A stretch of DNA of 64,000 nucleotides from the NCBI GenBank assembly GCA_022565665.1, contig JAIUMI010000003.1:124001-188000 (forward strand), read 5' to 3'. This stretch comes from Glycocaulis sp. Lineage in GTDB: Bacteria; Pseudomonadota; Alphaproteobacteria; Caulobacterales; Maricaulaceae. This document shows, in pieces, positions 1 through 64,000 of this stretch. Position 1 is the stretch's first letter, and the number at the start of each line of letters is the position of its first letter. The notes under the pieces were generated by a model. It did no database searches, was not told where the DNA came from, and saw only the letters and a list, made by a program, of their open reading frames with translations. The position numbers and the translations under genes are program-made.

Positions 1-282
1 CTGGCGCAGGACCAGAATGCGGCTCTCGGCGCGCTCCGGAATCCACCGCTCGTCATTGAGCGTGTCGATATATTCGCAAATCAGCGGGGAATCGATCAAC
101 GCCGGGCCGCTCTTGCGGATCAATGCCGGCACCTTGCCAAGCGGATTCACGCTCAGCAGCGCCGCGGGATCGTCCAGCGGCGGCGTGTTGACGACGTCGA
201 TATCGCGCTCCAGCCCCTTCTCGATGATCAGGGCCCGGCATTTGCGCGCATAAGGCGATGTAGGTGAGGAAAGAAGCTGCAT
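1..282 (-). CDS. Glutathione S-transferase-like protein, N-terminal part (runs off the window)
   Basis: This is the first 94 codons of a minus-strand gene whose 3' end lies outside the window. The protein begins with a thioredoxin-like GST N-terminal domain: SSPTSPYARKCRALIIEKGL near the start, then NPLGKVPALI with the cis-proline of the glutathione-binding site. Such proteins usually conjugate or reduce substrates with glutathione in the cytosol, but nothing here gives the substrate. ATG at 282 places the first strand as in other GSTs. A second in-frame ATG at 309 would add nine residues, and no clear ribosome binding site decides between them. It lies just downstream of sufA on the same strand, so it could be read from the SUF operon, although the 67-base gap leaves room for its own promoter. 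Confidence 0.8.
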   Translation of the reverse strand, partial: MQLLSSPTSPYARKCRALIIEKGLERDIDVVNTPPLDDPAALLSVNPLGKVPALIRKSGPALIDSPLICEYIDTLNDERWIPERAESRILVLRQ

Positions 283-348
283 GTCCGTCAGTCTGCCAAT
301 GAAAGTCATGGCAGGGATTAAGGGCTTAAAGGGCCCCGGGCAAGCATT

Positions 349-708
349 CTAGGACGCGTTGGCGACAGGAATAATGGTAACGCTTTCGCCACACCCGCAC
401 GCATCGGTCTGGTTGGGATTGCGGAACACGAACTTGGCGTGCAGCGGGGTGATTTCATAATCGATCTGACTGCCAAGCAGGAAGAGCAGTGCCTTGGAGT
501 CGATGACGATCTCCACCCCCTGATCTTCCACGCGCTCATCGAGCGGGGCCGGATCGGTGACATAATCCATCGTGTATTCCATGCCCGCGCAGCCGCCATT
601 CTTCACGCCGACGCGCAGGAAGCCTTTGCCTTCACGCGCCATCAGCGCACGCACGCGCTCCGCGGCGGCGTCTGTCAGGGTTACCGGCTTGGGACGTTCA
701 CGAACCAT
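349..708 (-). CDS. sufA: Fe-S assembly scaffold or carrier of the HesB/IscA (SufA) family
   Basis: A 119-residue A-type carrier that receives nascent [Fe-S] clusters from SufBCD and passes them to apo-proteins. The three conserved cysteines are present: Cys40 in NGGCAGMEY, and Cys104 and Cys106 in the CGCGES signature near the C-terminus. It is the last gene of the minus-strand SUF operon, 9 bases after sufT. Family members SufA, IscA and ErpA are hard to separate by sequence alone, and the SUF context favours SufA. Length is typical for the family. Confidence 0.93.
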   Translation of the reverse strand: MVRERPKPVTLTDAAAERVRALMAREGKGFLRVGVKNGGCAGMEYTMDYVTDPAPLDERVEDQGVEIVIDSKALLFLLGSQIDYEITPLHAKFVFRNPNQTDACGCGESVTIIPVANAS

Positions 709-717
709 GGTCCTATC

Positions 718-1167
718 CTATAGCATGTTCAGCTGAAGGCGGGCTTCATCGGTCATCCGGTCAGGCGTCCAGGGCGGATCGAAGGTCAGATCGACCTCGG
801 TGCGCTCCACACCGTCCACGGAGTTGCACGCCTCCTGTACCCAGAGCGGCATTTCGCCCGCCACAGGACAGCCCGGCGCCGTCAGTGTCATCTGGACTTT
901 CAGTGTGCGATCATCTTCCAGATCGACCTTGTAGATCAGACCCAGCTCATAGATATCGACCGGGATTTCCGGGTCATGCACGCGTTTGAGGGCCGCCACG
1001 ACATCATCGGTGATACGCGCGATCTCCTCTTCCGGGATCGACATGTCGCCCTTCCCGGCAGGTTCGGGCTGCACCTCCGGCGCAACGGGGCGGGCCGGCG
1101 CGGCAAGGTCAATCACGTCGCGCTCGCGCGTTTCCCGGTTTTGTCCATCAGCGGCCATCTCGTTCAT
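718..1167 (-). CDS. sufT: SUF assembly protein SufT (DUF59/MIP18 domain)
   Basis: A 149-residue protein. A variable, charged and proline-rich N-terminal part of about 45 residues is followed by a DUF59 domain at roughly 48-145. Hallmarks are DPEIPVDIYELGLIY (65-79), LTAPGCPVAGEMP with Cys100, and FDPPWTPDRM near the end. DUF59 proteins act in Fe-S protein maturation, and SufT is regularly encoded in SUF operons of this kind. It lies between sufS and sufA on the same strand with gaps of about 10 bases, so all are probably co-transcribed. The exact step it performs is not settled for the family. Confidence 0.93.
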   Translation of the reverse strand: MNEMAADGQNRETRERDVIDLAAPARPVAPEVQPEPAGKGDMSIPEEEIARITDDVVAALKRVHDPEIPVDIYELGLIYKVDLEDDRTLKVQMTLTAPGCPVAGEMPLWVQEACNSVDGVERTEVDLTFDPPWTPDRMTDEARLQLNML

Positions 1168-1178
1168 TCTCCTGACCC

Positions 1179-2420
1179 CTAGATGAGGAAGCTGCGCGCG
1201 CGGCGCAAGGCATCGAGAAACACGTCGACTTCCGCGTGCGTGTTATAAATCGCAAAGCTAGCGCGCAGGCTGGCCGTGATCCCGTAGCGTTTCATCAGCG
1301 GATGGGCGCAGTGATGGCCCGCGCGCACGGCGACGCCATAGCGGTCCATGATCTGGGCGAGATCGTGCGCATGGGCGCCCTCCACCACGAAGGAGAGGAT
1401 CGGCCCCTTGCCGGGCGCCGTGCCGAGAATGCGGATGCCGTCCATCTCATCGAGGCCCGCCGTCGCCGCGTCCAGAAGCGCGTGCTCGTGGGCGAGCGCT
1501 TCCGGCGTCACCCGCGCACCCATCCAGTCCAGCGATGCCCCGAGCCCGATCGCATCGGCAATTGCCGGCGTACCGGCTTCGAACTTGTGGGGCGCATGGG
1601 CGTAAACGACGCCCTCCTCGCTTACCTCGGCGATCATCTCGCCGCCGCCGAGGAAAGGCGGCAGACGGTCCAGCCAGTCACCCTTCGCATAGAGCGCGCC
1701 CGATGCATTGGGCCCGTAGAGCTTGTGGCCGGTCAGCGCATAGAAGTCACAGCCAATGGCCGTCACATCTACCGAGCCGTGCACCACGGCCTGCGAACCG
1801 TCAAAGAGGATCGGGACGCCATGGCCGTGCGCGATGCGGGTGAGTTCCTCTGCCGGATTGAGCGTGCCGAGCACATTCGACATGTGGACAAGCGCCACCA
1901 GTTTCGTTCGGGACGTGAAGAGTGTCTTATAAGCCTCTATATCCAAAGCGCCTTCTTCGGTCACCGGTGCCCATTTGATGATCACACCCTTGCGCTCGCG
2001 CAGGAAGTGCCAGGGTACGATATTGGAGTGGTGCTCCATCTGGCTGAGGATGATTTCATCGCCCTCAGCCAATCCCTGTCCGAAGCTTGCGGCGACGAGA
2101 TTGATCGCCTCTGTTGCCCCTCGGGTCAGAACGATCCGGTCAGGCGAGCCTGCGCCGACGAAGCAGGCGATCTTGCCGCGCGCAGCCTCGAACGCCCCGG
2201 TCGTCTCGTTGGCGAGCGTATGCAGGCCCCGATGGACGTTGGCGTAGGAGCCGCGCCAGACATTGGCGACGGCCTCAATCACCGCCTCGGGCTTCTGCGC
2301 CGAGGCCGCATTGTCGAGATAGACCAGCGGCTTGCCGTGCACCTCACGGGAAAGAATCGGGAATTCGGCGCGGATCGCCTCCACATCGAAGCGGGCGTGA
2401 GCCTTTACCGGAGCGTTCAT
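1179..2420 (-). CDS. sufS: Cysteine desulfurase SufS (group II)
   Basis: A 413-residue PLP enzyme that removes sulfur from L-cysteine as an enzyme-bound persulfide for SUF cluster assembly. The PLP-binding lysine is Lys233 in ALTGHKLYGP, and the active-site cysteine is Cys371 in the RAGHHCAHPLM motif typical of group II (SufS/CsdA) enzymes. The ATG overlaps the sufD stop codon by four bases (ATGA), which indicates translational coupling. No sufE gene is visible in this operon. A second, group I-like desulfurase lies at the other end of the operon, so the two may split roles. Confidence 0.97.
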   Translation of the reverse strand: MNAPVKAHARFDVEAIRAEFPILSREVHGKPLVYLDNAASAQKPEAVIEAVANVWRGSYANVHRGLHTLANETTGAFEAARGKIACFVGAGSPDRIVLTRGATEAINLVAASFGQGLAEGDEIILSQMEHHSNIVPWHFLRERKGVIIKWAPVTEEGALDIEAYKTLFTSRTKLVALVHMSNVLGTLNPAEELTRIAHGHGVPILFDGSQAVVHGSVDVTAIGCDFYALTGHKLYGPNASGALYAKGDWLDRLPPFLGGGEMIAEVSEEGVVYAHAPHKFEAGTPAIADAIGLGASLDWMGARVTPEALAHEHALLDAATAGLDEMDGIRILGTAPGKGPILSFVVEGAHAHDLAQIMDRYGVAVRAGHHCAHPLMKRYGITASLRASFAIYNTHAEVDVFLDALRRARSFLI

Positions 2421-3514
2421 CGCAAGGCCTCCAGAGCGGTGCGCAGACGCGCCAGCAGAGCGTCACGGATCGCCTCGTCCTCAATCCGCTCAAGCGGTTC
2501 GGCCAAGAAGCTCTCGGTCAGGAGCGCGCGTGCTGCGATTTCAGGAATGCCGCGCTGGCGCATATAGAACAGGGCTTCGGCGTCCAGTTCACCCAGCGCA
2601 TTACCATGCGCGCAGGCCACATCGTCGGCGTAAATCTCAAGCTCCGGCTTGGCGTCGATCTCGGCGCGTTCACCCAGCAGCAGGCCGCGATGGTTCATCC
2701 GCGCATCGGTTTTCTGCGCCGCGCGCTCCACATGGATCTTGCCCTGAAACACGCCGCGCCCGCCGGGCATCACCGCGCCCTTGGAAAGCTCTTCCGTCAC
2801 CCCGTGCGGGCCGGTATGGCGCACGATGGAGGTCTGGTCGAGATGCAAGCCCTCGGCCAGCAGATAGGCGCTGTCGAGGCGCACACGCGCGCCATGGCCC
2901 GGATGGGTGATATGGGTTTCGATCCGGGCGAGCTTCGCCCCGAACCCCAGCGTCGTCTGCGCATAATCAGCATGGCTGGCAAGCGTCACAGTGCCGGTCA
3001 CCACCAGCACGGCCTCCGGCGCGGCGTCCTGCTCGATGATGCGGGTCAGGCGTGCGCCCTCGCCCAGCCGGATATCAAGCGCGATATTGGCAAACGCGCC
3101 CGCATCCAGCGCGTAGCGCTCATGTAGCACGGCGCTGACGCCCGCAGGCACCTCGATCACCAGCGCCCTGTGGGATGCACCCTCGCTGGCGGAAACGTCA
3201 AGCGTGAAGCGTTCAGCCGCCTTCAGAACGAACATGCCCGCAGGGCCGCCCAGAAGGCCCGCCAGACGCGCCGGAAGACTTACGGGCTCTGGGAGCGCCA
3301 AAACCTCGGAATCGGCCTCACGGGGCGTTCTAGCGGCCATTACGCCGGTTTTCGCCGGAAGGCGGGAGAGCACGGTGCGCAGATCAGACCATTTCCACGC
3401 CTCCACCCGCCGGTGCGGCAGGCCGGACGCGCGTATAGCTTCCGCTGCCTCGCCATCGGGCAAAGCGTCCAGCAGGGCTTCCTCATAAAGGTTCAGCTTG
3501 ACCGGCAGACCCAT
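2417..3514 (-). CDS. sufD: SUF complex subunit SufD
   Basis: A 365-residue member of the SufB/SufD family of right-handed beta-helix scaffold proteins. With SufB and SufC it forms the cytosolic SufBC2D complex on which Fe-S clusters are built. The conserved C-terminal core is visible as DDVACAHGNALGELDAEALF followed by YMRQRGI and ARALLTESFL. The N-terminal helical part is variable, as expected. The gene starts 3 bases after the sufC stop codon and overlaps sufS at its end. That position between sufC and sufS and the shorter length relative to SufB identify it as SufD. Confidence 0.95.
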   Translation of the reverse strand: MGLPVKLNLYEEALLDALPDGEAAEAIRASGLPHRRVEAWKWSDLRTVLSRLPAKTGVMAARTPREADSEVLALPEPVSLPARLAGLLGGPAGMFVLKAAERFTLDVSASEGASHRALVIEVPAGVSAVLHERYALDAGAFANIALDIRLGEGARLTRIIEQDAAPEAVLVVTGTVTLASHADYAQTTLGFGAKLARIETHITHPGHGARVRLDSAYLLAEGLHLDQTSIVRHTGPHGVTEELSKGAVMPGGRGVFQGKIHVERAAQKTDARMNHRGLLLGERAEIDAKPELEIYADDVACAHGNALGELDAEALFYMRQRGIPEIAARALLTESFLAEPLERIEDEAIRDALLARLRTALEALR

Positions 3515-3517
3515 GAC

Positions 3518-4282
3518 TTAAGCCGCCTTTCCCGCATAGCGCTCATAGCCTTCAGCTTCGAGCTTCACGGCGAGTTCCGGCCCGCCGCTTTCCACGATGC
3601 GTCCGCCCGCCATGACGTGCACGACATCGGGTTTGAGGTATTCCAGAAGGCGCTGATAGTGGGTGATGACCAGCATGGAGCGGTCAGGGGAGCGCAGCGC
3701 GTTCACGCCATCGGCCACTACGCGCAGCGCGTCGATATCGAGCCCTGAGTCCGTCTCGTCGAGGATGAGGAATTTGGGGGCGAGCATCAGTGCCTGAAAA
3801 ATCTCCATGCGCTTTTTCTCGCCGCCAGAGAAACCGACATTCACAGGACGCTTGAGCATTTCGTTGGAAATGCCCAGTTTTGCGGCGTTTTCCCGCGCAA
3901 ACGTCATGAAATCCGGCGCAGAAATCTCGTCCTCGCCGCGCGCCTTGCGCTGGGCGTTGGCCGCTTCTTTCAGGAAGGTCAGGGTCGGCACGCCGGGGAT
4001 TTCCACCGGGTACTGGAAGGAGAGGAAGAGCCCCTTGGCGGCGCGCTCTTCGGGCTCCAGCTCGCCCATCTCCTCGCCAAGGAAGCTGACCGAGCCGTCT
4101 GTCACCTCATAGCCATCATGGCCGGCCAGCACGTAGGAGAGCGTGGATTTCCCGCACCCGTTCGGCCCCATGACAGCGTGCACCTCGCCCGCCGGCACGG
4201 TCAGGTCCACGCCCTTCAGGATGGCCTTGGTCTCACCCTCTTCGGGGTTCACGCGGGCATGGAGGTTCTTGATTTCAAGCAT
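3518..4282 (-). CDS. sufC: SUF complex ATPase SufC
   Basis: A 254-residue ABC-type ATPase without membrane domains that powers conformational changes of SufBC2D during cluster assembly. Walker A is GPNGCGKST (39-47), Gln90 is the Q-loop, FSGGEKKRME (151-160) is the ABC signature, FLILDETDSG (171-180) is Walker B, and His208 is the switch histidine. The ATG at 4282 (MLEIKNL) was chosen because it fits the usual SufC N-terminus. The open frame extends 11 codons further upstream without family support. It follows the small membrane protein gene at 4331-4636 and precedes sufD. Confidence 0.96.
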   Translation of the reverse strand: MLEIKNLHARVNPEEGETKAILKGVDLTVPAGEVHAVMGPNGCGKSTLSYVLAGHDGYEVTDGSVSFLGEEMGELEPEERAAKGLFLSFQYPVEIPGVPTLTFLKEAANAQRKARGEDEISAPDFMTFARENAAKLGISNEMLKRPVNVGFSGGEKKRMEIFQALMLAPKFLILDETDSGLDIDALRVVADGVNALRSPDRSMLVITHYQRLLEYLKPDVVHVMAGGRIVESGGPELAVKLEAEGYERYAGKAA

Positions 4283-4330
4283 TTCAGTTCGTCTTCCGTA
4301 TTGTAGCAGGCGCAAGCGGGCGCCACGGCA

Positions 4331-4636
4331 CTAGTCGTCCTCGTGCGGAGTTTCAGAAAATAGGAAGATTGCCGACAGACCGACCACGATCGACGCGATC
4401 AGTCCCGCAACGCCGGTTGGAATAATGTCGCCATCTACCGAGAATTCTTCGCCAACCAGAAGCGGAAGGCCCAGCCAGCAAAACAGGATCAGCACTGCAA
4501 CCGCTACCAGCAACGCCCATGCTTCACGGCTGGCAGGACGAAAATCCAGCCAAAACCCCTGCGGCTTGCCCCCAAACGGGGCGCTGTAACCGAACAGATT
4601 GAATGTCCATGTCATATGGAATACTGGCCGTTTCAC
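4331..4636 (-). CDS. Small two-helix membrane protein inside the SUF operon (unknown function)
   Basis: About 101 residues, lying between sufB and sufC in the same direction. I do not recognise the family. An N-terminal segment ([18 protein letters not shown]) is followed by two hydrophobic stretches, about 38-60 ([20 protein letters not shown]) and 76-93 ([20 protein letters not shown]), and an acidic tail. The GTG at 4636 overlaps the sufB stop (GTGA) and has a strong ribosome binding site, GGAAGGGAG, six bases upstream. An ATG at 4615 is an alternative but has no such site. Coupling to sufB suggests it is a real gene expressed with the operon. A membrane partner for the soluble SUF machinery is only a guess. 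Confidence 0.75.
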
Positions 4637-6138
4637 CCGACGCTCCCTTCCAGCGAGACCTTGAGGAGCGCCTGGGCCTCGACGGCAAATTCCATCGGCA
4701 ATTCCTGCAGCACCTCGCGGCAGAAGCCGTTGACGAGCAATGCCACCGCCGTTTCCTCGTCGAGCCCGCGCGAGCGCGCATAGAAGAGCTGGTCGTCGGA
4801 GAGTTTCGAGGTGGTCGCCTCGTGCTCCAGCACGGCGTCCGGCGTTTTCGCCTCGATATAGGGCACGGTATGTGCGCCGCACTGATCACCGATCAGCAGG
4901 CTGTCGCACTGGGTGAAATTGCGCGCGCCGGCGGCTTTTGCGTGAACCGACACGAGCCCGCGATAGGTCTGGTCGGAACGCCCGGCCGAAATGCCCTTGG
5001 CGATGATGCGCGATTTCGTATTGCGCCCCAGATGGATCATCTTGGTGCCGGTATCGGCCTGCTGGCGGCCATTGGTCACCGCGATGGAGTAGAACTCGCC
5101 CTGACTGTTATCCCCGCGCAGCACACAGGAGGGGTATTTCCAGGTGATGGCAGAGCCTGTCTCGACCTGAGTCCAGCTGACCTTGGAATTGCGCCCCCGG
5201 CAGTCAGCCCGCTTGGTGACGAAGTTATAGACCCCGCCCTTGCCTTCGGCGTCACCCGGCCACCAGTTCTGCACGGTGGAGTATTTGATCTGCGCATCGT
5301 CCAGCGCGACCAGTTCCACCACAGCCGCGTGCAGCTGGTTCTCGTCGCGCATGGGCGCAGTGCACCCCTCCAGATAGGACACATACGCGCCCTTGTCGGC
5401 GATGATCAGCGTGCGCTCGAACTGGCCGGTGCCCTGCGCGTTCATCCGGAAATAGGTCGACAGCTCCATCGGGCAGCGCACGCCCGGCGGCACGTAGACG
5501 AAAGAGCCATCGGAGAAGACCGCGCTGTTGAGCGTGGCAAAGAAATTGTCTGTCACCGGCACGACCGAGCCGAGATATTTGCGCACCAGCTCCGGGTATT
5601 CGCGGATCGCCTCGGAGATCGGCATGAAGATCACGCCGGCCTTTTCCAGCTCCTTGCGGAAGGTGGTGACGACAGACACCGAATCGAACACGGCATCCAC
5701 GGCGACACGCGGCGTCTCGCGCGCTTCAGCCGCCGTGCGGTTTTCCGCGCCCTCCACGCCGAGCAGAACTTCGGCCTCGCGAAGCGGGATGCCCAGCTTC
5801 TCGTAGGTTTCAAGTATTTCGGCAGGAACTTCGTCCAGCGACTTGTATTTGGTGACGTTTTTCGGCGCGGCGTAATAATACGCGTCCTGATAGTCGATGG
5901 GCGGATAGCCGACATTGGCCCATTCGGGCTCGTCCATTTCCTTCCAGCGGCGGAAGGCCTCCAGACGCCAGTTCAGCATCCATTCCGGCTCGTCCTTCTT
6001 GGCCGAGATGAAACGTACCGTGTCTTCGCTCAACCCCTTGGGCGCGAACTCCTGCTCGATCTCGGTGGAGAAGCCGTACTTGTACTTGTCGGCTTCCAGC
6101 CGGCGTACGTCTTCAATCGTTTCCTTCACCGCAGGCAT
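4633..6138 (-). CDS. sufB: SUF complex scaffold subunit SufB
   Basis: A 501-residue beta-helix protein, the main scaffold of the SufBC2D Fe-S assembly complex. Recognisable blocks are [18 protein letters not shown], the [12 protein letters not shown] loop, [20 protein letters not shown], and the C-terminal [20 protein letters not shown]. Length and motif order match SufB rather than SufD. It begins 20 bases after the upstream desulfurase gene, and its stop codon overlaps the start of the small membrane protein gene. All lie in the minus-strand operon headed by the IscR-type regulator. Confidence 0.97.
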
Positions 6139-6158
6139 GAACGGGTCCCTTTCAGTCT

Positions 6159-7298
6159 CTAAACTGCCGCTGCCAGACGGGGCCGGACGCGCGCGTATTC
6201 GCGTGTCCAGGCCTCGCTAAAGCGGTTCACATCGTCTTGCTCCGTTGTCCGCCCGATGCTGATTCTGATGGCGCTGGCGGCTTCTTCCGCGCTTGCGCCC
6301 ATCGCTTCGAGCACCCGGCTCTTCCTCACCTTGCCGGACGAGCAGGCCGCGCCTGCGCTGATGGCAAAGCCCGCCAGATCCATGGCGATAACCTGAATTT
6401 CACTTGGCCAGCCTTCCGCCGAGAGGCACAGCGTATTGGGCAGGCGGTCCGCCCCTGCCCCCCATATGCGCACGCCCTCAACCGATTCCAGCCTCAACTG
6501 CAGTGCGTCACGCAGCGCCACCATGCGCGCAGGCTCACCGGCCTGCACCGCATCAAGAGCGGCAGCAAAGCCCGCAATCCCCGCCACATTCTCCGTGCCG
6601 GACCGGCGGCCCTTTTCCTGACCCCCGCCATGCATCTGGCGCGTCAGCGGTGCATCGCACGCCAGCAACAGCGCGCCCACGCCTTGTGGCCCGCCTGCCT
6701 TGTGCGCGGAGAGCGCCGCGTAATGCGCCAAGCTGCCAGCAAAGTCGAAAACCAGCTTTCCAGCCATCTGCACGGCATCGACGTGGAACAGCCCCTCCGC
6801 CTCGCGCACCAGACGGCCGGCAGATTCGACAGGCTGGATCACGCCGGTCTCGTTATTGGCCGCCATCAGCGCCACAAACGGCACACCATCCGCCTCGCGG
6901 TTCCAGCCGGAAAGACGTGCTTCCAGCCAGGCAAGATCGGCAACGCCTTCGCCCGTAACGGGCAGGATTTCGACATCCATGCCGTTTGCCAGAGCCGAAT
7001 CGCGTACCGCGTCGTGCTCTATTGCCGAAATGATCAGGCGTTTTGCGCCGGCCGCCTTCGCAGAAGCGATAGCCAGATTATTCGCTTCGGTACCGCCGGA
7101 GGTGAACACCACGTCTTCGGCGCGGGTTACGAAATGACGGGCAATTGCCTCGCGGGACCGCTCCACCAGCGCGCGCGCCGCCCGGCCGAGTCCATGCACG
7201 GAGGAGGCATTGCCGACGCGCGCATACGCCGCCAGCATCGCCTCGCGTGCTTCGTCCCGTAGCGGGCTCGTCGCATTATGGTCGAGATAGATGCTCAC
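6159..7298 (-). CDS. Cysteine desulfurase, NifS/IscS-like (group I type)
   Basis: A 379-residue PLP enzyme that mobilises sulfur from cysteine. The PLP lysine is Lys200 in [15 protein letters not shown]. The catalytic cysteine is Cys319 in [11 protein letters not shown], on the longer flexible loop typical of group I enzymes and unlike the RAGHHC motif of SufS. It is the second gene of the operon, 12 bases after the iscR-type regulator and just upstream of sufB. A SUF operon carrying both this enzyme and sufS thus has two sulfur donors. Whether one serves other pathways such as tRNA thiolation cannot be told from sequence. The name iscS is plausible but not proven. Confidence 0.92.
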
Positions 7299-7310
7299 CG
7301 GATTTGCGCC

Positions 7311-7778
7311 CTACTCCGCCGCTGCCTGAAGCGCCGCCATGGCCCGGCTGGGACCGGAGGCGGAGCCTGCAATGCGCCGCTGGGTCACGTCCTCAAGGCT
7401 CACCGAGCTGAGATAGAGGTGGATGTGGCGCGATAGCTCATCCCATAGATCGTGGGTGATGCAGCGCTGGCCCGTTTCCATGCAGCCCTTGGCCATGTGC
7501 TGGCAGCGGGTGATGTCCACTGGCTCGTCAACGGCCAGGATGATGTCGGAGATGCGGGTATCCGCCGCCGCGCGGGCCAGACGGTAACCACCGCCAGGGC
7601 CGCGCACCGCTTTCACGATGCCCGCCCGGCGCAGGCGCGCGAACAGCTGTTCAAGATAGGAAAGCGAAATTTCCTGACGCGAGGCGATCTCGGCAAGCGG
7701 CACGGGGCGCTCGGTCACATGGCTGGCCAGATCAGCCATCGCCATCACGGCGTAACGGCCCTTGGTGCTGAGTTTCAT
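7311..7778 (-). CDS. iscR: Rrf2-family Fe-S-sensing transcription regulator (IscR-like)
   Basis: A 155-residue winged-helix regulator heading the SUF operon. The N-terminal MKLSTKGRYAVMAM and the recognition wing RGPGGGYRLAR are typical of IscR. Three cysteines, Cys92, Cys99 and Cys106, are followed by His109 in the same relative place as the fourth cluster ligand of E. coli IscR. Spacing here is C-x6-C-x6-C, against C-x5-C-x5-C in E. coli. ATG at 7778 is preceded by a clear AAGGAGG site, so the 12 extra upstream codons of the open frame are not used. It probably senses the cell's Fe-S status and represses or activates the operon. RirA, a related iron regulator, is the main alternative name. 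Confidence 0.93.
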   Translation of the reverse strand: MKLSTKGRYAVMAMADLASHVTERPVPLAEIASRQEISLSYLEQLFARLRRAGIVKAVRGPGGGYRLARAAADTRISDIILAVDEPVDITRCQHMAKGCMETGQRCITHDLWDELSRHIHLYLSSVSLEDVTQRRIAGSASGPSRAMAALQAAAE

Positions 7779-7894
7779 GGCGGATGACCTCCTTGGCGGG
7801 GCGGCGTTCACCACCCATCTGCCCGAACACTTGTTCGCGGCGCTCGCATTCTGTCTGCGCTATGTGCTAAGAGCGCGCACACCCGAATAGCCTG

Positions 7895-7952
7895 CTCACC
7901 CTGAGAGGTGAGTTAGGTATCCTACCGTGAGAGTCAAGAATTATTGCCCGGA
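7895..7952 (-). promoter_or_regulatory. Probable promoter and operator region of the iscR/SUF operon
   Basis: The 257-base gap between divergent iscR and the hydrolase gene holds several short dyads. CTCACC at 7895-7900 is inverted as GGTGAG at 7907-7912 with a six-base spacer. On the minus strand, ATACCTAACT (7920 to 7911) matches nine of ten positions of the left half of the E. coli type 1 IscR box, but the right half fits poorly. A TTGACT hexamer lies a little upstream on the minus strand and could be a -35 element. Autoregulation by the IscR-like protein is inferred from this and from the gene order. Confidence 0.45.
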
Positions 7953-8035
7953 TACCCATTTTGCGTGACACCTTGCCGCAAGAAATCCTGACTTTTTCAC
8001 TCAAACACCGCCTCTGAGGGAAGCTTTATTCGCCC

Positions 8036-8710
8036 ATGCCTGATGTCATCATTCCCGGCCCGGCGGGCCGTATCGAGGGCAAATACACGCCCGGCAAGAC
8101 CGAGAACGCGCCTGTTGCGCTGATCCTGCATGCGCACCCCCGCGGCGGCGGGCATATGGATACGCCCGTCTCGCTGATGATGTATGACGTGTTCAAGCAG
8201 CGCGGCTTTGCCGTGCTGCGCTTCAATTTCCGCGGCGTAGGCCGCAGCCAGGGCGTCTACGAGCAGGGGCTGGGCGAGCTGTCAGACGCTGCCACCGCGC
8301 TCGACTGGATGCAGGCCCATAACGCCAACGCGCCCTATTGCTGGGTGTCGGGGCATTCCTTCGGCGCGTGGATCGGCATGCAGCTATTGATGCGCCGCCC
8401 GGAGATTGCCGGCTTCATCTCGGTCTCCCCGCCGACCAATATGTATGACTTCACCTTCCTCGCCCCCTGCCCGGCCTCCGGCCTTGTGGCGCATGGCGAT
8501 GCCGACGTGATCGTCCCCCATGACGACATGGAGAAGGTGATGAGCAAGGTGCGCGCCCAGAAGGGTATCGACATCAAGCGCCAGCTGATTCCCGGTGCGG
8601 GCCATCTCTTCTCCAGCCATGTCGAACCGCTGCAGACAGCGATCGAGGATTATCTCGATATCCGCCTTGTCGAGCTGGACAATCCCAAGCCGAAAATCAC
8701 GAAGCGGTAG
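8036..8710 (+). CDS. Alpha/beta hydrolase (COG2945-type)
   Basis: A 224-residue cytosolic serine hydrolase of the small alpha/beta family. The nucleophile elbow is GHSFG with Ser108. Candidate acid residues are Asp155/Asp157 in HGDADVIVP, and the catalytic histidine is His190 in PGAGHLFSS. The N-terminal HAHPRGGGHMD block is typical of this uncharacterised group and may form the oxyanion region. There is no signal peptide. It is divergent from the SUF operon and stands alone, so the neighbours do not suggest a substrate. Confidence 0.85.
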   Translation: MPDVIIPGPAGRIEGKYTPGKTENAPVALILHAHPRGGGHMDTPVSLMMYDVFKQRGFAVLRFNFRGVGRSQGVYEQGLGELSDAATALDWMQAHNANAPYCWVSGHSFGAWIGMQLLMRRPEIAGFISVSPPTNMYDFTFLAPCPASGLVAHGDADVIVPHDDMEKVMSKVRAQKGIDIKRQLIPGAGHLFSSHVEPLQTAIEDYLDIRLVELDNPKPKITKR

Positions 8711-8736
8711 GAATTTTTCTCCTCGCCTCTTCCGCT

Positions 8737-8840
8737 TGTCATCACCGGCTTTATGCGGGTGACCCATGCCTGCAAGATTACGCTTGTCCGAGAATTGCAG
8801 GCTTGGGTCCCCCGGACCGCTACGCGGCCGGAGGATGACA
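8737..8840 (+). repeat. R2 palindromic intergenic repeat, copy 1
   Basis: An imperfect long inverted repeat that begins TGTCAT and ends ATGACA. Its two arms of about 40 bases (8737-8775 and 8797-8840) surround a short unpaired centre, and it could fold into one long hairpin. It is the most diverged of the five R2 copies in this window. It lies between the convergent hydrolase and anmK genes and may help end transcription of both. Confidence 0.75.
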
Positions 8841-8896
8841 GCGAACAGGTTTTTTCCATTTTCGTGTTTCACCGGCAGCGCCGGTGCCCAGTCCAA

Positions 8897-8976
8897 ATGG
8901 ATCCCGGGTCAAGCCCGCGAACCCGGTTGAGAGGCTCGGCGGTAAATACCGGGGTCCCGGCCCCCGAGCCGGGACC
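8897..8976 (+). repeat. R3 palindromic intergenic repeat, copy 1, with a strong hairpin
   Basis: An element starting ATGGATCCCGGGTCAAGCCC, shared with the copy at 30147 and in half form near 27846. It contains a perfect nine-base stem, GGTCCCGGC (8953-8961) with GCCGGGACC (8968-8976), ending on the anmK stop codon. It probably acts as, or replaces, a terminator for the convergent genes. Confidence 0.75.
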
Positions 8977-10085
8977 TATTTTCCGTTTACCACCTTCCCC
9001 CCACCCATGGGCGCGGAAACGCCCGTGGTGCCGGGGAAGGTGTAGGGCAGGCCTCTGGCCACGCGCGCGGCGAGGAAGGCGAAGGCCTCGGCCTCCACCA
9101 GATCGCCGCGCCAGCCCAGCGCCTCGGCGGAATAGACCTTGAGACCCGTTGCGGCAGCGATCAGCTCGGCGAGCGTCTTGTTCCGTCGGCCGCCCCCGCA
9201 CAGGACCAGACGCTCCGGCGCTTCCGGCAGGGCTGCCACACCCAGCGCCGCCGTCTTGGCGGTCAGGGCCGTGAGCGTCGCTGCACCGTCCTCCAGCGAG
9301 AGATTGCGCACCGCATCGAGCGAGAAATCCCAGCGATCCAGTGATTTGGGGCCCGGCGCGGTGAAATAAGGGTTGGAGAGAAACTCCGCGAACGCCGCCT
9401 CATGAATGCGCCCGCGCGCAGCGATGGCGCCATCCTTGTCCATCGCCTCGCCGGTGTGAGCTGCGATGAAAGCGTCGATCAGCCCGTTGCCGGGGCCGGT
9501 ATCGAAGGCGGTCAACGTGCCATCAGAGCCAATCAGCGTGATATTGGCGACCCCGCCAATGTTCAGCACGGCCAGAGGCCGCTCCAGCCCGGACCACTCC
9601 GCCAATGCCCTGTGATAGACCGGCACCAGAGGCGCGCCCTGCCCGCCCGCAGCGACATCCGCCGAACGGAAGTCATGCACGACACGGCAGCCCAGCCGCG
9701 CTGACAACGCTGCCGCATCGCCGATCTGCAGGGTGCGGCCCGGCACGCGGTCCTTGGGGGCCTGATGCAGCACGGTCTGACCATGAAAGCCCACGCCATC
9801 AAGATCAGACGGCGCGATACCGGCCTTGGCGCATACGGCCTCCACCGCTTCGGCGTGGGTGATAGTGAGCACGGCTTCAGCCTCGGCAAACACGCCCGGC
9901 ACATCGCCCTGCCAGCGCCATTGCAGCGCGGCGTCGACAGCAGACTGCAGCACCTTGCGTTCATCCGCGCTGTAAGCGCGCTCAAGCCCGGGCCCGAAAC
10001 GGATCAGGCGCTCGCCATCGGTTTCCAGCAGCGCCGCATCCACCCCGTCCAGCGAGGTGCCGCTCATCAGGCCGATCCATTTCAT
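8976..10085 (-). CDS. anmK: Anhydro-N-acetylmuramic acid kinase
   Basis: A 369-residue ASKHA-fold kinase that phosphorylates and opens 1,6-anhydro-N-acetylmuramic acid, recycling peptidoglycan in the cytosol. The N-terminal [15 protein letters not shown] is the family signature. [34 protein letters not shown] and the late [10 protein letters not shown] block are also present. Length is normal. It is divergent from tyrS, with an R1 hairpin element in the intergenic gap. The pairing of anmK and tyrS occurs in other alphaproteobacteria, but the two have no functional link that I can name. Confidence 0.95.
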
Positions 10086-10111
10086 CGAATATTCCTATTG
10101 GTTCGCCTCAA

Positions 10112-10204
10112 GCGCCGGCGCGCCCCTCCGGGCGCTTGGCTATCGCGCCACGAGGCGCGGCGGCCGGTCGGCCTTGCCGCTTTTGCTGGCGCAAAAGCGG
10201 AGAT
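10112..10204 (+). repeat. R1 multi-hairpin element, copy D (divergent), upstream of tyrS
   Basis: Four consecutive hairpins: GCGCCC/GGGCGC with loop CTCC (10120-10135), CGCGCC/GGCGCG with loop ACGA (10144-10159), GGCC/GGCC with loop GGTC (10162-10173), and a ten-base stem CCGCTTTTGC/GCAAAAGCGG with loop TGGC (10177-10200). Order, loop sizes, the GC spacer before hairpin 3 and the three-base spacer after it match copies A, B and C, although most stem bases differ. It lies on the tyrS strand 110 bases before its start codon, so it could be part of the tyrS leader. Confidence 0.65.
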
Positions 10205-10314
10205 CATCACCAGCTTGCAACCTCGATCCCTCATGCGATGGCCGTGCGCCTTCCATACCTGCCTGCAATCCTGCTATTAGCGCGCGGTTCGCCTCAACAG
10301 GAAAGCCCCGACCC

Positions 10315-11550
10315 ATGGCCGCAAGCACCCACACCTCCGATCTTGTCAGGACGCTGGTGGAGCGCGGCTATCTCTATCAGGCAACCGATATGGAGGGACT
10401 GGACAAGGCCGCGAGCGCAGGCGCGATCAGCGGCTATATCGGCTTTGACCTGACCGCCACCTCGCTCCATGTCGGCTCGCTGGTGCAGATCATGATGCTG
10501 CGCCGGTTGCAGCAGGCAGGCCACACGCCAATCATCCTTATGGGCGGCGCGACGACGAAGGTCGGGGATCCGACGGGCCGCGATTCCAGCCGCCCCATGC
10601 TTACGCCGGAGATCATCGCGAAGAACCTGGAGGGCATATTGAAGCCCTTTCACGCCTTGCTGGACATGGATCGCGCCATCCTCGTCAATAATGATGACTG
10701 GCTGGGTGGCTATGGCTATCTCGACTTCCTGCGCGACTACGGCACGCATTTCACGATCAACCGCATGCTCAGCTTTGACAGCGTGAAGCTGCGGCTGGAC
10801 CGCGAGCAGCCCATGACCTTCCTGGAGTTCAACTACATGCTGCTCCAGGCGGTCGATTTTCTGGAGTTGAACCGCCGCCACGGGACCATGCTGCAGATGG
10901 GCGGAGCCGATCAGTGGGGCAATATCATCAACGGGGTGGAGCTGTGCCGCCGCGTGGACGGCAAGGAAGTCTATGGCTTCACCACGCCGCTGATCACCAG
11001 CGCATCGGGCGCCAAGATGGGCAAGACCGCTGATGGCGCCGTCTGGCTCAATGCCGACATGAAGAGCGCTTACGAGTACTGGCAGTTCTGGCGCAATACC
11101 GAAGACGCTGATGTCGGCCGCTTCCTGAAGCTCTTCACCGATTTGCCGCTGGACGAGATCGCCCGTCTGGAAGCGCTGCAGGGCGCGGAAATCAACACCG
11201 CCAAGGTCGCCCTCGCCAACGCGGCCACCGCCATGTTGCATGGTGATAAGGCGGCACAGGACGCTGAAGCGACCGCGCGCGAGACCTTCGCAGGCGGGGG
11301 CGCCGGCGCGGGCCTTCCCACCATCACCGCTGATCTGACCGGCGGCATCGCCCTTCTGGACGCTCTGGTGGAGGCGGAGCTTTGCGGCTCCAAGGGCGAG
11401 GCCAAGCGCAAGCTGGGCGAAGGCGCCGTGAAGGTGAATGACGGGAGTGAAAGCGATGCGGCCCGGATGCTTGCCATGGCCGATCTCAAGGATGGGGCGG
11501 TGAAGCTGTCTGTCGGTAAGAAGCGTCACGCACTGGTAAAGCCGGGCTGA
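10315..11550 (+). CDS. tyrS: Tyrosyl-tRNA synthetase
   Basis: A 411-residue class I aminoacyl-tRNA synthetase that charges tRNA-Tyr. The HIGH motif appears as HVGS (52-55), the KMSKS loop as KMGKT, and a C-terminal S4-like RNA-binding region carries [13 protein letters not shown]. TyrS motifs GADQWGN and FNYMLLQA are present. ATG at 10315, preceded by AGGAAAG, begins the protein at a normal length. The open frame continues 86 codons upstream through the R1 repeat, which is not protein-like. Confidence 0.96.
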
Positions 11551-11568
11551 GGGGCAGCCCGGCTTTAC
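11536..11568 (+). terminator. Hairpin overlapping the tyrS stop codon, probable bidirectional terminator
   Basis: A perfect 14-base stem, GTAAAGCCGGGCTG (11536-11549) with CAGCCCGGCTTTAC (11555-11568), around a five-base loop. It includes the last codons and stop of tyrS, and its 3' arm ends in a short T run. It sits between tyrS and the convergent DUF1328 gene. Confidence 0.75.
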
Positions 11569-11604
11569 GAAGGTCTCCCGCCATTAAAAGGCGTGCTCAG
11601 GCCG

Positions 11605-11781
11605 TCAGACCCTGGGCGCTCGCCCACGCACCAGACCGATCACAAGAGAGACCAGGAACAGTACGATAAACAGGAAGAACAGAATCTGCGCGATACTGGC
11701 GGCTCCAGCAGCGATACCGCCAAAGCCGAAAATGGCTGCGATAATCGCTACAATAAAGAAAGCCAAGGCTAAGCGGAGCAT
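11605..11781 (-). CDS. Small DUF1328/YtjA-family membrane protein
   Basis: A 58-residue, almost wholly hydrophobic protein: [20 protein letters not shown], then [20 protein letters not shown], and a basic end VRGRAPRV. Two membrane helices joined by a glycine/alanine turn match the DUF1328 (UPF0391) family, whose function is unknown. A strong ribosome binding site, AAGGAG, lies eight bases before the ATG at 11781. The gene is convergent with tyrS and divergent from the phosphoribosyltransferase gene. Confidence 0.88.
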
Positions 11782-11870
11782 GGAGCTCTCCTTTCCTATT
11801 GTTTCAGATATGGGGAGAACGCACTGGCCCCTGTAGAGTTCCCCGCCCGCCCCATTTTTAACTGCCAGCT

Positions 11871-12413
11871 ATGAGACACACGCCCATGGAGAAGCTTTTC
11901 ATAAGCGCAGAGAGCCTGGTTCACGATGGCTACGCGCTCGCCCTGCGAGTGTTGGAAAGCGGCTGGCGGCCGGACCATCTCGTGGGCGTGTGGCGCGGGG
12001 GTAGCCCGGTGGCCATCGCCGCGCATGAAGCGCTCAGCTTCAAGGGGCTGACGCTTGATCACTCACCCATAGCCGCGCGTTCCTACACAGGTGTGGATCA
12101 GCGCACGCGCGAGGTTGCGCTGTCCGGTCTTGATGCCCTGAGCGCCAGCCTGCCCGCAGGCTCGCGCCTGCTGGTGGTCGATGATGTGCTGGACCGGGGC
12201 CATACCCTCGCCGCGGTGATGGACGCGCTCAAGGGCCGTTATGACGTGCGGTCTGCGGTGGCGTGGTTCAAGCCGGAGCGCAACGAGACGCCGCTACGGC
12301 CTGATTACCACATCCACGAGACCTCCGACTGGCTGATCTTCCCCCACGAGCTGGAAGGCCTGACCGTTGAGGAAATCCGCGCGCACAAGCCCGTGCCGGA
12401 CGGGTTTTTATGA
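11871..12413 (+). CDS. Phosphoribosyltransferase family protein (purine PRTase-like)
   Basis: About 180 residues with the type I phosphoribosyltransferase fold. The PRPP-binding loop is LLVVDDVLDRGHTL with Asp104 and Asp105. An upstream GVWRGGSPVA block forms the other side of the active site. The C-terminal HETSDWLIFPHE is usual for xanthine/hypoxanthine-type relatives, so purine base salvage is the likely job, but the substrate is not certain. A second ATG at 11886 (MEKLFISAE) fits many relatives equally well, and no ribosome binding site favours either start. It appears to be a single-gene unit. Confidence 0.85.
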   Translation: MRHTPMEKLFISAESLVHDGYALALRVLESGWRPDHLVGVWRGGSPVAIAAHEALSFKGLTLDHSPIAARSYTGVDQRTREVALSGLDALSASLPAGSRLLVVDDVLDRGHTLAAVMDALKGRYDVRSAVAWFKPERNETPLRPDYHIHETSDWLIFPHELEGLTVEEIRAHKPVPDGFL

Positions 12414-12449
12414 GGAGCGATCAGTAGTGGCTACGGGGCTGTGACCCCG

Positions 12450-12621
12450 TCTTTAGTGCCGCAGCCCGTCCGGGCTGCGATGTTCCGCGCATTGGCGCGG
12501 GCGGCCGTTCGGCCTGGCGGCGCTACGCGCCGGGGGACGGTTCGGCCCCGTAAGGGGCCACCAGCGCGACTGCGCGCCCGCAGCTTTAGCGAGGAGCGAC
12601 GCACGGAGATGCGGAGCATCA
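12450..12621 (+). repeat. R1 multi-hairpin element, copy A
   Basis: Six hairpins in a row: GCAGCCC/GGGCTGC loop GTCC (12461-12478), CCGCGC/GCGCGG loop ATTG (12485-12500), GGCC/GGCC loop GTTC (12503-12514), CGGCGC/GCGCCG loop TAC (12518-12532), GGCCCC/GGGGCC loop GTAA (12544-12559), and GCGCG/CGCGC loop ACTG (12564-12577). A tail follows, containing AGCGAGGAGCGACGCACGGA, which is shared with copy B. It fills the gap between the convergent phosphoribosyltransferase and gltX genes. Confidence 0.85.
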
Positions 12622-12622
12622 A

Positions 12623-13969
12623 CTAAATTGATTTCCCCGCCAGCCGCGCCAGCACCGTTTCGCGCGGGATGAGCGGCAGGAGCACGTCCATCTCCGGACC
12701 ATGGTTCTGGCCTGTCAGGGCCTGACGCAGAGGCAAAAACAGATCGCGGCCCTTGCGGCCGGTCTCTGCCTTGATGGCGGAGGTCCACGCGCCCCAGCTT
12801 TCGCGCGTCAGATTGCCTTCCGGCAGCAGCACGGCGGCCTTGGCGGCATAATCCGCATCCTCGATCACGGGAGCGACCGGGCCTTCCACCAGACGCCACC
12901 AGTCAGCGGCGTCTTTCAGGCGGGAGAGATTGGGGCGCACGGCGAGCCAGAAGGCTTCATCGCCCTTGATGCCCAGCGCACGCAGACGCGCCACAACTGC
13001 GTCAAACGCCGCCTCGTGCAGGAGTTTGGCGTTCAGCCGCTCCATCTCCGCAAAGTCGAAGCGCGCAGGCGTGCGCGATACCTTGGAGAAATCGAGTTCA
13101 GAGGCCAGCGACGCCAGATCGGCACGCGCCTCGATCGGATCGGACGTGCCCAGCTTGGCCAGCAAAGAGAGGATGGCCATGGCCTCCATGCCCTCCTCCT
13201 CGCGCAGCGCCTTCACCGACAGCCCGCCAATACGCTTGGAGAGCTTCTCGCCGTCAGAGCCGACCAGTAGCGGGAAGTGGGCCATGTGTGGCGCCGAACC
13301 CTTGCCGCCCAGCGCCTCGAAAATCTCGATCTGCGCGGCGGAGTTCGTCACATGGTCCTCACCGCGGATCACATGGGTGATGCCCGCGTCCAAATCATCG
13401 ACGACGCTGGGGAGCGTGTAGAGATAGCTGCCATCCTCTCGGATCAGGATCGGGTCGGAGACAGAGCTGGTGTCGATATGGCTGGGGCCGCGCACCAGAT
13501 CATTCCACTCAATGCGCCCGCCCGACAGCTTGAAGCGCCAGTGGGGCTTGCGCCCCTCGGCTTCGAACTTTGCCTTGTCCGCATCGGTCAGGTTCAGCGC
13601 CGCGCGGTCATAGACGGGCGGCTTGCCTTGCGCGCGTTGCAGCTTGCGCTTGCGGTCGAGCTCATCCTCGGTCTCGTAGCAGGGATAGAGGAAGCCCGTA
13701 GCGACCAGCTTTTCGCGCGCAGCTTCATACAGGTCGAAGCGATCCGATTGGTTGAAGCGCTCATCAAAGCCGAGGCCCAGCCAGTGGAGGTCTTCCACGA
13801 TCTGGTCCTCGAACGCCTTGGTGGAGCGTTCAAGATCGGTGTCATCCACGCGCAGCAGGAACACTCCGCCCTCGCGCCGGGCAAACAGCCAGTTCATCAG
13901 GGCAATGCGGACATTGCCGACATGGATGAGGCCGGTCGGGCTCGGCGCGAAGCGGACTTTCACGGACAT
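12623..13969 (-). CDS. gltX: Glutamyl-tRNA synthetase (HVGN type)
   Basis: A 448-residue class I synthetase that charges tRNA-Glu or tRNA-Gln with glutamate in the cytosol. The HIGH motif reads HVGN in FAPSPTGLIHVGNVR, and the KMSKS loop reads KLSKR. Many alphaproteobacteria carry two GltX proteins, and this HVGN variant at 448 residues resembles the second one. It may therefore serve tRNA-Gln mischarging ahead of the GatCAB amidotransferase. That specificity is inference, as no gatCAB gene or second gltX lies in the window. It is convergent with the phosphoribosyltransferase gene across an R1 repeat. Confidence 0.93.
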   Translation of the reverse strand: MSVKVRFAPSPTGLIHVGNVRIALMNWLFARREGGVFLLRVDDTDLERSTKAFEDQIVEDLHWLGLGFDERFNQSDRFDLYEAAREKLVATGFLYPCYETEDELDRKRKLQRAQGKPPVYDRAALNLTDADKAKFEAEGRKPHWRFKLSGGRIEWNDLVRGPSHIDTSSVSDPILIREDGSYLYTLPSVVDDLDAGITHVIRGEDHVTNSAAQIEIFEALGGKGSAPHMAHFPLLVGSDGEKLSKRIGGLSVKALREEEGMEAMAILSLLAKLGTSDPIEARADLASLASELDFSKVSRTPARFDFAEMERLNAKLLHEAAFDAVVARLRALGIKGDEAFWLAVRPNLSRLKDAADWWRLVEGPVAPVIEDADYAAKAAVLLPEGNLTRESWGAWTSAIKAETGRKGRDLFLPLRQALTGQNHGPEMDVLLPLIPRETVLARLAGKSI

Positions 13970-14051
13970 GGCTGTCTTTCAGGGCGGGTCTTGAGTGGTT
14001 CGGGCGAAGGCCGCTGGCTTTGCCATGCCCGCCCGCACGCGTCAAATGCGC

Positions 14052-14999
14052 TTACATGCGGCTGCGGCTGCCAGCCGCCGCATCAATGGCCAGCGCCGTT
14101 TCCAGCGCCACCAGCCCGGCCCGGCCATCGGCGGCCGGGCTGTCATGGGCCGGATCGAGCACGCGTGACACGAAGTTGAAGACACTGGCACCAAGGGAAT
14201 CCTTAGCCATCGGCCGGTCAGCAAAATCCGCGTCCAGACTGAGGCCGCTACCATTGTCAAAGCGCTTGCGGATGAAATCCACGCCCAGAGCCGCCCCGCC
14301 TTCAAACACGATATCCATCACCCGGTCGCGATCCGCCGCCACACGGCTGGATTCCAGCTCGGCCACGCGCCCGCCGGAGAAATGAAGCCGGGTGACGATA
14401 TGGTCAGCCAGCGCGCCGCGTTCAGCCAGCATCTGCGCCTCAACCCGCTCGGGCGCTTCTCCGGCCAGCGCCAGCACCAGATCGATATCGTGGATCATCA
14501 GGTCCAGCGTCACCGACACATCCAGATTACGCGCCGACGGCGTGCCCATGCGCCGGGCGCTCAGGCGCTCAAAACGCGGCATACCCGCCCCGAACAGGCC
14601 CATGGCGGCAAACACGAAGCGCTCCTGATGGCCCACCTGCAGCACGCGGCCATACTTGCCCGCCAGCGCGATCAGTTCCTGCCCCTCCTCCACCGTCGCG
14701 CAGAGCGGCTTCTCCACCAGCACATGCCGGCCCGCACCGAGCGCACGGCTGGCCGCATCGTGGTGGAAGAGCGCAGGGCTCGCCACCGTGATGATATCGG
14801 CTTCCTCGATCATCGCGTTCAGCGAGGTGAAGGCGATGGCGCCGAATTGGCGGGCGATGGCGCGCGCGCGGTCGCGCACCGGATCGAACACGCCGATGAA
14901 CTCGGTGCGTTCGTCACCGGCATATTTGCCCGCGTGATAGCCGCCAAAGACGCCCGCGCCGACGACCCCGGCGCGCAAGGGTTGGGATGCATTGCTCAT
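14052..14999 (-). CDS. Gfo/Idh/MocA-family NAD(P)-dependent oxidoreductase
   Basis: About 315 residues. The N-terminal Rossmann domain carries GVVGAGVFGGYHA, and the family's EKP motif appears in HVLVEKPLCATVEEG. The C-terminal half holds the alpha/beta substrate domain, with the block SVTLDLMIHDIDLVLAL including the conserved His-Asp pair. Members oxidise or reduce sugars, inositols or biliverdin-like substrates, and nothing here identifies this one's substrate. The ATG at 14999 (MSNASQP) starts just before the Rossmann fold. The open frame runs 12 codons further up to 15035. It is divergent from the MDR-family oxidoreductase. Confidence 0.88.
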   Translation of the reverse strand: MSNASQPLRAGVVGAGVFGGYHAGKYAGDERTEFIGVFDPVRDRARAIARQFGAIAFTSLNAMIEEADIITVASPALFHHDAASRALGAGRHVLVEKPLCATVEEGQELIALAGKYGRVLQVGHQERFVFAAMGLFGAGMPRFERLSARRMGTPSARNLDVSVTLDLMIHDIDLVLALAGEAPERVEAQMLAERGALADHIVTRLHFSGGRVAELESSRVAADRDRVMDIVFEGGAALGVDFIRKRFDNGSGLSLDADFADRPMAKDSLGASVFNFVSRVLDPAHDSPAADGRAGLVALETALAIDAAAGSRSRM

Positions 15000-15139
15000 G
15001 GGGGCGGAGATTGCACATTGCGGGCCATCACTCAAAGAGAGAATGCACGCACAGACGGCGCGGCAGGCTTGCGGGGAACGCCCTTACGCTTAAGGATGCA
15101 TACCCGAACCTCCAAAGCAGCGGCACCAAGGGGCTGTCC

Positions 15140-16135
15140 ATGAAATCGCGTGAAATCCATCTCGTTCGCCACTTCACCGGCAAGGTGAAGCCAGAATACT
15201 TCACCCTGGCCGAAGTGACCCTGCCTGAACCGGCCGATGGCGAGGTGCTGGTGGCCAATGAATGGCTTTCCGTTGACCCCTATATGCGCCCGCGCATGGC
15301 AGGCCTGAAAACATATATCGACCCGTTCATGCCCGGTAAGCCCATGGAAGGCGGCGCTGTCGGCAAGGTGATCAAATCACGCTCCGACGCCCTTAAAGAG
15401 GGCGATTATGTAATGAGCATGCTGGGCTGGCGGGAAGCCTATGTCGCGCCTGCCAAGGGCCTGATCAAGGTCGATGCGAGCCTGCTGCCCGCCCATGCCT
15501 ATCTCGGTATTGCGGGCCTGACCGGGCTCACCGCCTATGCAGGCCTGAAAGCCATCATCGATCTCAAACCCGGCGAGACGCTTTGGATGAGTGCGGGCGC
15601 AGGCGCGGTCGGTTCTGCCGGCATCCAGTTTGCCAAGGCCATGGGCGCGCGCGTGATTGCCACCGCTGGCGGCAAGACCAAGACCGATTTCTGCCTGGAG
15701 ATCGGGGCGGACGCCGCCATCGACTACAAGGCCGTGCCGGATCTGCGCAAGGCCATCAAGGAGGCGGCGCCTGAGGGCATCGACGCCTATTTTGAAAATG
15801 TCGGCGGGGACCATCTGGTCGCCGCGCTGGATCTGCTGAAGACCCATGGCCGGATCGCCGCCTGCGGGATGATCTCGCGCTATAACGACGAAACGCCCTC
15901 ACCCGGCCCGCACAACATGACCAATATCGTCACCAAATCGCTGATGATGCGCGGCTTCATCGTCACCAGCCATTTCGACCTGCAGGGCGAGTTCATCAGG
16001 GACCTGTCCGACTGGATGCTGTCGGGCAAGGTGAAAAGCCGCGAAACGGTCCATGAGGGGATCGAGAGAATGCCCGAAGCCTTCATGGGCCTCTTCACCG
16101 GGGGCAATCTCGGCAAGATGCTGGTGAAGGTGTGA
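15140..16135 (+). CDS. NADP-dependent medium-chain oxidoreductase (YncB/CurA-like enone reductase)
   Basis: A 332-residue zinc-free MDR enzyme related to leukotriene B4 dehydrogenases, 2-alkenal reductases and curcumin reductase. The opening NEWLSVDPYMRPRM is a hallmark of this group. The nucleotide-binding site is SAGAGAVGSAGIQFAKAMGA, followed by the FENVGG motif. Such enzymes reduce alpha,beta-unsaturated carbonyls with NADPH in the cytosol. ATG at 15140 matches relatives. The longer open frame above it overlaps the divergent gene and lacks family similarity. Its last codon overlaps the thioesterase start, so the two genes form an operon. Confidence 0.9.
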   Translation: MKSREIHLVRHFTGKVKPEYFTLAEVTLPEPADGEVLVANEWLSVDPYMRPRMAGLKTYIDPFMPGKPMEGGAVGKVIKSRSDALKEGDYVMSMLGWREAYVAPAKGLIKVDASLLPAHAYLGIAGLTGLTAYAGLKAIIDLKPGETLWMSAGAGAVGSAGIQFAKAMGARVIATAGGKTKTDFCLEIGADAAIDYKAVPDLRKAIKEAAPEGIDAYFENVGGDHLVAALDLLKTHGRIAACGMISRYNDETPSPGPHNMTNIVTKSLMMRGFIVTSHFDLQGEFIRDLSDWMLSGKVKSRETVHEGIERMPEAFMGLFTGGNLGKMLVKV

Positions 16136-16548
16136 GCACACCCAGCCTTGAACAGATCAATGCGGTAAGCGCGGGCAAGCTGCCCGGCCTCATCGGTCTT
16201 GAGATCACCAGTTCCGATCCGGCGCGTGTGCTGGGCCATATAGATGTGCGGGAAGAGCTACTCGCGCCCAATGGCTTCCTGCACGCCGCCAGCGTGATCG
16301 GGCTGGTGGACTCGCTGTGCGGCTATGGCGCAATGGCCAACCTGCCCGATGGCGCGGTGAGCTTTACCACGGTGGAGCTGAAATCCAACTTCCTGGGCAC
16401 CGCGCGCGATGGCCGCGTGCTGGGCGAGGCCGTGCCGGTGCATCTGGGCCGCAATACGCAGGTCTGGGATGCCAAGGCGTGGCGGGAAGCCGATGGCAAG
16501 CCGGTCGCCCTCTTCCGCTGTACGCAGATGGTGCTCTACGCCCGGTGA
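16132..16548 (+). CDS. PaaI-family hotdog thioesterase
   Basis: A 138-residue single hotdog-fold protein. The NGFLHAASVIGLVDSLCGYG block corresponds to the PaaI signature (substrate loop plus central helix), and TVELKSNFLGTA is the following conserved strand. It probably hydrolyses acyl- or aryl-CoA thioesters as a homotetramer. The GTG start overlaps the stop codon of the upstream reductase (GTGTGA), so translation is likely coupled. This suggests a joint role in detoxifying or degrading enoyl-type compounds, though that is inference. Confidence 0.88.
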   Translation: MSTPSLEQINAVSAGKLPGLIGLEITSSDPARVLGHIDVREELLAPNGFLHAASVIGLVDSLCGYGAMANLPDGAVSFTTVELKSNFLGTARDGRVLGEAVPVHLGRNTQVWDAKAWREADGKPVALFRCTQMVLYAR

Positions 16549-16733
16549 CCGGCCTCAGGCCGGCGGAGCAGGAGCCGTCCCATGATGAAACCGCCGATCA
16601 GCGCGCCGGACAGCGCGGCCAGCGTCGCATTGTCGAACAGGCGGTCAAAGCCTGCATAGGCGAGAATCGCCGCGCTCAGGCCCAAACCTGTGGCGGCAGC
16701 GGTGTTCAGGAATGAGGCGCGTTGAGGTTCCAT
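16536..16733 (-). CDS. Small two-helix membrane protein (unknown)
   Basis: A 65-residue protein with two probable membrane helices, about 9-27 (LNTAAATGLGLSAAILAYAG) and 36-55 (LAALSGALIGGFIMGRLLL), and a basic C-terminus. I do not recognise a family. Its 3' end overlaps the 3' end of the thioesterase gene by 13 bases in the opposite direction. Coding status is supported only by the clear hydrophobic pattern and the lack of another explanation for this stretch. Confidence 0.5.
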   Translation of the reverse strand: MEPQRASFLNTAAATGLGLSAAILAYAGFDRLFDNATLAALSGALIGGFIMGRLLLRRPEAGHRA

Positions 16734-16942
16734 GATTTCCGTAACGCAAACACCGGGCCAGAATTCAACCTTTTGTTTACCATATGGACGGGATCAATGG
16801 CAGTGGGCTGTGCAAAACACCCCGACTCACCTGTATTTCCTTGCTATGCGTTGGAAGAATCGCGATTGATTCATCCGTCCAATGAATGGCCGGGCCAGCC
16901 GCTTGCGGCGGGCAAGGCGCCCTTAAAACGGGGGGAACCCTC

Positions 16943-17209
16943 ATGAACAAGTCAGAACTCGCCAAAGCCATCTCCGACAAGGCCGGGATCACCCGCGCCC
17001 AGGCCGGTGACGCCATCGACAGCTTCATCGACGCCATCGTCGCTTCGGCCAAGAAAGGCGAGACCGTTCAGCTTGCCGGTTTTGGCACCTTCCACGCCAA
17101 GCACCGTGAAGCGCGTGAAGTGCGCAACCCGCGCACGGGCGAGAAAATGAAGTCGAAGGCGAAGACCTCGCTGGCCTTCCGTCCGGCTTCGGCCCTGAAG
17201 GACATCTAA
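16943..17209 (+). CDS. hup: HU-type histone-like DNA-binding protein
   Basis: An 88-residue HU/IHF-family protein that bends and compacts DNA as a dimer. The N-terminal MNKSELAKAI, the FGTFHAKHREAREVRNPRTG arm region and the C-terminal TSLAFRPASALKD are typical of HU beta. ATG at 16943 was chosen from the family start. The open frame extends 19 codons upstream with no similarity. It stands alone with its own strong terminator, and the upstream 200 bases should contain its promoter. Confidence 0.95.
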   Translation: MNKSELAKAISDKAGITRAQAGDAIDSFIDAIVASAKKGETVQLAGFGTFHAKHREAREVRNPRTGEKMKSKAKTSLAFRPASALKDI

Positions 17210-17241
17210 GGCTTTTCTGGTCTTAATTGATTTCGCGAAAC

Positions 17242-17268
17242 CGCCGCCGGGAGACCGGCGGCGTTTTT
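17242..17268 (+). terminator. Rho-independent terminator after hup
   Basis: A perfect nine-base GC stem, CGCCGCCGG (17242-17250) with CCGGCGGCG (17255-17263), a GAGA tetraloop, then five T residues. Confidence 0.93.
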
Positions 17269-17345
17269 GTCTGCGGCGACGGACGGCATCACCGCGCCGC
17301 AGCCCGTCTCTTGCCGAGGTCCAGCCACAACGCTAAAGCCGTTAC

Positions 17346-17753
17346 ATGGTAACAGCGCTCCGCCCTCTCCGGCATTTCCTTGCCGTCATCGCCTTCATCG
17401 GCGCGTTGACGGGCGGTCTGATGCCGTCCGGCTGGATGCCCGAAGCCCACGGCGATGGCCAGTTCAGCCTGGTCATCTGTACCGCTGACGGCCCGCTGAC
17501 CCTCACCCTGGACGAGCACGGCCAGCCGGTGGACGCCGATGCACTGGAAGAGGTCGCAAAAGACACGCGCTGTGACTTTGCCGGCCTTGCCGGCCCGGCG
17601 ATGCTTCCCGAAAGCCCTGCCCTGCTAGCGATCACGCACCCGCAAAGCCTTGTCATCAAGGCGCAATCGGAGGCGCTGGCACGCAACCCGGTCCGGCTGC
17701 CCGGACAGCGCGGCCCGCCCTCCTTCCCGGAATTCCTCTCCTTAAGCGCCTGA
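17346..17753 (+). CDS. DUF2946-like exported protein upstream of a TonB receptor
   Basis: 135 residues: an N-terminal signal or anchor (LRHFLAVIAFIGALTGGLMP), then FSLVICTADGPLTL with a Cys, a second Cys in KDTRCDFAG, and a proline-rich end with RGPPSFPEF. This order of an ICTADG motif, a cysteine and a C-terminal RGPP block resembles DUF2946, a family often found beside TonB receptors and thought to be linked to metal handling. It lies 63 bases before the TonB receptor and in the same direction, so the three genes through PepSY form one transport cluster. Function is not known. Confidence 0.7.
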   Translation: MVTALRPLRHFLAVIAFIGALTGGLMPSGWMPEAHGDGQFSLVICTADGPLTLTLDEHGQPVDADALEEVAKDTRCDFAGLAGPAMLPESPALLAITHPQSLVIKAQSEALARNPVRLPGQRGPPSFPEFLSLSA

Positions 17754-17816
17754 TCCCGCGTGCAGACACGCGGGGTCCGGCACCCTGCATATTCTTCGAA
17801 CTTCCGGGATCTACAC

Positions 17817-19874
17817 ATGAAAACCGAGCTCATGGCGTGTGCCGCCGGCACCGCGCTTCTGGCCATGCTGGCCACACCTGCCTTTGCCGAAACCCTCGAC
17901 ATTGAAGCCTCCGACACCACCGACCGCGTGGTCGTGACCGGTTACCGGCTCAATGCACCGGCCGAGGAAGCCGCCGCCGAGATCGCCCGTCAGGCGGGCA
18001 ATATCGCCCTTGTCGACGCCGAAAGCTTCTCGACGCGCTACGCGATCGGGTTCGCTGACACGCTCGCCTTCACCGCCGGTGTGGTGGCCCAGCCGAAATT
18101 CGGCGAGGATTCGCGACTGTCTGTGCGCGGTTCGGGCCTTGCCAACAACATGCATCTTCGCGGCGTGGAACTTCTGTTCAATGGTGTGCCGATCAACAAC
18201 GCGGACGGGTTTGGCGATTATCAGGAGATCGACCCGCTCTTCGTCTCGCATATGGCGGTCAATCGCGGGGCCAATGGCTTCCGCACCGGCTCCACCATGC
18301 TGGGCGGCTCCATCGAGATCATCGGCATCAGCGCCGCTTCGCTGGACAGCGGCTCGGCCCTCCGTGCCGAGGGCGGCTCGTTTGGCACCTCGCGCCTGCA
18401 TGGCCGTACCAGCGGCGTTCAGGGCAGTCTGGACTATGCCTTTGCCGGGACATGGCAGCGCCAGGACGGCTTCCGCCCCAATGCCAACCAGTCCAATGGC
18501 CGCCTCTATGCCGATCTCGGCTGGCGCTGGAATGACAGTGTCGAGACCCGCTTTGGCGTGCTTCGCAGCGACATCAATCAGGAAATGCCGGGCAGCCTTA
18601 CGCTGGCCCAGCTGCGCGCCGATCCGCGCCAGCCCGATCCTGCCGCCATTGCCGGGCAATATGCACGCGACATGAATGCCTGGCGCGGCTGGACGGTGTC
18701 CCATTTCGATACGGGCCTGGGGCGGTTCTCCGTCGGCGGCAGCGCTACCACGCGCACGCTCTGGCACCCGGTTCCGGTCATTGTCGATCAGGACATGGAG
18801 GATTACCGCCTTTTTGCCCGCTGGAGCCATGAAGCCGAGCTGGCGGGCCTGCCGGTCGAGTTCACACTTGGCGGCGATCTGCGGCGCGGTGAAACCGACG
18901 CAAGGGTCTTCCTCAATAATGGCGGTCAGGCCGGATTCCAGATCGGTGACAGCGTACAGACCGCAACCGGCGCCAACGCCTTCCTTGACGTGCGCTTAGG
19001 CGTGACGGAGCGCTTCGATCTGCTGGCGGGGCTGGTGAACAATTCCACGCGGCGCGAGGTTGATAACCGTCTCGCGCCAGCAGCGGGCGGCGATGTCAGC
19101 TTCTCCAGCCTGACAGGCCGCATCGGCGCGCTTTACCGCTTCGATGATGCACTGACCGGCTTTGCCAATATCAGCCAGATCGTCGAGCCACCGACCTTCT
19201 CCGACCTGACGCAAGGCGGCGTGGGCGGGTTTACCCCCATCCGCGCGATGGAAGGTACCAGTTATGAGATCGGCCTGCGGGGCGCGTATGAGCGCGTCCG
19301 CTTTGAGGCCGCGCTCTACCGGATCCATCTGGATAATGAGTTTACCGCCTTCACCGTGGTGCCGGGCATTCCAGCCGCCATCTTCAACGCCGATGACACG
19401 GTGCGTAACGGGTTCGAGCTGGGCGCAGAGGCGCTGCTGCATGACGGCACAAGCGGCGCGTGGCGCACGCGGCTGGCCTACACCTATGGCGATTTTCGCT
19501 TCGATGGCGATGCGGTTTATGGCGATAACCGGCTGCCGGGTCTTGGCCGTCAGAGACTGGTCGCCGAGCTGCGCTACGCCATCGGAGCGTTCGAGATCGC
19601 GCCGAGCCTCACCTGGCAGAGCGGGGACGGCTTCACCGATTACATGAACACCGAAAAGCTGCCCGGCCATACGCTGGTTGGCCTGTCGGCGCGCTATGAG
19701 GTGAATGAGCGCATCGGGCTCTATCTGGAGGGGCGTAACCTGACTGACCGGGCCTATGTCTCGGCGGTCTCCACCGTTGCCAATGCGGCCACCGCCGCGC
19801 CCGCCCGCTTCACGCCGGGTGAAACCCGTGCGCTCTATGCCGGGATCACGCTCGCCTTCGGAGGCGGGCAGTGA
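17817..19874 (+). CDS. TonB-dependent outer-membrane receptor
   Basis: A 685-residue outer-membrane protein. A signal peptide (MKTELMACAAGTALLAMLAT, cleaved after AFA) is followed by a TonB-box-like DRVVVTGYR, a plug domain to about residue 165 (LSVRGSGLANNMHLRGVEL), and a 22-strand beta-barrel ending in TLAFGGGQ. Such receptors import metal chelates, vitamin B12 or sugars using energy from TonB. The neighbouring DUF2946 and PepSY genes favour a metal complex such as a ferric siderophore. ATG at 17817 gives a proper signal peptide. Confidence 0.92.
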   Translation: MKTELMACAAGTALLAMLATPAFAETLDIEASDTTDRVVVTGYRLNAPAEEAAAEIARQAGNIALVDAESFSTRYAIGFADTLAFTAGVVAQPKFGEDSRLSVRGSGLANNMHLRGVELLFNGVPINNADGFGDYQEIDPLFVSHMAVNRGANGFRTGSTMLGGSIEIIGISAASLDSGSALRAEGGSFGTSRLHGRTSGVQGSLDYAFAGTWQRQDGFRPNANQSNGRLYADLGWRWNDSVETRFGVLRSDINQEMPGSLTLAQLRADPRQPDPAAIAGQYARDMNAWRGWTVSHFDTGLGRFSVGGSATTRTLWHPVPVIVDQDMEDYRLFARWSHEAELAGLPVEFTLGGDLRRGETDARVFLNNGGQAGFQIGDSVQTATGANAFLDVRLGVTERFDLLAGLVNNSTRREVDNRLAPAAGGDVSFSSLTGRIGALYRFDDALTGFANISQIVEPPTFSDLTQGGVGGFTPIRAMEGTSYEIGLRGAYERVRFEAALYRIHLDNEFTAFTVVPGIPAAIFNADDTVRNGFELGAEALLHDGTSGAWRTRLAYTYGDFRFDGDAVYGDNRLPGLGRQRLVAELRYAIGAFEIAPSLTWQSGDGFTDYMNTEKLPGHTLVGLSARYEVNERIGLYLEGRNLTDRAYVSAVSTVANAATAAPARFTPGETRALYAGITLAFGGGQ

Positions 19875-21184
19875 TCGGAAATCTTCGCAGCTGGCACCGG
19901 ACGGGGCCGAAGGTTTCGGCCGCCGTCGTGATCCTTTGGGGGCTTACCGGCTTCCTGCACCCGATAATGAGCTGGACCGCGCCGCGCGCAGCCGTCCAGA
20001 TGCCACCAGAGCTGGTTGTGGAGACGGAGGGGGCAAGCGCCCCCTCCACTCTCCCGGCCCTTTCCGGCGAGGCGCGGCACGTTCGCCTCGCCCCCTCATC
20101 TGAGGGCGCTTACTGGAGCCTCCAGATCGCCCCGGGAGCGCCGCGAGTGGCTGTAGATGCCGTGACAGGCGAAGAAGCGACGGACGCGCTCTACGGGCAT
20201 TCTGTGGCGCTGGCGCGCCATTATGCGGGCCTGCCCGAGGCCGAGGTGCGCTCGGTGCGCCAGATCACGCACTTCTCCATGGACTACCCGCCGATCAATC
20301 GCCTCCTGCCCGTGAGCGAGGTGGTGTTTGATACGCCGGATCGGCTGGCCGTCTATGTCGATACCGGTTCGGATCGGCTCGCCGCCGTTTCCAACACGCA
20401 ACGCCGCTGGATGCTGCGCATCTTCCAGAGCGTGCATACACTCGCGCCATTAAAGCCCATAGAGCCCTTGCGCCTGCTGGTCATTACGGGGCTGACGCTC
20501 GCCTTCCTCTCCACCGTGATTGCCGGCATCTCGATGCTGTGGGGCGCGAAGGGGCGGAGTCTGCGCCGCTGGCATCGCTGGGCCGGGGCCGTGCTGGCCC
20601 TGCCCGCCCTCGCCTTCCCGGCATCGGGCCTGTTTCACGCCTGGGTCAATTCGCCCCTGTTCAAGGCCGCTGACCCGGTGGCCGAAGTCTTCGAGATCGC
20701 CGCGCTGACCGGCGTGCCCAGCGGCAGTTTCACCCATCTCGCCGCCAGTGCTGGCGATACCGGCCCGCTCTGGCGCGGGGCGCAAGGACGGGACGCGCGC
20801 TACTGGAGCGCGTCGGGAGAGGCGCTGCCCCTCACCGACATGGACCGGGCCCGCCAGCTCGCGCGCGCTGAGGGCCAGGTGACGCTGCAGGCGCGCTTTG
20901 ATGGCGATTACGGCTTCGCCAACAAGCGCCTGCCTGTCTGGCGGGTGGAGATGGATGGCGCACCAGTCTTCGTGGATCCGGTCGACGGCGTGATCGCCGG
21001 CCAGCCCCCCGGACCGGTGGCAGCCATTGAGCGCTGGACGTTCAACCGTCTGCACAAGTGGAATTTCGCTGATCCGCTGGGCCGCTATGTGCGCGATGGC
21101 GCGATGATGGTGACAGTCCTCGCCCTGATCGTGCTGGCCGTGACCGGCCTGATGCTGGCCAGACGCCGCAGACGGAAATCCTGA
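19871..21184 (+). CDS. PepSY-domain inner-membrane protein (putative siderophore or metal reductase)
   Basis: 437 residues with four predicted membrane helices: about 13-35, 197-222 (LRLLVITGLTLAFLSTVIAG), 232-256 and 402-428. Periplasmic PepSY-like parts lie between helices 1 and 2 and between helices 3 and 4. The arrangement matches PepSY-associated TM proteins, some of which reduce ferric siderophores after uptake. The GTG start overlaps the receptor's stop codon, so the two are translationally coupled. Conserved histidines in the helices (FLHPIMSW, RRWHRWAG, NRLHKWNF) could bind heme. Substrate and activity are inferred from context only. Confidence 0.85.
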   Translation: MIGNLRSWHRTGPKVSAAVVILWGLTGFLHPIMSWTAPRAAVQMPPELVVETEGASAPSTLPALSGEARHVRLAPSSEGAYWSLQIAPGAPRVAVDAVTGEEATDALYGHSVALARHYAGLPEAEVRSVRQITHFSMDYPPINRLLPVSEVVFDTPDRLAVYVDTGSDRLAAVSNTQRRWMLRIFQSVHTLAPLKPIEPLRLLVITGLTLAFLSTVIAGISMLWGAKGRSLRRWHRWAGAVLALPALAFPASGLFHAWVNSPLFKAADPVAEVFEIAALTGVPSGSFTHLAASAGDTGPLWRGAQGRDARYWSASGEALPLTDMDRARQLARAEGQVTLQARFDGDYGFANKRLPVWRVEMDGAPVFVDPVDGVIAGQPPGPVAAIERWTFNRLHKWNFADPLGRYVRDGAMMVTVLALIVLAVTGLMLARRRRRKS

Positions 21185-21196
21185 CGCCTGACGCAC

Positions 21197-21232
21197 AAGA
21201 CCCCGGACGCCGCTGAGGCGGTCCGGGGTCTT
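21197..21232 (+). terminator. Bidirectional hairpin terminator between convergent genes
   Basis: A perfect 12-base stem, AAGACCCCGGAC (21197-21208) with GTCCGGGGTCTT (21221-21232), between the PepSY gene and the porin gene, which converge here. Confidence 0.8.
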
Positions 21233-21261
21233 GCAAGGCAGTCCCGGCGATGCTGCGCAGC

Positions 21262-22566
21262 CTAGAACGGCGCGCTCAGCATCACATAACCATAGACAGG
21301 ATCGGAGCTGGCTGCGGCGTTCGGCGCATTGCGGGCAAACTCGCCGCGGAACAGCACCATCGTGCCGGCTTCCAGCTGCAGCCGGTCAGGCTTCAGCCAG
21401 TAAGTGCCGCGCACCTCAGCCAACGTGCCGATACGGCTGCCAGACTGGCCGGTCGTGTCACGCAGGCCCGCTACACGCCAGCGGTCGGTATCCGACGCCA
21501 GACGCGATTCCTGCACCTGGACCACAATCGCGGCAGGGCCGTTACGCAGATCAAGGCGCGGACCGAAAGCGATCAGGTTTTCGCGGAAATGAGTGAAAGA
21601 CAGACCCGTCGTGCCGAAATCGCCCCTGCGGCCGCCAAACAGCGGGTTGAACCGGTTCCAGCGCGCATCGGCCGGATCGTTATCGCCGCTGGCATAGACC
21701 AGCTGGGCCGACAGGCGCGGGTTCCAGGCGCCCTCGAAGGTGTAACCAGCGGCGGCATGAGCCGACCAGGCGCGCACATCAAGCGTATTGCCGCCCACGG
21801 GCTGGTCGCCCGTCTGGCCCATGATCTCCAGATCGAAATCATACTGACCAGCCGCGCGCGGACGGGTCAGGCGCAAGCCGGGGGTGAGCAGATCGGCACC
21901 ATTCTCCTCATTCAGGCCGAAAAGATAGGCTTCAAGGCGCCAGTTATCGGGCAGGCCCGTGCGCGTGAGATGCACGCCCCAGAAGCGCGTGCCCCATTCG
22001 GCTTCGTCGATCTGCGCGGTGTTGTTTTCCAGCGCGTTACGGTCACCGGGGCGGATACGCACCGGCGCGGTGTAGAACACGTCGGCCGCCCAGTTTTCTG
22101 CCGGTGAGAAGCGCGCGCGCACGCCCTCGAAATTGTTCGGCGAGTTGCGGAAGCCCTGCTCGGTCGCCAGACGGCCCGAACCGGCATTCATCACGAAACG
22201 GCCAGCCTGAATCGTGCCGCCTTCCACAGGAATACGCACATAGGCCTGCAACAGCTCGGCCGCGTTCACCGAACCGTTGGGGATGACCGAACCGCTATCG
22301 GTCAGCCAGGCACGGGCGTCGAGAAACTCACCGCCGAAAACGACGCGGCCGGCATCGTATTCGCCGTGAATGCGCACGCGGCTGGAGAGCATCTGGTCAG
22401 AGCCCTCACTGCCCGCACGGAACAGATCGCTCAGCGATTCATAGCGGATACGGGCAGAGCCGTTGAGCGTGAAGGGAGAAGCCCCTTCATCGGACGCCGC
22501 GGCCATCGCCGGAGCGCAGACAGACATCATGAGCCCGGACAGGCCGGCAGCAAGAATACGTTTCAT
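21262..22566 (-). CDS. Alginate-export-family outer-membrane porin
   Basis: A 434-residue protein with signal peptide (MKRILAAGLSGLMMSVCAPA) and a beta-barrel of the alginate export (AlgE-like) type. Typical blocks are SARIRYESLSDLFRAG, SDQMLSSRVRIHGEYD, GRFVMNAGSGRLATEQGF, NNFEGVRARF, WNRFNPLFGG and the C-terminal YGYVMLSAPF. Members are monomeric barrels that pass anionic polysaccharides or other solutes across the outer membrane. ATG at 22566 gives the signal peptide. An incomplete paralogue lies directly upstream in the same direction, so this gene could be its working counterpart. Confidence 0.88.
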   Translation of the reverse strand: MKRILAAGLSGLMMSVCAPAMAAASDEGASPFTLNGSARIRYESLSDLFRAGSEGSDQMLSSRVRIHGEYDAGRVVFGGEFLDARAWLTDSGSVIPNGSVNAAELLQAYVRIPVEGGTIQAGRFVMNAGSGRLATEQGFRNSPNNFEGVRARFSPAENWAADVFYTAPVRIRPGDRNALENNTAQIDEAEWGTRFWGVHLTRTGLPDNWRLEAYLFGLNEENGADLLTPGLRLTRPRAAGQYDFDLEIMGQTGDQPVGGNTLDVRAWSAHAAAGYTFEGAWNPRLSAQLVYASGDNDPADARWNRFNPLFGGRRGDFGTTGLSFTHFRENLIAFGPRLDLRNGPAAIVVQVQESRLASDTDRWRVAGLRDTTGQSGSRIGTLAEVRGTYWLKPDRLQLEAGTMVLFRGEFARNAPNAAASSDPVYGYVMLSAPF

Positions 22567-22664
22567 GGAACACCCGGACGAGAGGAACAAACCGGGCGTC
22601 AATACACTCTGAAAAGTTGACTTTACGCTTAACCATGTGGCGCAAGGCAAAAACGAGCGTTGCG

Positions 22665-24007
22665 CTAGAACCGCGTGGAGACTGCCAGATAGCCATAGAC
22701 CGGATTATCGGCATCGGGCGCGCCCGGCGCCTCGCGGGCGAACCGGCCCTTGATAAGCGTCGCGGTACCAAACTCGATATCGAGCCTGCGTTCAGGCAAA
22801 GCGCGCCACTGCACCCGCGCATCCACCACCTGGCCCACATGACGGCCCGATGCGCCGGTTTCATCGCGCAGACGCGCGCGCACCCATTGGTCACTGCCCG
22901 AAGCCAGACGCACATCCTGCACCAGCAGATGGGCCCTCACCGGCCCCTCACGCACTTCCAGGCGCGCGCCCGTGCTGATCATGTTCTGGCGTGATAGCGG
23001 GCCGAAAATGCCGGTATGGCCGAAATCACTGCCTCGCCCGCCAAACAGCGGGTTGAACCGGTTCCACTCCCCGTCCCCCGCCACATCATCGCCGCTGGCC
23101 CACGCCGTCTGAAAGGAGAGGCGCGGCGTCCAGCGCGTATCGAACGTGTAGCCGGCCACAAAATGCGTGCTGGCCGCGCGCACATCCTGGCGCAAGCCGC
23201 CAGTCACGGAATGACCCGTCTGGCCTGCAGCGCGGCCTCGAAATCGGCCCGCCCCGGCTGTGCCTCCCGCCAGAGCCTTGCGCCCGGCGTGTAAAGCCGC
23301 GTGCCATCAGCCTGGTCCAGCACGAATAGATAGGCTTCCGCGTTGATATTTTCGGGCAAGCCGGTGCGGGCAAGATGCGCGCCCATGAAGCGTGTGTCCC
23401 AGTCGACCCGGTCAAACCGATGAGCATTGCGGCGCAGGCTCGCCTGATCGGACGGGCGGCGCTCCACCGGCGCGGTGACAAAGCCCAGAAACTGCCAGTG
23501 CTCGCCCGGAGAGATGCGCAGCTGCACGCCTTCAAAATTGTCCGGCACATTGGAAAACGAGCTGGCGTCTGAGAGCCGCTTGGAGCCTATCGGCATGATG
23601 AAGCGCCCTGCCCGGACGCTGACCCGTTCGCCGAGCGGAAGATCAAGATAGGCCTGATAGATATCGAGCGCATTGACCGCGCTGGTGGCGACAATCGAGC
23701 CATCATCGGCCAGTGCGCCGTGTGCATCGATCAGCTCTGCCACACCTGTTACCTGCCCCATGCGCACATCGGCGCGCAGGAAAATCTGGCTGGAGAGAAA
23801 CTGGTCAGAGCCCTCCAGCCCGGCCCGGAAGGGCGCGCTCAGGCTTTCATAACGCACACGGACAGAGCCGGAGAAATTCACCTCGAAGCCGGACGCCGCT
23901 TCCTGCTGCGACGACGCGTCCTCCGCCAGCGCCTTACCTTGGCTGGCAACCATGTACAGGCACCCCGCCGCAAGCGCGGTTAACCATCGTCCCGGCCTGA
24001 TCTGCAT
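22665..24007 (-). pseudogene. Second alginate-export-family porin, broken by a one-base frameshift
   Basis: Two frames, 24007-23204 and 23207-22665, together make one porin like the one at 21262-22566. The first gives the signal peptide and N-terminal barrel (VRVRYESLSAPFRAGLEGSD, FSNVPDNFEGVQLRI). The second gives the C-terminal barrel (WNRFNPLFGG, VYGYLAVSTRF). At about 23220, reading CAG GC CAG ACG GGT instead of CAG GGC CAG ACG GGT drops one base. Restoring it gives QGQTGHSVTGGLRQDVR, which lines up with GQTGDQPVGGNTLDVR in the intact paralogue. As written the first frame ends early, after 267 residues. This is either a recent inactivation or a sequencing error, and no slippery heptamer is visible. 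Confidence 0.85.
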
Positions 24008-24147
24008 AGCGCCTGTCCCGCTGCCAGACGGCCCGCGCTGTTACAGAACAGTCGCAAAGCCGTCACACACGGAAGTTCGCACTAACGCAATCACAAGCCG
24101 GGTCAAGCCCGATGCTCAGAACACGGAAGAATAGAGGGGCGCCGCCC

Positions 24148-25515
24148 CTATTCCGCCGCCTCGCGCATGGGCGCGGCGGGCTTGAGCGCATCGGCGATCT
24201 GGAACGCCATCTCGAGGGCCTGATCGGCATTCAGGCGCGGATCGCAATGCGTGTGGTAGCGGCTGGAAAGATCAGCTTCGGAGAGATGCCCTGCCCCGCC
24301 CACGCACTCGGTCACGTCCTGGCCGGTCATCTCGAAATGGACGCCGCCGGGCTCCGCGCCCTCGGACCGCACCACCTCGATAAAGCTCTTCAGCTCGGAG
24401 AGGATGCTGTCAAAGCCGCGCGTCTTGTAGCCATTGCCAGCCTTGACCGTATTGCCGTGCATCGGATCACACGACCAGACCACATTGCGCCCCTCGGAGA
24501 CCACCTTGCGGACCAGAGGCGGCAGGCCCTTTTCCACCTTGCCGGCGCCCATACGGGCGTAGAGCACGAGACGGCCCGCCTCATTGCGCGGATTGAGAAG
24601 ATCAATCAGCTCGATCAGCTCATCAGGGTCCAGCGTCGGGCCGCATTTCAGGCCGATAGGGTTTTCCACGCCGCGGCAATATTCCACATGCGCGCCATCG
24701 GGCTGGCGGGTGCGGTCGCCGATCCAGATGAGGTGGGCAGAGGTGCCGTACCAGCGCCCCGACTGGGCCTCCATGCGCGTCATCGCCTCTTCGAAGGGCA
24801 GGTGCAGCGCCTCATGGGAGGTATAGAAATCAACGCCTTCGAGCGAGGGCGCGGCATCGGCCGTCACGCCGCAGGCGCGCATGAAGGCCAGCGCCTCGGT
24901 GATGCGGTCGGCATATTCCTGATAGCGTTCGCCGGCCGGGCTGCCGGAGAGAAAGTCCAGTGTCCACTGATGCACGTTGTGCAGGTCCGCATAGCCACCC
25001 GACGCCAGCGCGCGCAGCAGGTTCAGCGTGGAGGCTGACTGGTCGTAAGCCCTTATCAGCCTTTGCGGATCAGGAATGCGCCCTTCCGGCGTGAAGGCCA
25101 TGTCATTGATGGAATCGCCCCGATAGGAAGGCAGCTCCACACCGTCAATCACTTCGGTATCCGCAGAGCGCGGCTTGGAAAACTGGCCTGCAATCCGGCC
25201 CACCTTCACCACCGGCTTGGCGGCGGCGAATGTCATCACCACGGCCATCTGCAGCAGCACCCTGAAGGTGTCGCGCACATTGCCTGCGGAGAATTCCTTA
25301 AAGCTTTCAGCACAGTCGCCGCCCTGCAGCAGGAAGGCCTGGCCCGAAGCCACATTGGCCAGCTGGCGGCGCAGGCGGCGTATCTCGCCGGCAAAAACCA
25401 GCGGCGGACGGCGAGACAGCTCGGCCTCGACCGCTTCGAGCGCGGCCTTGTCGGGATAGACCGGCAGCTGCCGGACTGTGCGTGTCCTCCAGCTATTCGG
25501 GTTCCATCCACTCAT
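24148..25515 (-). CDS. aroG: DAHP synthase, class II (plant-like)
   Basis: A 455-residue 3-deoxy-D-arabino-heptulosonate 7-phosphate synthase, which condenses phosphoenolpyruvate with erythrose 4-phosphate as the first step of the shikimate pathway. Class II features are [10 protein letters not shown] near residue 65, [33 protein letters not shown] and the late [11 protein letters not shown] and HTHCDPRLN, which supply metal ligands Cys, His, Glu and Asp. It lies 10 bases after the glutathione reductase gene on the same strand. The gene name is by function; other names for class II enzymes are in use. Confidence 0.94.
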
Positions 25516-25525
25516 CGCGCTACCT

Positions 25526-26914
25526 CTACCTTCCTGGTCGTAATTCGGGCGGGGTCCATTTTTCCCGCATGGTTACAAGCTCTTCGGCCACTGTCGGGTG
25601 CACCGCGCAGGTGGCATCGAACTGCTCCTTGGTCAGCCCGGCCTTCACCGCGATGGCGATGGCCTGGATGATCTCGGGCGCATCATCGCCCACAATGTGC
25701 ACGCCGAGAACCCTGTTCGTGCCGCGCTGCACAACAATCTTCATCATCATCCGGTCCGGATCGGGCCCGAGCATGCCCTTCATGGGCCGGAAACTCGTTT
25801 TGTAAACATCCACTTCGCCATGTTCGTGGCGCGCCTCCGCCTCGGTCAGCCCCACCGTGCCGACCGGCGGCTGGGTGAAGACGGCGCTGGCAACGTTGGA
25901 ATGATCGTAAGCCGTTGGATTATCATTAAAAACCGTCTCCACAAAGCAGACCGCCTCACGGATCGCGACCGGCGTCAGATTGACCCGGTTGGTGACATCG
26001 CCAACCGCGTAGATGTGGGGCACGCTGGTGCGCGAATATTCATCGACCAGCACGGCGCCGTTCCTGCCCGTCGCCACCCCTGCGTTCTCAAGGCCGAGAC
26101 CAGCGGTGTAAGCGTCGCGCCCGATCGCGAAAACCACTTCATCTACAACAAGTTCGTCGCCATTCTTGAGGTGAACCGCCTTCTTGCCGTCGCCCTGCTT
26201 TTCGATGCGGGTGAAGACGGTTTTGGTGATGACACGCACCCCTGCCCGCTTCAGGCCTTCATGGACGGCCTCGCGCACATCATCGTCAAAACCCCGCAGC
26301 ACCGTGTCGCCGCGATAGACGAGTGTGGTCTGGACCCCGAGCTGGGCAAAGACTTCGGCAAATTCGCACGCGATATAGCCACCGCCTGCAATCACCATGG
26401 ATGAGGGTAGCTTCTTCAGGTGGAAGAGGTGATCTGAAACAATCGAGTGTTCCACGCCTTCAAGCGTTTCATCTACATTGGGCCGCCCGCCCGTCGCGAT
26501 AAGAATACACTTCGCCGTTACACGCCTGCCTGAGGGTTTGAGTTCGAGCGTATGGGCGTCGATGAACTCGGCCCGTTCCTCGATCAGCTCCACACCCGCA
26601 TTGCCGAGGTTCTTCGCGTAAATACCTGAAAGCCTGTCGACTTCGGCGTTCATCGCGTCGCGGAATGCCGGCCAGTCGAAGGACGGGCTTCCCACCTCCC
26701 AGCCATAGGACTTGGCGAGTTCAAATTGCTTTTTGAAACCAGAGGCATAGACCATGAACTTCTTCGGGACACAGCCGCGGATCACGCAGGTGCCGCCGGG
26801 CCGGTGCTCCTCCGCCACGGCCACTTTCAGGCCTTTGAGCGCCGTCAGGCGCGAGGCGCGCACGCCCCCAGAACCGGCGCCGATGGTGAAGAGGTCATAG
26901 TCGAAATCGGACAT
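25526..26914 (-). CDS. gor: Glutathione-disulfide reductase
   Basis: A 462-residue FAD-dependent enzyme that reduces GSSG with NADPH in the cytosol. [11 protein letters not shown] (13-23) binds FAD. The redox pair is Cys43/Cys48 in [13 protein letters not shown], which has the glutathione reductase arrangement. The C-terminal [10 protein letters not shown] supplies the catalytic His-Glu. ATG at 26914 ([10 protein letters not shown]) is the family-like start, and the open frame runs 68 unsupported codons further up. It is followed 10 bases later by the DAHP synthase gene. Confidence 0.93.
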
Positions 26915-27207
26915 ATCCAGCCTGCCAAATCCTATGTTTTCAAAGAGTGAAAATGGGGTTTTCACCCCCCGATTCATAGGTCCGCGAGGGGGCAAATGAC
27001 ATAGGGCATTTTGGCCACGGGGGGAGGATAGTGGCAAACTTATCCTCGCTTTTCGCGGATTCCCTATTCCCGCAGCCCGAGCCGTGCCCCTCGAGGCCTT
27101 TGCCACCACGTCGGGCAAGTGATCAGAACGCGGAGATTGTTGGTTTTAGGTTGCCGCCCTAGATTTTTTTTGCATTAATGGACAAAGAAATTGGGATGGG
27201 GAGCAAA
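26915..27207 (+). other. Intergenic region between divergent gor and lipoprotein genes
   Basis: 293 bases with no convincing gene. It must hold promoters for both directions. The right end is unusually AT-rich for this genome (an eight-T run at 27164-27171), in keeping with a promoter for the lipoprotein gene. I see no repeat or RNA here. Confidence 0.5.
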
Positions 27208-27690
27208 ATGAATTTACTGAAATGTCTTTCGGTCGCGGCTGTTGCATTAAGTTTATCGGCCTGCGGTACTATTACGCGTGGAAGCAACGACACTTGGGTG
27301 GTGGAGACTACGCCTTCAGGGGCGTCGGTTTCAACATCCAATGGCTTTCACTGCCGGTCAACGCCTTGCGGAATTCGCATGCCCCGACGTTCGGAGTTCG
27401 TCGCTACAATAGAGCTTGAAGGCTATCACACCCACGAAGCCACGGTTACATATGGAGCTTCAACAGGTGGCGGCACTGCGATGGCCGGTAACGTTCTGCT
27501 GGGTGGCATTATCGGCGCCGGAATCGACGCCGGAACGGGCGCGATGAACGATCTTCGCCCAAATCCGTTGCAAGTAACGCTTCGCCCATTGCCCGAAGCA
27601 AGCGCTGTAGTTTCGGAGAGAGCGGTTGACGACACGGACTCTGATGCCTCGGATGGGGCGGAAGACGAAGATGAGGCGACCTCACGGTAG
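27208..27690 (+). CDS. Lipoprotein with a PEGA-like N-terminal domain (unknown function)
   Basis: About 160 residues. A lipoprotein signal peptide ends at the lipobox LSLSAC, so the mature protein begins at Cys and is anchored by lipid. The next part, VVETTPSGASVSTSNGFHC and ELEGYHTHEATV, resembles PEGA-type beta-domains found in surface proteins. A glycine-rich hydrophobic segment (VLLGGIIGAGIDAGTG) and an acidic tail (DDTDSDASDGAEDEDEATSR) follow. ATG at 27208 was chosen for its GGGGAG ribosome binding site and good signal peptide. Codon use is less GC-rich than its neighbours, which hints at different ancestry. Confidence 0.75.
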   Translation: MNLLKCLSVAAVALSLSACGTITRGSNDTWVVETTPSGASVSTSNGFHCRSTPCGIRMPRRSEFVATIELEGYHTHEATVTYGASTGGGTAMAGNVLLGGIIGAGIDAGTGAMNDLRPNPLQVTLRPLPEASAVVSERAVDDTDSDASDGAEDEDEATSR

Positions 27691-27845
27691 ATCATCAGCA
27701 AATACAACGTAAGCGATCACGCAAGCGCGCTGGAATTGCGTCAACCAATTATTGGCACGATATCGTTGATCCTGGCGGCAATCGCACGCCAAGGAGATCG
27801 GGCCGCATTTGGACCGGCGCGGGACTCTTGCGGGAGGTGGCCGTT

Positions 27846-27896
27846 CTGGGTCCCGGCTCGGGGACCGGGACCCCGGTTGGTGCCATTCAGGAAGCC
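27846..27896 (-). repeat. R3 palindromic repeat, half copy
   Basis: On the minus strand this reads ACCGGGGTCCCGGTCCCCGA and continues GCCGGGACCCA, matching the second half of the R3 copies at 8897 and 30147. The first half is missing. Confidence 0.6.
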
Positions 27897-27934
27897 TGGC
27901 AAGTTCAACACTGACCTCTCCGCCGAGGAGTCAG

Positions 27935-28023
27935 CCCGGCCCCGTAAGGGGCCACTAGGCCGAATGGCCGCCCGCGCCAGTGCGCGGAACATCGCAACGC
28001 GGATGCGTTGCGGAACTAAAGAC
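27935..28023 (-). repeat. R1 multi-hairpin element, copy C (truncated)
   Basis: Read on the minus strand: GCAACGC/GCGTTGC loop ATCC (28011-27994), CCGCGC/GCGCGG loop ACTG, GGCC/GGCC loop ATTC, and GGCCCC/GGGGCC loop TTAC. The sequence GTCTTTAGT before hairpin 1 is shared with copy A. The 3' part with hairpins 5 and 6 and the tail is absent. Confidence 0.8.
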
Positions 28024-28120
28024 CTCCCCCTGCATCATGACTGGCCATAAGGCCCGCCCGCCTGTATGAGGGCGCGCGAAAAGAACACTCAAGCTCCCCA
28101 GACGTCAGGAACACCGCCCC

Positions 28121-29947
28121 ATGACCTTCCCGGTCGAGAAACTGCGCAACATCGCCATCGTCGCCCACGTCGATCACGGCAAGACCACGCTCGTCGACAA
28201 GCTTCTGCGCCAGTCCGGCACGCTCGGCTCTCGCGGCGAGGAAGTCGAAAGGGTGATGGATTCCAACGATCTGGAAAAAGAGCGCGGCATCACCATCCTG
28301 GCCAAGAACACGGCCGTGACCTGGGGCGAGTGGCGCATCAACATTGTCGACACGCCCGGCCACGCCGATTTCGGCGGCGAGGTGGAGCGCGTGCTCTCCA
28401 TGGTCGATTCGGTGCTGCTGCTAGTCGATGCGGTGGACGGGCCGATGCCGCAGACCACCTTCGTGACGAAGAAGGCGCTGGCGCTGGGCCTCAAACCCAT
28501 CGTGGTCATCAACAAGATCGACCGGCCGAGCGCGCGCCCGGACTGGGTGGTGGACCAGACCTTCGACCTGTTTGACCGGCTGGGCGCCAATGACGAGCAG
28601 ATGGACTTTCCGGTCGTCTACGCTTCCGCCCTGCAGGGCTTTGCGACGCTCGATGCCAATACCCAGACCGACAATATGGACGCGCTGTTCCAGACCATTG
28701 TGGAGCGGGTCTCGCCCCCCGATGTGGACCCGAACGCCCCGCTCCAGCTTCAGGTCTCCGCGCTCGATTATTCCAGCTATACCGGCGTGATCGGCATTGG
28801 CCGCATCCGGCGCGGCAAGCTGGCCAAGAACCAGCAGGTTGCGATTGCGGGCGCGGACGGCAAGACGCGCAAAGGAAAAGTGCTGCAGGTGTTTGGTTTC
28901 CACGGGCTGGAGCGCGTGGAAATGGATAGCGCCAGCGCGGGCGATATCGTCACCTTCTCCGGCATTGATCCGCTCAACATTTCCGACACGCTGTGCGATC
29001 CCGAACACGTGGAGGCCCTGCCCGCCCTGGTGGTCGACGAGCCGACCATCTCCATGACCTTCCAGGTGAACGATTCCCCTTTTGCGGGGCGCGAAGGCAA
29101 GTTCGTCACCTCGCGCAATATCAAGGAGCGCCTCGACCGCGAGCTGATCCACAATGTGGCGCTGCGCGTGCAGCAGCTTGACGATGCCGACAAGTTCAAG
29201 GTCTCCGGCCGGGGCGAGCTGCACCTCTCGATCCTGATCGAGACAATGCGCCGCGAAGGCTTTGAGCTCGCGGTCGGTCGTCCCGAAGTGATCACGAAGA
29301 TCGTCGACGGGGTGGAGAGCGAGCCCTATGAGACGCTGACCATCGATGTGGAAGAAATCCACCAGGGCGGCGTGATGGAGCGCCTCGGCTCGCGCAAGGC
29401 CGAGATGAAGAACATGGTGCCCGATGGCAATGGCCGGGTGCGCCTTGACTATATCGTCCCCACGCGCGGCCTGATCGGCTTCCGCTCAGAGTTCCTCACC
29501 CTCACGCAAGGCTCCGGCCTGATGTTCCACGCCTTTGACCATTACGGCCCCAAACAGGCCGGCGAGGTGGGCCAGCGGCCCAAGGGCGCGATCATCTCCA
29601 TGGAGACCGGCAAGGCGCTGGCCTATGCGCTGTGGAATATCCAGGAGCGCGGCAAGCTGTTCATCGGCCACGCCACGGAAGTCTATGAGGGCATGATCAT
29701 CGGCGTGAACGCGCGCGAAGAAGACATGATCGTGAACCCGCTCAAAGGCAAGAAGCTCACCAATATCCGCGCCGCCGGCGCGGATGAGGCCGTTGTGCTG
29801 GTGCCGCCCATCCGGGTGACGCTGGAATTCGCCCTTGAGTTCATCAACGATGATGAACTGGTCGAGGTGACGCCGCAATCCATCCGCATCCGGAAAAAAC
29901 TGCTGCTGGAGCACGAGCGCAAGAAGGCCAGCCGCGAGAAGGCGTGA
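28121..29947 (+). CDS. typA: Ribosome-associated translational GTPase TypA/BipA
   Basis: A 608-residue GTPase of the EF-G family that binds ribosomes and helps assembly and growth under stress. The G domain shows [10 protein letters not shown] (G1), the ERGITI switch, [14 protein letters not shown] (G3) and [10 protein letters not shown] (G4). EF-G-like domains 2, 3 and 5 follow, and the TypA-specific C-terminal domain carries [12 protein letters not shown] and [20 protein letters not shown]. Length is normal. It is flanked on both sides by R1 repeats (copies C and B), in opposite orientation to each other. Confidence 0.96.
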
Positions 29948-29950
29948 TTT

Positions 29951-30120
29951 GGGTTCCGCAACGCATCCGCGTTGCGATGTTCCGCGCATTGGCGCGGGCG
30001 GCCGTTCGGCCTAGCGGCCCCTGACGGGGCCGGACTGCCCCCCGGCGCGCAGCGCCGCAAGCGCGACCGCGCGCCCGCAGCGTCAGCGAGGAGCGACGCA
30101 CGGATGTGCGGAGCATGCGG
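29951..30120 (+). repeat. R1 multi-hairpin element, copy B
   Basis: Hairpins in order: GCAACGC/GCGTTGC loop ATCC (29958-29975), CCGCGC/GCGCGG loop ATTG, GGCC/GGCC loop GTTC, GGCCCC/GGGGCC loop TGAC, CGGCGC/GCGCCG loop GCA, and GCGCG/CGCGC loop ACCG. The shared tail AGCGAGGAGCGACGCACGGA follows. Hairpins 4 and 5 are in the reverse order relative to copy A. With the R3 copy just downstream it fills most of the 331-base gap between convergent typA and astB. Confidence 0.85.
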
Positions 30121-30146
30121 AAAAATGGGCTGGGCACCAGAAAAGG

Positions 30147-30228
30147 ATGGATCCCGGGTCAAACCCGGGAACCCGGTTGAGAGGTAAGCGCAGAAACACC
30201 GGGGCCCCGGCCCCCGAGCCGGGGTCCA
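30147..30228 (+). repeat. R3 palindromic repeat, copy 2
   Basis: Starts ATGGATCCCGGGTCAAACCC and contains a strong hairpin formed by CACCGGGGCCCCGGC and its partner, as in copy 1 at 8897. A further palindrome, ATCCCCGCCTGCGCGGGGAT, lies at about 30239-30258. The rest of the gap to the astB stop codon at 30279 holds nothing that I recognise. Confidence 0.7.
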
Positions 30229-30278
30229 TACGCGCTGTATCCCCGCCTGCGCGGGGATGACGCGGTGGGGTGCGCGCC

Positions 30279-31619
30279 CTACCCCCGCTGGAAGCTGTAG
30301 AAATCGCCGCCAAGGCCCATGATAGACGTCAGCTCGTCGAGCGCGCGCTGGCTTTCGCCCACAAGGGCCGGATCGGCGAGATCGGCAGGCGAGAGCGTTT
30401 CGCGGTAATGCTTTTTCGCCCAAGCGGTCAGCTTGGCATAGAGCGCATCATCCAGCATCACGCCCGGGTTTACCGTCGCCAGCTCGGTCTTGGTCAGCAC
30501 CACGCGCAGGCGCAGACAGGCCGGCCCGCCGCCATTGCGCATGGACTGGCGCACATCGGCATATTCCACCCGGCCAATCGGCCCATTGCCGGCCACCATG
30601 CGCTCACAATAGGCGCGGGTGGAGGCGGTCTCTTCAGTCTCCTTCGGGGCGAGCAGCACCATCCGGTCCTCGCCCGGCCAGCTTAAAAGCTGAGAGTTGA
30701 AGATATAGGAGGTGATGGCATCACCGATCGGCACCTCCGCCTCTGGCACTTCCACGAACACCGGATCGAACAGGCCCTTGGCGGAGGCGCGGATCGCGTC
30801 GGTCACGGCCTCGGTATCGTCGAAGGCCTGCTCATGGAAGAACAGGACCGGGCCATTGCCCACGCACACCACATCATTGTGGAAGGCCCCGGCATCGATG
30901 GCGGCACGTGACTGGCGCACGATGACAGTGCGTTCAGGGTCGAGGCCATGGCGGCGGGCAATCGCCTCACAGGCCTGCTTGGTCTGACGCGCGGGGAATC
31001 GGCCCTGCCAGTGCTCGAACGCATCGCGGCCATAGACGAGAAGCTCCACGCCCGGCGCGCCATGCTCGGCGCACAGCCGCACATGATTGGCCGCGCCCTC
31101 ATCGCCAAACGCCGCCTGCATGGGCAGCGGGTCATGCACCGCAAAGCGCGTCTCATCGGGGAAAATCGCGCGCAGGGCCCGCGCCGTCTGCGGGCCTTCT
31201 ATGGAACGGTGCAGGGTGGAGAGGAGGTTGGCCGCGCTGAAATGCAGCCGCCCGTCCGCCGTGTCGGCGCTGGGCGAGACGGTTGCGGCATTCGCCGCCC
31301 ACATCGGGCTGGCAGAGGCCATGTTGCGCGCCAGAACCGGGGCGCGGCGGGCGGCCGCCTCCCAGACCTGCGCATCACTGCCGGTAAAGCCGAGAGCGCG
31401 CAGACCGGGAATGAAGGGGCGCTCATGGGGCGGCAGGAAGCCCTGCACCAGACCGGCATCGGCCAGACGCTTGGCTTTGGCGAGCCCCTCCAGCACACCG
31501 GCGCGCGGGGCGGAGACCAGCCCGGCATTCTTCGCGCTCGCCAGATTGCCTTCGGCGAGGCCTGCATAATTGTGCGTCGGGCCGACCAGCCCGTCGAAAT
31601 TGGCTTCGATGGTGGTCAT
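30279..31619 (-). CDS. astB: N-succinylarginine dihydrolase
   Basis: A 446-residue enzyme of the arginine succinyltransferase pathway that converts N2-succinylarginine to N2-succinylornithine, CO2 and ammonia. The start ANFDGLVGPTHNYAGLAEGN is diagnostic. The amidinotransferase-fold catalytic residues lie in blocks such as FHNDVVCVGNG, which carries the active His. The C-terminal MRNGGGPACLRLRVVL includes the catalytic Cys. Length equals that of E. coli AstB. ATG at 31619 overlaps the astD stop codon by four bases, so astA, astD and astB are coupled. Confidence 0.96.
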   Translation of the reverse strand: MTTIEANFDGLVGPTHNYAGLAEGNLASAKNAGLVSAPRAGVLEGLAKAKRLADAGLVQGFLPPHERPFIPGLRALGFTGSDAQVWEAAARRAPVLARNMASASPMWAANAATVSPSADTADGRLHFSAANLLSTLHRSIEGPQTARALRAIFPDETRFAVHDPLPMQAAFGDEGAANHVRLCAEHGAPGVELLVYGRDAFEHWQGRFPARQTKQACEAIARRHGLDPERTVIVRQSRAAIDAGAFHNDVVCVGNGPVLFFHEQAFDDTEAVTDAIRASAKGLFDPVFVEVPEAEVPIGDAITSYIFNSQLLSWPGEDRMVLLAPKETEETASTRAYCERMVAGNGPIGRVEYADVRQSMRNGGGPACLRLRVVLTKTELATVNPGVMLDDALYAKLTAWAKKHYRETLSPADLADPALVGESQRALDELTSIMGLGGDFYSFQRG

Positions 31620-33070
31620 TGGTCTATGCCCTTGATGGGGAGGGTTTCCAGCTTCGGCGCGGCCTGCGTGGCGACTGGGTAGACGCAATAGTCAGCCGCA
31701 TAATACGCGCTGGGGCGCAGGTTTCCGGACTGGCCCGGCCCGCCAAACGGCATGGACGAGGCTGCCCCCGGCACGGGCCGGTTCCAGTTGACGATCCCGG
31801 CGCGTGAACCCGCCCAGAAGCGCTTCCACAAGGCTTCGTCATCGCTGACAAGCCCTGCGGCAAGCCCATAGGCGGTGTTGTTGGCTTCTTTCAGGACATC
31901 CTCGAAGTTCTTTGCACGGCGCACCTGCAAAAGAGGTCCGAACACTTCCTCGTCCGGCGTTTCGATGCCGGTGACATCGATCAATGACGGGCTGACGAAA
32001 GCGGGGCCGTGATCGAGAATCTTCGCGCGCACCAGCACCTTGCCGCCCGCTGTCTCCAGCGCATCCTGCGCGGCGATCACCGCACCCGCCGCCCGGTCCG
32101 TCACCACGGGGCCCATGAAGGGCTCCGGGCTCGCATTCCATGCCCCGATGGTAAGGCGCGAGGCAAAGTCCGCGACATGGGAAAGGATCGCGTCCCCGGC
32201 CGCACCGTCCGGCACTATCAGGCGGCGCGCGCAGGAGCAGCGCTGACCGGCGCTGATATAGGCCGAGAGCACCGCGATGCGGGCGGCGGCCCCTGCATCC
32301 TGTGCGTCCCAGATCACCAGCGGGTTATTGCCGCCCATTTCCAGCGCGAGCTGCACGCCCGTGCGGCCTGCAAATTTCCTGTGGATGAAGGAGCCGGTCG
32401 CCCAGGAACCGGTAAAGAGCACGCCATCGAGCTCTGCATCATCCAGCGCCGCAGCGCCGGTCTCGCGCGCGCCCTGCACGAGATTGAGAACGCCTGCGGG
32501 CAGGCCTGCCTCGGCCCAACATCTTGCCATCAGCGCGCCGACGGCAGGGGTAAGCTCGGAGGGCTTGAAGACAATCGTATTGCCCGCCAGCAGGGCCGGG
32601 ACGATATGACCATTGGGCAGATGGGCGGGGAAATTGTATGGCCCCAGCACGAACATCACGCCCAGCGGCTTGTGGTTCAGAACCGCTTCACCGAACGCTG
32701 ATGCCTCCACACGGCGGCCCGTGCGCTCCGCATACGCCTTGATCGAGATGTCGACCTTGGCGGGCAGCAATCCGGCTTCCGCTTCGGCTTCCCACAAGGG
32801 TTTGCCGGTCTCGCGCGCGATGAGCTCGGCAAACTCGGCCTTGCGCGCCGTGGTGACCTCTTTGAACGCCAGCACGATGGCCTTGCGCGCTTCAAACCCC
32901 ATCAACGCCCAGCCGGCAAAGGCGGAGCGGGCAGCGGCGAAGGCGGCGCGCACCTGTGAGGGAGCAGCGGCATTGCCCTGCCAGACAGCCTTACGCGATG
33001 CCGGATCCAGCGACGTAAAGGCTTCGCCCTCACCGTCCTGCCACTCGCCTGCGATAAACGCTCCGCTCAT
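31616..33070 (-). CDS. astD: Succinylglutamate-semialdehyde dehydrogenase
   Basis: A 484-residue NAD-dependent aldehyde dehydrogenase that oxidises N-succinylglutamate semialdehyde to N-succinylglutamate in arginine catabolism. LALEMGGNNPLV supplies the general base Glu, GQRCSCARRL the catalytic Cys, and VLFTGSWATGS the cofactor-binding turn. The MGGNN variant and the gene order astA-astD-astB distinguish it from other aldehyde dehydrogenases. ATG at 33070 overlaps the astA stop (ATGA). Another ATG four codons upstream at 33082 is less likely. Confidence 0.95.
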   Translation of the reverse strand: MSGAFIAGEWQDGEGEAFTSLDPASRKAVWQGNAAAPSQVRAAFAAARSAFAGWALMGFEARKAIVLAFKEVTTARKAEFAELIARETGKPLWEAEAEAGLLPAKVDISIKAYAERTGRRVEASAFGEAVLNHKPLGVMFVLGPYNFPAHLPNGHIVPALLAGNTIVFKPSELTPAVGALMARCWAEAGLPAGVLNLVQGARETGAAALDDAELDGVLFTGSWATGSFIHRKFAGRTGVQLALEMGGNNPLVIWDAQDAGAAARIAVLSAYISAGQRCSCARRLIVPDGAAGDAILSHVADFASRLTIGAWNASPEPFMGPVVTDRAAGAVIAAQDALETAGGKVLVRAKILDHGPAFVSPSLIDVTGIETPDEEVFGPLLQVRRAKNFEDVLKEANNTAYGLAAGLVSDDEALWKRFWAGSRAGIVNWNRPVPGAASSMPFGGPGQSGNLRPSAYYAADYCVYPVATQAAPKLETLPIKGIDQ

Positions 33071-34077
33071 ATGCGCACCCATGCCCTGACCCTGTCTCCT
33101 TGCGTCACGTCCAGCGCGCGGGCGAGATCGGCGTCCAGCGCGATATGTGTGTCATTGATCGTAATCTCGCCGAAAGCGCAGCGGAAATCGCTCATGCGCT
33201 CATTCGACACCATGGCCTGCACCACCTCGCCGGAAGCCGCGCCCACCTCGCGCACCACGCCTTCCTTGATGGTGCGGATCTTGTCGGCGGGGCAGTCCAC
33301 CAGCGGGCCGCCATCAAAGATATCGACATAGCGGTGATACTCGAACCCTTCCCATTCCAGCAGCTTGCGCGCATTCACGCCGTGCGGATGGGTGACCCCG
33401 ATCACGTCCCTGACCGTCTTGGGCAGCAGGTCGAGATAGATCGGATGGGTGGGCATCAGATCGAGGATGAACTGGTTATCGGTCGAAGCGCTAAGCCGGT
33501 CCGCCTCGTCAAAACTCATGCGGAAGAAGGGGTGGCTGACATGATCGAAGAAGACCGAATTGCCCTTCTCATCGACCACGCCGCGCAGCTCTGCCACCAC
33601 GCGCTCACCGAAGCGGGAGCGGTCGGTGCCGATCAGCATGTAGCGGGACTGCGCCATCAGGCGTCCTGCCCCGCGCCCGCGCTGGCTGTCCAGCACGAAA
33701 AGCGAGCCCACTTCCGAACAGCCCGCAAAATCATTGACCAGCAGCATCGCATCCATGTCGAAGCGCTTGCCCGCTTCTTTTGATGCTTGCGCGAAGGTCA
33801 TGATCTTGAAGTCGAAATACGGCTTCTTGATCCCGACACCGGCCTTCACCGCCGAGGTGCCGACCACCTCACCGGTTTCGGTATCCTCCAGCATGAGCTG
33901 GTAGATGGCGTCGGACCTGTCGGCGATCTGGCCATTGAACGCCGCTTCGGAGTTCAAAAGCTTGGCCGCCAGCGCGTCCGGGCTCACCGCCAGGCTGGTA
34001 AAGCCGGGACCGGACGCGGCGGCCAGCGCGGTGAAGGCGGCATGGTCTGAGGAACGTGCAGCACGAACCAGAAGCAT
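33067..34077 (-). CDS. astA: Arginine N-succinyltransferase
   Basis: A 336-residue GNAT-related enzyme that transfers succinyl from succinyl-CoA to the alpha-amino group of arginine, the first step of the AST pathway. MLLVRAARSSDHAAFTALA is the typical start, and GSLFVLDSQRGRGAGRLM is the acyl-CoA-binding block. FFDHVSHPFFRMSFDEADRL is also characteristic. ATG at 34077 has an AGGAAA ribosome binding site, and the open frame above it overlaps the next gene. No astC aminotransferase is present in the window. Confidence 0.95.
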   Translation of the reverse strand: MLLVRAARSSDHAAFTALAAASGPGFTSLAVSPDALAAKLLNSEAAFNGQIADRSDAIYQLMLEDTETGEVVGTSAVKAGVGIKKPYFDFKIMTFAQASKEAGKRFDMDAMLLVNDFAGCSEVGSLFVLDSQRGRGAGRLMAQSRYMLIGTDRSRFGERVVAELRGVVDEKGNSVFFDHVSHPFFRMSFDEADRLSASTDNQFILDLMPTHPIYLDLLPKTVRDVIGVTHPHGVNARKLLEWEGFEYHRYVDIFDGGPLVDCPADKIRTIKEGVVREVGAASGEVVQAMVSNERMSDFRCAFGEITINDTHIALDADLARALDVTQGDRVRAWVRI

Positions 34078-34094
34078 GTGGGTTTCCTGTCCGG

Positions 34095-35357
34095 TCAGAG
34101 AGACCGCGCGAGCGCGCGGGCCTCGCGGGCGTTGAACTCGCCCTTGGCAAACTTCATGAGCATTATGGCAGAAAGCTTTGTCTTTTCTGCGAAACTGGAA
34201 AGCTTGGCGATCTCGCGAGAGGAATGGATATCCGCGCCGCGCACCCCCAGCGTATCGACATTGGGACAGCCAGAGGCCCACAGATTATTGCCCTCGCACA
34301 CGCCGCCTGTGTCCTTCCACTGAATGTCCAGACCGATCGGGCGGCCCGCCTCGCGCGTCCATTCGAACATGCGCAAATTGGACGGGCTCATGGGCTTTGG
34401 CGGACGGGTAAAGCCGCCATGGAGATCAGCAAAAATGCCCTCGCGCTGATTGGTGTCGGCCACAGCGCGGGCGAGCTCCGCCTTCACCCAGGCCGCATCC
34501 TCTTCATCACCGACGCGTACATTGAAGCGCACAACACCGATATCGGGCACCACGTTCGGCGCGCCGCCACCATCAATGCGCGAGACATTGATCGTCACCG
34601 CCGGGCGCTCGCCATTGAGCCGGTCAATCTTCTCGGCAAAGGCCGCCGCTGCGACAATGGCATTGCGACCCAGATGATGTTCACGGCCCGCATGAGCCGC
34701 CTTGCCTTTCACCCGCAGCGAGAAATTGCCCGAGCCCTTGCGTGCCCCTGCCAGCGAGCCGTCGGCCAGCGCCGGTTCATAGGTCATGCCGATATCGGCG
34801 CGCTTTCCAAGCTCTGCGAGGATTGGGCCGGAGCCGAGCGAGCCGATCTCCTCATCCGGGCTGATCAGCACGTCATAGCCAATCGCGCTCGCCCACGGGC
34901 TGCGCTCCAGCGCCAGCAAAGCGTGCAGCATGACCAGAAGCCCCCCCTTCATGTCGGCCACGCCCGGCCCGTTCAGCGTATCCTCGTCCAGCATCTGCCA
35001 GTTCTGGAACGGGTGATCGGCAGCAAACACCGTGTCGGAATGGCCGGTCAGCACGATGCGGATGGGCGCATCGGGCCGCTGGCTGATTTTCAGCGCGGGC
35101 GTGTAGTCTACGTCGACGATCTCGCCATCATTCGTCACCGTCTGGGAAGATGGCAGCTCGACCGGCTCGATCCGCGCCTCAAGCTCGGCAAAGGCTTCGG
35201 TCAGGCGCGCGCGCATGACCTCCAGCCCGTCCGCATTGCGGCTGCCGGTATTGATCGCGGCCCAGTCCTTGACCGTGGCGATCATGCCGTCCGCACGGGT
35301 GTCCACCCAGTCCAGAATGGCCGTCTCTTCCGCCGACAATGTGATGGCGCGGTTCAA
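34095..35357 (-). CDS. M20-family metallohydrolase (CPG2-like) linked to the ast genes
   Basis: About 420 residues with the M20 peptidase pattern: TGHSDTV (His106, Asp108), GVADMKGG (Asp135), the catalytic ISPDEEIGS (Glu169/170), a dimerisation domain with KAAHAGREHHLGRNAI, and a final His in GADIHSSREI. The family hydrolyses amide bonds, and carboxypeptidase G2 relatives release glutamate. It lies 17 bases before astA on the same strand. No astE is seen here, so it may carry out the last step, desuccinylation of N-succinylglutamate. That is inference. A TTG at 35357 with AGGGAG upstream was chosen. Another TTG at 35384 would add nine residues. Confidence 0.85.
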   Translation of the reverse strand: MNRAITLSAEETAILDWVDTRADGMIATVKDWAAINTGSRNADGLEVMRARLTEAFAELEARIEPVELPSSQTVTNDGEIVDVDYTPALKISQRPDAPIRIVLTGHSDTVFAADHPFQNWQMLDEDTLNGPGVADMKGGLLVMLHALLALERSPWASAIGYDVLISPDEEIGSLGSGPILAELGKRADIGMTYEPALADGSLAGARKGSGNFSLRVKGKAAHAGREHHLGRNAIVAAAAFAEKIDRLNGERPAVTINVSRIDGGGAPNVVPDIGVVRFNVRVGDEEDAAWVKAELARAVADTNQREGIFADLHGGFTRPPKPMSPSNLRMFEWTREAGRPIGLDIQWKDTGGVCEGNNLWASGCPNVDTLGVRGADIHSSREIAKLSSFAEKTKLSAIMLMKFAKGEFNAREARALARSL

Positions 35358-35393
35358 GGCGTGCTCCCTGCCCTGCTTTTTCAATGTTCCAGT

Positions 35394-36686
35394 CTAGACG
35401 TCTGCGAGCGCCTGTTCGAGATCGGCGATGAGATCATCGGGATGCTCGATACCGATGGAGACGCGCACCATGCCCGGCGTGAAGCCCAGCCGCTCGCGAA
35501 GCGCCGGATCAACCCCGGCATGGGTGGTGGATCCGGGATGGCAGATCAGCGTCTCGGTGCCGCCAAGGCTGACCGCCAGCTTGATGACTTTCAGGGCGTT
35601 CAACATGCGGAACGCGCCTTCCTGCCCGCCTGCCACGTCAAACGCGAAGGTGGAGCCATAATGCTCGCCGGACTGGGCGTGATGAACGGTGTGGTCACGC
35701 GAGCCCGGCTCCAGGAAGCCGAGATAGCGTACCTTCTCGATCTTGGGATGCTTCTTGAGCCAATCCGCGACCAGCGCCGCGCCCTCGAACGCCGCGTGCA
35801 TGCGCAGCGACACGGTTTCCAGCGAACGGGCGAGCATCCAGCACGTATTGGGGTCAAGATTGGTGCCGATGGCCGAGCGCAGCTTGCGCACCGGGGCCAT
35901 CACCGCGCTCGAACCCATCGCCGCGCCGCCGATAAGATCGGAATGGCCGCCAATATATTTGGTCAGAGAATAGACCACGAGGTCCGCGCCGTGGGCGAGC
36001 GGGCTCTGCCCGATCGGACCCAGCACGGTATTGTCCACCACCACGGGCGGGCGATGGCCCTGACGCTGGCCAATCTCGTCAGCCAGGCGCTTCATGAAGG
36101 CGAGATCGACAATCTCGTTGGTGGGGTTGGTCGGCGTCTCGGTGTAGAGGACCGCGACGCGGCCCTTCTTCATCGCCTCTTCGGCCTGCGCGCGGATTTC
36201 CGCTTCCGGGGCACCGGCAACGAAATCCACCGACGCAATTCCGTAATTGGGCATGATATTGCGGATCAGCGTCTCGGTGCCGCCATAAAGCGGGGTGGAT
36301 TGCAGCACGACATCGCCTGAATGGGCGAGCGCCATCAGCACGGTGGATATCGCGCCCATGCCGGAGGAGAAGACGCACGCCTCCTCCGCGCCATCAAAGA
36401 GCGTCAGCCGGTCTTCGAGCACTTCGACATTGGGATTGTTGAAGCGCGAATACATCAGGCCCGGCGCGGCCGGATCGCCGTCGACAGCGCGCCCCCCCAT
36501 CACCCGGAAGAAGGCGGCGCCCTCTTCGGCCGAGGCAAAGGCGAAGGTGGAGGTCTGGAAGATGGGCGGCTTGATGGAGCCTTCCGACAGCTTGGCGTCA
36601 AAGCCATAGCTCATCATCAGGGTTTCCGGGCGAAGGGGGCGTTCGCCCAGCGCCCGCTTCCGGTAAGGGGTTTCCGGCTTGCTCAT
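35394..36686 (-). CDS. Cys/Met-metabolism PLP-dependent enzyme (cystathionine synthase/lyase family)
   Basis: A 430-residue fold-type I PLP enzyme. Markers are YSRFNNPN, VFSSGMGAIST (phosphate loop), YTETPTNPTN, Asp218 in VVVDNTVLGP, and the PLP lysine Lys243 in VYSLTKYIGGHSD. The family includes cystathionine gamma-synthase, cystathionine lyases, methionine gamma-lyase and O-acylhomoserine sulfhydrylases, and I cannot choose among them. It lies 36 bases before the M20 hydrolase start on the same strand, so it may share a transcript with the ast genes. ATG at 36686 (MSKPETPYRK) is preferred over the longer frame. Confidence 0.9.
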   Translation of the reverse strand: MSKPETPYRKRALGERPLRPETLMMSYGFDAKLSEGSIKPPIFQTSTFAFASAEEGAAFFRVMGGRAVDGDPAAPGLMYSRFNNPNVEVLEDRLTLFDGAEEACVFSSGMGAISTVLMALAHSGDVVLQSTPLYGGTETLIRNIMPNYGIASVDFVAGAPEAEIRAQAEEAMKKGRVAVLYTETPTNPTNEIVDLAFMKRLADEIGQRQGHRPPVVVDNTVLGPIGQSPLAHGADLVVYSLTKYIGGHSDLIGGAAMGSSAVMAPVRKLRSAIGTNLDPNTCWMLARSLETVSLRMHAAFEGAALVADWLKKHPKIEKVRYLGFLEPGSRDHTVHHAQSGEHYGSTFAFDVAGGQEGAFRMLNALKVIKLAVSLGGTETLICHPGSTTHAGVDPALRERLGFTPGMVRVSIGIEHPDDLIADLEQALADV

Positions 36687-36891
36687 GGTCCTGTCCGTCC
36701 TTGCTGGCACGCCCCGCGCCGGCAAGCTGCCGCACCGTCAGGCTGCAAATGGGTCCGCGCGCGGACCGGCTGTCTCATGGGGCCTGTCTTGCTCTGCGCC
36801 CGCGCGCGGGTCAACCCGTCGGGCGGGCCGATGCTCGGCTTTGGGCCAGTGCAGCAAAGCCTCTGCAGGCAGTTCAGATAGTGGCCAAAAG

Positions 36892-36921
36892 AAAAACGGC
36901 CCGGTGTTTCCACCGGGCCGT
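36892..36921 (-). terminator. Rho-independent terminator after the OmpA gene
   Basis: A perfect 11-base stem, ACGGCCCGGTG (36896-36906) with CACCGGGCCGT (36911-36921), loop TTTC. On the minus strand it is followed by five U residues, so it ends the ompA transcript. The remainder of the 257-base gap up to 36686 shows no gene. Confidence 0.9.
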
Positions 36922-36943
36922 CAATCAGTCAGTGACTGATGGA

Positions 36944-38020
36944 TTAGCGGTCACGCAGATCCATCAACACTTCCGCACGGCGGTTCAGAGGCTCGCGAAC
37001 ACCGTCGCGGGTCTGGACTGCCAGCTGGGTCTGACCGAAGCCACGCAGCGAGATCGCGTCGGTCGGCACGCCGAGGCGCACCAGCTCGTCACGAACCGCA
37101 CGGGCGCGGCGCTCGGAGAGGCCCTGGTTGTAGGTGGCCGAACCCGAGGTGTCGGTGTGACCGTCGATCTGGACACCGCCAACACCGCAGTTACGGGCGT
37201 TGTTCACGGCGTTGTTGATCACCTGGCGAGCCTGATCGGTCAGGTTCGCACGATCCCACTCGAAGTACACCACGAACTGCGCATCCTGGCACGCCGGAGG
37301 CGGCGGCGGAGGCGGAGGAGGCGGCGGCGGGGGCGGCGGGGGCGGAGGCGGGGGAGGCGGCGGGGGCGGCGGGGTAGCGCCGAACAGGTACCGCAGACCG
37401 ATCCAGGCCTCGTGGCCACGCAGTGCGCTCACATCGGTATTCGGCGTATAGCTAGTGCCGTTATAGCCAAAATAGCGGTACTCGGTGTCCAACGTCAGGC
37501 TTTCGGTCAGCGCCCAGCCGATACCAGCCAGCAGCTGGTAACCCAGAGCACCGTGCTTATCGCGAATGGTGATAGCCTGTGAGTTGGCCTGAAGGGTTCC
37601 CGTGTTGAGTCCCGTCGCATGCAGATGCGACTGAACGTAACCAATACCCGCACCGACATAGGGACGGAACCAGTCGGTGCCCTCGAAGTCATAAATGACC
37701 GAGGCCATCAGCGACCAGGCATGGACCTTGGCGGAGCTGTGCTCGAATGCGCCAATGGCACCAAGATCATTGTAGCGGTGAGCCAGCTCACCTTCGAACC
37801 GGAAGCCGTTGTCCTGCTGGTAACCCAGCGCAAGCGCTTCGCGGAAGTTACTCTTGCCGCTTACGTCACCGTTGAGGCCGTTGAGGCCTCCAGTGAACGT
37901 CGCATCACCGGGAGCGCCATAACCAAGAGCGCCGCGGACGTACCAGCCCTCTTGCGCAAACGCCGAAGGCGCGGCGAGGATGGCACCGACAGCGGCAGCT
38001 GTAAGAAGCCGTGTTTTCAT
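36944..38020 (-). CDS. OmpA-family outer-membrane protein with a long polyproline linker
   Basis: A 358-residue protein with a signal peptide (MKTRLLTAAAVGAILAAPSA, cut after AFA), an eight-strand OmpA-like barrel to about residue 215 (GWYVRGALGYGAPG; TLDTEYRYFGYN), a run of about 26 prolines, and a C-terminal OmpA domain that binds peptidoglycan. The last shows QIDGHTDTSGSATYNQGLSE with the conserved Asp and later Arg (LSERRARAV). It links the outer membrane to the cell wall. A strong GGAGGGGG site precedes ATG at 38020, and a clear terminator follows, fitting a highly expressed single gene. Confidence 0.93.
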   Translation of the reverse strand: MKTRLLTAAAVGAILAAPSAFAQEGWYVRGALGYGAPGDATFTGGLNGLNGDVSGKSNFREALALGYQQDNGFRFEGELAHRYNDLGAIGAFEHSSAKVHAWSLMASVIYDFEGTDWFRPYVGAGIGYVQSHLHATGLNTGTLQANSQAITIRDKHGALGYQLLAGIGWALTESLTLDTEYRYFGYNGTSYTPNTDVSALRGHEAWIGLRYLFGATPPPPPPPPPPPPPPPPPPPPPPPPPPACQDAQFVVYFEWDRANLTDQARQVINNAVNNARNCGVGGVQIDGHTDTSGSATYNQGLSERRARAVRDELVRLGVPTDAISLRGFGQTQLAVQTRDGVREPLNRRAEVLMDLRDR

Positions 38021-38170
38021 TTTTCCCCCTCCGGGCTGTGAGGCCCTTCGTTGAGCATGGTGAACAAAGCGCCGCAATGGACGCGCGGAACCGCCAAAAC
38101 GGCGCTTCTGCAACTCGATTAGCGGATTTCACCGCAGCGCGCCAGACCAGTAGGCGCAAAAAATTCGACT

Positions 38171-39379
38171 TCACGCAACAATTCCGCGTGCCATCAGGTC
38201 ACTTACCTCGTTTTGTTCAAACCCGAGGCGTTCTTGCAACACCTCGCCCGTATGCTCTGCAAAACGTGGGGGAGGACGGCGATAACTGACCGGAGTCCCG
38301 CCAAGGCGCAGCGGGCTGGCGACCAGCGGAACGCTCCCCGAACCGGTCATCTCCATGTCAATACGCAGGTTTCTCGCTCCGGCCTGCGGTTCGGCAAAGA
38401 CCGAATCAATACTCTGGATCGGGCCGCACGGAATGCCGGCCGCATCGAGGGCCGCGCGCCATTCCCCGCTGGTACGCCTGCGCATCACGCTGGCAATCTC
38501 CCCGCACAACTCTTCCCTGTAGGCGACCCGCGCCGCATTGCGCGCATAGCGCGGATCATCGGCCCATTCGGGCCGTCCGAGCACGCCGGCAAAGCTGCGG
38601 AACTGGCGGTCAGCACCGACCGCAACGGCTATTCGGCCATCAGATGTCGGGAAGTCCTGATAGGGGACGATATTGGGATGGCGATTGCCCATCCGGCCCG
38701 GCACCCTGCCGCCGACGAGATAGTTTTCCGCCTGATTGGCCAGCATTGCGGCCTGCACGTCGAACAGGGCCATGTCGATATGCTGGCCCGGCCCGCCCCG
38801 GCTGCGGGCCTCCAGCGCGGCAAGGATCGCAGTCGCCGCGTAAACCCCTGTAAACAGGTCCACAATCGGCACCCCGACCTTCACCGGCTCATCCTCGCCA
38901 GTCACGCTCATCAGCCCGCCCATGGCCTGAATCAGAAAGTCATAACCGGGAAGATTCGCGTACGGGCCGGTCTGGCCGAAACCGGTGATCGAGCAATAGA
39001 CGAGGCCGGGATTGTCCGCCTTCAGGCTCTCATAATCGAGACCGAAGCGCTTCAGTCCGCCCGTCTTGTAATTCTCGATCACCACATCGCTCTGGCGGGC
39101 GAGCGACTGGATGATCGCCTGACCTTCCGGCTCGCGCAGATTGACCGCTATCGAGCGCTTGTTCCGGTTCGCGCACAGATAGTAGGCCGCATCCCCCTGC
39201 CCGCCATCGGAGTTGGTCAGGAAGGGCGGGCCCCAGCCGCGCGTATCATCCCCGCCGTCGGGATTTTCCACCTTGATGACGTCAGCGCCAAGATCGCCGA
39301 GTATCTGGCCGCACCACGGACCGGCGAGCACACGGGAAAGATCGAGAACCCTGATGTGGGAAAGCGCGCCGCCTGACAT
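38171..39379 (-). CDS. Class III CoA-transferase (CaiB/BaiF family)
   Basis: A 402-residue family III CoA-transferase, a fold of two interlocked rings that moves CoA between carboxylic acids. The start ALSHIRVLDLSRVLAGPWCG and DVIKVENPDGGDDTRGWGPP are typical. The catalytic aspartate is probably Asp174 in PIVDLFTGVYA, close to the place it holds in formyl-CoA transferase. Possible substrates include succinate, formate, mesaconate and carnitine, and nothing here decides. The enzyme is cytosolic. It stands alone between the ompA-type gene and the SLC13 permease. Confidence 0.9.
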   Translation of the reverse strand: MSGGALSHIRVLDLSRVLAGPWCGQILGDLGADVIKVENPDGGDDTRGWGPPFLTNSDGGQGDAAYYLCANRNKRSIAVNLREPEGQAIIQSLARQSDVVIENYKTGGLKRFGLDYESLKADNPGLVYCSITGFGQTGPYANLPGYDFLIQAMGGLMSVTGEDEPVKVGVPIVDLFTGVYAATAILAALEARSRGGPGQHIDMALFDVQAAMLANQAENYLVGGRVPGRMGNRHPNIVPYQDFPTSDGRIAVAVGADRQFRSFAGVLGRPEWADDPRYARNAARVAYREELCGEIASVMRRRTSGEWRAALDAAGIPCGPIQSIDSVFAEPQAGARNLRIDMEMTGSGSVPLVASPLRLGGTPVSYRRPPPRFAEHTGEVLQERLGFEQNEVSDLMARGIVA

Positions 39380-39451
39380 GTCCGGACAAATCCTCCTGCT
39401 GCGCGCTTTCTAGGCCCAATTTTCGCAGACGTGAAGGGGCTGGGTCAGCCT

Positions 39452-41281
39452 CTAGAACGGCCACACGAGGATGATCATGGGCACGCCGATCGCCACCACG
39501 ACGATCTCCAGCGGCAGGCCGAGGGGCCAGTAATCACTGAAACGAAACCCGCCAGGGCCGAGGATCAGCGTGTTGTTCTGATGACCGATCGGGGTGAGGA
39601 AGGCACAGCTTGCCCCCACCGCCACCGCCATCAGGAACGGATCGGCGCTGACGCCCAGCGCATTAGCGAGGCTGATCGCGACCGGACACATGACCGCAGC
39701 GGTCGCGGCATTATTCATGAAGTCCGACAGCGTCATGGTCGCAATCAGCATGATCGCGACGAGCAGGACCGGCCCTGCCTCGCCGGTCAGGGCCACCAGC
39801 CCGCCTGCGATCAGGCCCGCAGCGCCACTGGTCTCCAGCGCGCCAGCCACCGGTATGAGCGCGCCCAGCAGCACGATGACGGGCCAGTCGACCTGATCAT
39901 AGATCTGGCGCAAGGGCAGAACGCGCAGAAGCATGACGGCGAGCACCCCGGCCGCAAAGCTGACTGCGGCGGGGAGCACGCCACCGGCGGCCAGCGCGAT
40001 GGCACCGGCCATTATCGCGGCGGCGGTGAGAGCCTTGCGGCCGTCGGGAATGCGCAAGGGCCGCTCGGCCAATGGCACACAGCTCAGGCGCACACCGAAA
40101 TCGGCCAGCGCTTCCTCACCGCCCTGCAGCAGCAGCACATCGCCATCCTTCAGCTTCATGGTGCGCAGGCGCGCGCGCGAGTGCGCAGCGTTGCGCGACA
40201 CGGCCAGCAGATTGATCTGATAACGCGTGCGCAGGCGGATATCGCTCGCCGAACGCCCGGCAAGCGGAGAGCCCGGCGCAATGGCGTATTCGGCCAGATG
40301 CACATCACCGGAATGGATGACGCGGCGGCGTTCCCCGGAGCCCTCCGGCGCCTCTTCTTCATCTTCGTCATCTTCGGTATCCGGCGCGGTGGACACCTCT
40401 TCTTCCAGCTGCAGGCCCAGAGCGGAGAGGGCGGCGGTCAGCCCTTCAGGGTCCGCCTCGATCACCAGAAGATCGCCTACGCGTACCTTGCGTGCAGGGT
40501 GCGGCGCAGGGATGCGCTCACCTTCACGGATCATGGCCAGAATCTGCGCACCGGCCTCATCCAGCAGCGGCTCCAGCTCGCGCAGCGTCTTGTCGGCCGC
40601 CTTGCTGTCTTCCACCACGCGCGCCTCGGTCAGATAGCTTCCCGTCTCGAAGCTGTCCGCACCCGGCGGGGTGCGCCGGGGTACCAGCTTCCAGGCAGCC
40701 AGCAGCACGAAGACGATTCCCGCCAGCGCCACCGCCACGCCCACCGGCGCAAAGTCGAACATGGAGAACGGACCCAGCCCCGCCTCGGCCCGGAAGCCGG
40801 AAACGATGAGGTTGGGCGGCGTACCGATCAGCGTCGTCATGCCGCCAAGGATGGAGGCGAAGGCCAGCGGCATGAGCAGACGGCCGGGCGGCAGGCCCCG
40901 CTTGCGGGCCATCTGCAGGGCGATGGGCATGAGCAGGGCCAGCGCGCCGACATTGTTCATGAAGGCCGAGAGGAAAGCGGCCAGCACGCAGAGCGATGCC
41001 GTCATAACGAAGGGAGAAGCGTTGGACGGCAGAACGGTCCGGGCAATCGCATCGACAGCGCCCGCCGCCTGCAGCGCGCCTGACAGGATCAGCACACAGG
41101 CCACGGTAATGACGGCCGGATGGCCAAAACCGGAAAACGCCTCGCCTGCAGGCACCAGCCCCAGCAGCACACACCCCACCAGCGCGGCAAGCGCCACGAC
41201 ATCGTGGCGCAGCCTTCCCGACAGGAAGAGCGTCATCATGGCGGCCAGAACAAGGCCCAGCAGGGCGACCTGCATTGTCAT
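39452..41281 (-). CDS. SLC13/DASS-family permease with two TrkA-C domains
   Basis: A 609-residue inner-membrane transporter. An N-terminal membrane block (about 1-195) with the NNVGALALLMPIALQ motif and a C-terminal block (about 400-609) with NNAATAAVMCPVAISLAN flank two cytosolic TrkA-C (RCK_C) domains at about 210-285 and 320-400. The two are separated by an acidic stretch (PDTEDDEDEEEAPEGSGE). SLC13-type proteins with such inserts are usually sodium-coupled anion or sulfate carriers, and the TrkA-C domains may bind ligands that control activity. The ion or substrate is unknown. A second ATG two codons downstream is possible. Confidence 0.9.
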   Translation of the reverse strand: MTMQVALLGLVLAAMMTLFLSGRLRHDVVALAALVGCVLLGLVPAGEAFSGFGHPAVITVACVLILSGALQAAGAVDAIARTVLPSNASPFVMTASLCVLAAFLSAFMNNVGALALLMPIALQMARKRGLPPGRLLMPLAFASILGGMTTLIGTPPNLIVSGFRAEAGLGPFSMFDFAPVGVAVALAGIVFVLLAAWKLVPRRTPPGADSFETGSYLTEARVVEDSKAADKTLRELEPLLDEAGAQILAMIREGERIPAPHPARKVRVGDLLVIEADPEGLTAALSALGLQLEEEVSTAPDTEDDEDEEEAPEGSGERRRVIHSGDVHLAEYAIAPGSPLAGRSASDIRLRTRYQINLLAVSRNAAHSRARLRTMKLKDGDVLLLQGGEEALADFGVRLSCVPLAERPLRIPDGRKALTAAAIMAGAIALAAGGVLPAAVSFAAGVLAVMLLRVLPLRQIYDQVDWPVIVLLGALIPVAGALETSGAAGLIAGGLVALTGEAGPVLLVAIMLIATMTLSDFMNNAATAAVMCPVAISLANALGVSADPFLMAVAVGASCAFLTPIGHQNNTLILGPGGFRFSDYWPLGLPLEIVVVAIGVPMIILVWPF

Positions 41282-41367
41282 CGGCGAGGGGTCCGAATGG
41301 CTATCATCCTGTCATGAACGTGTGCGCTGCGCCCTGCAAGCCCCTGCGCGCCACTTCTTCAAGGATT

Positions 41368-43488
41368 TCAGAACGGTGTCAGGTCCGCCATGGCGGCAAA
41401 CACAGCCAGCGACACCGCCGCGAGCGATGTGACGACGATCCCGGCCAGCGCGCCGAACGCCATCTTGCCCGAAGACAGGCGTGCGCCCACCACCAGGAAC
41501 AGGGCCGCTATGCCCGCCAGCCCGCCGAGCAGAACCATCCACGCCCCGATCCGGGCCGGACCGGCGAGCCCCGCGATCAGGAGGATGGGCGAAATCTCGC
41601 TTGTCACATAGGCAGCATATCCCAGCACGATCATGCCCCCTGCCCCCAGCGCGGCAGCGGCCACGCACACGGCGCGCGCACCGCCCGTATTGGCCGCTGG
41701 CATGCGGTCGATCCGGCGCAGCATGAAGGCAATCGGGAATACCAGCAGGGCAAGCCCCAGCACCATGGCCGACAGGGCGCCCCAACCCAGAAGGGCGAGC
41801 AGGCCGCCACGATCTTCCTCCCACCCGACCAGGGCCCGCGCCGCCAGCCGGGAAGTCAAAGGCGTCACGAAAGCCGGCTCCATATTGGCTGTTTCAACAC
41901 AGCTGGCATCAAGTTCCCCGGCCGGGTCATCGAAGAAGGCGATCATCACCCTGGCGGTGCATTCGTCAGAGCGGGTGGGCCCGTGACCGGCGAAGGGCAC
42001 TTCGAGATACTGGCCATTGGCAAAGCCCGGCATGATCTGGCGGGCGAGGTCTGTGGGGGTGATCGGATCCCACGCCCCGTTCACGATCAGGGCCGGGCCG
42101 TCAAAGCTGACCGGCCCATAATCGGACCGGTCGCGCAGGGTCATGCCATAACGCTCGCACAGGGCCTGATCGGCCGCCGCGCCCTCGACAGTGCCAACCA
42201 GCCCGGCAAGGGCCGGCACTTCGGCCATATCCTCGGCGATCACCTGCGCATTGTGCCAGGTATAGCCGTCATTGCACCTGACCGCCGAACTCATGCCTTC
42301 GGAATAATCGCCCCCGGCCATCCCGCCAGCGGCCAGCGCCAGCGCGGTGAACACCGTCTCGTCGCGCCGTTCGGCCGCGCGCACCAGCGCATTGAGAACC
42401 GCGGCAAGACCGGGATAGGTCTCCTGCTCATACATCATCATGAAGGGCGCAAAGGCGATGGCCTGCCCGCCCATCACCACTTCACCGCCGGGGAAAGTTT
42501 CGGTGTCCGACACGGTGACGGTGACGGGATTTTCCTGCAGGGCCGCCATCGCCGCGAAGGTGCGTGCCTCCAGATCGGGATAGGTCCGCGCGCAGGCCGG
42601 GTCGGCGTCACAGGTGCGCACGATATGGTCCAGCACACGCCCGGCCCAGCGGTGAATGCGCATCAGGTTTTCCAGATCGTTGGGCACGATGGCGTCTATC
42701 ACCAGCGCGCGTATGCCCTCAGGATCGACGCGCGTGAGCATCTGGCCCAGATGCGAGCCATAGGAAATGCCCCAGACATTCCATTGCTCGAAGCCCAGCG
42801 CCTCGCGCAAGACCCGCACATCGCGCGCATTCTCCACCGTATTATAGGCGGCCAGATCCACGCCTTCGGCCAATGCCCGGTCAAAGCAGCGTTCCAGCCT
42901 GCGGCGGGCGAACTCTTCCTGTTCGGCCAGCGTCCGGCCCACATTGAGCGCAGGCTCTTCCAGATCGAATAGCGGGCAGAACCCGCCGGAATGACCAATG
43001 CCGCGCTGCTGGAGAATATAGAGATCACGCGTCTGGATGATCTCGTGATCGACAAAGCGCTCCACATAGGCCGCCGCGCCCACGCCGGGGCCGCCGGTGA
43101 GATAGACCACAGGGTCTTCCCGGCGCGCCTCTTCATCCTCGCCGCGCGCGTGCAGGCGCACATAGAGAAGCTGGATGAGGCGGCTCTCCTCCGCCTCGCG
43201 GTTCTCGCGCACAGCGACAAGCCCGCAGCTTATCTCGCCGGGCTCATAGTCGATATCGCCCTTGAACGGGCAGATGACCGGAACCGTGTCGCCTTCGCGC
43301 AGATTGAAGAGAGGAGCAGCAGGCGGCGTGTCCATCTGCGAGAAGAGCGCGCCCTCTGCGTCGTCTTGCAGAGCAGGCAGATCCACCGGCGGCTCGCCAT
43401 CATGGTCCGGCATGTCCTGCGCCATCGCACTGGCTGCCATCGCCATGACCAGCCACGCCGCGCCGAGCGCGCCAATCCACTGCCGCAT
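41368..43488 (-). CDS. Exported alpha/beta hydrolase (TAP-like peptidase) fused to a membrane domain
   Basis: About 706 residues. A signal peptide (LVMAMAASAMA) leads into an alpha/beta hydrolase of the proline iminopeptidase/tripeptidyl aminopeptidase type. Features are the oxyanion loop YLTGGPGVGAA, the nucleophile elbow GISYGS (Ser near 242), and the TAP-like C-terminal part NGAWDPITPTD with the acid residue and FAGHGPT with the histidine. After about residue 560 come four hydrophobic helices, so the enzyme is tied to the inner membrane with its catalytic part outside. ATG at 43488 has GGGGAG six bases upstream; ATG at 43494 is too close to that site. Confidence 0.85.
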   Translation of the reverse strand: MRQWIGALGAAWLVMAMAASAMAQDMPDHDGEPPVDLPALQDDAEGALFSQMDTPPAAPLFNLREGDTVPVICPFKGDIDYEPGEISCGLVAVRENREAEESRLIQLLYVRLHARGEDEEARREDPVVYLTGGPGVGAAAYVERFVDHEIIQTRDLYILQQRGIGHSGGFCPLFDLEEPALNVGRTLAEQEEFARRRLERCFDRALAEGVDLAAYNTVENARDVRVLREALGFEQWNVWGISYGSHLGQMLTRVDPEGIRALVIDAIVPNDLENLMRIHRWAGRVLDHIVRTCDADPACARTYPDLEARTFAAMAALQENPVTVTVSDTETFPGGEVVMGGQAIAFAPFMMMYEQETYPGLAAVLNALVRAAERRDETVFTALALAAGGMAGGDYSEGMSSAVRCNDGYTWHNAQVIAEDMAEVPALAGLVGTVEGAAADQALCERYGMTLRDRSDYGPVSFDGPALIVNGAWDPITPTDLARQIMPGFANGQYLEVPFAGHGPTRSDECTARVMIAFFDDPAGELDASCVETANMEPAFVTPLTSRLAARALVGWEEDRGGLLALLGWGALSAMVLGLALLVFPIAFMLRRIDRMPAANTGGARAVCVAAAALGAGGMIVLGYAAYVTSEISPILLIAGLAGPARIGAWMVLLGGLAGIAALFLVVGARLSSGKMAFGALAGIVVTSLAAVSLAVFAAMADLTPF

Positions 43489-43629
43489 GATCATCTCCCC
43501 TCACCCGTATGCCGTGCGCCCGCACGGCCTTTGACGGTTCGCACGCTATCGCACACACAGGCACCGCGCCAAGCGATTGCTGGGTGACAGACATGAGGGC
43601 ATGAAGGAAAATGGGCTGGGCCTGATTGG

Positions 43630-43702
43630 TGAGCCGGCAGGGATTCGAACCCTGGACCTACTGATTAAAAGTCAGTTGCTCTACCAACTGAGCTACCGGC
43701 TC
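43630..43702 (-). tRNA. tRNA-Lys (anticodon UUU)
   Basis: A complete cloverleaf on the minus strand: acceptor stem GAGCCGG/CCGGCTC, D-arm GCTCAGTTGGTAGAGC, anticodon arm ACTGA-CTTTTAA-TCAGT with anticodon TTT, and T-arm CAGGGTTCGAATCCCTG. Discriminator A is followed by an encoded CCA at 43629-43627. The feature covers 73 bases without CCA. Confidence 0.97.
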
Positions 43703-43861
43703 CCATCAAGAGTGCGGGTATCTATATGCGCCGCCCTTGCCGGTCAAGGCGCGGTGGTGCGGTTTAGGCTGTATGGGCAGATGGCGTATCATGCCCGTTG
43801 CCTGCCATGGCTTTGCCATGATGGCATGACTAGGATTTCCGCCGGTGAGGGAGACCCGGCC

Positions 43862-44470
43862 ATGACGCAGACCAGAGTGATATTTGCAGTGCTTGCAGGC
43901 GCAACTTTGCTCTCTGCGTGCTCCTCGCCAGGCGATACATTGCAGGAAGCCGGAGACCGCACCATGCCGGCCGCCTATGATGCGCTGGGCGCCCCGCGCG
44001 AGCGGCCCGGCCCCGTCATGGTGGAGGAAGATGAACGCACCGTGCCCACCCCCTATGGCGGGCTGGGCGCGCGCCGGGTCTGCTCCACCGTGGCCACCGA
44101 CATTGCCCGGCTGACCGCCGTGCTGGGCCCGGACCGCGAAGCCCCGCCGCCCGAGGGGGAAACCGAGGCCGAGGCGCGCGAACGCTCCATGTGGGATTCC
44201 GGGCGGGACCTGCTGGCCCGCGCGCCCGATGCCGCGCAGGACGCAGCGGTCGATGCCTATTACTCCGCCATCGTGGGGCTGAACCCTGTCCGCCCCGTCG
44301 CCCGCTTCGTGCAAGGCTCTGCCCGCATCGAGGCCGAGGCCCGCGCCCAGCGGGAAATGGCGTGGGCACGGCGCGCTTACCTTCGCGGCCTGTTTGACGG
44401 CTATGGCTGTAACCGGCGCGTGCTGGAGCAGACCTTCATCCGCTATGGGCTGACGGAGGCCGAGGAATAG
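43862..44470 (+). CDS. Predicted lipoprotein of unknown function
   Basis: About 202 residues. The signal peptide VIFAVLAGATLLSACSS ends in the lipobox LSAC, so the mature protein is lipid-anchored. The rest is mainly helical, rich in Ala, Arg and Glu, with two further cysteines (RRVCSTVATD and GYGCNRRVL) that may form a disulfide. I do not recognise the family. It resembles the exported protein at 48820-49305 in general style, including a late block of the type YLRGLFDGYGC against YWLSGLYEGGQC, so the two may be distant relatives. The open frame above ATG 43862 runs through the tRNA and is not coding. Confidence 0.75.
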   Translation: MTQTRVIFAVLAGATLLSACSSPGDTLQEAGDRTMPAAYDALGAPRERPGPVMVEEDERTVPTPYGGLGARRVCSTVATDIARLTAVLGPDREAPPPEGETEAEARERSMWDSGRDLLARAPDAAQDAAVDAYYSAIVGLNPVRPVARFVQGSARIEAEARAQREMAWARRAYLRGLFDGYGCNRRVLEQTFIRYGLTEAEE

Positions 44471-44612
44471 CGCCAAAGCGCGTGTTGCATCGGCGCAACG
44501 TATGCCCGCTCTGTCGTTTACCATGGGGAACAGCACCGCCCTGCCCTCCGTTCTGTCTGCATCCGATGCGCTCCTCCCCCGAGGGCGCACGGCAGAGACA
44601 AGGAGGCCAAAG

Positions 44613-45167
44613 ATGAAAGCCATTCTTCTCGTTTCCGCTTCACTGATGCTGGCCGGCACGGCCGCCCATGCCCAGCTGCCAGATGTGACCGGCCAGGTGA
44701 CCGGCACGGTCAACCAGACCACGGATGCCCGGCTGGGCGTGCTCGGCAGCGAAGCGATGATCGACCAGCGCACCGGGCTTGGCATCGATACCCGCCTGAC
44801 CGGTCAGCTGGACCGCGCCCTGCCCCGGCATGACCGCATGGCAGCCAATGCGGCGCTACGTACGCAGCTGGAAACCGAGTCGCGTGCCTATGTGCGCGCC
44901 AGCGCGCCGCCCACCCCGCGCGCAAGGGCCAGCGCCCGCGTCCAGTACGCCCCGGTACGGGTCTACACCCGCGACGGCTATTATGTCGGCCATGTGCACC
45001 GCACGCGCCGGTCTTCGGGCCAGTATTATGTGGTGATCCGCCCGCAGGGTGCCTCGCGCACGCACGCGGTGCTGGCCAGCGACGCGGCCTTTGATGCCAG
45101 CGCCAACGCGGTAGTGCTGGCCGCCACGCAGGCCCAGCTGCACTCACAGCTGAACATCAACCGCTAG
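44613..45167 (+). CDS. Exported protein of unknown function
   Basis: 184 residues with a clear signal peptide (MKAILLVSASLMLAGTAAHA) and a strong AAGGAGG ribosome binding site before ATG 44613. The mature part has an Ala/Arg-rich linker (SAPPTPRARASARVQ) and a compact C-terminal half with YTRDGYYVGHVHRTRRS and QYYVVIRPQG. This could be a small beta-domain of the kind seen in periplasmic repeat proteins. No family is recognised. A terminator follows, so it is a monocistronic unit. Confidence 0.8.
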   Translation: MKAILLVSASLMLAGTAAHAQLPDVTGQVTGTVNQTTDARLGVLGSEAMIDQRTGLGIDTRLTGQLDRALPRHDRMAANAALRTQLETESRAYVRASAPPTPRARASARVQYAPVRVYTRDGYYVGHVHRTRRSSGQYYVVIRPQGASRTHAVLASDAAFDASANAVVLAATQAQLHSQLNINR

Positions 45168-45193
45168 CCATAAAGCCTGCAATCCAGCTTCCT

Positions 45194-45223
45194 GCGGCCT
45201 CCCTCACCGGAGGCCGCCTTTTT
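45194..45223 (+). terminator. Rho-independent terminator after the exported-protein gene
   Basis: Stem GCGGCCTCC (45194-45202) with GGAGGCCGC (45209-45217), a six-base loop, then C and five T residues. The T run overlaps the end of tgt on the other strand. Confidence 0.9.
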
Positions 45224-46352
45224 ATGCGCGCTGGCCCGTGCCTTCTTCCCAGCGGGCGAGGAATTCTGTCCTGAACGCCTCGAACCGGCCTTCTGAAATG
45301 GCCGCCCGCATACGCGCCATCAGATCCTCGTAATAGGCGACATTGTGCCAGGAGAGGATCATGGACCCTAGATACTCACCCGCGCGCACGAGGTGATGCA
45401 GATAGGCCTTGGAATAGTCGCGGCTCGCCGGGCAGTTCACCGCCTCATCGAGCGGGCTTTCATCCTCGGCATACTGCGCATTCTTCAGGTTGAACGGGCC
45501 GTAGTCCGACCATGCCTGACCATGGCGGCCGGAGCGCGTCGGCATCACGCAGTCGAACATGTCGATCCCGCGCGCGACCGCCTCCACGAGGTCGATCGGA
45601 CGGCCCACCCCCATCAGATAGCGCGGGCGTTCCTTGGGCAGGTGCGGCGTGGTCACTTCCAGCACATTGCACATCATCTCGAAGCCCTCACCGACCGCGA
45701 GCCCGCCGACCGCATAGCCGTCAAACCCGGTCTCGATCAGCGCCTCGGCCGATTGCTGGCGTAAATCCGGATAGACCGAGCCCTGCACGATGCCAAAGAG
45801 GTTCTGGGTTTCGCGGCTTCCGAAGGCTTGCTTAGAGCGTCGCCCCCAGCGGATAGAGAGCTCCATGGATTTGCCCGCCGCATCGCGCTCACACGGGAAG
45901 GGCGTGCATTCATCAAGCTGCATGGAGATGTCGGCGCCTAAGAGATCTGCCTGAATCTCTATCGAGCGCTCCGGGGTCAGCATGTGCTTTGAGCCATCAA
46001 GATGGCTTTTGAAGGCGACGCCTTCTTCGGTCATCTTGCGCAAATTCGCCAGCGACCAGACCTGAAACCCGCCGGAATCGGTGAGGATCGGCCCGTCCCA
46101 GCGCATGAAATGATGAAGCCCCCCAAGCCGCTTCACCCGCTCCGCGCCGGGGCGCAGCATGAGGTGATAGGTATTGCCCAGAAGTATGTCCGCGCCTGCC
46201 TGCCTTACCTGATCGGGATAGAGCGCCTTCACGGTCGCTGCCGTCCCCACCGGCATGAAGGCGGGCGTGCGGATATCCCCGCGCGCGGTTTTCAGCGTGC
46301 CGGTGCGCGCCTGGCCATCGACGGCGGCGATCTCAAAGGGAAAACTGGCCAT
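45222..46352 (-). CDS. tgt: tRNA-guanine transglycosylase (queuine/preQ1), unusual zinc site
   Basis: A 376-residue TIM-barrel enzyme that swaps guanine 34 for preQ1 in tRNAs with GUN anticodons. [13 protein letters not shown] contains Asp92. [15 protein letters not shown] holds the catalytic nucleophile region, and [12 protein letters not shown] and QGSVYPDLR are also conserved. Bacterial Tgt normally binds zinc through C-x-C-x2-C plus a histidine. Here the block reads [15 protein letters not shown], so the first and third cysteines are Val305 and Ser310. Only Cys307 and His336 remain. The rest of the fold looks intact, so the enzyme probably works with an altered or absent zinc site. Confidence 0.93.
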
Positions 46353-46391
46353 GTGAGTCGGGTGTCCTGAAAGCGCGGGGAATGAAACGGG

Positions 46392-47939
46392 ATGAGCTGG
46401 AAAGACGAAATTGACGAGTTGCGCAAGCGTCAGGCGCTGACCAGAGGCATGGGCGGACCGGAAAAGCTTGAGCGCCAGCGCGCCGCCGGACGCCTGAATG
46501 TGCGCGAGCGCATCGCCCTTCTATCCGATGAAGGCAGCTTTCGCGAGATCGGCTCCATCGCAGGGACAGCCAGCTATGACAGCGAAGGCAACCTCACCGG
46601 GCTGATGCCGGCCAATTGCGTCCTTGGCCGGGCGCAAATTCGTGGGCGCGACGTCGTGCTGGTGGCTGACGATTTCACAGTGCGCGGCGGCGCGGCGGAT
46701 GCGGCCATCGTCGAAAAACAGATACAGGCCGAGGCGATGGCGCGCGATTTGCGCCTGCCCATGATACGCCTCATCGAAGGCACGGGCGGCGGAGGATCGG
46801 TCAAGTCCATCCTCGACATGGGCGCGACCTATGTCCCCTTCAATCCGGCCTGGGATCTGGTGGTGGAAAACCTTGAGACCGTGCCTGTGGTCTCGCTGCT
46901 GCTGGGGCCGGTGGCGGGGCTTGGCGCGGCGCGCGCCGTCTCCAGCCATTATTCGGTGATGGTCAAAGGGCAGGCGCAGATGTTTGTCGCAGGCCCGCCG
47001 GTGGTCGCAGGGATAGGCGAGAACGTCACCAAGGAGGAGCTGGGCGGAGCCGACATCCAGCTGGCCGCTGGCGCGGTGGATGATGCCTTTGCCAGCGAAG
47101 CCGACGCGATGGAGGCTACGCGCTGGTTCCTCTCCTATCTGCCGAACTCCGTCCATGAACTGCCCGCGCGCATCACGCCAAAGGATGATCCCGTGCGCAC
47201 TGACCCCGCCCTCTCCTCAATCGTGCCGCGCGACAAGCGCTATGCGTATGACATGCACGCCATCCTCGCCTCCACGATGGACAAGGGATCTGTGTTCGAG
47301 ATGGGCCGCAATTTCGGCCAGTCCGTCATCACCGCCTTTGCGAGGCTGGATGGATGGCCGGTGGCCGTGCTCGCCTCCAACCCCAAAGTCTATGGCGGCG
47401 GATGGACGGCAGAGTCTGCGCAGAAGGTGACCCGCTTCATTGATCTCGCCGAAACCTTCCGCCTGCCGATCGTCCATTTCGTGGATATTCCGGGCTTCGT
47501 CATCGGCACGCGCGCCGAGCGCGCCGGCACAATCCGCCATGGCGCGCGGGCGCTCGCCGCGCTCTATCAGGCGAGCGTGCCCATGTGCGCGATCATTGTG
47601 CGGAAGGCCTTCGGCGTCGCAGGCGCGGCCATGATGAACCATACCGGCTTTCGCTATCGCTATGCCTGGCCATCAGGCGACTGGGGCTCGCTGCCGCTCG
47701 AAGGCGGGGTGGAGGCCGCGTTCAAGGCGGCGCTGGAAACGGCTGAAGACCCGGCCGCGATGAAAGCGGAGCTCGCGCGCCAGATGCGGTCCTTCTCCTC
47801 ACCCTTCAAGACGGCGGAACGCTTCTGGGTGGAGGAGATCATCGACCCGGCCGACACAAGGCCCCTGCTAACCGAGTTTGCAAGGCTGTCTGCGCCACTG
47901 CGGGACCGGGGAGGCAGGAAGCCGCGCTACCGGCCTTAG
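46392..47939 (+). CDS. Acyl-CoA carboxylase carboxyltransferase (beta) subunit
   Basis: A 515-residue two-domain crotonase-fold carboxyltransferase that moves CO2 from carboxybiotin to an acyl-CoA. The N-terminal half carries [20 protein letters not shown] and the C-terminal half [16 protein letters not shown], both typical of biotin-dependent carboxylases for propionyl-, methylcrotonyl- or geranyl-CoA. There is no biotin carboxylase or biotin-carrier gene next to it, so the alpha subunit is coded elsewhere and the substrate is not settled. It is divergent from tgt. Confidence 0.88.
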
Positions 47940-47970
47940 TTTTGTGGTGGATCCCCAAAACTCCAAACAC

Positions 47971-48083
47971 TGTCATCCTCGGGTCGCGTAGCGATCCCGG
48001 GGACCTATGCCTCAGACCTTTGAGCTAGCGAGCTATTTGCAGGCGTGGGTTCCCCGGACGGCTGACGCCGCCGGGGAATGACA
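47971..48083 (+). repeat. R2 palindromic intergenic repeat, copy 2
   Basis: Runs from TGTCATCCTCGGG to GGGGAATGACA. The arms of about 42 bases (for instance GGTCGCGTAGCGATCCCGGG and its imperfect partner GGACGGCTGACGCCGCCGGG) flank a centre with GAGCTAGCGAGC. With copy 3 it fills the 311-base gap between the carboxylase and GIY-YIG genes. Confidence 0.85.
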
Positions 48084-48121
48084 ATCGGAACGGTTTTCGC
48101 GACCGCTCAAACTCCCAACAG

Positions 48122-48238
48122 TGTCATCCTCGGGCCGAGCGCGAGCGAGGTCCCGAGGACCCATGCCTGAGAGATGCGAACAAGCAGGTTCGTTGCAGGA
48201 ATGGGTTCCCCGGATCGCTTCGCGCCCGGAGAATGACA
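48122..48238 (+). repeat. R2 palindromic intergenic repeat, copy 3
   Basis: Same ends (TGTCAT and ATGACA) and same direction as copy 2, 38 bases further on. It ends 12 bases from the 3' end of the GIY-YIG nuclease gene. Confidence 0.85.
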
Positions 48239-48250
48239 ATGGGGGGCATT

Positions 48251-48547
48251 TCAGAGAATGCTCTTCCAGAGATCGTTCCAGTCAGGGTTTTCCGCCTCAA
48301 TGAGGTTGATCTTCCACTGGCGCGGCCACTTCTTGATCCGCTTCTCCCGATAGATCGCTTCATTGATGTCTGAATACACCTCGTACCAGACGAGGAGTTT
48401 GACTCCATACTTACTGGCAAAACCGGGAACATTGCTTTCGCGGTGATCGTATGTTCGCCGTACGAGATCGCTGGTAACGCCGCAATAGAGTGTACCGTTC
48501 TTCTGGCTGGCCAGCAGGTAAACGAAATAGGTTCGTTCAGCGCTCAT
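48251..48547 (-). CDS. Small GIY-YIG nuclease-domain protein
   Basis: 98 residues forming a single GIY-YIG domain. FVYLL (8-12) stands for GIY, and YCG (21-23) for YIG in GTLYCGVTSDLVRR, with the conserved Arg30 following. Glu68 in YREKRIKKW is the metal-binding glutamate. The C-terminus is KINLIEAENPDWNDL. This is the URI/UPF0213-like group of stand-alone domains, whose role is unproven; a nuclease is expected. R2 palindromes lie 12 bases from its end and 28 bases from its start codon, a layout reminiscent of nuclease-mobilised repeats. Stand-alone copies of this family often occur many times per genome. Confidence 0.9.
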   Translation of the reverse strand: MSAERTYFVYLLASQKNGTLYCGVTSDLVRRTYDHRESNVPGFASKYGVKLLVWYEVYSDINEAIYREKRIKKWPRQWKINLIEAENPDWNDLWKSIL

Positions 48548-48575
48548 ATCCGAAGACTATCACTCAACTCCCCGC

Positions 48576-48686
48576 TGTCATCCTCGGGTCACGTAGCGGT
48601 CCCGGGGACCCATGCCTGATAGCGTGAGCTAGCGGGTTCGTTGCAGGCATAGGTTCCCCGGACGGCTACGCCGCCGGAGAATGACA
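48576..48686 (+). repeat. R2 palindromic intergenic repeat, copy 4
   Basis: Ends TGTCAT and ATGACA, same direction as copies 2 and 3, with the central GAGCTAGCGGGT. It lies just upstream of the GIY-YIG gene, inside the 272-base gap before the exported-protein gene. Confidence 0.85.
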
Positions 48687-48819
48687 AGTTGGAAGAGCTT
48701 GAAAATATAAATAACCCAACACCTTAAAACCTTACAACTCTTCTCAGATGCAACCCGGCACGCTTTGAGGGACGGTTCCTTCCGTTAGCTCCTTTTGGGG
48801 AGTGAGAAGGAGAAATGTC

Positions 48820-49305
48820 ATGAGAAGCATCCTCTTTGCCGGGCTGGCCATGGCCGCCCTGTCTGCCCCCGCCCTTGCCCAGCAGGGTCAGGTGATCCGC
48901 ACCGCCGATACCGCCCTGTCCTGCCGCGAGGTGATCGTGGAAGCCAATGCCGCCGCCGACGTGCTGGGCGGCGCGCCCGAAAGCGGGGTGTTCGACAGCA
49001 CCTACGCTACCGAGGCCGCAACCGGCATCGCCCAGCAGGCCGCCCTGATGAGCGGCGCAGGCCGGGCCATTCCGGGTATTGGCGCGGTTGGCGGCATGAT
49101 GCGCCGGCGCGCCGAGCAGCGCGAAGCCGAGCTGGCAGCCCAGCGCGCGATTGCCGAAAAGCGCTGGTACTGGCTGTCGGGCCTCTATGAAGGCGGCCAG
49201 TGTGACAGCGTGCTGCGCGCGGAGGCGCAGGCGGCTGCGGCTGCGGCTGCGGTTCACAGCGAACCGGAAGAGGCCGGTTGGGCGGTCAGCGAGCCGGAAG
49301 AGTAG
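48820..49305 (+). CDS. Exported protein of unknown function
   Basis: 161 residues with a signal peptide (MRSILFAGLAMAALSAPALA) and an AAGGAG ribosome binding site before ATG 48820. The mature part is helical and Ala/Glu-rich, with Cys in ALSCREVIVEAN and in YEGGQCDSVL, a glycine-rich patch (GRAIPGIGAVGGMMRRRAEQ) and an acidic tail with two SEPEE motifs. No family is recognised. The late YWLSGLYEGGQC resembles YLRGLFDGYGC of the lipoprotein at 43862-44470. Confidence 0.75.
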   Translation: MRSILFAGLAMAALSAPALAQQGQVIRTADTALSCREVIVEANAAADVLGGAPESGVFDSTYATEAATGIAQQAALMSGAGRAIPGIGAVGGMMRRRAEQREAELAAQRAIAEKRWYWLSGLYEGGQCDSVLRAEAQAAAAAAAVHSEPEEAGWAVSEPEE

Positions 49306-49325
49306 TTGGGGAAAGCCTCTCCATT

Positions 49326-49438
49326 TGTCATTCCCCGGCGGCGTCAGCCGTCCGGGGAACCCATGCCTGCGACGCACCCGCTAGCTCAAGCGTCCAAGGC
49401 CTGGGTCCCCGGGACCGCTACGCGACCCGAGGATGACA
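49326..49438 (-). repeat. R2 palindromic intergenic repeat, copy 5 (opposite orientation)
   Basis: Ends TGTCAT and ATGACA, but the GGCGGCGTCAGCCGTCCGGG arm comes first, so it is inverted relative to copies 2-4. It fills the gap between the convergent exported-protein and KARI-like genes and could serve as a terminator. Confidence 0.8.
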
Positions 49439-49463
49439 GGGGTTGGAATTTGGGAGTCCCCCC

Positions 49464-50450
49464 TCACTCCAGACCTAGCGCCTTGCGCAATTCCCGCCCC
49501 GTCGCCTCCAGCGGATGGTTCCCGGCGCGGGCGCGGGCGGCATGGAGGCCTGCGCGGTCCTTCTCGAAGTCCGCAACCCAGCGGCGGGCGAAATCCCCGC
49601 TGGTTACGTCCTTCACAATCTCGTCGAAGACCGGGCGGACGGCCGCGCCAATCTTGCCCTCCACGCCGTGCGCGCCGAACTCCGCCGTATCGGAGATGGC
49701 CGCATACATGCCGGCGATCCCGCGCGTGTGGATCAGCTCGGCGATGTATTTGAGCTCATGCACGGTGTCGATATAGGCCATGGCCGGGCTGATCCCGGCG
49801 CGGATCAGTGCCTCATAACCCTCGCGCGCGAGCGCGCACATACCACCGACCAGCACCGCCTGCTCGCCCAGAATATCGGCCAGCGCCTCCTCGCGGAAAC
49901 TCGTCTCGCCAATGCCTGCGCGCCCGCAGCCAAGGCCTTTCAGGTAAGCGAGAGCAATCGCGTCCGCCTCGCCTGACGCGTCCTGATGGACGGCGCGAAA
50001 ACCGACGAGGCCGCCGCCCTTGAGATAGCTTTCCCGCACCGCGCCGCCCGGCCCCTTGGCGGCGGCCAGGATCACATCGCAATCAGCGGGCGGGGTGATG
50101 AGGCCATATTCGATAGAAAAGCCATGACACAGGACAAGCCCCTGCCCGGCCTTGCGGTTCGGCAAGATATGATTGCTCCAGATGGCGCCATGGGCTTCGT
50201 CTGCCGCCAGAAGCGAGATGAGGTCGGCGCGGGCCGCCGCCTCGCCAAGGCCCACCACCTCGAACCCGTCAGCTTCCGCCTTCTCACGGCTTGGCGAACC
50301 GTCACGCAGGGCGATGAGGATGTCTGTCACCCCATAATCGCGCAAATTCAGCGCATGGCTGCGCCCGTGATTGCCATAGCCGATAATGGCAAGCTGGCGC
50401 CGGTGTAGCGGAGCCATGTCGATATCGGCTTCATAAAGCGCGCCTTGCAT
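49464..50450 (-). CDS. Divergent ketol-acid reductoisomerase-like protein
   Basis: 328 residues with the layout of class I KARI (IlvC): NADPH-binding IIGYGNHGRSHALNLRD, LRDGSPS, His109 in LCHGFSIEYG, Lys132 in AAKGPGGAVR, then the knotted domain with Asp192 and Glu196 (DILGEQAVLVGG), HELKYIAELI and AISDTAEFG. It departs from the well-conserved IlvC sequence at many places. By my alignment the first glutamate of the usual YFECLHE block is Asp228 (YIDTVHE). KARI acts in valine and isoleucine synthesis, but this may be a paralogue with another role. It overlaps the miaA stop by one base. Confidence 0.8.
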   Translation of the reverse strand: MQGALYEADIDMAPLHRRQLAIIGYGNHGRSHALNLRDYGVTDILIALRDGSPSREKAEADGFEVVGLGEAAARADLISLLAADEAHGAIWSNHILPNRKAGQGLVLCHGFSIEYGLITPPADCDVILAAAKGPGGAVRESYLKGGGLVGFRAVHQDASGEADAIALAYLKGLGCGRAGIGETSFREEALADILGEQAVLVGGMCALAREGYEALIRAGISPAMAYIDTVHELKYIAELIHTRGIAGMYAAISDTAEFGAHGVEGKIGAAVRPVFDEIVKDVTSGDFARRWVADFEKDRAGLHAARARAGNHPLEATGRELRKALGLE

Positions 50451-51376
50451 CAGCCTTCCTTTTCAATCGCTTGCAGCATGGTTTTCAGCGCCGCCTCCGC
50501 ATTGTCGGTCGGCAGGCGCGGCCAGCCGCCATGCTGGTTTGAGAACCAGGTGAACTGGCGCTTGGCATAGCGCCGCGAGTCCGTCTTGCCCTGCACAACC
50601 GCCTCCTCCAGCGTCATCTCGCCATCCAGATGGGCCAGCAGCGGGCGCAGCCCCACCGCCTTCATGGCCGGCAAATTCCGGTCCAGCCCGCGCGCGTGCA
50701 GGGCCCTCGCCTCGTCAAGCGCGCCCGCCGCCATCATCGCCTCGAAGCGCGCCTCGATCCGGGCATAGAGCCCGGCCCGCTCCGGCTGGAGCACGAAACC
50801 GGTCCAGCTCGTCTCCGGCAGAAGCGGACGGGTTTCGGCATGGACCTCGGCCATGGTTCGTCCGGTGGCGGTCACGACCTCGATCAGGCGGACGAGACGC
50901 TGGGTGTCTCCGGGTTTGATTCTGGCGGCGCCAACGGGATCGAGCTCAGATGCGCGTTCGCGCAAAGCCGCATACCCTTTTCCGGCCAGTTCGATAGTAG
51001 ATTCGCGTATGTCGGAGGGTATGGGGGATACAGGGGCCAGACCTTGCGTCAAGACTTTGAAGTAAAGCCCTGTGCCGCCAACGAAAATCGCTGGAGCGCC
51101 GCGCGCATTTATGGTGGATAAGGCCCCTAAAGCCGCCTCTGCCCACCGCCCCGCGGACCATCGTTCTGACGGATCCGTATGTGCGAAAAGATGGTGCGGG
51201 ACATCGCCCCTTTCAGCCTGCGACGGCTGTGCGGACAGAATCGCAAGCCCTTGATAAAGCTGCATGGAATCGGCGTTGATGATCTCCGCGCCGATTGTCT
51301 TGGCGAGCTTTACCGCCAGCGCCGTCTTGCCCGAGGCGGTTGGCCCGGCAAGCAATATGGCCGCAGGGCGCACCAT
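50450..51376 (-). CDS. miaA: tRNA dimethylallyltransferase
   Basis: About 308 residues. MiaA adds a dimethylallyl group to N6 of A37 in tRNAs that read codons starting with U. The P-loop is LLAGPTASGKTALAV. DSMQLYQGLAILSAQP is the DSxQ motif with the catalytic Asp, and RRYAKRQFTWFSNQ is the conserved C-terminal block. ATG at 51376 is preferred; the preceding codon GTG at 51379 is also in frame. Its stop overlaps the KARI-like start (TGATG), and it starts 12 bases after the degP-type gene, so the three may be co-transcribed. Confidence 0.95.
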   Translation of the reverse strand: MVRPAAILLAGPTASGKTALAVKLAKTIGAEIINADSMQLYQGLAILSAQPSQAERGDVPHHLFAHTDPSERWSAGRWAEAALGALSTINARGAPAIFVGGTGLYFKVLTQGLAPVSPIPSDIRESTIELAGKGYAALRERASELDPVGAARIKPGDTQRLVRLIEVVTATGRTMAEVHAETRPLLPETSWTGFVLQPERAGLYARIEARFEAMMAAGALDEARALHARGLDRNLPAMKAVGLRPLLAHLDGEMTLEEAVVQGKTDSRRYAKRQFTWFSNQHGGWPRLPTDNAEAALKTMLQAIEKEG

Positions 51377-51388
51377 CACGAAAAACCG

Positions 51389-52789
51389 TTACGGTCTAAT
51401 GCTTTGCAGGATGTACTGGCCCTGCCGGTTGAGGCTGAAAAGCACCGGCGCACCAGCCTCTCCCGCCGCCGCCCTTGCCAGCTGGCGGGCTTCGTCGACA
51501 CTGGAAACCTGTGTCCAGGCAATCTCTTCCACCACATCGCCCACGCGCACTTTGCCAGCGGCATCGGAACCGGCTTCAACGGCCGTCACCACCAGTCCGC
51601 GTGCATCCGGGTGCAGGCGGTGCATGCGCCGCAGCGCATCGGTGATCGGGGCAAGGGTGAGGCCAAAAACCGTTCTGGCAGAAGGCCCTAGCGGAGCGGC
51701 GTCCTCTTCCACGCCCGCCGGGCGGGCAGGCGCCGCCTCGTCTTCGGCGAGGCGCGCAACCTCGACTTCCAGCGTCATCGGATCGCCCCGGCGCAAAATG
51801 TCCACCTCCACCCGCGCGCCGATTTCGGTATCGGCCACCATGCGTGGCAGGCGGCGGTCATCGGGTACCGGCTGGCCATTGAAGGCAAGGATCAGATCTC
51901 CGCGCTCGAGCCCCGCCGCATAGGCCGGGCCATCGGGATCAACGCGGCTGACAATGGCCCCGCGCGGGGCAGAAAGCCCAAGCGCTTCAGCGACATCGAG
52001 TGTCACGGCCTGCACGTTGACACCCAGCCAGCCTCTGCGCGTCTCGCCGAACTCGGAGAGCTGGCGGATGATCGGCGCGGCGATGTTGGAGGGGATGGAG
52101 AAGCTGATCCCGACGCTCGCCCCGGTCGGTGAGAAGATGGCCGTGTTCACGCCCACCACCTCGCCATCCATGTTGAAGAGCGGACCGCCGGAATTGCCTC
52201 GATTGATGGCGACATCTGTCTGCAGATAGTCATCATAGCGCCCGCCAATCTCGCGCCCGCGTGCGGAGATCACGCCTGCGGTGAGCGAGCTGCCAAGCCC
52301 GAAAGGATTGCCGATCGCGATCACCCAGTCGCCGACGCGCGAGGCATCGCTGTCACCAAAGCGCACGGCGGGGAAATTGCCCGATCCGCCGCGAATGCGC
52401 AGCACGGCCAAGTCTGTCGCCGGGTCCACGCCGACAATATCGGCCGGCAGGGTACGGCCATCGGTAAAGACCACTTCCACCTCGTCGGCCTCGTCGATGA
52501 CGTGATTATTGGTGACGACCAGGCCACTGGAATCGATAATGAAACCGGAGCCGAGCGAGCTGGCGACGCGCGGGCTGTCGCCCAGCAAATCGTTGAAGCG
52601 CTCCAGCGGCGAACCCGGCGGGAAGGTGGGCAAGCCCCCCTGCTGGCGCATGCGCTGGGCCGCCGAAATGTTCACCACGGCCGGGGACAGCTCCTCGGCG
52701 AGATCGGAAAATCCCTCGCGCGGCTGGGCGCCGAGCGGCGCGGTGAAGACAAGGGCGGCAAGGCTGGCGAGGGCCACGAGGGCACGCAT
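51389..52789 (-). CDS. degP: Periplasmic serine protease of the DegP/HtrA family
   Basis: 466 residues with a signal peptide (MRALVALASLAALVFTAPLG), a trypsin-like domain with the triad His96 (NNHVIDE), Asp126 (DPATDLAVL) and Ser200 (RGNSGGPLF), then two PDZ domains at about 260-350 and 375-460. Such proteases degrade or refold damaged envelope proteins. It follows the DUF2065 gene and the HflKC genes on the same strand, a widely conserved order for membrane protein quality control. ATG at 52789 was chosen over an in-frame TTG two codons upstream. The degP versus degQ assignment is not certain. Confidence 0.93.
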   Translation of the reverse strand: MRALVALASLAALVFTAPLGAQPREGFSDLAEELSPAVVNISAAQRMRQQGGLPTFPPGSPLERFNDLLGDSPRVASSLGSGFIIDSSGLVVTNNHVIDEADEVEVVFTDGRTLPADIVGVDPATDLAVLRIRGGSGNFPAVRFGDSDASRVGDWVIAIGNPFGLGSSLTAGVISARGREIGGRYDDYLQTDVAINRGNSGGPLFNMDGEVVGVNTAIFSPTGASVGISFSIPSNIAAPIIRQLSEFGETRRGWLGVNVQAVTLDVAEALGLSAPRGAIVSRVDPDGPAYAAGLERGDLILAFNGQPVPDDRRLPRMVADTEIGARVEVDILRRGDPMTLEVEVARLAEDEAAPARPAGVEEDAAPLGPSARTVFGLTLAPITDALRRMHRLHPDARGLVVTAVEAGSDAAGKVRVGDVVEEIAWTQVSSVDEARQLARAAAGEAGAPVLFSLNRQGQYILQSIRP

Positions 52790-52877
52790 GGGCAACTCCG
52801 GCAGTTGGGCTCGTTAGTCTTTACCTTAACCGGATGTTGCGCGCGTCACACCCCGGCGTGACAGGAGAGACCCGTGC

Positions 52878-53072
52878 TCACGCCCCGCCATGCATCAGGG
52901 CCACCACGAAGACGCCCACGGCCACCGCGACCAGCCCGGCTATGCGTAGCTGGCTGGCCGGAGCGGACGCCGCCATGGCGGCGAGCTTCTTCATGCCGGA
53001 AGGCGCCAAGGCATAGGCGAGGCCCTCAAGAACGAGAGCCACGCCCAGCCCGACGATCAGCCATTCCAGCAC
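52878..53072 (-). CDS. DUF2065 small membrane protein
   Basis: A 64-residue protein with two membrane helices, about 2-22 (LEWLIVGLGVALVLEGLAYA) and 42-60 (LRIAGLVAVAVGVFVVALM), joined by the loop PSGMKKLAAMAASAPASQ. The pattern matches DUF2065. Genes of this family commonly sit next to hflC, as here (11 bases after it), which supports the call. The function is unknown, and a role with the HflKC membrane complex is only suggested by position. Confidence 0.88.
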   Translation of the reverse strand: MLEWLIVGLGVALVLEGLAYALAPSGMKKLAAMAASAPASQLRIAGLVAVAVGVFVVALMHGGA

Positions 53073-53083
53073 GGCGCCGGGTC

Positions 53084-53980
53084 CTAGTTACGCTGGACCC
53101 GCGACGGGTTCTGGAAGAACTCGAAGAACTCCGAATCCGCGCTGACAATGATCGGCGTGTTGTCACGCAGCGCCGTTTCATAGGCCAGCATGGAGCGGTA
53201 GAAGGCGAAGAACTCCGCATCCTGCCCGTAGGCACGGGCGAAAATGCCGGTACGCGTACCGTCACCCTCACCGCGGATACGGTCAGCTTCTGCGCGGGCA
53301 TTGGCCAGGATCACCACGGCTTCACGATCCGCATTGGCGCGGATCTCGCGGGCGCGTTCCTCACCCTGTGCGCGGATGAGGGCCGCTTCCTGTTCCCGCT
53401 CGGAGCGCATCCGGTCGAACACACGCTCGGCGATCTGCTGGGGCAGGTCGGCGCGCAGGATGCGCACATCGATCACCTCGATGCCGAGATCCTGCGTGGC
53501 AACTTGCGCTTCCACGGCAAGGCGGATGCGGTTCATCACCTGCGCACGCTGGCCGGAGATCACTTCGCTCGGCGGAATCTGGGCGATCACACCGCGCAGG
53601 GAGTCATCCATGATGGCGGCAAGACGCTGCTGCAGGCCGCGCTCGTCACGCACGGTCTGATAGACACGCAGCGGGTTGACGATGCGGTAACGCAGGAAGG
53701 CGTCCACCACGAGACGGCCCTGCTCGGCAGCCAGAATCTCTGCCGGCGGCAGGCTGAACTCGACATTACGCTTGTCGAAATAGACCACCTCGTCGGCAAA
53801 CGGCAGCTTGAAGTGAAGGCCCGGCTCTTCATCGCCCGGCTCATTGACGACAGCGATCGGATTACCGAGGCGCAGGACAAGGGCGCTCTCACGCTCATTG
53901 ACCGTGTAGGTGGCTGACAGGCCGACCACCACTGCAATGGCAGCCAGAACACCCAATGTAATCAGGATAATGCGGGACAT
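53084..53980 (-). CDS. hflC: HflC, subunit of the HflKC membrane complex
   Basis: A 298-residue SPFH-domain protein: an N-terminal membrane anchor (MSRIILITLGVLAAIAVVVG), the band-7 domain beginning YTVNERESALVLRLG, a helical stretch with EREQEAALIRAQGEERAREI, and the conserved C-terminal GQDAEFFAFYRSMLAYE. With HflK it forms a large cage around the FtsH protease on the periplasmic side. ATG at 53980 lies one base after the hflK stop codon, so the two are coupled. DUF2065 and degP follow. Confidence 0.95.
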   Translation of the reverse strand: MSRIILITLGVLAAIAVVVGLSATYTVNERESALVLRLGNPIAVVNEPGDEEPGLHFKLPFADEVVYFDKRNVEFSLPPAEILAAEQGRLVVDAFLRYRIVNPLRVYQTVRDERGLQQRLAAIMDDSLRGVIAQIPPSEVISGQRAQVMNRIRLAVEAQVATQDLGIEVIDVRILRADLPQQIAERVFDRMRSEREQEAALIRAQGEERAREIRANADREAVVILANARAEADRIRGEGDGTRTGIFARAYGQDAEFFAFYRSMLAYETALRDNTPIIVSADSEFFEFFQNPSRVQRN

Positions 53981-53981
53981 A

Positions 53982-55175
53982 TCAGCGGTCTCCCGTTCTG
54001 GATGCGGAACCGGCTTGTGTGCGGGCGGGGCTGCGATTGCGGCCCAGCTGGTCAAGCGGCAGGTAAGGCACGGCGCCGCTGCCACCATTCTGTTCCAGAA
54101 TGATGAGCTCGGAGCGGCCCAGCACCTGTTCCATGGTTTCCAGATAGATCCGGCGGCGGGTCACTTCGGGAGCCTGCCGGTATTCCTGGAAGATGGAGTT
54201 GAAGCGGTCGGCCTGACCTTCCGCCTCGGCGATCACCCGGTCACGATAACCACGCGATTCCTCCAGCAGGCGTACCGCCTCACCGCGCGCTTCCGGGATC
54301 ACCCGGTTGGCGTGCGAACGGGCCTGCAAGGCCAGACGTTCAGCATCCTGACGGGCCGCATCCACATCGCGGAACGCGTCCAGCACGCTTGCCGGAGCCG
54401 AGCTTTCACGCAGCTGCACTTCCAGCACCTGAATGCCGGAGCGATAGTCGCTCATGGTCGCCTGGATGATGTCACGCGCACGGCGGGCAGCCTCGACACG
54501 GCCTTCGGTGATCATCGATTCCAGCGTGGTGGTACCCACCACCTCGCGCATGGCGCTTTCCGCCACGGCCTTCACCGTGCCGTTGGGATCACGCACATTG
54601 AACAGGAAGTCACGCACGCCATCGGGATAGGTGAGATCGACGCGCCACTGCACGACGAAGTCGACCTCCACGATGTTTTCATCGCGCGTCAGCATCAGGC
54701 TTTCAGCCGGTGTCGCGCCAACGGCCACCTCGTTGGTGGTGGTCACTTCGGGCAGCAGCACGGTCTCGAACGGTACCGGCAGCTTGAACTGCAGGCCCGC
54801 GCCCGTGGTGCGGACATATTCGCCAAAGCGCAGCACCACGCCGGCCTGTTGCGGGCCGACCACGTACCAGGCAGAGCCCGGCCAGGCGAGCCACACAAAG
54901 AAAATGCCAGCAGCAATCAGGCCAAGGCCGGGGCCGCTGGAATCCTTGCCGCCACCGCCGCCGAACAAGCGCCGGATACGCGCCTGCAGCTGGGAGATGA
55001 ACTGTTCAAGGTCCGGCTCGCCGCCGCCGCCCGAGCCATTGCCCGAGCCGCGCCGTCCGCCACCACCCCCGCCCGGGCCTTGGCCCCACGGGTTCTGGTT
55101 ATTGTTGTTGCCGCGCCGTCCGCCGCCGCCGGAGCCCCAGGGCCCGCCGCCGCCTGCATTATCGTTCCAGGGCAT
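53982..55175 (-). CDS. hflK: HflK, subunit of the HflKC membrane complex
   Basis: 397 residues: a long Gly/Arg/Asn-rich cytosolic N-terminus (MPWNDNAGGGGPWGSGGGGR), one membrane helix at about 82-100 (LGLIAAGIFFVWLAWPGSAW), then an SPFH domain (GPQQAGVVLRFGEYVRTTGA), a helical coil, and the end domain with IFQEYRQAPEVTRRRIYLET. It partners with HflC to control FtsH. It heads the hflK-hflC-DUF2065-degP group. The glycine-rich start is longer than in E. coli but common in this class. Confidence 0.95.
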   Translation of the reverse strand: MPWNDNAGGGGPWGSGGGGRRGNNNNQNPWGQGPGGGGGGRRGSGNGSGGGGEPDLEQFISQLQARIRRLFGGGGGKDSSGPGLGLIAAGIFFVWLAWPGSAWYVVGPQQAGVVLRFGEYVRTTGAGLQFKLPVPFETVLLPEVTTTNEVAVGATPAESLMLTRDENIVEVDFVVQWRVDLTYPDGVRDFLFNVRDPNGTVKAVAESAMREVVGTTTLESMITEGRVEAARRARDIIQATMSDYRSGIQVLEVQLRESSAPASVLDAFRDVDAARQDAERLALQARSHANRVIPEARGEAVRLLEESRGYRDRVIAEAEGQADRFNSIFQEYRQAPEVTRRRIYLETMEQVLGRSELIILEQNGGSGAVPYLPLDQLGRNRSPARTQAGSASRTGDR

Positions 55176-55282
55176 GTACGTCCTCGTAACGGTAAGGGGT
55201 AAAGAAGGTGTCGGGTCTGTATGTGGACGGATCAGTGCGGCGGTTCAAGAGAAACCGGCATTGAAAGCAGCGCGGCGGGCCG

Positions 55283-55795
55283 TCACACCCGCTCCAGAAC
55301 CCGAACAACAAAGCCCGCATCATCGCCCGGCTGGGCATCGAAGGCCTGCGCGCTGACCTCACGCCACTCAATCGGATTGAGCATCGGGAAATGCGCATCC
55401 CCCTCCGGCGTGAGGTCCACCTCGGTCAGATAGATGCGGCTCACAACCGGCAGGAGGGCGCCATAGAGCGCCGCGCCGCCAATGAGACATACCTCGCCTG
55501 CCCCGCTCGCGATTGCCGCCTCACGGGCCCTCTGGAGGGCCTTTTCAGGGGTGTCGCACACGATCGCGCCCTCGAAGGTTCCAGCGGTGCGCGATACCAC
55601 GAAATTCGCCCTACCCGGCAAGGGCTTGCGCGGCAGGCTGTCCCACGTCTTGCGGCCCATGATGACCGGCTTGCCAAGCGTGACGGCCTTGAAGCGCTTC
55701 AGATCGGACGGGATGCGCCAGGGCAGATCATTACCCCGCCCGATCACGCCGTTCTTCGCGACAGCGACGACGATTGACAGGGGTATGTCACTCAC
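55283..55795 (-). CDS. folA: Dihydrofolate reductase
   Basis: A 170-residue enzyme that reduces dihydrofolate to tetrahydrofolate with NADPH. The start LSIVVAVAKNGVIGRGNDLPWRI includes the conserved Asp/Glu loop region. VIMGRKTWDSLP is the NADPH-binding block, and CLIGGAALYG and YLTEVD are further hallmarks. It uses a GTG start 9 bases after thyA on the same strand. The thyA-folA pairing is functional, because thymidylate synthase produces dihydrofolate that FolA recycles. Confidence 0.95.
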   Translation of the reverse strand: MSDIPLSIVVAVAKNGVIGRGNDLPWRIPSDLKRFKAVTLGKPVIMGRKTWDSLPRKPLPGRANFVVSRTAGTFEGAIVCDTPEKALQRAREAAIASGAGEVCLIGGAALYGALLPVVSRIYLTEVDLTPEGDAHFPMLNPIEWREVSAQAFDAQPGDDAGFVVRVLERV

Positions 55796-55804
55796 ACCAC
55801 CACC

Positions 55805-56644
55805 CTAAACCGCCACCGGCGCGGAAATACCGGGATGCGGGTCATAGCCGATGATCCCGATATCCTCGTACTCGAAGGCGAAGAGATCGGTGACGTTCGG
55901 GTTCAGCTTCAGCGTAGGCAGGGTGCGCGGCTCGCGCGCCAGCTGGCGCTCCACCTGCTCGACATGGTTTGAGTAGATGTGCGCATCGCCAAACGTGTGG
56001 ACGAACTCGCCGGGCTTCAGACCCGTCGCCTGCGCCACCATGGCCAGCAGCAGGGCATAGCTCGCGATATTGAACGGCACGCCGAGGAACAGGTCCGCGC
56101 TGCGCTGGTAAAGCTGCAACGACAACCGGCCGTTTGCGACATGAAACTGGAACAGGGTGTGGCAGGGCGGCAGCGCCATGGAGGGCACATCGGCCGGGTT
56201 CCATGCCGACAGCACGAGGCGGCGCGAGGCCGGATTGGCCTTTATCTGCGCCACAAGGTCAGCCAGCTGGTCGATCTCGCGCCCGTCAGGGGCGCTCCAG
56301 CGCCGCCATTGCTTGCCATAGACGGGGCCGAGCTCGCCATTTTCGTCCGCCCACTCATCCCAGATCGTGACGCCGCGCTCCTGCAGCCATTTCACATTGG
56401 TCATCCCCTTGATGAACCAGAGAAGCTCGATGGCTATGGAGCGGAAATGCACCTTCTTGGTGGTCAGAAGCGGAAAGCCATCAGCCAGATCACAGCGTAT
56501 CTGGCGGCCAAACACGGTGCGCGTGCCCACCCCTGTGCGGTCATCTGACGGCGTGCCATTGGCCATCACATCGCGCAGGAGATCGAGATACGCCTCCTCT
56601 ATGCCCGGGCGGGTATGTGCGGGATGATGTTCGGCAAGGGCCAT
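55805..56644 (-). CDS. thyA: Thymidylate synthase
   Basis: A 279-residue enzyme that methylates dUMP to dTMP using methylenetetrahydrofolate. [13 protein letters not shown] is the N-terminal signature. The catalytic cysteine is in [13 protein letters not shown], and [18 protein letters not shown] and [12 protein letters not shown] follow as expected. ATG at 56644 with CGGAG upstream gives a normal length, and the open frame reaches 27 codons further without similarity. It is co-transcribed with folA. Confidence 0.96.
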
Positions 56645-56824
56645 GGGGGACTCCGGTCTGAATGTCGAGCACATTGATACGATTCGAGAGGCACGCTGTC
56701 GGTAGCGCAAGCCCGTCAGCAGCACTTATGAACAGGATTTAATTCTCCGGACATCAAATCCCGCTTGCCCGGAGCGCGCGCCGATGGCAGCTTGCGCGGA
56801 CTGGAACAAACAGGGAATATTTCA

Positions 56825-57205
56825 ATGATCGGTTATGTGACTGTCGGCACGAACGACCTTGAACGCGCTTGCGTTTTCTATGACGCGCTCGCCAGGGAAC
56901 TCGACACGCCGCGCATGATGGAGTTCGACACCTTCGTGGCCTGGGGCAAGCCCGGCGGCCCCGCCGGTATCGCCGCCACCAAGCCGTTTGACGGCAATGC
57001 GGCGAGCGTCGGCAATGGCGTGATGGTGGCGCTGGAAGCGAAAGACAAGGAGCAGGTTCACCGGCTCTATGACATCGCGCTGGCAAACGGTGGGACGTGC
57101 GAAGGCAAGCCCGGCCCGCGCGGAGACAATTTCTACGCCGCCTATTTCCGCGACCCCGATGGCAACAAGCTCAACGCGTTCCTGATGACGGGCCCGCTCG
57201 GCTAG
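56825..57205 (+). CDS. VOC-family (glyoxalase/bleomycin-resistance-like) protein
   Basis: A 126-residue single VOC protein. MIGYVTVGTNDLERACVFYD is the typical first beta-alpha-beta unit, and FRDPDGNKLNAFLM the closing strand with the metal-site Glu position replaced by Asn (NKLNAF). Such proteins bind small molecules or metals, and specific activity cannot be told. ATG at 56825 starts the fold directly. It stands alone, divergent from thyA and convergent with the DUF2459 gene. Confidence 0.85.
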   Translation: MIGYVTVGTNDLERACVFYDALARELDTPRMMEFDTFVAWGKPGGPAGIAATKPFDGNAASVGNGVMVALEAKDKEQVHRLYDIALANGGTCEGKPGPRGDNFYAAYFRDPDGNKLNAFLMTGPLG

Positions 57206-57209
57206 AAAG

Positions 57210-57881
57210 CTAGCGGGCTTCCTCCCCGGAGGGCGGGCAGCGTGATGGCGCTGTCCGCCCCAGCCGGTTCAGAAGGCTTGAGGGCAGCAAATGCCCGCCC
57301 GTCCAGCCAACATCGAGCCCCGCCTCGCGAAGGCGCACGGCTGTCCACACATTGCAGGTCTGGAAAGCGTGGTAGCGGGAATGGCCCGTGAAGAAGGCAC
57401 TGCCGCGCGGGTCCAGCCCCTCGGCCACAAAGACCGGCGCGCCCGCTTCGTCCAGCACCAGCTCGGCCTCCAGCGCGCGTATGAGGGTCGTCAGCCCTTC
57501 ACCGGACAACGCCACATCGCGGTATTCGCTCACATAGGCCTCGCGCGGATCGCGGCTCAAGGCCGCAACGTGCACGACAGACGGGGTCGGCCAGGCGATG
57601 GCGGCGATGCTGTTGAGCGGGTTCACGCCCGTCACATAGGCCGCCTCATCCCCCCAGCCGACGGAGAACCAGCGCGCACCGGGGAAGGCCGTGCGCATCG
57701 CGCCGTCCTCGGGAAACGCGCCTGCAGGCAGGTAGAGATTGGCGTGCCAGCCGGTGGAGCTGACCGCGATGAGGTGACAGTCACCTTCGCTCGCCGCCGC
57801 TACCGGCTCAGGCCGGGTACAGGCGGCCAACAGGAGCGCGGCAGCGACGATGAGGCATAAGCTGGGGTAAAGCCGGTTCAT
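57210..57881 (-). CDS. DUF2459-type lipoprotein
   Basis: 223 residues. A signal peptide with lipobox (LIVAAALLLAAC) anchors it as a lipoprotein. The body carries STGWHANLYLP, FSVGWGDEAAYV, AIAWPTPSVVHV and the late FQTCNVWTAVRLREAG, a pattern I associate with the DUF2459 family of unknown function. In that family the conserved His, Trp and Cys-Asn residues suggest a papain-like or related hydrolase fold, but this is inference. It is convergent with the VOC gene and divergent from the tmRNA gene. Confidence 0.75.
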   Translation of the reverse strand: MNRLYPSLCLIVAAALLLAACTRPEPVAAASEGDCHLIAVSSTGWHANLYLPAGAFPEDGAMRTAFPGARWFSVGWGDEAAYVTGVNPLNSIAAIAWPTPSVVHVAALSRDPREAYVSEYRDVALSGEGLTTLIRALEAELVLDEAGAPVFVAEGLDPRGSAFFTGHSRYHAFQTCNVWTAVRLREAGLDVGWTGGHLLPSSLLNRLGRTAPSRCPPSGEEAR

Positions 57882-57919
57882 GCCCTTTCATAACACGGTC
57901 GAAACCCCTATATTCAAGG

Positions 57920-58245
57920 GGTCCGCCTCGGCGGTCTATGGCGATAAACGTGCGTGTAATAACCAGACCGGACCCGGGTGCGATTCCCGGCGGCTCCACC
58001 AATCCCTTTGGCCGCGCGTTGGGCGGTGATTATGGGGCCGATCAGGATCGACGGATGGGTAAAGACGTTGCTTTCGCCCGCATGGGCTCCGTTATCAGCC
58101 CATTGTTAAAGTTGCCAACGACAACTTTGCTGAAGAAGTGCGTCTCGCTGCGTAAGCGGCGCGATCATTTCGCATCTTAAGTCCTCGGCTCTAGCAAGCC
58201 GCAGGCGGGGTTCGGGGGGCGCCAGGCAACAGAAGCCCCCCACTT
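57920..58245 (+). ncRNA. ssrA: tmRNA, permuted two-piece form (ends approximate)
   Basis: The gene order is reversed, as in other alphaproteobacterial tmRNAs. The acceptor piece comes first, with T-arm CCGGG-TGCGATT-CCCGG (57974-57990), acceptor strand CGGCTCC (57991-57997), A and CCA ending at 58001. A 32-base spacer follows, then the coding piece starting GGGGCCGATCAGGATCGACG at 58034. GGGGCCG pairs with CGGCTCC and leaves a G3-U70 wobble, the alanine identity pair. The resume codon GCC at 58114 opens the tag ANDNFAEEVRLAA, which ends at TAA 58153-58155. A GGGGGGC/GCCCCCC hairpin near 58214-58240 probably ends the RNA. Confidence 0.93.
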
Positions 58246-58263
58246 TCCTTCAGTATCAATGCG

Positions 58264-58911
58264 TTATCGCCGCCGCCTGCGCCCCACCAGGGCGGGCAGG
58301 AGTATGGTCAGCGCCGCGTAAAGCCCGGCGGCCACGATCATGGCGACGGGCGCATAGGCCAGCCCCAGCACATCGCGCGCACCGTCGCCCTGCGATCCGG
58401 CAATCGCCAGAATGAAGGCTCCGTCAGGGCGCTCATAGAGCCCGGCTGCCTCGGGTGAGACCAGCCGGGCGATGCCGGTAAGAAACAGCAGGAGCGCGCC
58501 CATGTAGAGAAAACCGAGCGCCGCTACCGCACTTGCCTTGCCCACACCGGCCATCGCGCCATAGCGCAGCGCCTCCACCACGCGGCGCGGATTGAGCGTG
58601 CGGGCCGCCTCGCGCGCCGCATTGGCCGCGATCTCGCCGGGCAGGAAATGGCCGGGCGAACCAATTTCGTCCAGCACCTCGCGCACCGTCTCGGCATTGG
58701 CAAAGCGTGCGCCATTGAGCGCGGTGATAAGGCGGGCTTCCACCTCCCTGTGATAGTGCCGCGCGGCAGATTCCGGCAGTCGGCCCAGCAGAACGTCAGC
58801 CTCGTGCATGTATTCAGCGGCGAGGGCGCGCGCCGGCTCGTTCTCAAGTTCGGTCAGCCGTTCCAATTCCCGCCACTCCCCCGCCTGCTGCAGGACCGTT
58901 AACCCTGGCAC
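58264..58911 (-). CDS. Membrane protein with an N-terminal HAAS-like domain
   Basis: About 215 residues. The first half is helical and resembles HAAS-type domains (AARHYHREVEARLITALNGA; VREVLDEIGSPGHFLPGEIA). These often accompany PadR-type regulators, although none is seen here. The second half has about two to three membrane helices (AALGFLYMGALLLFLTGIAR and YAPVAMIVAAGLYAALTILL) and ends in a basic RRRRR. The GTG start at 58911 has no strong ribosome binding site, so the true start could be further in. Function is unknown. Confidence 0.65.
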   Translation of the reverse strand: MPGLTVLQQAGEWRELERLTELENEPARALAAEYMHEADVLLGRLPESAARHYHREVEARLITALNGARFANAETVREVLDEIGSPGHFLPGEIAANAAREAARTLNPRRVVEALRYGAMAGVGKASAVAALGFLYMGALLLFLTGIARLVSPEAAGLYERPDGAFILAIAGSQGDGARDVLGLAYAPVAMIVAAGLYAALTILLPALVGRRRRR

Positions 58912-58959
58912 CAGCCTAGCCGAGATAGCTTCATGAAAAAATGGCGAACCGGCCGGATG

Positions 58960-60333
58960 TCAGGCCGGACGAACCGAAAGATGCAGCCCGTCCTTCGGGC
59001 GCAGCGTTACCTGCATGGCCAGCTCCACCGACCGGGTGGATGCGGGCGTGAACTCCAGATCGCGCACCATGGTGGCCAGCATGATCGCCGCCTCCATCAT
59101 CGCAAATCCCATCCCGATACAGGCGCGCGGGCCGCCGCCAAAGGGCAGGTATTGATAGCGCTCGGTGGGCCGCCGCTCGCGCAGCCAGCGGTCCGGATCA
59201 AACCCGTCGGGATTATCCCATAGCGTGCGGTGCCGGTGCAGGCAGTAGAAGGCGAGCAGAGCTACATCGCCCTTCTTCACTTCGCGCTCGCCAATCGCCG
59301 TGTCGCGCACCGCGCGCCGGGCGACCATGGGGGCGGGCGGATAGAGCCGCATTGTCTCTTCGAGCACCTGACGGGTGAAATATAGCCGTGATACGTGTTC
59401 GGCAGTGGCCGCGCCCGCCCCCAGCACCTCGCGCGCCTCGGCGCGCAGCCGGGCCTGCGCCTCAGGCTGGTGGGCCAGCAGGTAGAGCGCCCAGGTCAGA
59501 GCGATGCCGGTCGTTTCATGGCCTGCGGCGACAAAGGTCATCACGCTGTCGCGAATATCGGTATCGGACAGGCCCTTGCCCGTTTCTTCATCGCGCACGG
59601 TAAGGAGCAGACCCAGAAGGTCAGTGCCCGGTTCGGACGCGGCCCTGCGCCGGGCAATCTGGCCCTCCACAGCCTTCCGGAATACGGCGCGGGCCTTTCG
59701 CGCTTTAAGGCTCATCGGGCGCGGCATCCATTCGGGTACGGGCGCAAGGTCAGACAGGCGCATCCGCCCGATCTCCTCCAGCAGCACCTCGATGGCCGCC
59801 CTCACCTCGCCCCGGTCAAAGCCTTCAACGTCGGAAAACAGGACGCGCTCGATCACTGCAAAGGTGGCATCGCTCATCACGCCCATGATCTCGGGCGTTT
59901 GCGGGGCCGATAGCTGGCGCACGGCCATCTCTGCCGCCTCGGCCATGATGGGAGCGAACGGATCGAGCCTGCGCTTGAGAAAAGCCGGTTGCAGCGTCAT
60001 GCGCTGGCGCCGCCAGCTTTCTCCGTGCGCCGTAAGAATGGCATCGCCCAGCACAGGGCGCAGCATGCGCTGGATCAGCGGGGATTTGCGCCAGGCGTCA
60101 AAATCATCCTGCAGGACCGCTTTCATCTCCGCCGGGCCAGCCACATGATGGACCTTCCTGCCCAGATAGGGCCCGGAGAGAATCGGACGTTCAAACAGCA
60201 GCGCCGGCAAGATGGACAGCGGGTTTTCCCGCATCATCATGCCGGTCTTCAAAAGCGGCGTCGGTTTCTCCAGCGGCGTGATACGCGCGGGTTGAAAGCC
60301 GTTTTCCGGTTGCAGGCCAGCCGATTGCGCCAT
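58960..60333 (-). CDS. Cytochrome P450
   Basis: A 457-residue heme monooxygenase. The I-helix oxygen motif is AGHETT (in TFVAAGHETTGIALTW), the K-helix ExxR is EETMR, and the heme-ligand loop is FGGGPRACIG with the proximal cysteine. HGESWRRQRMTLQPAF is the C-helix region. No membrane anchor is visible. The sequence resembles class E/CYP4-like bacterial P450s that hydroxylate fatty acids, terpenes or similar lipids, but no ferredoxin or substrate gene lies nearby. It is divergent from sspB. Confidence 0.93.
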   Translation of the reverse strand: MAQSAGLQPENGFQPARITPLEKPTPLLKTGMMMRENPLSILPALLFERPILSGPYLGRKVHHVAGPAEMKAVLQDDFDAWRKSPLIQRMLRPVLGDAILTAHGESWRRQRMTLQPAFLKRRLDPFAPIMAEAAEMAVRQLSAPQTPEIMGVMSDATFAVIERVLFSDVEGFDRGEVRAAIEVLLEEIGRMRLSDLAPVPEWMPRPMSLKARKARAVFRKAVEGQIARRRAASEPGTDLLGLLLTVRDEETGKGLSDTDIRDSVMTFVAAGHETTGIALTWALYLLAHQPEAQARLRAEAREVLGAGAATAEHVSRLYFTRQVLEETMRLYPPAPMVARRAVRDTAIGEREVKKGDVALLAFYCLHRHRTLWDNPDGFDPDRWLRERRPTERYQYLPFGGGPRACIGMGFAMMEAAIMLATMVRDLEFTPASTRSVELAMQVTLRPKDGLHLSVRPA

Positions 60334-60461
60334 GACCCCTCATCTAGCGCGGCAAGACCGAAGGCGCCAGTGAACTGGCCGTCAACCGCGCTGGCCGATT
60401 GACGCACCGCAAGGCTCGGCTAGGCTCGTCTGAAGACACAGAGCGTTCGGGGGCAAAACAC

Positions 60462-60929
60462 GTGAGCAAGGACCTGATGCGGTATGACCGTCTGGCGCAG
60501 GACGCCCTGCGCGGGGTCGTCCGTCAGGCACTCGCAAGAGCTACAGGCCCTGAAGGCCTGCCCGGCGCGCATCACTTCTATATCAGCTTCAAGACCTCCG
60601 ATCCGGGCTGCGATGTGGACCAGTCCCTGGTCGACGCCTATCCGGACGAGATGACCGTGGTGCTGGAGCACCAGTTCTGGGATCTCGCGGCGGAAGACGA
60701 TTTCTTCGAGGTGACGCTGAAATTCGGCGGTGTGCCCAAATATCTCAAAGTCCCCTACAGCGCGGTGACCCGCTTCCACGATCCGGCCGTCGGCTTTCAC
60801 CTGCACTTCGACTACGAAGCGCCCGAAGGCGGCGTTGCAGCGGGCAATAGCGCGGCAGCGGCTGGCGGTGGTGGTGGTGGCGAGGAAGGCACGGTTGTGA
60901 GCCTCGACGCCTTCCGCAAGAAGGACTGA
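60462..60929 (+). CDS. sspB: ClpXP adaptor SspB (alphaproteobacterial type)
   Basis: A 155-residue adaptor that binds the N-terminal part of the ssrA tag and the ClpX ATPase, speeding degradation of tmRNA-tagged proteins. DLMRYDRLAQDALRGVVRQA and YPDEMTVVLEHQFWDL are typical of the Caulobacter-type SspB, as is VTLKFGGVPKYLKVPY. A flexible Gly/Ala linker leads to the C-terminal ClpX-docking tail VVSLDAFRKK. The GTG start at 60462 with GGGGG upstream was chosen to match relatives. The tmRNA gene lies 2.2 kb away on the same strand. Confidence 0.93.
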   Translation: MSKDLMRYDRLAQDALRGVVRQALARATGPEGLPGAHHFYISFKTSDPGCDVDQSLVDAYPDEMTVVLEHQFWDLAAEDDFFEVTLKFGGVPKYLKVPYSAVTRFHDPAVGFHLHFDYEAPEGGVAAGNSAAAAGGGGGGEEGTVVSLDAFRKKD

Positions 60930-60941
60930 AGCACACCTGCT

Positions 60942-61967
60942 TCAGAGCAGCTTCATTTTCCGGAACACGAAGGTGAGGATCACCGCGGCGATAATGATGA
61001 GCCCGGTGACGGCGGCAAACGCCCATTCGCGCTCGGCAAAGGGAATGCCCTCCACATTGATGCCGAGAAGGCCGGTAAACAGCGTCAGCGGCAGGAAGAT
61101 CGCCGCCAGCGCCGACAGCAGCACCATGTAGCGGTCCATCCGGGCGCTGCGCGCTTCCACGATCTGATCCTGTATCAGCGCGGCGCGCTCGCGCACCGCT
61201 TCCAGCTCTTCAAGGATGCGGGTCGTCTTGTCGGCCGCCTCACGCACCCGCGAGCGGTCACGGTCGGAGAGCCAGCTCAGATCTTCAATCGATAGAGTGG
61301 TCAGCGCATCGCGCTGCGGGCCGATATAGCGGCGCAGGCGGATCGCGCGGCGGCGCACATGCGCAAGCGCACCGCGTTTCACCGCCTCGTCTTCCAGAAG
61401 CGCATCCTCGAACGCATCCAGCTCCTCGTGCAGCTCGGAGACATGCGGCTCCATCCGGTCAGCAAGGCGCTGGGCCAGCTTGCCGACCAGCTCGCCGGGG
61501 CTAACGGGGGCAATGCCGCGCTCTATCGCACCGACCAGATCCTCCACCGCATGCAGCGGGCGCACCCACACCCCGATCACGCGGGACCGCTCGACCCAGA
61601 GCCGCACGGAGACCATGTCTTCGGGTTCAGACCCCTCCATCATGTTGACGCCGCGCAATATGATCACCGCGCCTTCGCCATGCACCGTGCAGCGCGGGCG
61701 GGTATCGTCAGCCAGCAGGGCTGTCTGCAGGAAGCTGTCGAGACCGCTTTCGCTCTCCAGCCACGGCGCAGTGCGCGCATCCTCGCGCTGAAGATGGACC
61801 CAGATGAAGGGCGGGCGCGCCTTGCCGCGTGCTTCCGGCTTCGCGGAATGATCAGGAAGGCCCAGCGTTTCCAGCGTTGCCGGTTCAGCCGCGCCCCTGC
61901 CATCCAGCGCAAAGCACAGCACGGGCGGCAGGGCCAGGCCGTCGTTCGTCGAATCGCTTGCGGCCAT
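60942..61967 (-). CDS. CorA-family divalent metal transporter (ZntB-like)
   Basis: A 341-residue CorA-superfamily protein: a large cytosolic N-terminal domain, a long stalk helix (about 225-275), and two C-terminal membrane helices at about 282-302 and 313-333. The usual CorA GMN loop reads GIN here (TGLLGINVEGIPF), the variant typical of ZntB zinc transporters. LVGKLAQRLADRMEPHVSEL and the acidic ELDAFEDALLEDE lie in the cytosolic helices. It probably forms a pentamer in the inner membrane. Zinc export or import is inferred from the motif, and magnesium or another metal is possible. Confidence 0.88.
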   Translation of the reverse strand: MAASDSTNDGLALPPVLCFALDGRGAAEPATLETLGLPDHSAKPEARGKARPPFIWVHLQREDARTAPWLESESGLDSFLQTALLADDTRPRCTVHGEGAVIILRGVNMMEGSEPEDMVSVRLWVERSRVIGVWVRPLHAVEDLVGAIERGIAPVSPGELVGKLAQRLADRMEPHVSELHEELDAFEDALLEDEAVKRGALAHVRRRAIRLRRYIGPQRDALTTLSIEDLSWLSDRDRSRVREAADKTTRILEELEAVRERAALIQDQIVEARSARMDRYMVLLSALAAIFLPLTLFTGLLGINVEGIPFAEREWAFAAVTGLIIIAAVILTFVFRKMKLL

Positions 61968-61988
61968 GGGGCGGCCTCCCTTGGCGGG

Positions 61989-62396
61989 TCAGGCGGCTTG
62001 CGGCACCAGCGGCACGGCGCGCACACGTACCCGCGCGCGCTCCCCCACCACCTTTTCGACGTGCAGGCGTTCCACCTGGCTGTCGTCGTGGAAAACAACG
62101 CCGGTCAGAGCGTCCAGCACCGCCTTGGCAACATTGTCGACATCGTGGACGGGCGAGTTTTCCGTGCGCTCTATGATGATGGTGACCTCGTACGGCCCCC
62201 ATTTGGGGCGCACACGCTTGAACTCGGTGCGGAAGAACTCCCCGATCAGCGTCTTGAAGCGGCGCGTCTGCGAGGTCAGCGCATCGACCCGCAGATGAAG
62301 TGATCCTGTTGGCGTGGCTACCTGCACCTTACCCCTCCCGGTCCATTCCAGACCCTGATCCTGCAATGTATAGCGGTCTGCGGCTTGATCCCCCAT
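61989..62396 (-). CDS. RusA-like endonuclease (Holliday junction resolvase family)
   Basis: 135 residues. The key block is [20 protein letters not shown] followed by [13 protein letters not shown], which carries the aspartates (DVDN, the later D of VLDAL, and the FHDD pair) expected for the RusA active site. RusA enzymes resolve Holliday junctions and are often phage-derived, but no other phage gene lies near. It starts just before the fumC upstream region, on the opposite strand, and 21 bases separate it from the CorA-like gene that follows it. Confidence 0.82.
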
Positions 62397-62490
62397 GGCC
62401 CGATGCTACACACCCGATTCGATATCGTCACAGTGTCCGCCCGCAAACCGGTTTCCGCAAGCGGCGCGCGCCAGCCCAGTTGAGGAATTC

Positions 62491-63882
62491 ATGACCGAGA
62501 TGCGCACCGAGACCGACTCCTTTGGCCCTCTCGAAGTTCCCGCCGACAAGTATTACGGCGCACAGACCGCCCGCTCGCTGATCAATTTCAGGATTGGCGG
62601 CCAGACCATGCCGGTGCCGCTGGTGCGCGCGCTCGGCGTGGTCAAGCACTGCGCAGCCAAAGCCAACATGGCGCTGGATAATATCGATCCCAAGCTCGGC
62701 AACGCCATTGCCGCTGCCGCGCTGGAAGTCGCCGAAGGCAAGCTGGACGACCATTTCCCGCTCGTCGTCTGGCAGACCGGTTCGGGCACCCAGTCGAACA
62801 TGAACGCCAATGAGGTGATCTCCAACCGCGCGATTCAAATGCTGGGCGGGGTGATGGGCTCGAAAGACCCGGTCCACCCCAATGACCATGTGAACCGCTC
62901 CCAGTCGTCCAACGATGTCTTCCCGACCGCCACCCATATCGCCGCCGCACGCGAGTTTCACGACACGCTGGTTCCGGCGCTGAAAACCCTGCGCGATGCG
63001 CTTAAGGCCAAGTCAGAGGCCTTCAAGGACATCATCAAGATCGGCCGCACGCATCTGATGGACGCGACGCCGATCACGCTGGGTCAGGAGTTCTCCGCCT
63101 ATGTGGCGATGGTCGATAATGGCATCCGCCGCGTGGAAGCGGCCCTGCCCGCGCTCTATGAGCTGGCGCAGGGCGGCACGGCGGTCGGCACAGGCCTCAA
63201 TGCCAAGCCGGGCTTTGATGTGAAATTCGCCGAGGAAGTGGCGAGCCTGACCGGCCTGCCCTTCATGACGGCGCCCAACAAGTTCGAGGCGCTCTCCACC
63301 AAGGATGGGCTGGTCGAGGCCCACGGCGCGCTCAACTCGCTCGCCGTGTCCCTGTTCAAGATCGCCAATGATATCCGCCTTTTGGGCTCCGGCCCGCGTT
63401 GTGGGATTGGCGAATTGTCCTTGCCCGAAAACGAGCCGGGCTCGTCCATCATGCCGGGCAAGGTGAACCCCACCCAGTGCGAGGCGCTGACCATGGTCTG
63501 CACGCAGGTCATGGGCAATAACGCCGCGGTGACGTTTGCCGGCAGCCAGGGCCATTTCCAGCTCAACGTGTTCAAGCCGGTGATGATCTACAATGTGCTG
63601 ACCTCCACGCGCCTGCTCGCCGACGCCGCGATCAGCTTCACCGATAACTGCGTGGTGGGCATCGAGGCCAATGAGGCGCGCATTGCCGACATCATGGAGC
63701 GCTCCCTCATGCTGGTGACGGCGCTGGCCCCCAAGATCGGTTATGACAACGCCACGACGGTGGCCAAGACCGCGCACAAGAACGGCACCACGCTGCGCGA
63801 GGAAGCGATCCGGCTCGGCTTTGTCACCTCGGAGGAATTTGACGAGGTCGTGCGCCCCGAACAGATGATCGGCCCGCGCTAG
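62491..63882 (+). CDS. fumC: Class II fumarate hydratase
   Basis: A 463-residue Fe-independent fumarase of the aspartase/fumarase superfamily that interconverts fumarate and malate in the TCA cycle. [36 protein letters not shown] and the signature [13 protein letters not shown] are all present. ATG at 62491 with GAGGAA just upstream gives a normal length. The open frame extends 32 codons further up and overlaps the divergent RusA-like gene. The downstream DUF4169 gene begins in its stop codon. Confidence 0.97.
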
Positions 63883-64000
63883 TGGCGGAACTCGTCAATC
63901 TGCGTAGCGCGCGCAAGCGCAAGGCCAGAGAGGCGGCAGCGAAAGACGCTGCCGCCAATCGCGCCGCGTTCGGGCAGACAAAAGCTGAAAAACTGAAACG
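63882..64000 (+). CDS. DUF4169-family protein, N-terminal part (runs off the window)
   Basis: The first 39 codons of a small basic protein: [20 protein letters not shown], then an Ala/Lys-rich helix with NRAAFGQTKAEKL. This is the usual start of DUF4169, a family of about 60 residues found after fumC in many alphaproteobacteria. The GTG start shares its G with the fumC TAG stop codon, so translation is coupled. Function is unknown. The charged helix suggests nucleic-acid or protein binding. Confidence 0.85.
   Translation, partial: MAELVNLRSARKRKAREAAAKDAAANRAAFGQTKAEKLK

Follow-up and report, generated by a model that had tools for sequence, protein, structure and literature searches.

A composite palindromic repeat in Glycocaulis with interchangeable hairpins and a micro-hairpin nested in loops

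The window analysed here comprises 64,000 nt of a Glycocaulis sp. genome (G000; assembly GCA_022565665.1, contig JAIUMI010000003.1, positions 124,001-188,000 of the forward strand). Three copies of a multi-hairpin element, R1, were located where the original prediction had placed them and were also paired by a repeat finder. A covariance model search, as proposed with that prediction, recovered all of them (12450-12519, plus strand, 93.0 bits; 29947-30016, plus strand, 96.4 bits; 27953-28022, minus strand, 96.4 bits). Copy 1 (12450-12626, plus strand; fold z-score -3.23) is flanked by convergent genes, with a phosphoribosyltransferase-domain gene ending at 12413 and a class I tRNA synthetase gene ending at 12623. 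Copy 2 (29947-30121, plus strand; fold z-score -2.59) starts straight after the stop codon of bipA and lies between bipA and astB, which are likewise convergent. Copy 3 (27935-28023, minus strand; fold z-score -4.32), upstream of bipA, comprises only the left arm and the first centre hairpin, the right arm being absent.

Hairpins were read from the sequence, with pairs counted, on the plus strand of copy 1 as hairpin 1 (CGCAGCCC-GTCC-GGGCTGCG, 12460-12479), hairpin 2 (12485-12500) and hairpin 3 (GGCC-GTTC-GGCC, 12503-12514), and on the plus strand of copy 2 as hairpins 2 (29982-29997) and 3 (30000-30011). Hairpin 1 of copy 2 (CGCAACGC-ATCC-GCGTTGCG, 29957-29976, plus strand) was likewise read from the sequence, and the same hairpin was found, with pairs counted, in copy 3 (27993-28012, minus strand). 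The two compensated pair differences reported between hairpin 1 of copy 1 and that of copies 2 and 3 are real. The left arm is followed by a centre, which on the plus strand carries CGGCGC/GCGCCG (12518-12532) and GGCCCC/GGGGCC (12544-12559) in copy 1 (12518-12559) and the same hairpins in inverted order, GGCCCC/GGGGCC (30016-30031) and CGGCGC/GCGCCG (30043-30057), in copy 2 (30016-30057). Alignment of copies 1 and 2 gives 78.7% identity over 164 nt (E 6e-38), and positions 48-132 of copy 1 also match positions 128-44 of copy 2 on the reverse strand (77.6% over 85 nt). The predicted difference in the order of hairpins 4 and 5 thus holds, but it reflects an inverted centre instead of a simple swap. 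A diverged right arm faces the left arm on the minus strand in copy 1 (12559-12623, 27.5 bits) and in copy 2 (30056-30120, 31.3 bits).

R1 is built from two diverged arms that face each other, with the hairpins of each arm lined up in a set order, and the multi-hairpin anatomy and conserved hairpin order were borne out beyond the window. The left-arm model also matches the right arm on the opposite strand, so that R1 possesses the terminal inverted repeats characteristic of MITEs. BLAST detected 41 matching pieces in G000, and model matches at E<=1e-3, counted with right arms included and with 150 first-look candidates scored per genome, numbered at least 47 in G000, 71 in G001, 60 in G002, 58 in G003, 43 in G004 and 26 in G005, the six Glycocaulis genomes searched. 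Plasmid records gave no match. For the analysis of single arms, 102 left arms were defined as model matches of >=53 bits, out of 169, in regions chosen for the presence of R1; the 67 weaker matches left out were mostly right arms, with some left arms among them. Half of another palindrome, CCATGCCT or a close variant, adjoins 26 of the 102 left arms, as opposed to 0.8% of random positions. As the original prediction held, coding is improbable for R1, because copies differ by stop codons and by inserts of 22-24 nt, and a coding origin was rejected on these grounds. Intrinsic terminators were also rejected, since by inspection T-runs precede and A-runs follow the hairpins.

High-GC DNA folds readily, and shuffled copies fold strongly too, as would be expected if R1 were no more than simple palindromes in decay or GC-rich hairpins formed by chance. 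This reading was ruled out as highly improbable by the copy set itself: order, loops and spacers are conserved over the 102 arms, and 99.3% of stem cells are paired in 16 G000 copies compared with 27-45% after one side has been shifted by 1-3 columns (the alignment leaving out the nested-insert copies L004, L006 and L009, the truncated L015 and tail pieces). The loops of R1 are conserved, and its stems occur in interchangeable complementary versions.

Functional RNA structure is commonly argued from compensatory base changes, and the original prediction of structural selection drew on such changes. Hairpin 1 occurs in the 102 left arms mainly as two linked haplotypes, represented by 56 and 28 exact copies, whereas a third combination with full pairing, CGCAGCGC/GCGCTGCG, was found in a single copy; G004 (L061) and a second genus (L177) have further paired combinations. 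Pairing of hairpin 1 is 8/8 in 85 arms, 7/8 in 14 and 6/8 in 3, and the uncompensated stem evolution that would have spoken against the prediction was looked for in the same arms and did not occur. Since 84 of the 102 arms represent two exact haplotypes and one a third form, these differences point to few events, spread by block exchange. The compensated stems thus stand, but the covariation is weaker than it appears, as the two covarying pairs are linked. The pattern can be accounted for by module exchange and by template-switch correction as well as by structural selection.

Within one stem type, loops are more variable than stems. Departures from the nearer haplotype amount to 20/1616 stem sites (1.2%) and 35/1071 loop and spacer sites (3.3%; P=4e-4) in 101 arms (L122:13883 was dropped), a comparison that the choice of the nearer haplotype biases somewhat towards stems; sites just 5' of hairpin 1, 59/404 of which also differ, were kept out of the stem comparison. 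This better preservation of stems, together with the fold z-scores of the window copies (-3.2, -2.6 and -4.3), agrees with R1 being a structured RNA selected at transcript ends, for instance in the protection or processing of mRNA 3' ends, with paired changes reflecting selection for pairing. The genomic setting agrees as well, as convergent gene pairs, whose gaps make up 23% of intergenic bases, flank 41 of 79 classified left arms (excluding 20 arms within ORFs, as called by a crude caller, and three at edges). Unpaired cells, however, comprise seven C-A or A-C and five G-T or T-G combinations and show no strand bias, so that nothing here favours RNA over DNA; a scan of the window with Rfam at the gathering threshold yielded only tmRNA and tRNA and no family at the R1 copies; and orthologous sites differ in stem type, with R1 missing from some of them. 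A selected RNA role is possible, but we regard structured RNA as an unlikely primary explanation, and any role at transcript ends would be secondary.

At orthologous positions of sister species, R1 was found with other stems, without its centre, or not at all. Among 35 arm pairs proposed as orthologous, 24 share the same orientation, and seven of these differ in hairpin-1 type. Because L150/L162 did not align and L087 was doubtful, claims on stem differences were based only on pairs whose flanks aligned, which include L089 versus L146 and L157, L103/L144, L115/L150 and L129/L153. At the 3' end of bipA, hairpin 1 is CGCAGCCC/GGGCTGCG in G. albus (L140) as opposed to CGCAACGC/GCGTTGCG in copy 2; upstream of bipA, no R1 is present within the stretch shown in G. 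albus or G001 (L118). In a synteny attempt, bipA was not found at the AstB loci of four relatives (L166-L169). One case shows a deletion between two nested hairpins (L106 to L141), and the orthologous sites compared gave no clean pair of filled and empty R1 sites, with both junctions, on which a target-site duplication as in MITEs could be read. Since whole hairpins are replaced as blocks between orthologous sites, caution is warranted when covariation in dispersed repeats is taken as a sign of selection.

Stems could also be perfected, and paired changes generated, by template switching in imperfect palindromes, a mutational bias that would need neither selection nor much recombination among copies. 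Such a mechanism is described for RNA genes in the available part of PMC8794818, and the homogenisation of arms and inversion of spacers in that of PMC8604942; one copy (L154:7393) indeed has an inverted hairpin-1 loop. However, the ATCC loop is inverted in only 1 of 101 arms, the same two stem haplotypes recur at many loci, indicating copying between loci, and the micro-hairpin described below is left unexplained, so that template switching appears slightly less likely even than structured RNA. We consider it probable, though by no means certain, that R1 is a BIME/MITE-like, non-coding, composite palindromic intergenic DNA repeat that is reshuffled by recombination and carries a loop-inserted, REP-like micro-hairpin. 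Short-tract recombination (gene conversion) among R1 copies would exchange entire hairpins, and paired changes would come as blocks because of such swaps. In favour of this explanation, no linkage of hairpin 1 was detectable with hairpin 3 (75 arms, P=0.11) or with hairpin 2 (72 arms, P=0.13); the linkage between hairpins 2 and 3 (63 arms, P=1.7e-4) counts against it. The linkage tests took in 75, 72 and 63 of the 102 arms.

The micro-hairpin, M, consists of CCTG and a stem-loop and measures 22-24 nt in most matches. After looser patterns (1889, 650, 120 and 74 matches) had been given up, the final genome pattern gave 119 matches in the six genomes, compared with 6 for the reversed pattern. 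Stems of >=5 bp enclose 87 of the 119, in contrast to 19.8% with shuffled flanks and 6.3% at random positions, although at least two of the enclosed matches arose by accident, namely G002:C2:340298, with a coding appearance, and G001:2078410, a hybrid. The hosts of the 87 are R1-type loops in 56 cases and other palindromes in 28, with three unclassified. The base 5' of M is G in 86 of the 87, and the base 3' is A or T in 85. Clean pairs with and without M were found at orthologous places in sister species (91-94% identity), with no target duplication seen. In hairpin-2 hosts, M is preceded by G, yet the empty site has T, and insertion there is therefore not exact. Larger insertions in the host loops were rejected, since a spacing scan of six loops over 1.30 Mb gave distances of 0-2 or 22-25 nt, along with scattered long distances taken as chance from the examples listed (<=4 per host). 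In DNA retrieved for comparison, CCTG was the commonest tetranucleotide before the M hairpin core (50 cases). Of 24 M-like hairpins in another genus, 7 had an enclosing stem in the same test, with new hosts, though so small a share also counts against insertion into loops.

M could be an ordinary REP-like repeat whose transposase is lost or unseen and which inserts blindly to structure, with loops as tolerated sites. Like REPs in the available text of PMC3733652, it joins a tetranucleotide to a hairpin, and it forms a short intergenic hairpin in many copies, in the 20-40 bp range of REPs; an M-like hairpin of another genus also lies within a CGTCATTCC/GGAATGACG palindrome (L290). Yet the tag is CCTG, as set by the search pattern, and neither GTAG nor CGTC, and an IS200/REP-type transposase (Y1, RAYT) as its mover was not found in the six genomes: in a search of Y1 families, PF01797 was detected in 0/6 Glycocaulis and 5/14 control genomes, and NF047646 in 0/6 and 6/14, with one of the latter above the cut-off. 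Moreover, mere tolerance predicts that M should be frequent in plain intergenic DNA, whereas, of the 32 matches without an enclosing stem, nine were judged by eye to be chance and most others broken hosts. An ordinary REP is accordingly an improbable identity for M.

Under the preferred reading of R1, M would spread by insertion aimed at single-stranded hairpin loops, through a putative enzyme that is unrecognised or lost, and gene conversion between host copies would help it to spread; gain through gene conversion alone is possible. The most far-reaching reading, which we put forward tentatively and hold to be plausible rather than probable, is that M is a mobile DNA of 22-24 nt that targets a shape, an existing hairpin loop, and not a sequence, inserting after G without duplication or a recognised transposase, and that repeated nesting yields compound hairpins. 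R1 may have grown by the same nesting, as the half palindrome adjoining 26 of the 102 left arms would suggest. If truly inserted into loops, M would, to our knowledge, be among the smallest mobile DNAs, and structure-directed insertion would become testable in a non-pathogenic marine bacterium. The nesting of M in loops is what is new here, and it points to a spread of tiny DNA pieces that is as yet unexplained. Bacterial micro-hairpins nested in loops were not found in the titles and abstract openings of a literature set mostly devoid of subscription papers, nor did a similarly composed set contain a paper joining Glycocaulis with palindromes or Maricaulis with hairpin palindromic repeats.

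Among known systems, the Rhizobium-specific intergenic mosaic elements (RIME) of Sinorhizobium are mosaic intergenic palindromes of alphaproteobacteria, likened to R1 by description only. The double-hairpin elements of Allomyces are, like R1, mobile GC-rich hairpins that merge and shuffle. The GC clusters of yeast mitochondria (PMC4478555) and the hairpin elements of sponge mitochondria (PMC2800124) are also mobile GC-rich hairpins that merge and shuffle, but in the accessible parts of these sources their stems are conserved and their loops collect changes, whereas in R1 loops are conserved, with ATCC kept, and stems of several types are exchanged. The CcrM-associated CIR of Caulobacter, as far as the available text of PMC2229807 describes it, resembles R1 in being alphaproteobacterial, intergenic, about 110 bp long and composed of two hairpin arms, but has GANTC at its loop; R1 was rejected as a CIR, since a single one of the 102 left arms (70 nt each) contains GANTC and none of the three window copies does. 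Insertion sequences that target REPs enter, like M, at the axis of a palindrome, but according to the accessible portion of PMC1525189 they carry genes and, in ISPsy8, produce a 3-bp duplication, unlike the non-coding M of 22-24 nt with no duplication seen. The present elements also resemble REPs and BIMEs, which in the portion of PMC3733652 consulted are small intergenic palindromes with variable stems and loops that are joined into larger units and bear GTAG or CGTC beside the palindrome. From these, the Glycocaulis repeats differ in that no Y1 transposase was found in the six genomes, that M is tagged with CCTG and sits in the loops of other hairpins, and that R1 keeps its loops constant while its stems are interchangeable.

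The repeat R1, a dispersed intergenic multi-hairpin element, is present in the window at positions 12450–12626 (copy 1, plus strand), 29947–30121 (copy 2, plus strand) and 27935–28023 (copy 3, minus strand). The original prediction had placed these copies correctly: they were paired by a repeat finder and recovered by a covariance model. This model of the left arm, which had been proposed as a check, was built from 16 copies of the window's own genome; it recovers all three window copies, which match by construction because two of them are wholly among the 16 and the sequence of the third was entered as well. In the 16 copies, 99.3% of stem cells are paired, compared with 27–45% after sliding one side by 1–3 columns, and the fold z-scores of the three window copies are -3.2, -2.6 and -4.3.

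The full element consists of two facing arms, so that the left-arm model also matches the right arm on the opposite strand (copy 1, 12559–12623, 27.5 bits; copy 2, 30056–30120, 31.3 bits); copy 3 lacks a right arm. Each arm comprises, in order, a T-rich end, hairpin 1 (loop ATCC), a short spacer, hairpin 2, GGGC, hairpin 3 (loop e.g. GTTC) and a centre hairpin. In 1.30 Mb of DNA there are 88 ATCC-loop hairpins whose stem reaches 6 bp or more, compared with a median of 6 for the 256 tetraloops as a whole; this count is descriptive only because these regions were chosen for carrying R1. Hairpins 4 and 5 had been thought to swap order between copies; the copies do differ there, but the difference is rather an inverted centre (copy 1 versus copy 2, 77.6% over 85 nt).

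Model matches at E≤1e-3, right arms included, number at least 47, 71, 60, 58, 43 and 26 in the six Glycocaulis genomes (G000, the window's own, to G005, in order), with 150 candidates per genome scored. A match was found in 42 of 119 genomes sampled from the family, with a best E below 1e-12 outside Glycocaulis only in G062, G087, G095 and G118, which belong to a single other genus. The plasmid records searched yielded no match. For AstB, encoded next to copy 2, the nearest named loci are from Glycocaulis albus (86% identity), Oceanicaulis sp. HLUCCA04 (84%) and Glycocaulis profundi (79%). Contig C12 of G095 carries, at locus L177, two tandem R1-like elements 154 nt apart, whose hairpin 1 has the stem CAACCC/GGGTTG and a 3-nt loop.

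Copy 3 is located upstream of bipA, and the other two copies are each flanked by convergent genes. By a crude ORF caller, 79 classified left arms fell between convergent (41), tandem (29) and divergent (9) genes, the corresponding fractions of intergenic bases being 0.23, 0.52 and 0.25. Of the 102 left arms, taken as the matches of at least 53 bits among 169 model matches, 26 adjoin one half of a different palindrome family, CCATGCCT or a variant close to it (random positions, 0.8%), and in 13 of these 26 the other half follows within 420 nt downstream. The window also contains a second palindromic repeat family (47943–49466 and 8780–8843), with arms such as GGGGACCCATGCCT and AGGCATGGGTCCCC; arms lying 1.2 kb apart are 82% complementary over 156 nt, and R1 left arms elsewhere often adjoin it. 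Positions 57882–58244 hold an alphaproteobacterial tmRNA that matches the permuted tmRNA family too.

Compensatory changes had been noted in hairpin 1. Paired changes are indeed present, but the two covarying pairs are linked, so that cell counts overstate the number of events: 56 of the 102 left arms have precisely the stem CGCAACGC/GCGTTGCG and 28 have precisely CGCAGCCC/GGGCTGCG. One arm has CGCAGCGC/GCGCTGCG, further paired combinations occur in G004 (L061) and G095 (L177), and pairing is incomplete in 14 arms (7/8 pairs) and 3 arms (6/8). Linkage was not detected between hairpins 1 and 2 (P=0.13) or between hairpins 1 and 3 (P=0.11); hairpins 2 and 3 are linked to each other (P=1.7e-4). 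Stems differ from the haplotype at 20 of 1616 sites and unpaired positions at 35 of 1071 (P=4e-4), the nearer of two haplotypes being used, which favours stems somewhat. This better upkeep could reflect selection or correction by template switching, a process argued in PMC8794818 to produce compensatory changes. An inverted loop or spacer is a footprint described for it in PMC8604942, and one of 101 arms (L154:7393) carries GGAT for ATCC in hairpin 1 with the stem intact.

At orthologous sites with aligned flanks, stems differ between L089 and both L146 and L157, and between L103 and L144, L115 and L150, and L129 and L153. The copy at the bipA 3' end is of the AACGC type in G000 and of the AGCCC type in G. 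albus; R1 is missing there from G001, where another inverted repeat, CCTTCGAGACG...CGTCTCGAAGG, occupies its place (L118:13700–13996). On comparison of the aligned loci, these stem differences are read as block exchange. The tail stem differs between L106 and L141, the latter looking like an L106-like copy after deletion between two nested hairpins. No empty R1 site with both junctions was obtained among the orthologous loci compared.

Many model matches span 90–95 nt instead of 70 because a 22–24-nt hairpin, M, lies inside a loop. The pattern CCTGYSCCCG, 3–10 bases, CGGGKR, with unconstrained flanks, was matched 119 times in the six genomes (reversed pattern, 6). An uninterrupted flanking stem of at least 5, 6 or 7 bp encloses 87, 70 and 38 of these, respectively; at 5 bp, shuffling right flanks among the 119 gave 19.8% and random positions 6.3%. 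The 87 enclosed matches are hosted by R1-type loops (56), palindromes unrelated to R1 (28) or hosts left unclassified by patterns (3), with G preceding M in 86 and A or T following it in 85. At least two are accidental, namely the hybrid G001:2078410 and G002:C2:340298, whose G000 ortholog is conserved like coding sequence. The 32 stemless matches were split by eye: nine look like chance, and most others like broken hosts or hybrids, the latter with a left flank from one host and a right flank from another. A two-part repeat (window 8897–8973 and 30147–30223; 93–95% between copies) contains the palindrome GGATCCCGGGTCAA.CCCGGGAACCCGG, which has M in its loop in G002 and G003.

When M was omitted from queries no longer than 500 nt, at least 52 cross-genome alignments resulted, many of them paralogous or rearranged. 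The host loop is uninterrupted in G002 at the M sites of G001:2154019 (94.4% over 496 nt) and G003:2834 (91.1% over 496 nt), in G003 at G001:1003804 (91.2% over 501 nt), and in G001 at G003:620361 (94.0% over 430 nt) and G002:C12:11854 (91.0% over 499 nt); the hosts at both G001 sites are palindromes unrelated to R1. M is common to two species at six or more other sites. Comparison of occupied and empty sites revealed no target duplication, and in the two hairpin-2 cases M is preceded by G where T stands in the empty site; insertion there was therefore inexact. Some gains could stem from gene conversion with another M host as donor; a founding insertion is still needed in each unrelated host loop.

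M matches occur in 49 of the 119 family genomes, including the six Glycocaulis genomes, in many of them with counts like those of the reversed control; G107 (16 versus 2), G018 (14 versus 0), G014 and G089 (6 versus 0 each) and G080 (5 versus 0) exceed it. For another genus, g8, 20 regions from seven genomes, taken from listed match places, contained 24 M-like hairpins, of which 7 were enclosed by a stem of 5 bp or more, above the 6.3% random value and far below Glycocaulis; the hosts are new and include CCTCA/TGAGG (three) and CGTCATTCC/GGAATGACG (one).

In the best-supported reading, short-tract recombination reshuffles R1, a composite DNA repeat into whose loops insertions are directed. Short tracts would be exchanged between copies, and a putative enzyme would insert M by targeting loops. 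Searches of the six genomes with PF01797 and NF047646 returned no transposase of the REP or IS200 type. M resembles REPs in anatomy but has the tag CCTG, whereas PMC3733652 gives REP tags as GTAG or CGTC, the CGTC type being reported mostly from alphaproteobacteria. CIR repeats carry GANTC according to PMC2229807, unlike R1. Insertion sequences are described as striking REP palindromes, in the case of ISPsy8 on the axis of a hairpin predicted there (PMC1525189), and yeast GC clusters and sponge hairpin elements are reported to move, merge or shuffle, and to vary in loops, not stems (PMC4478555, PMC2800124).
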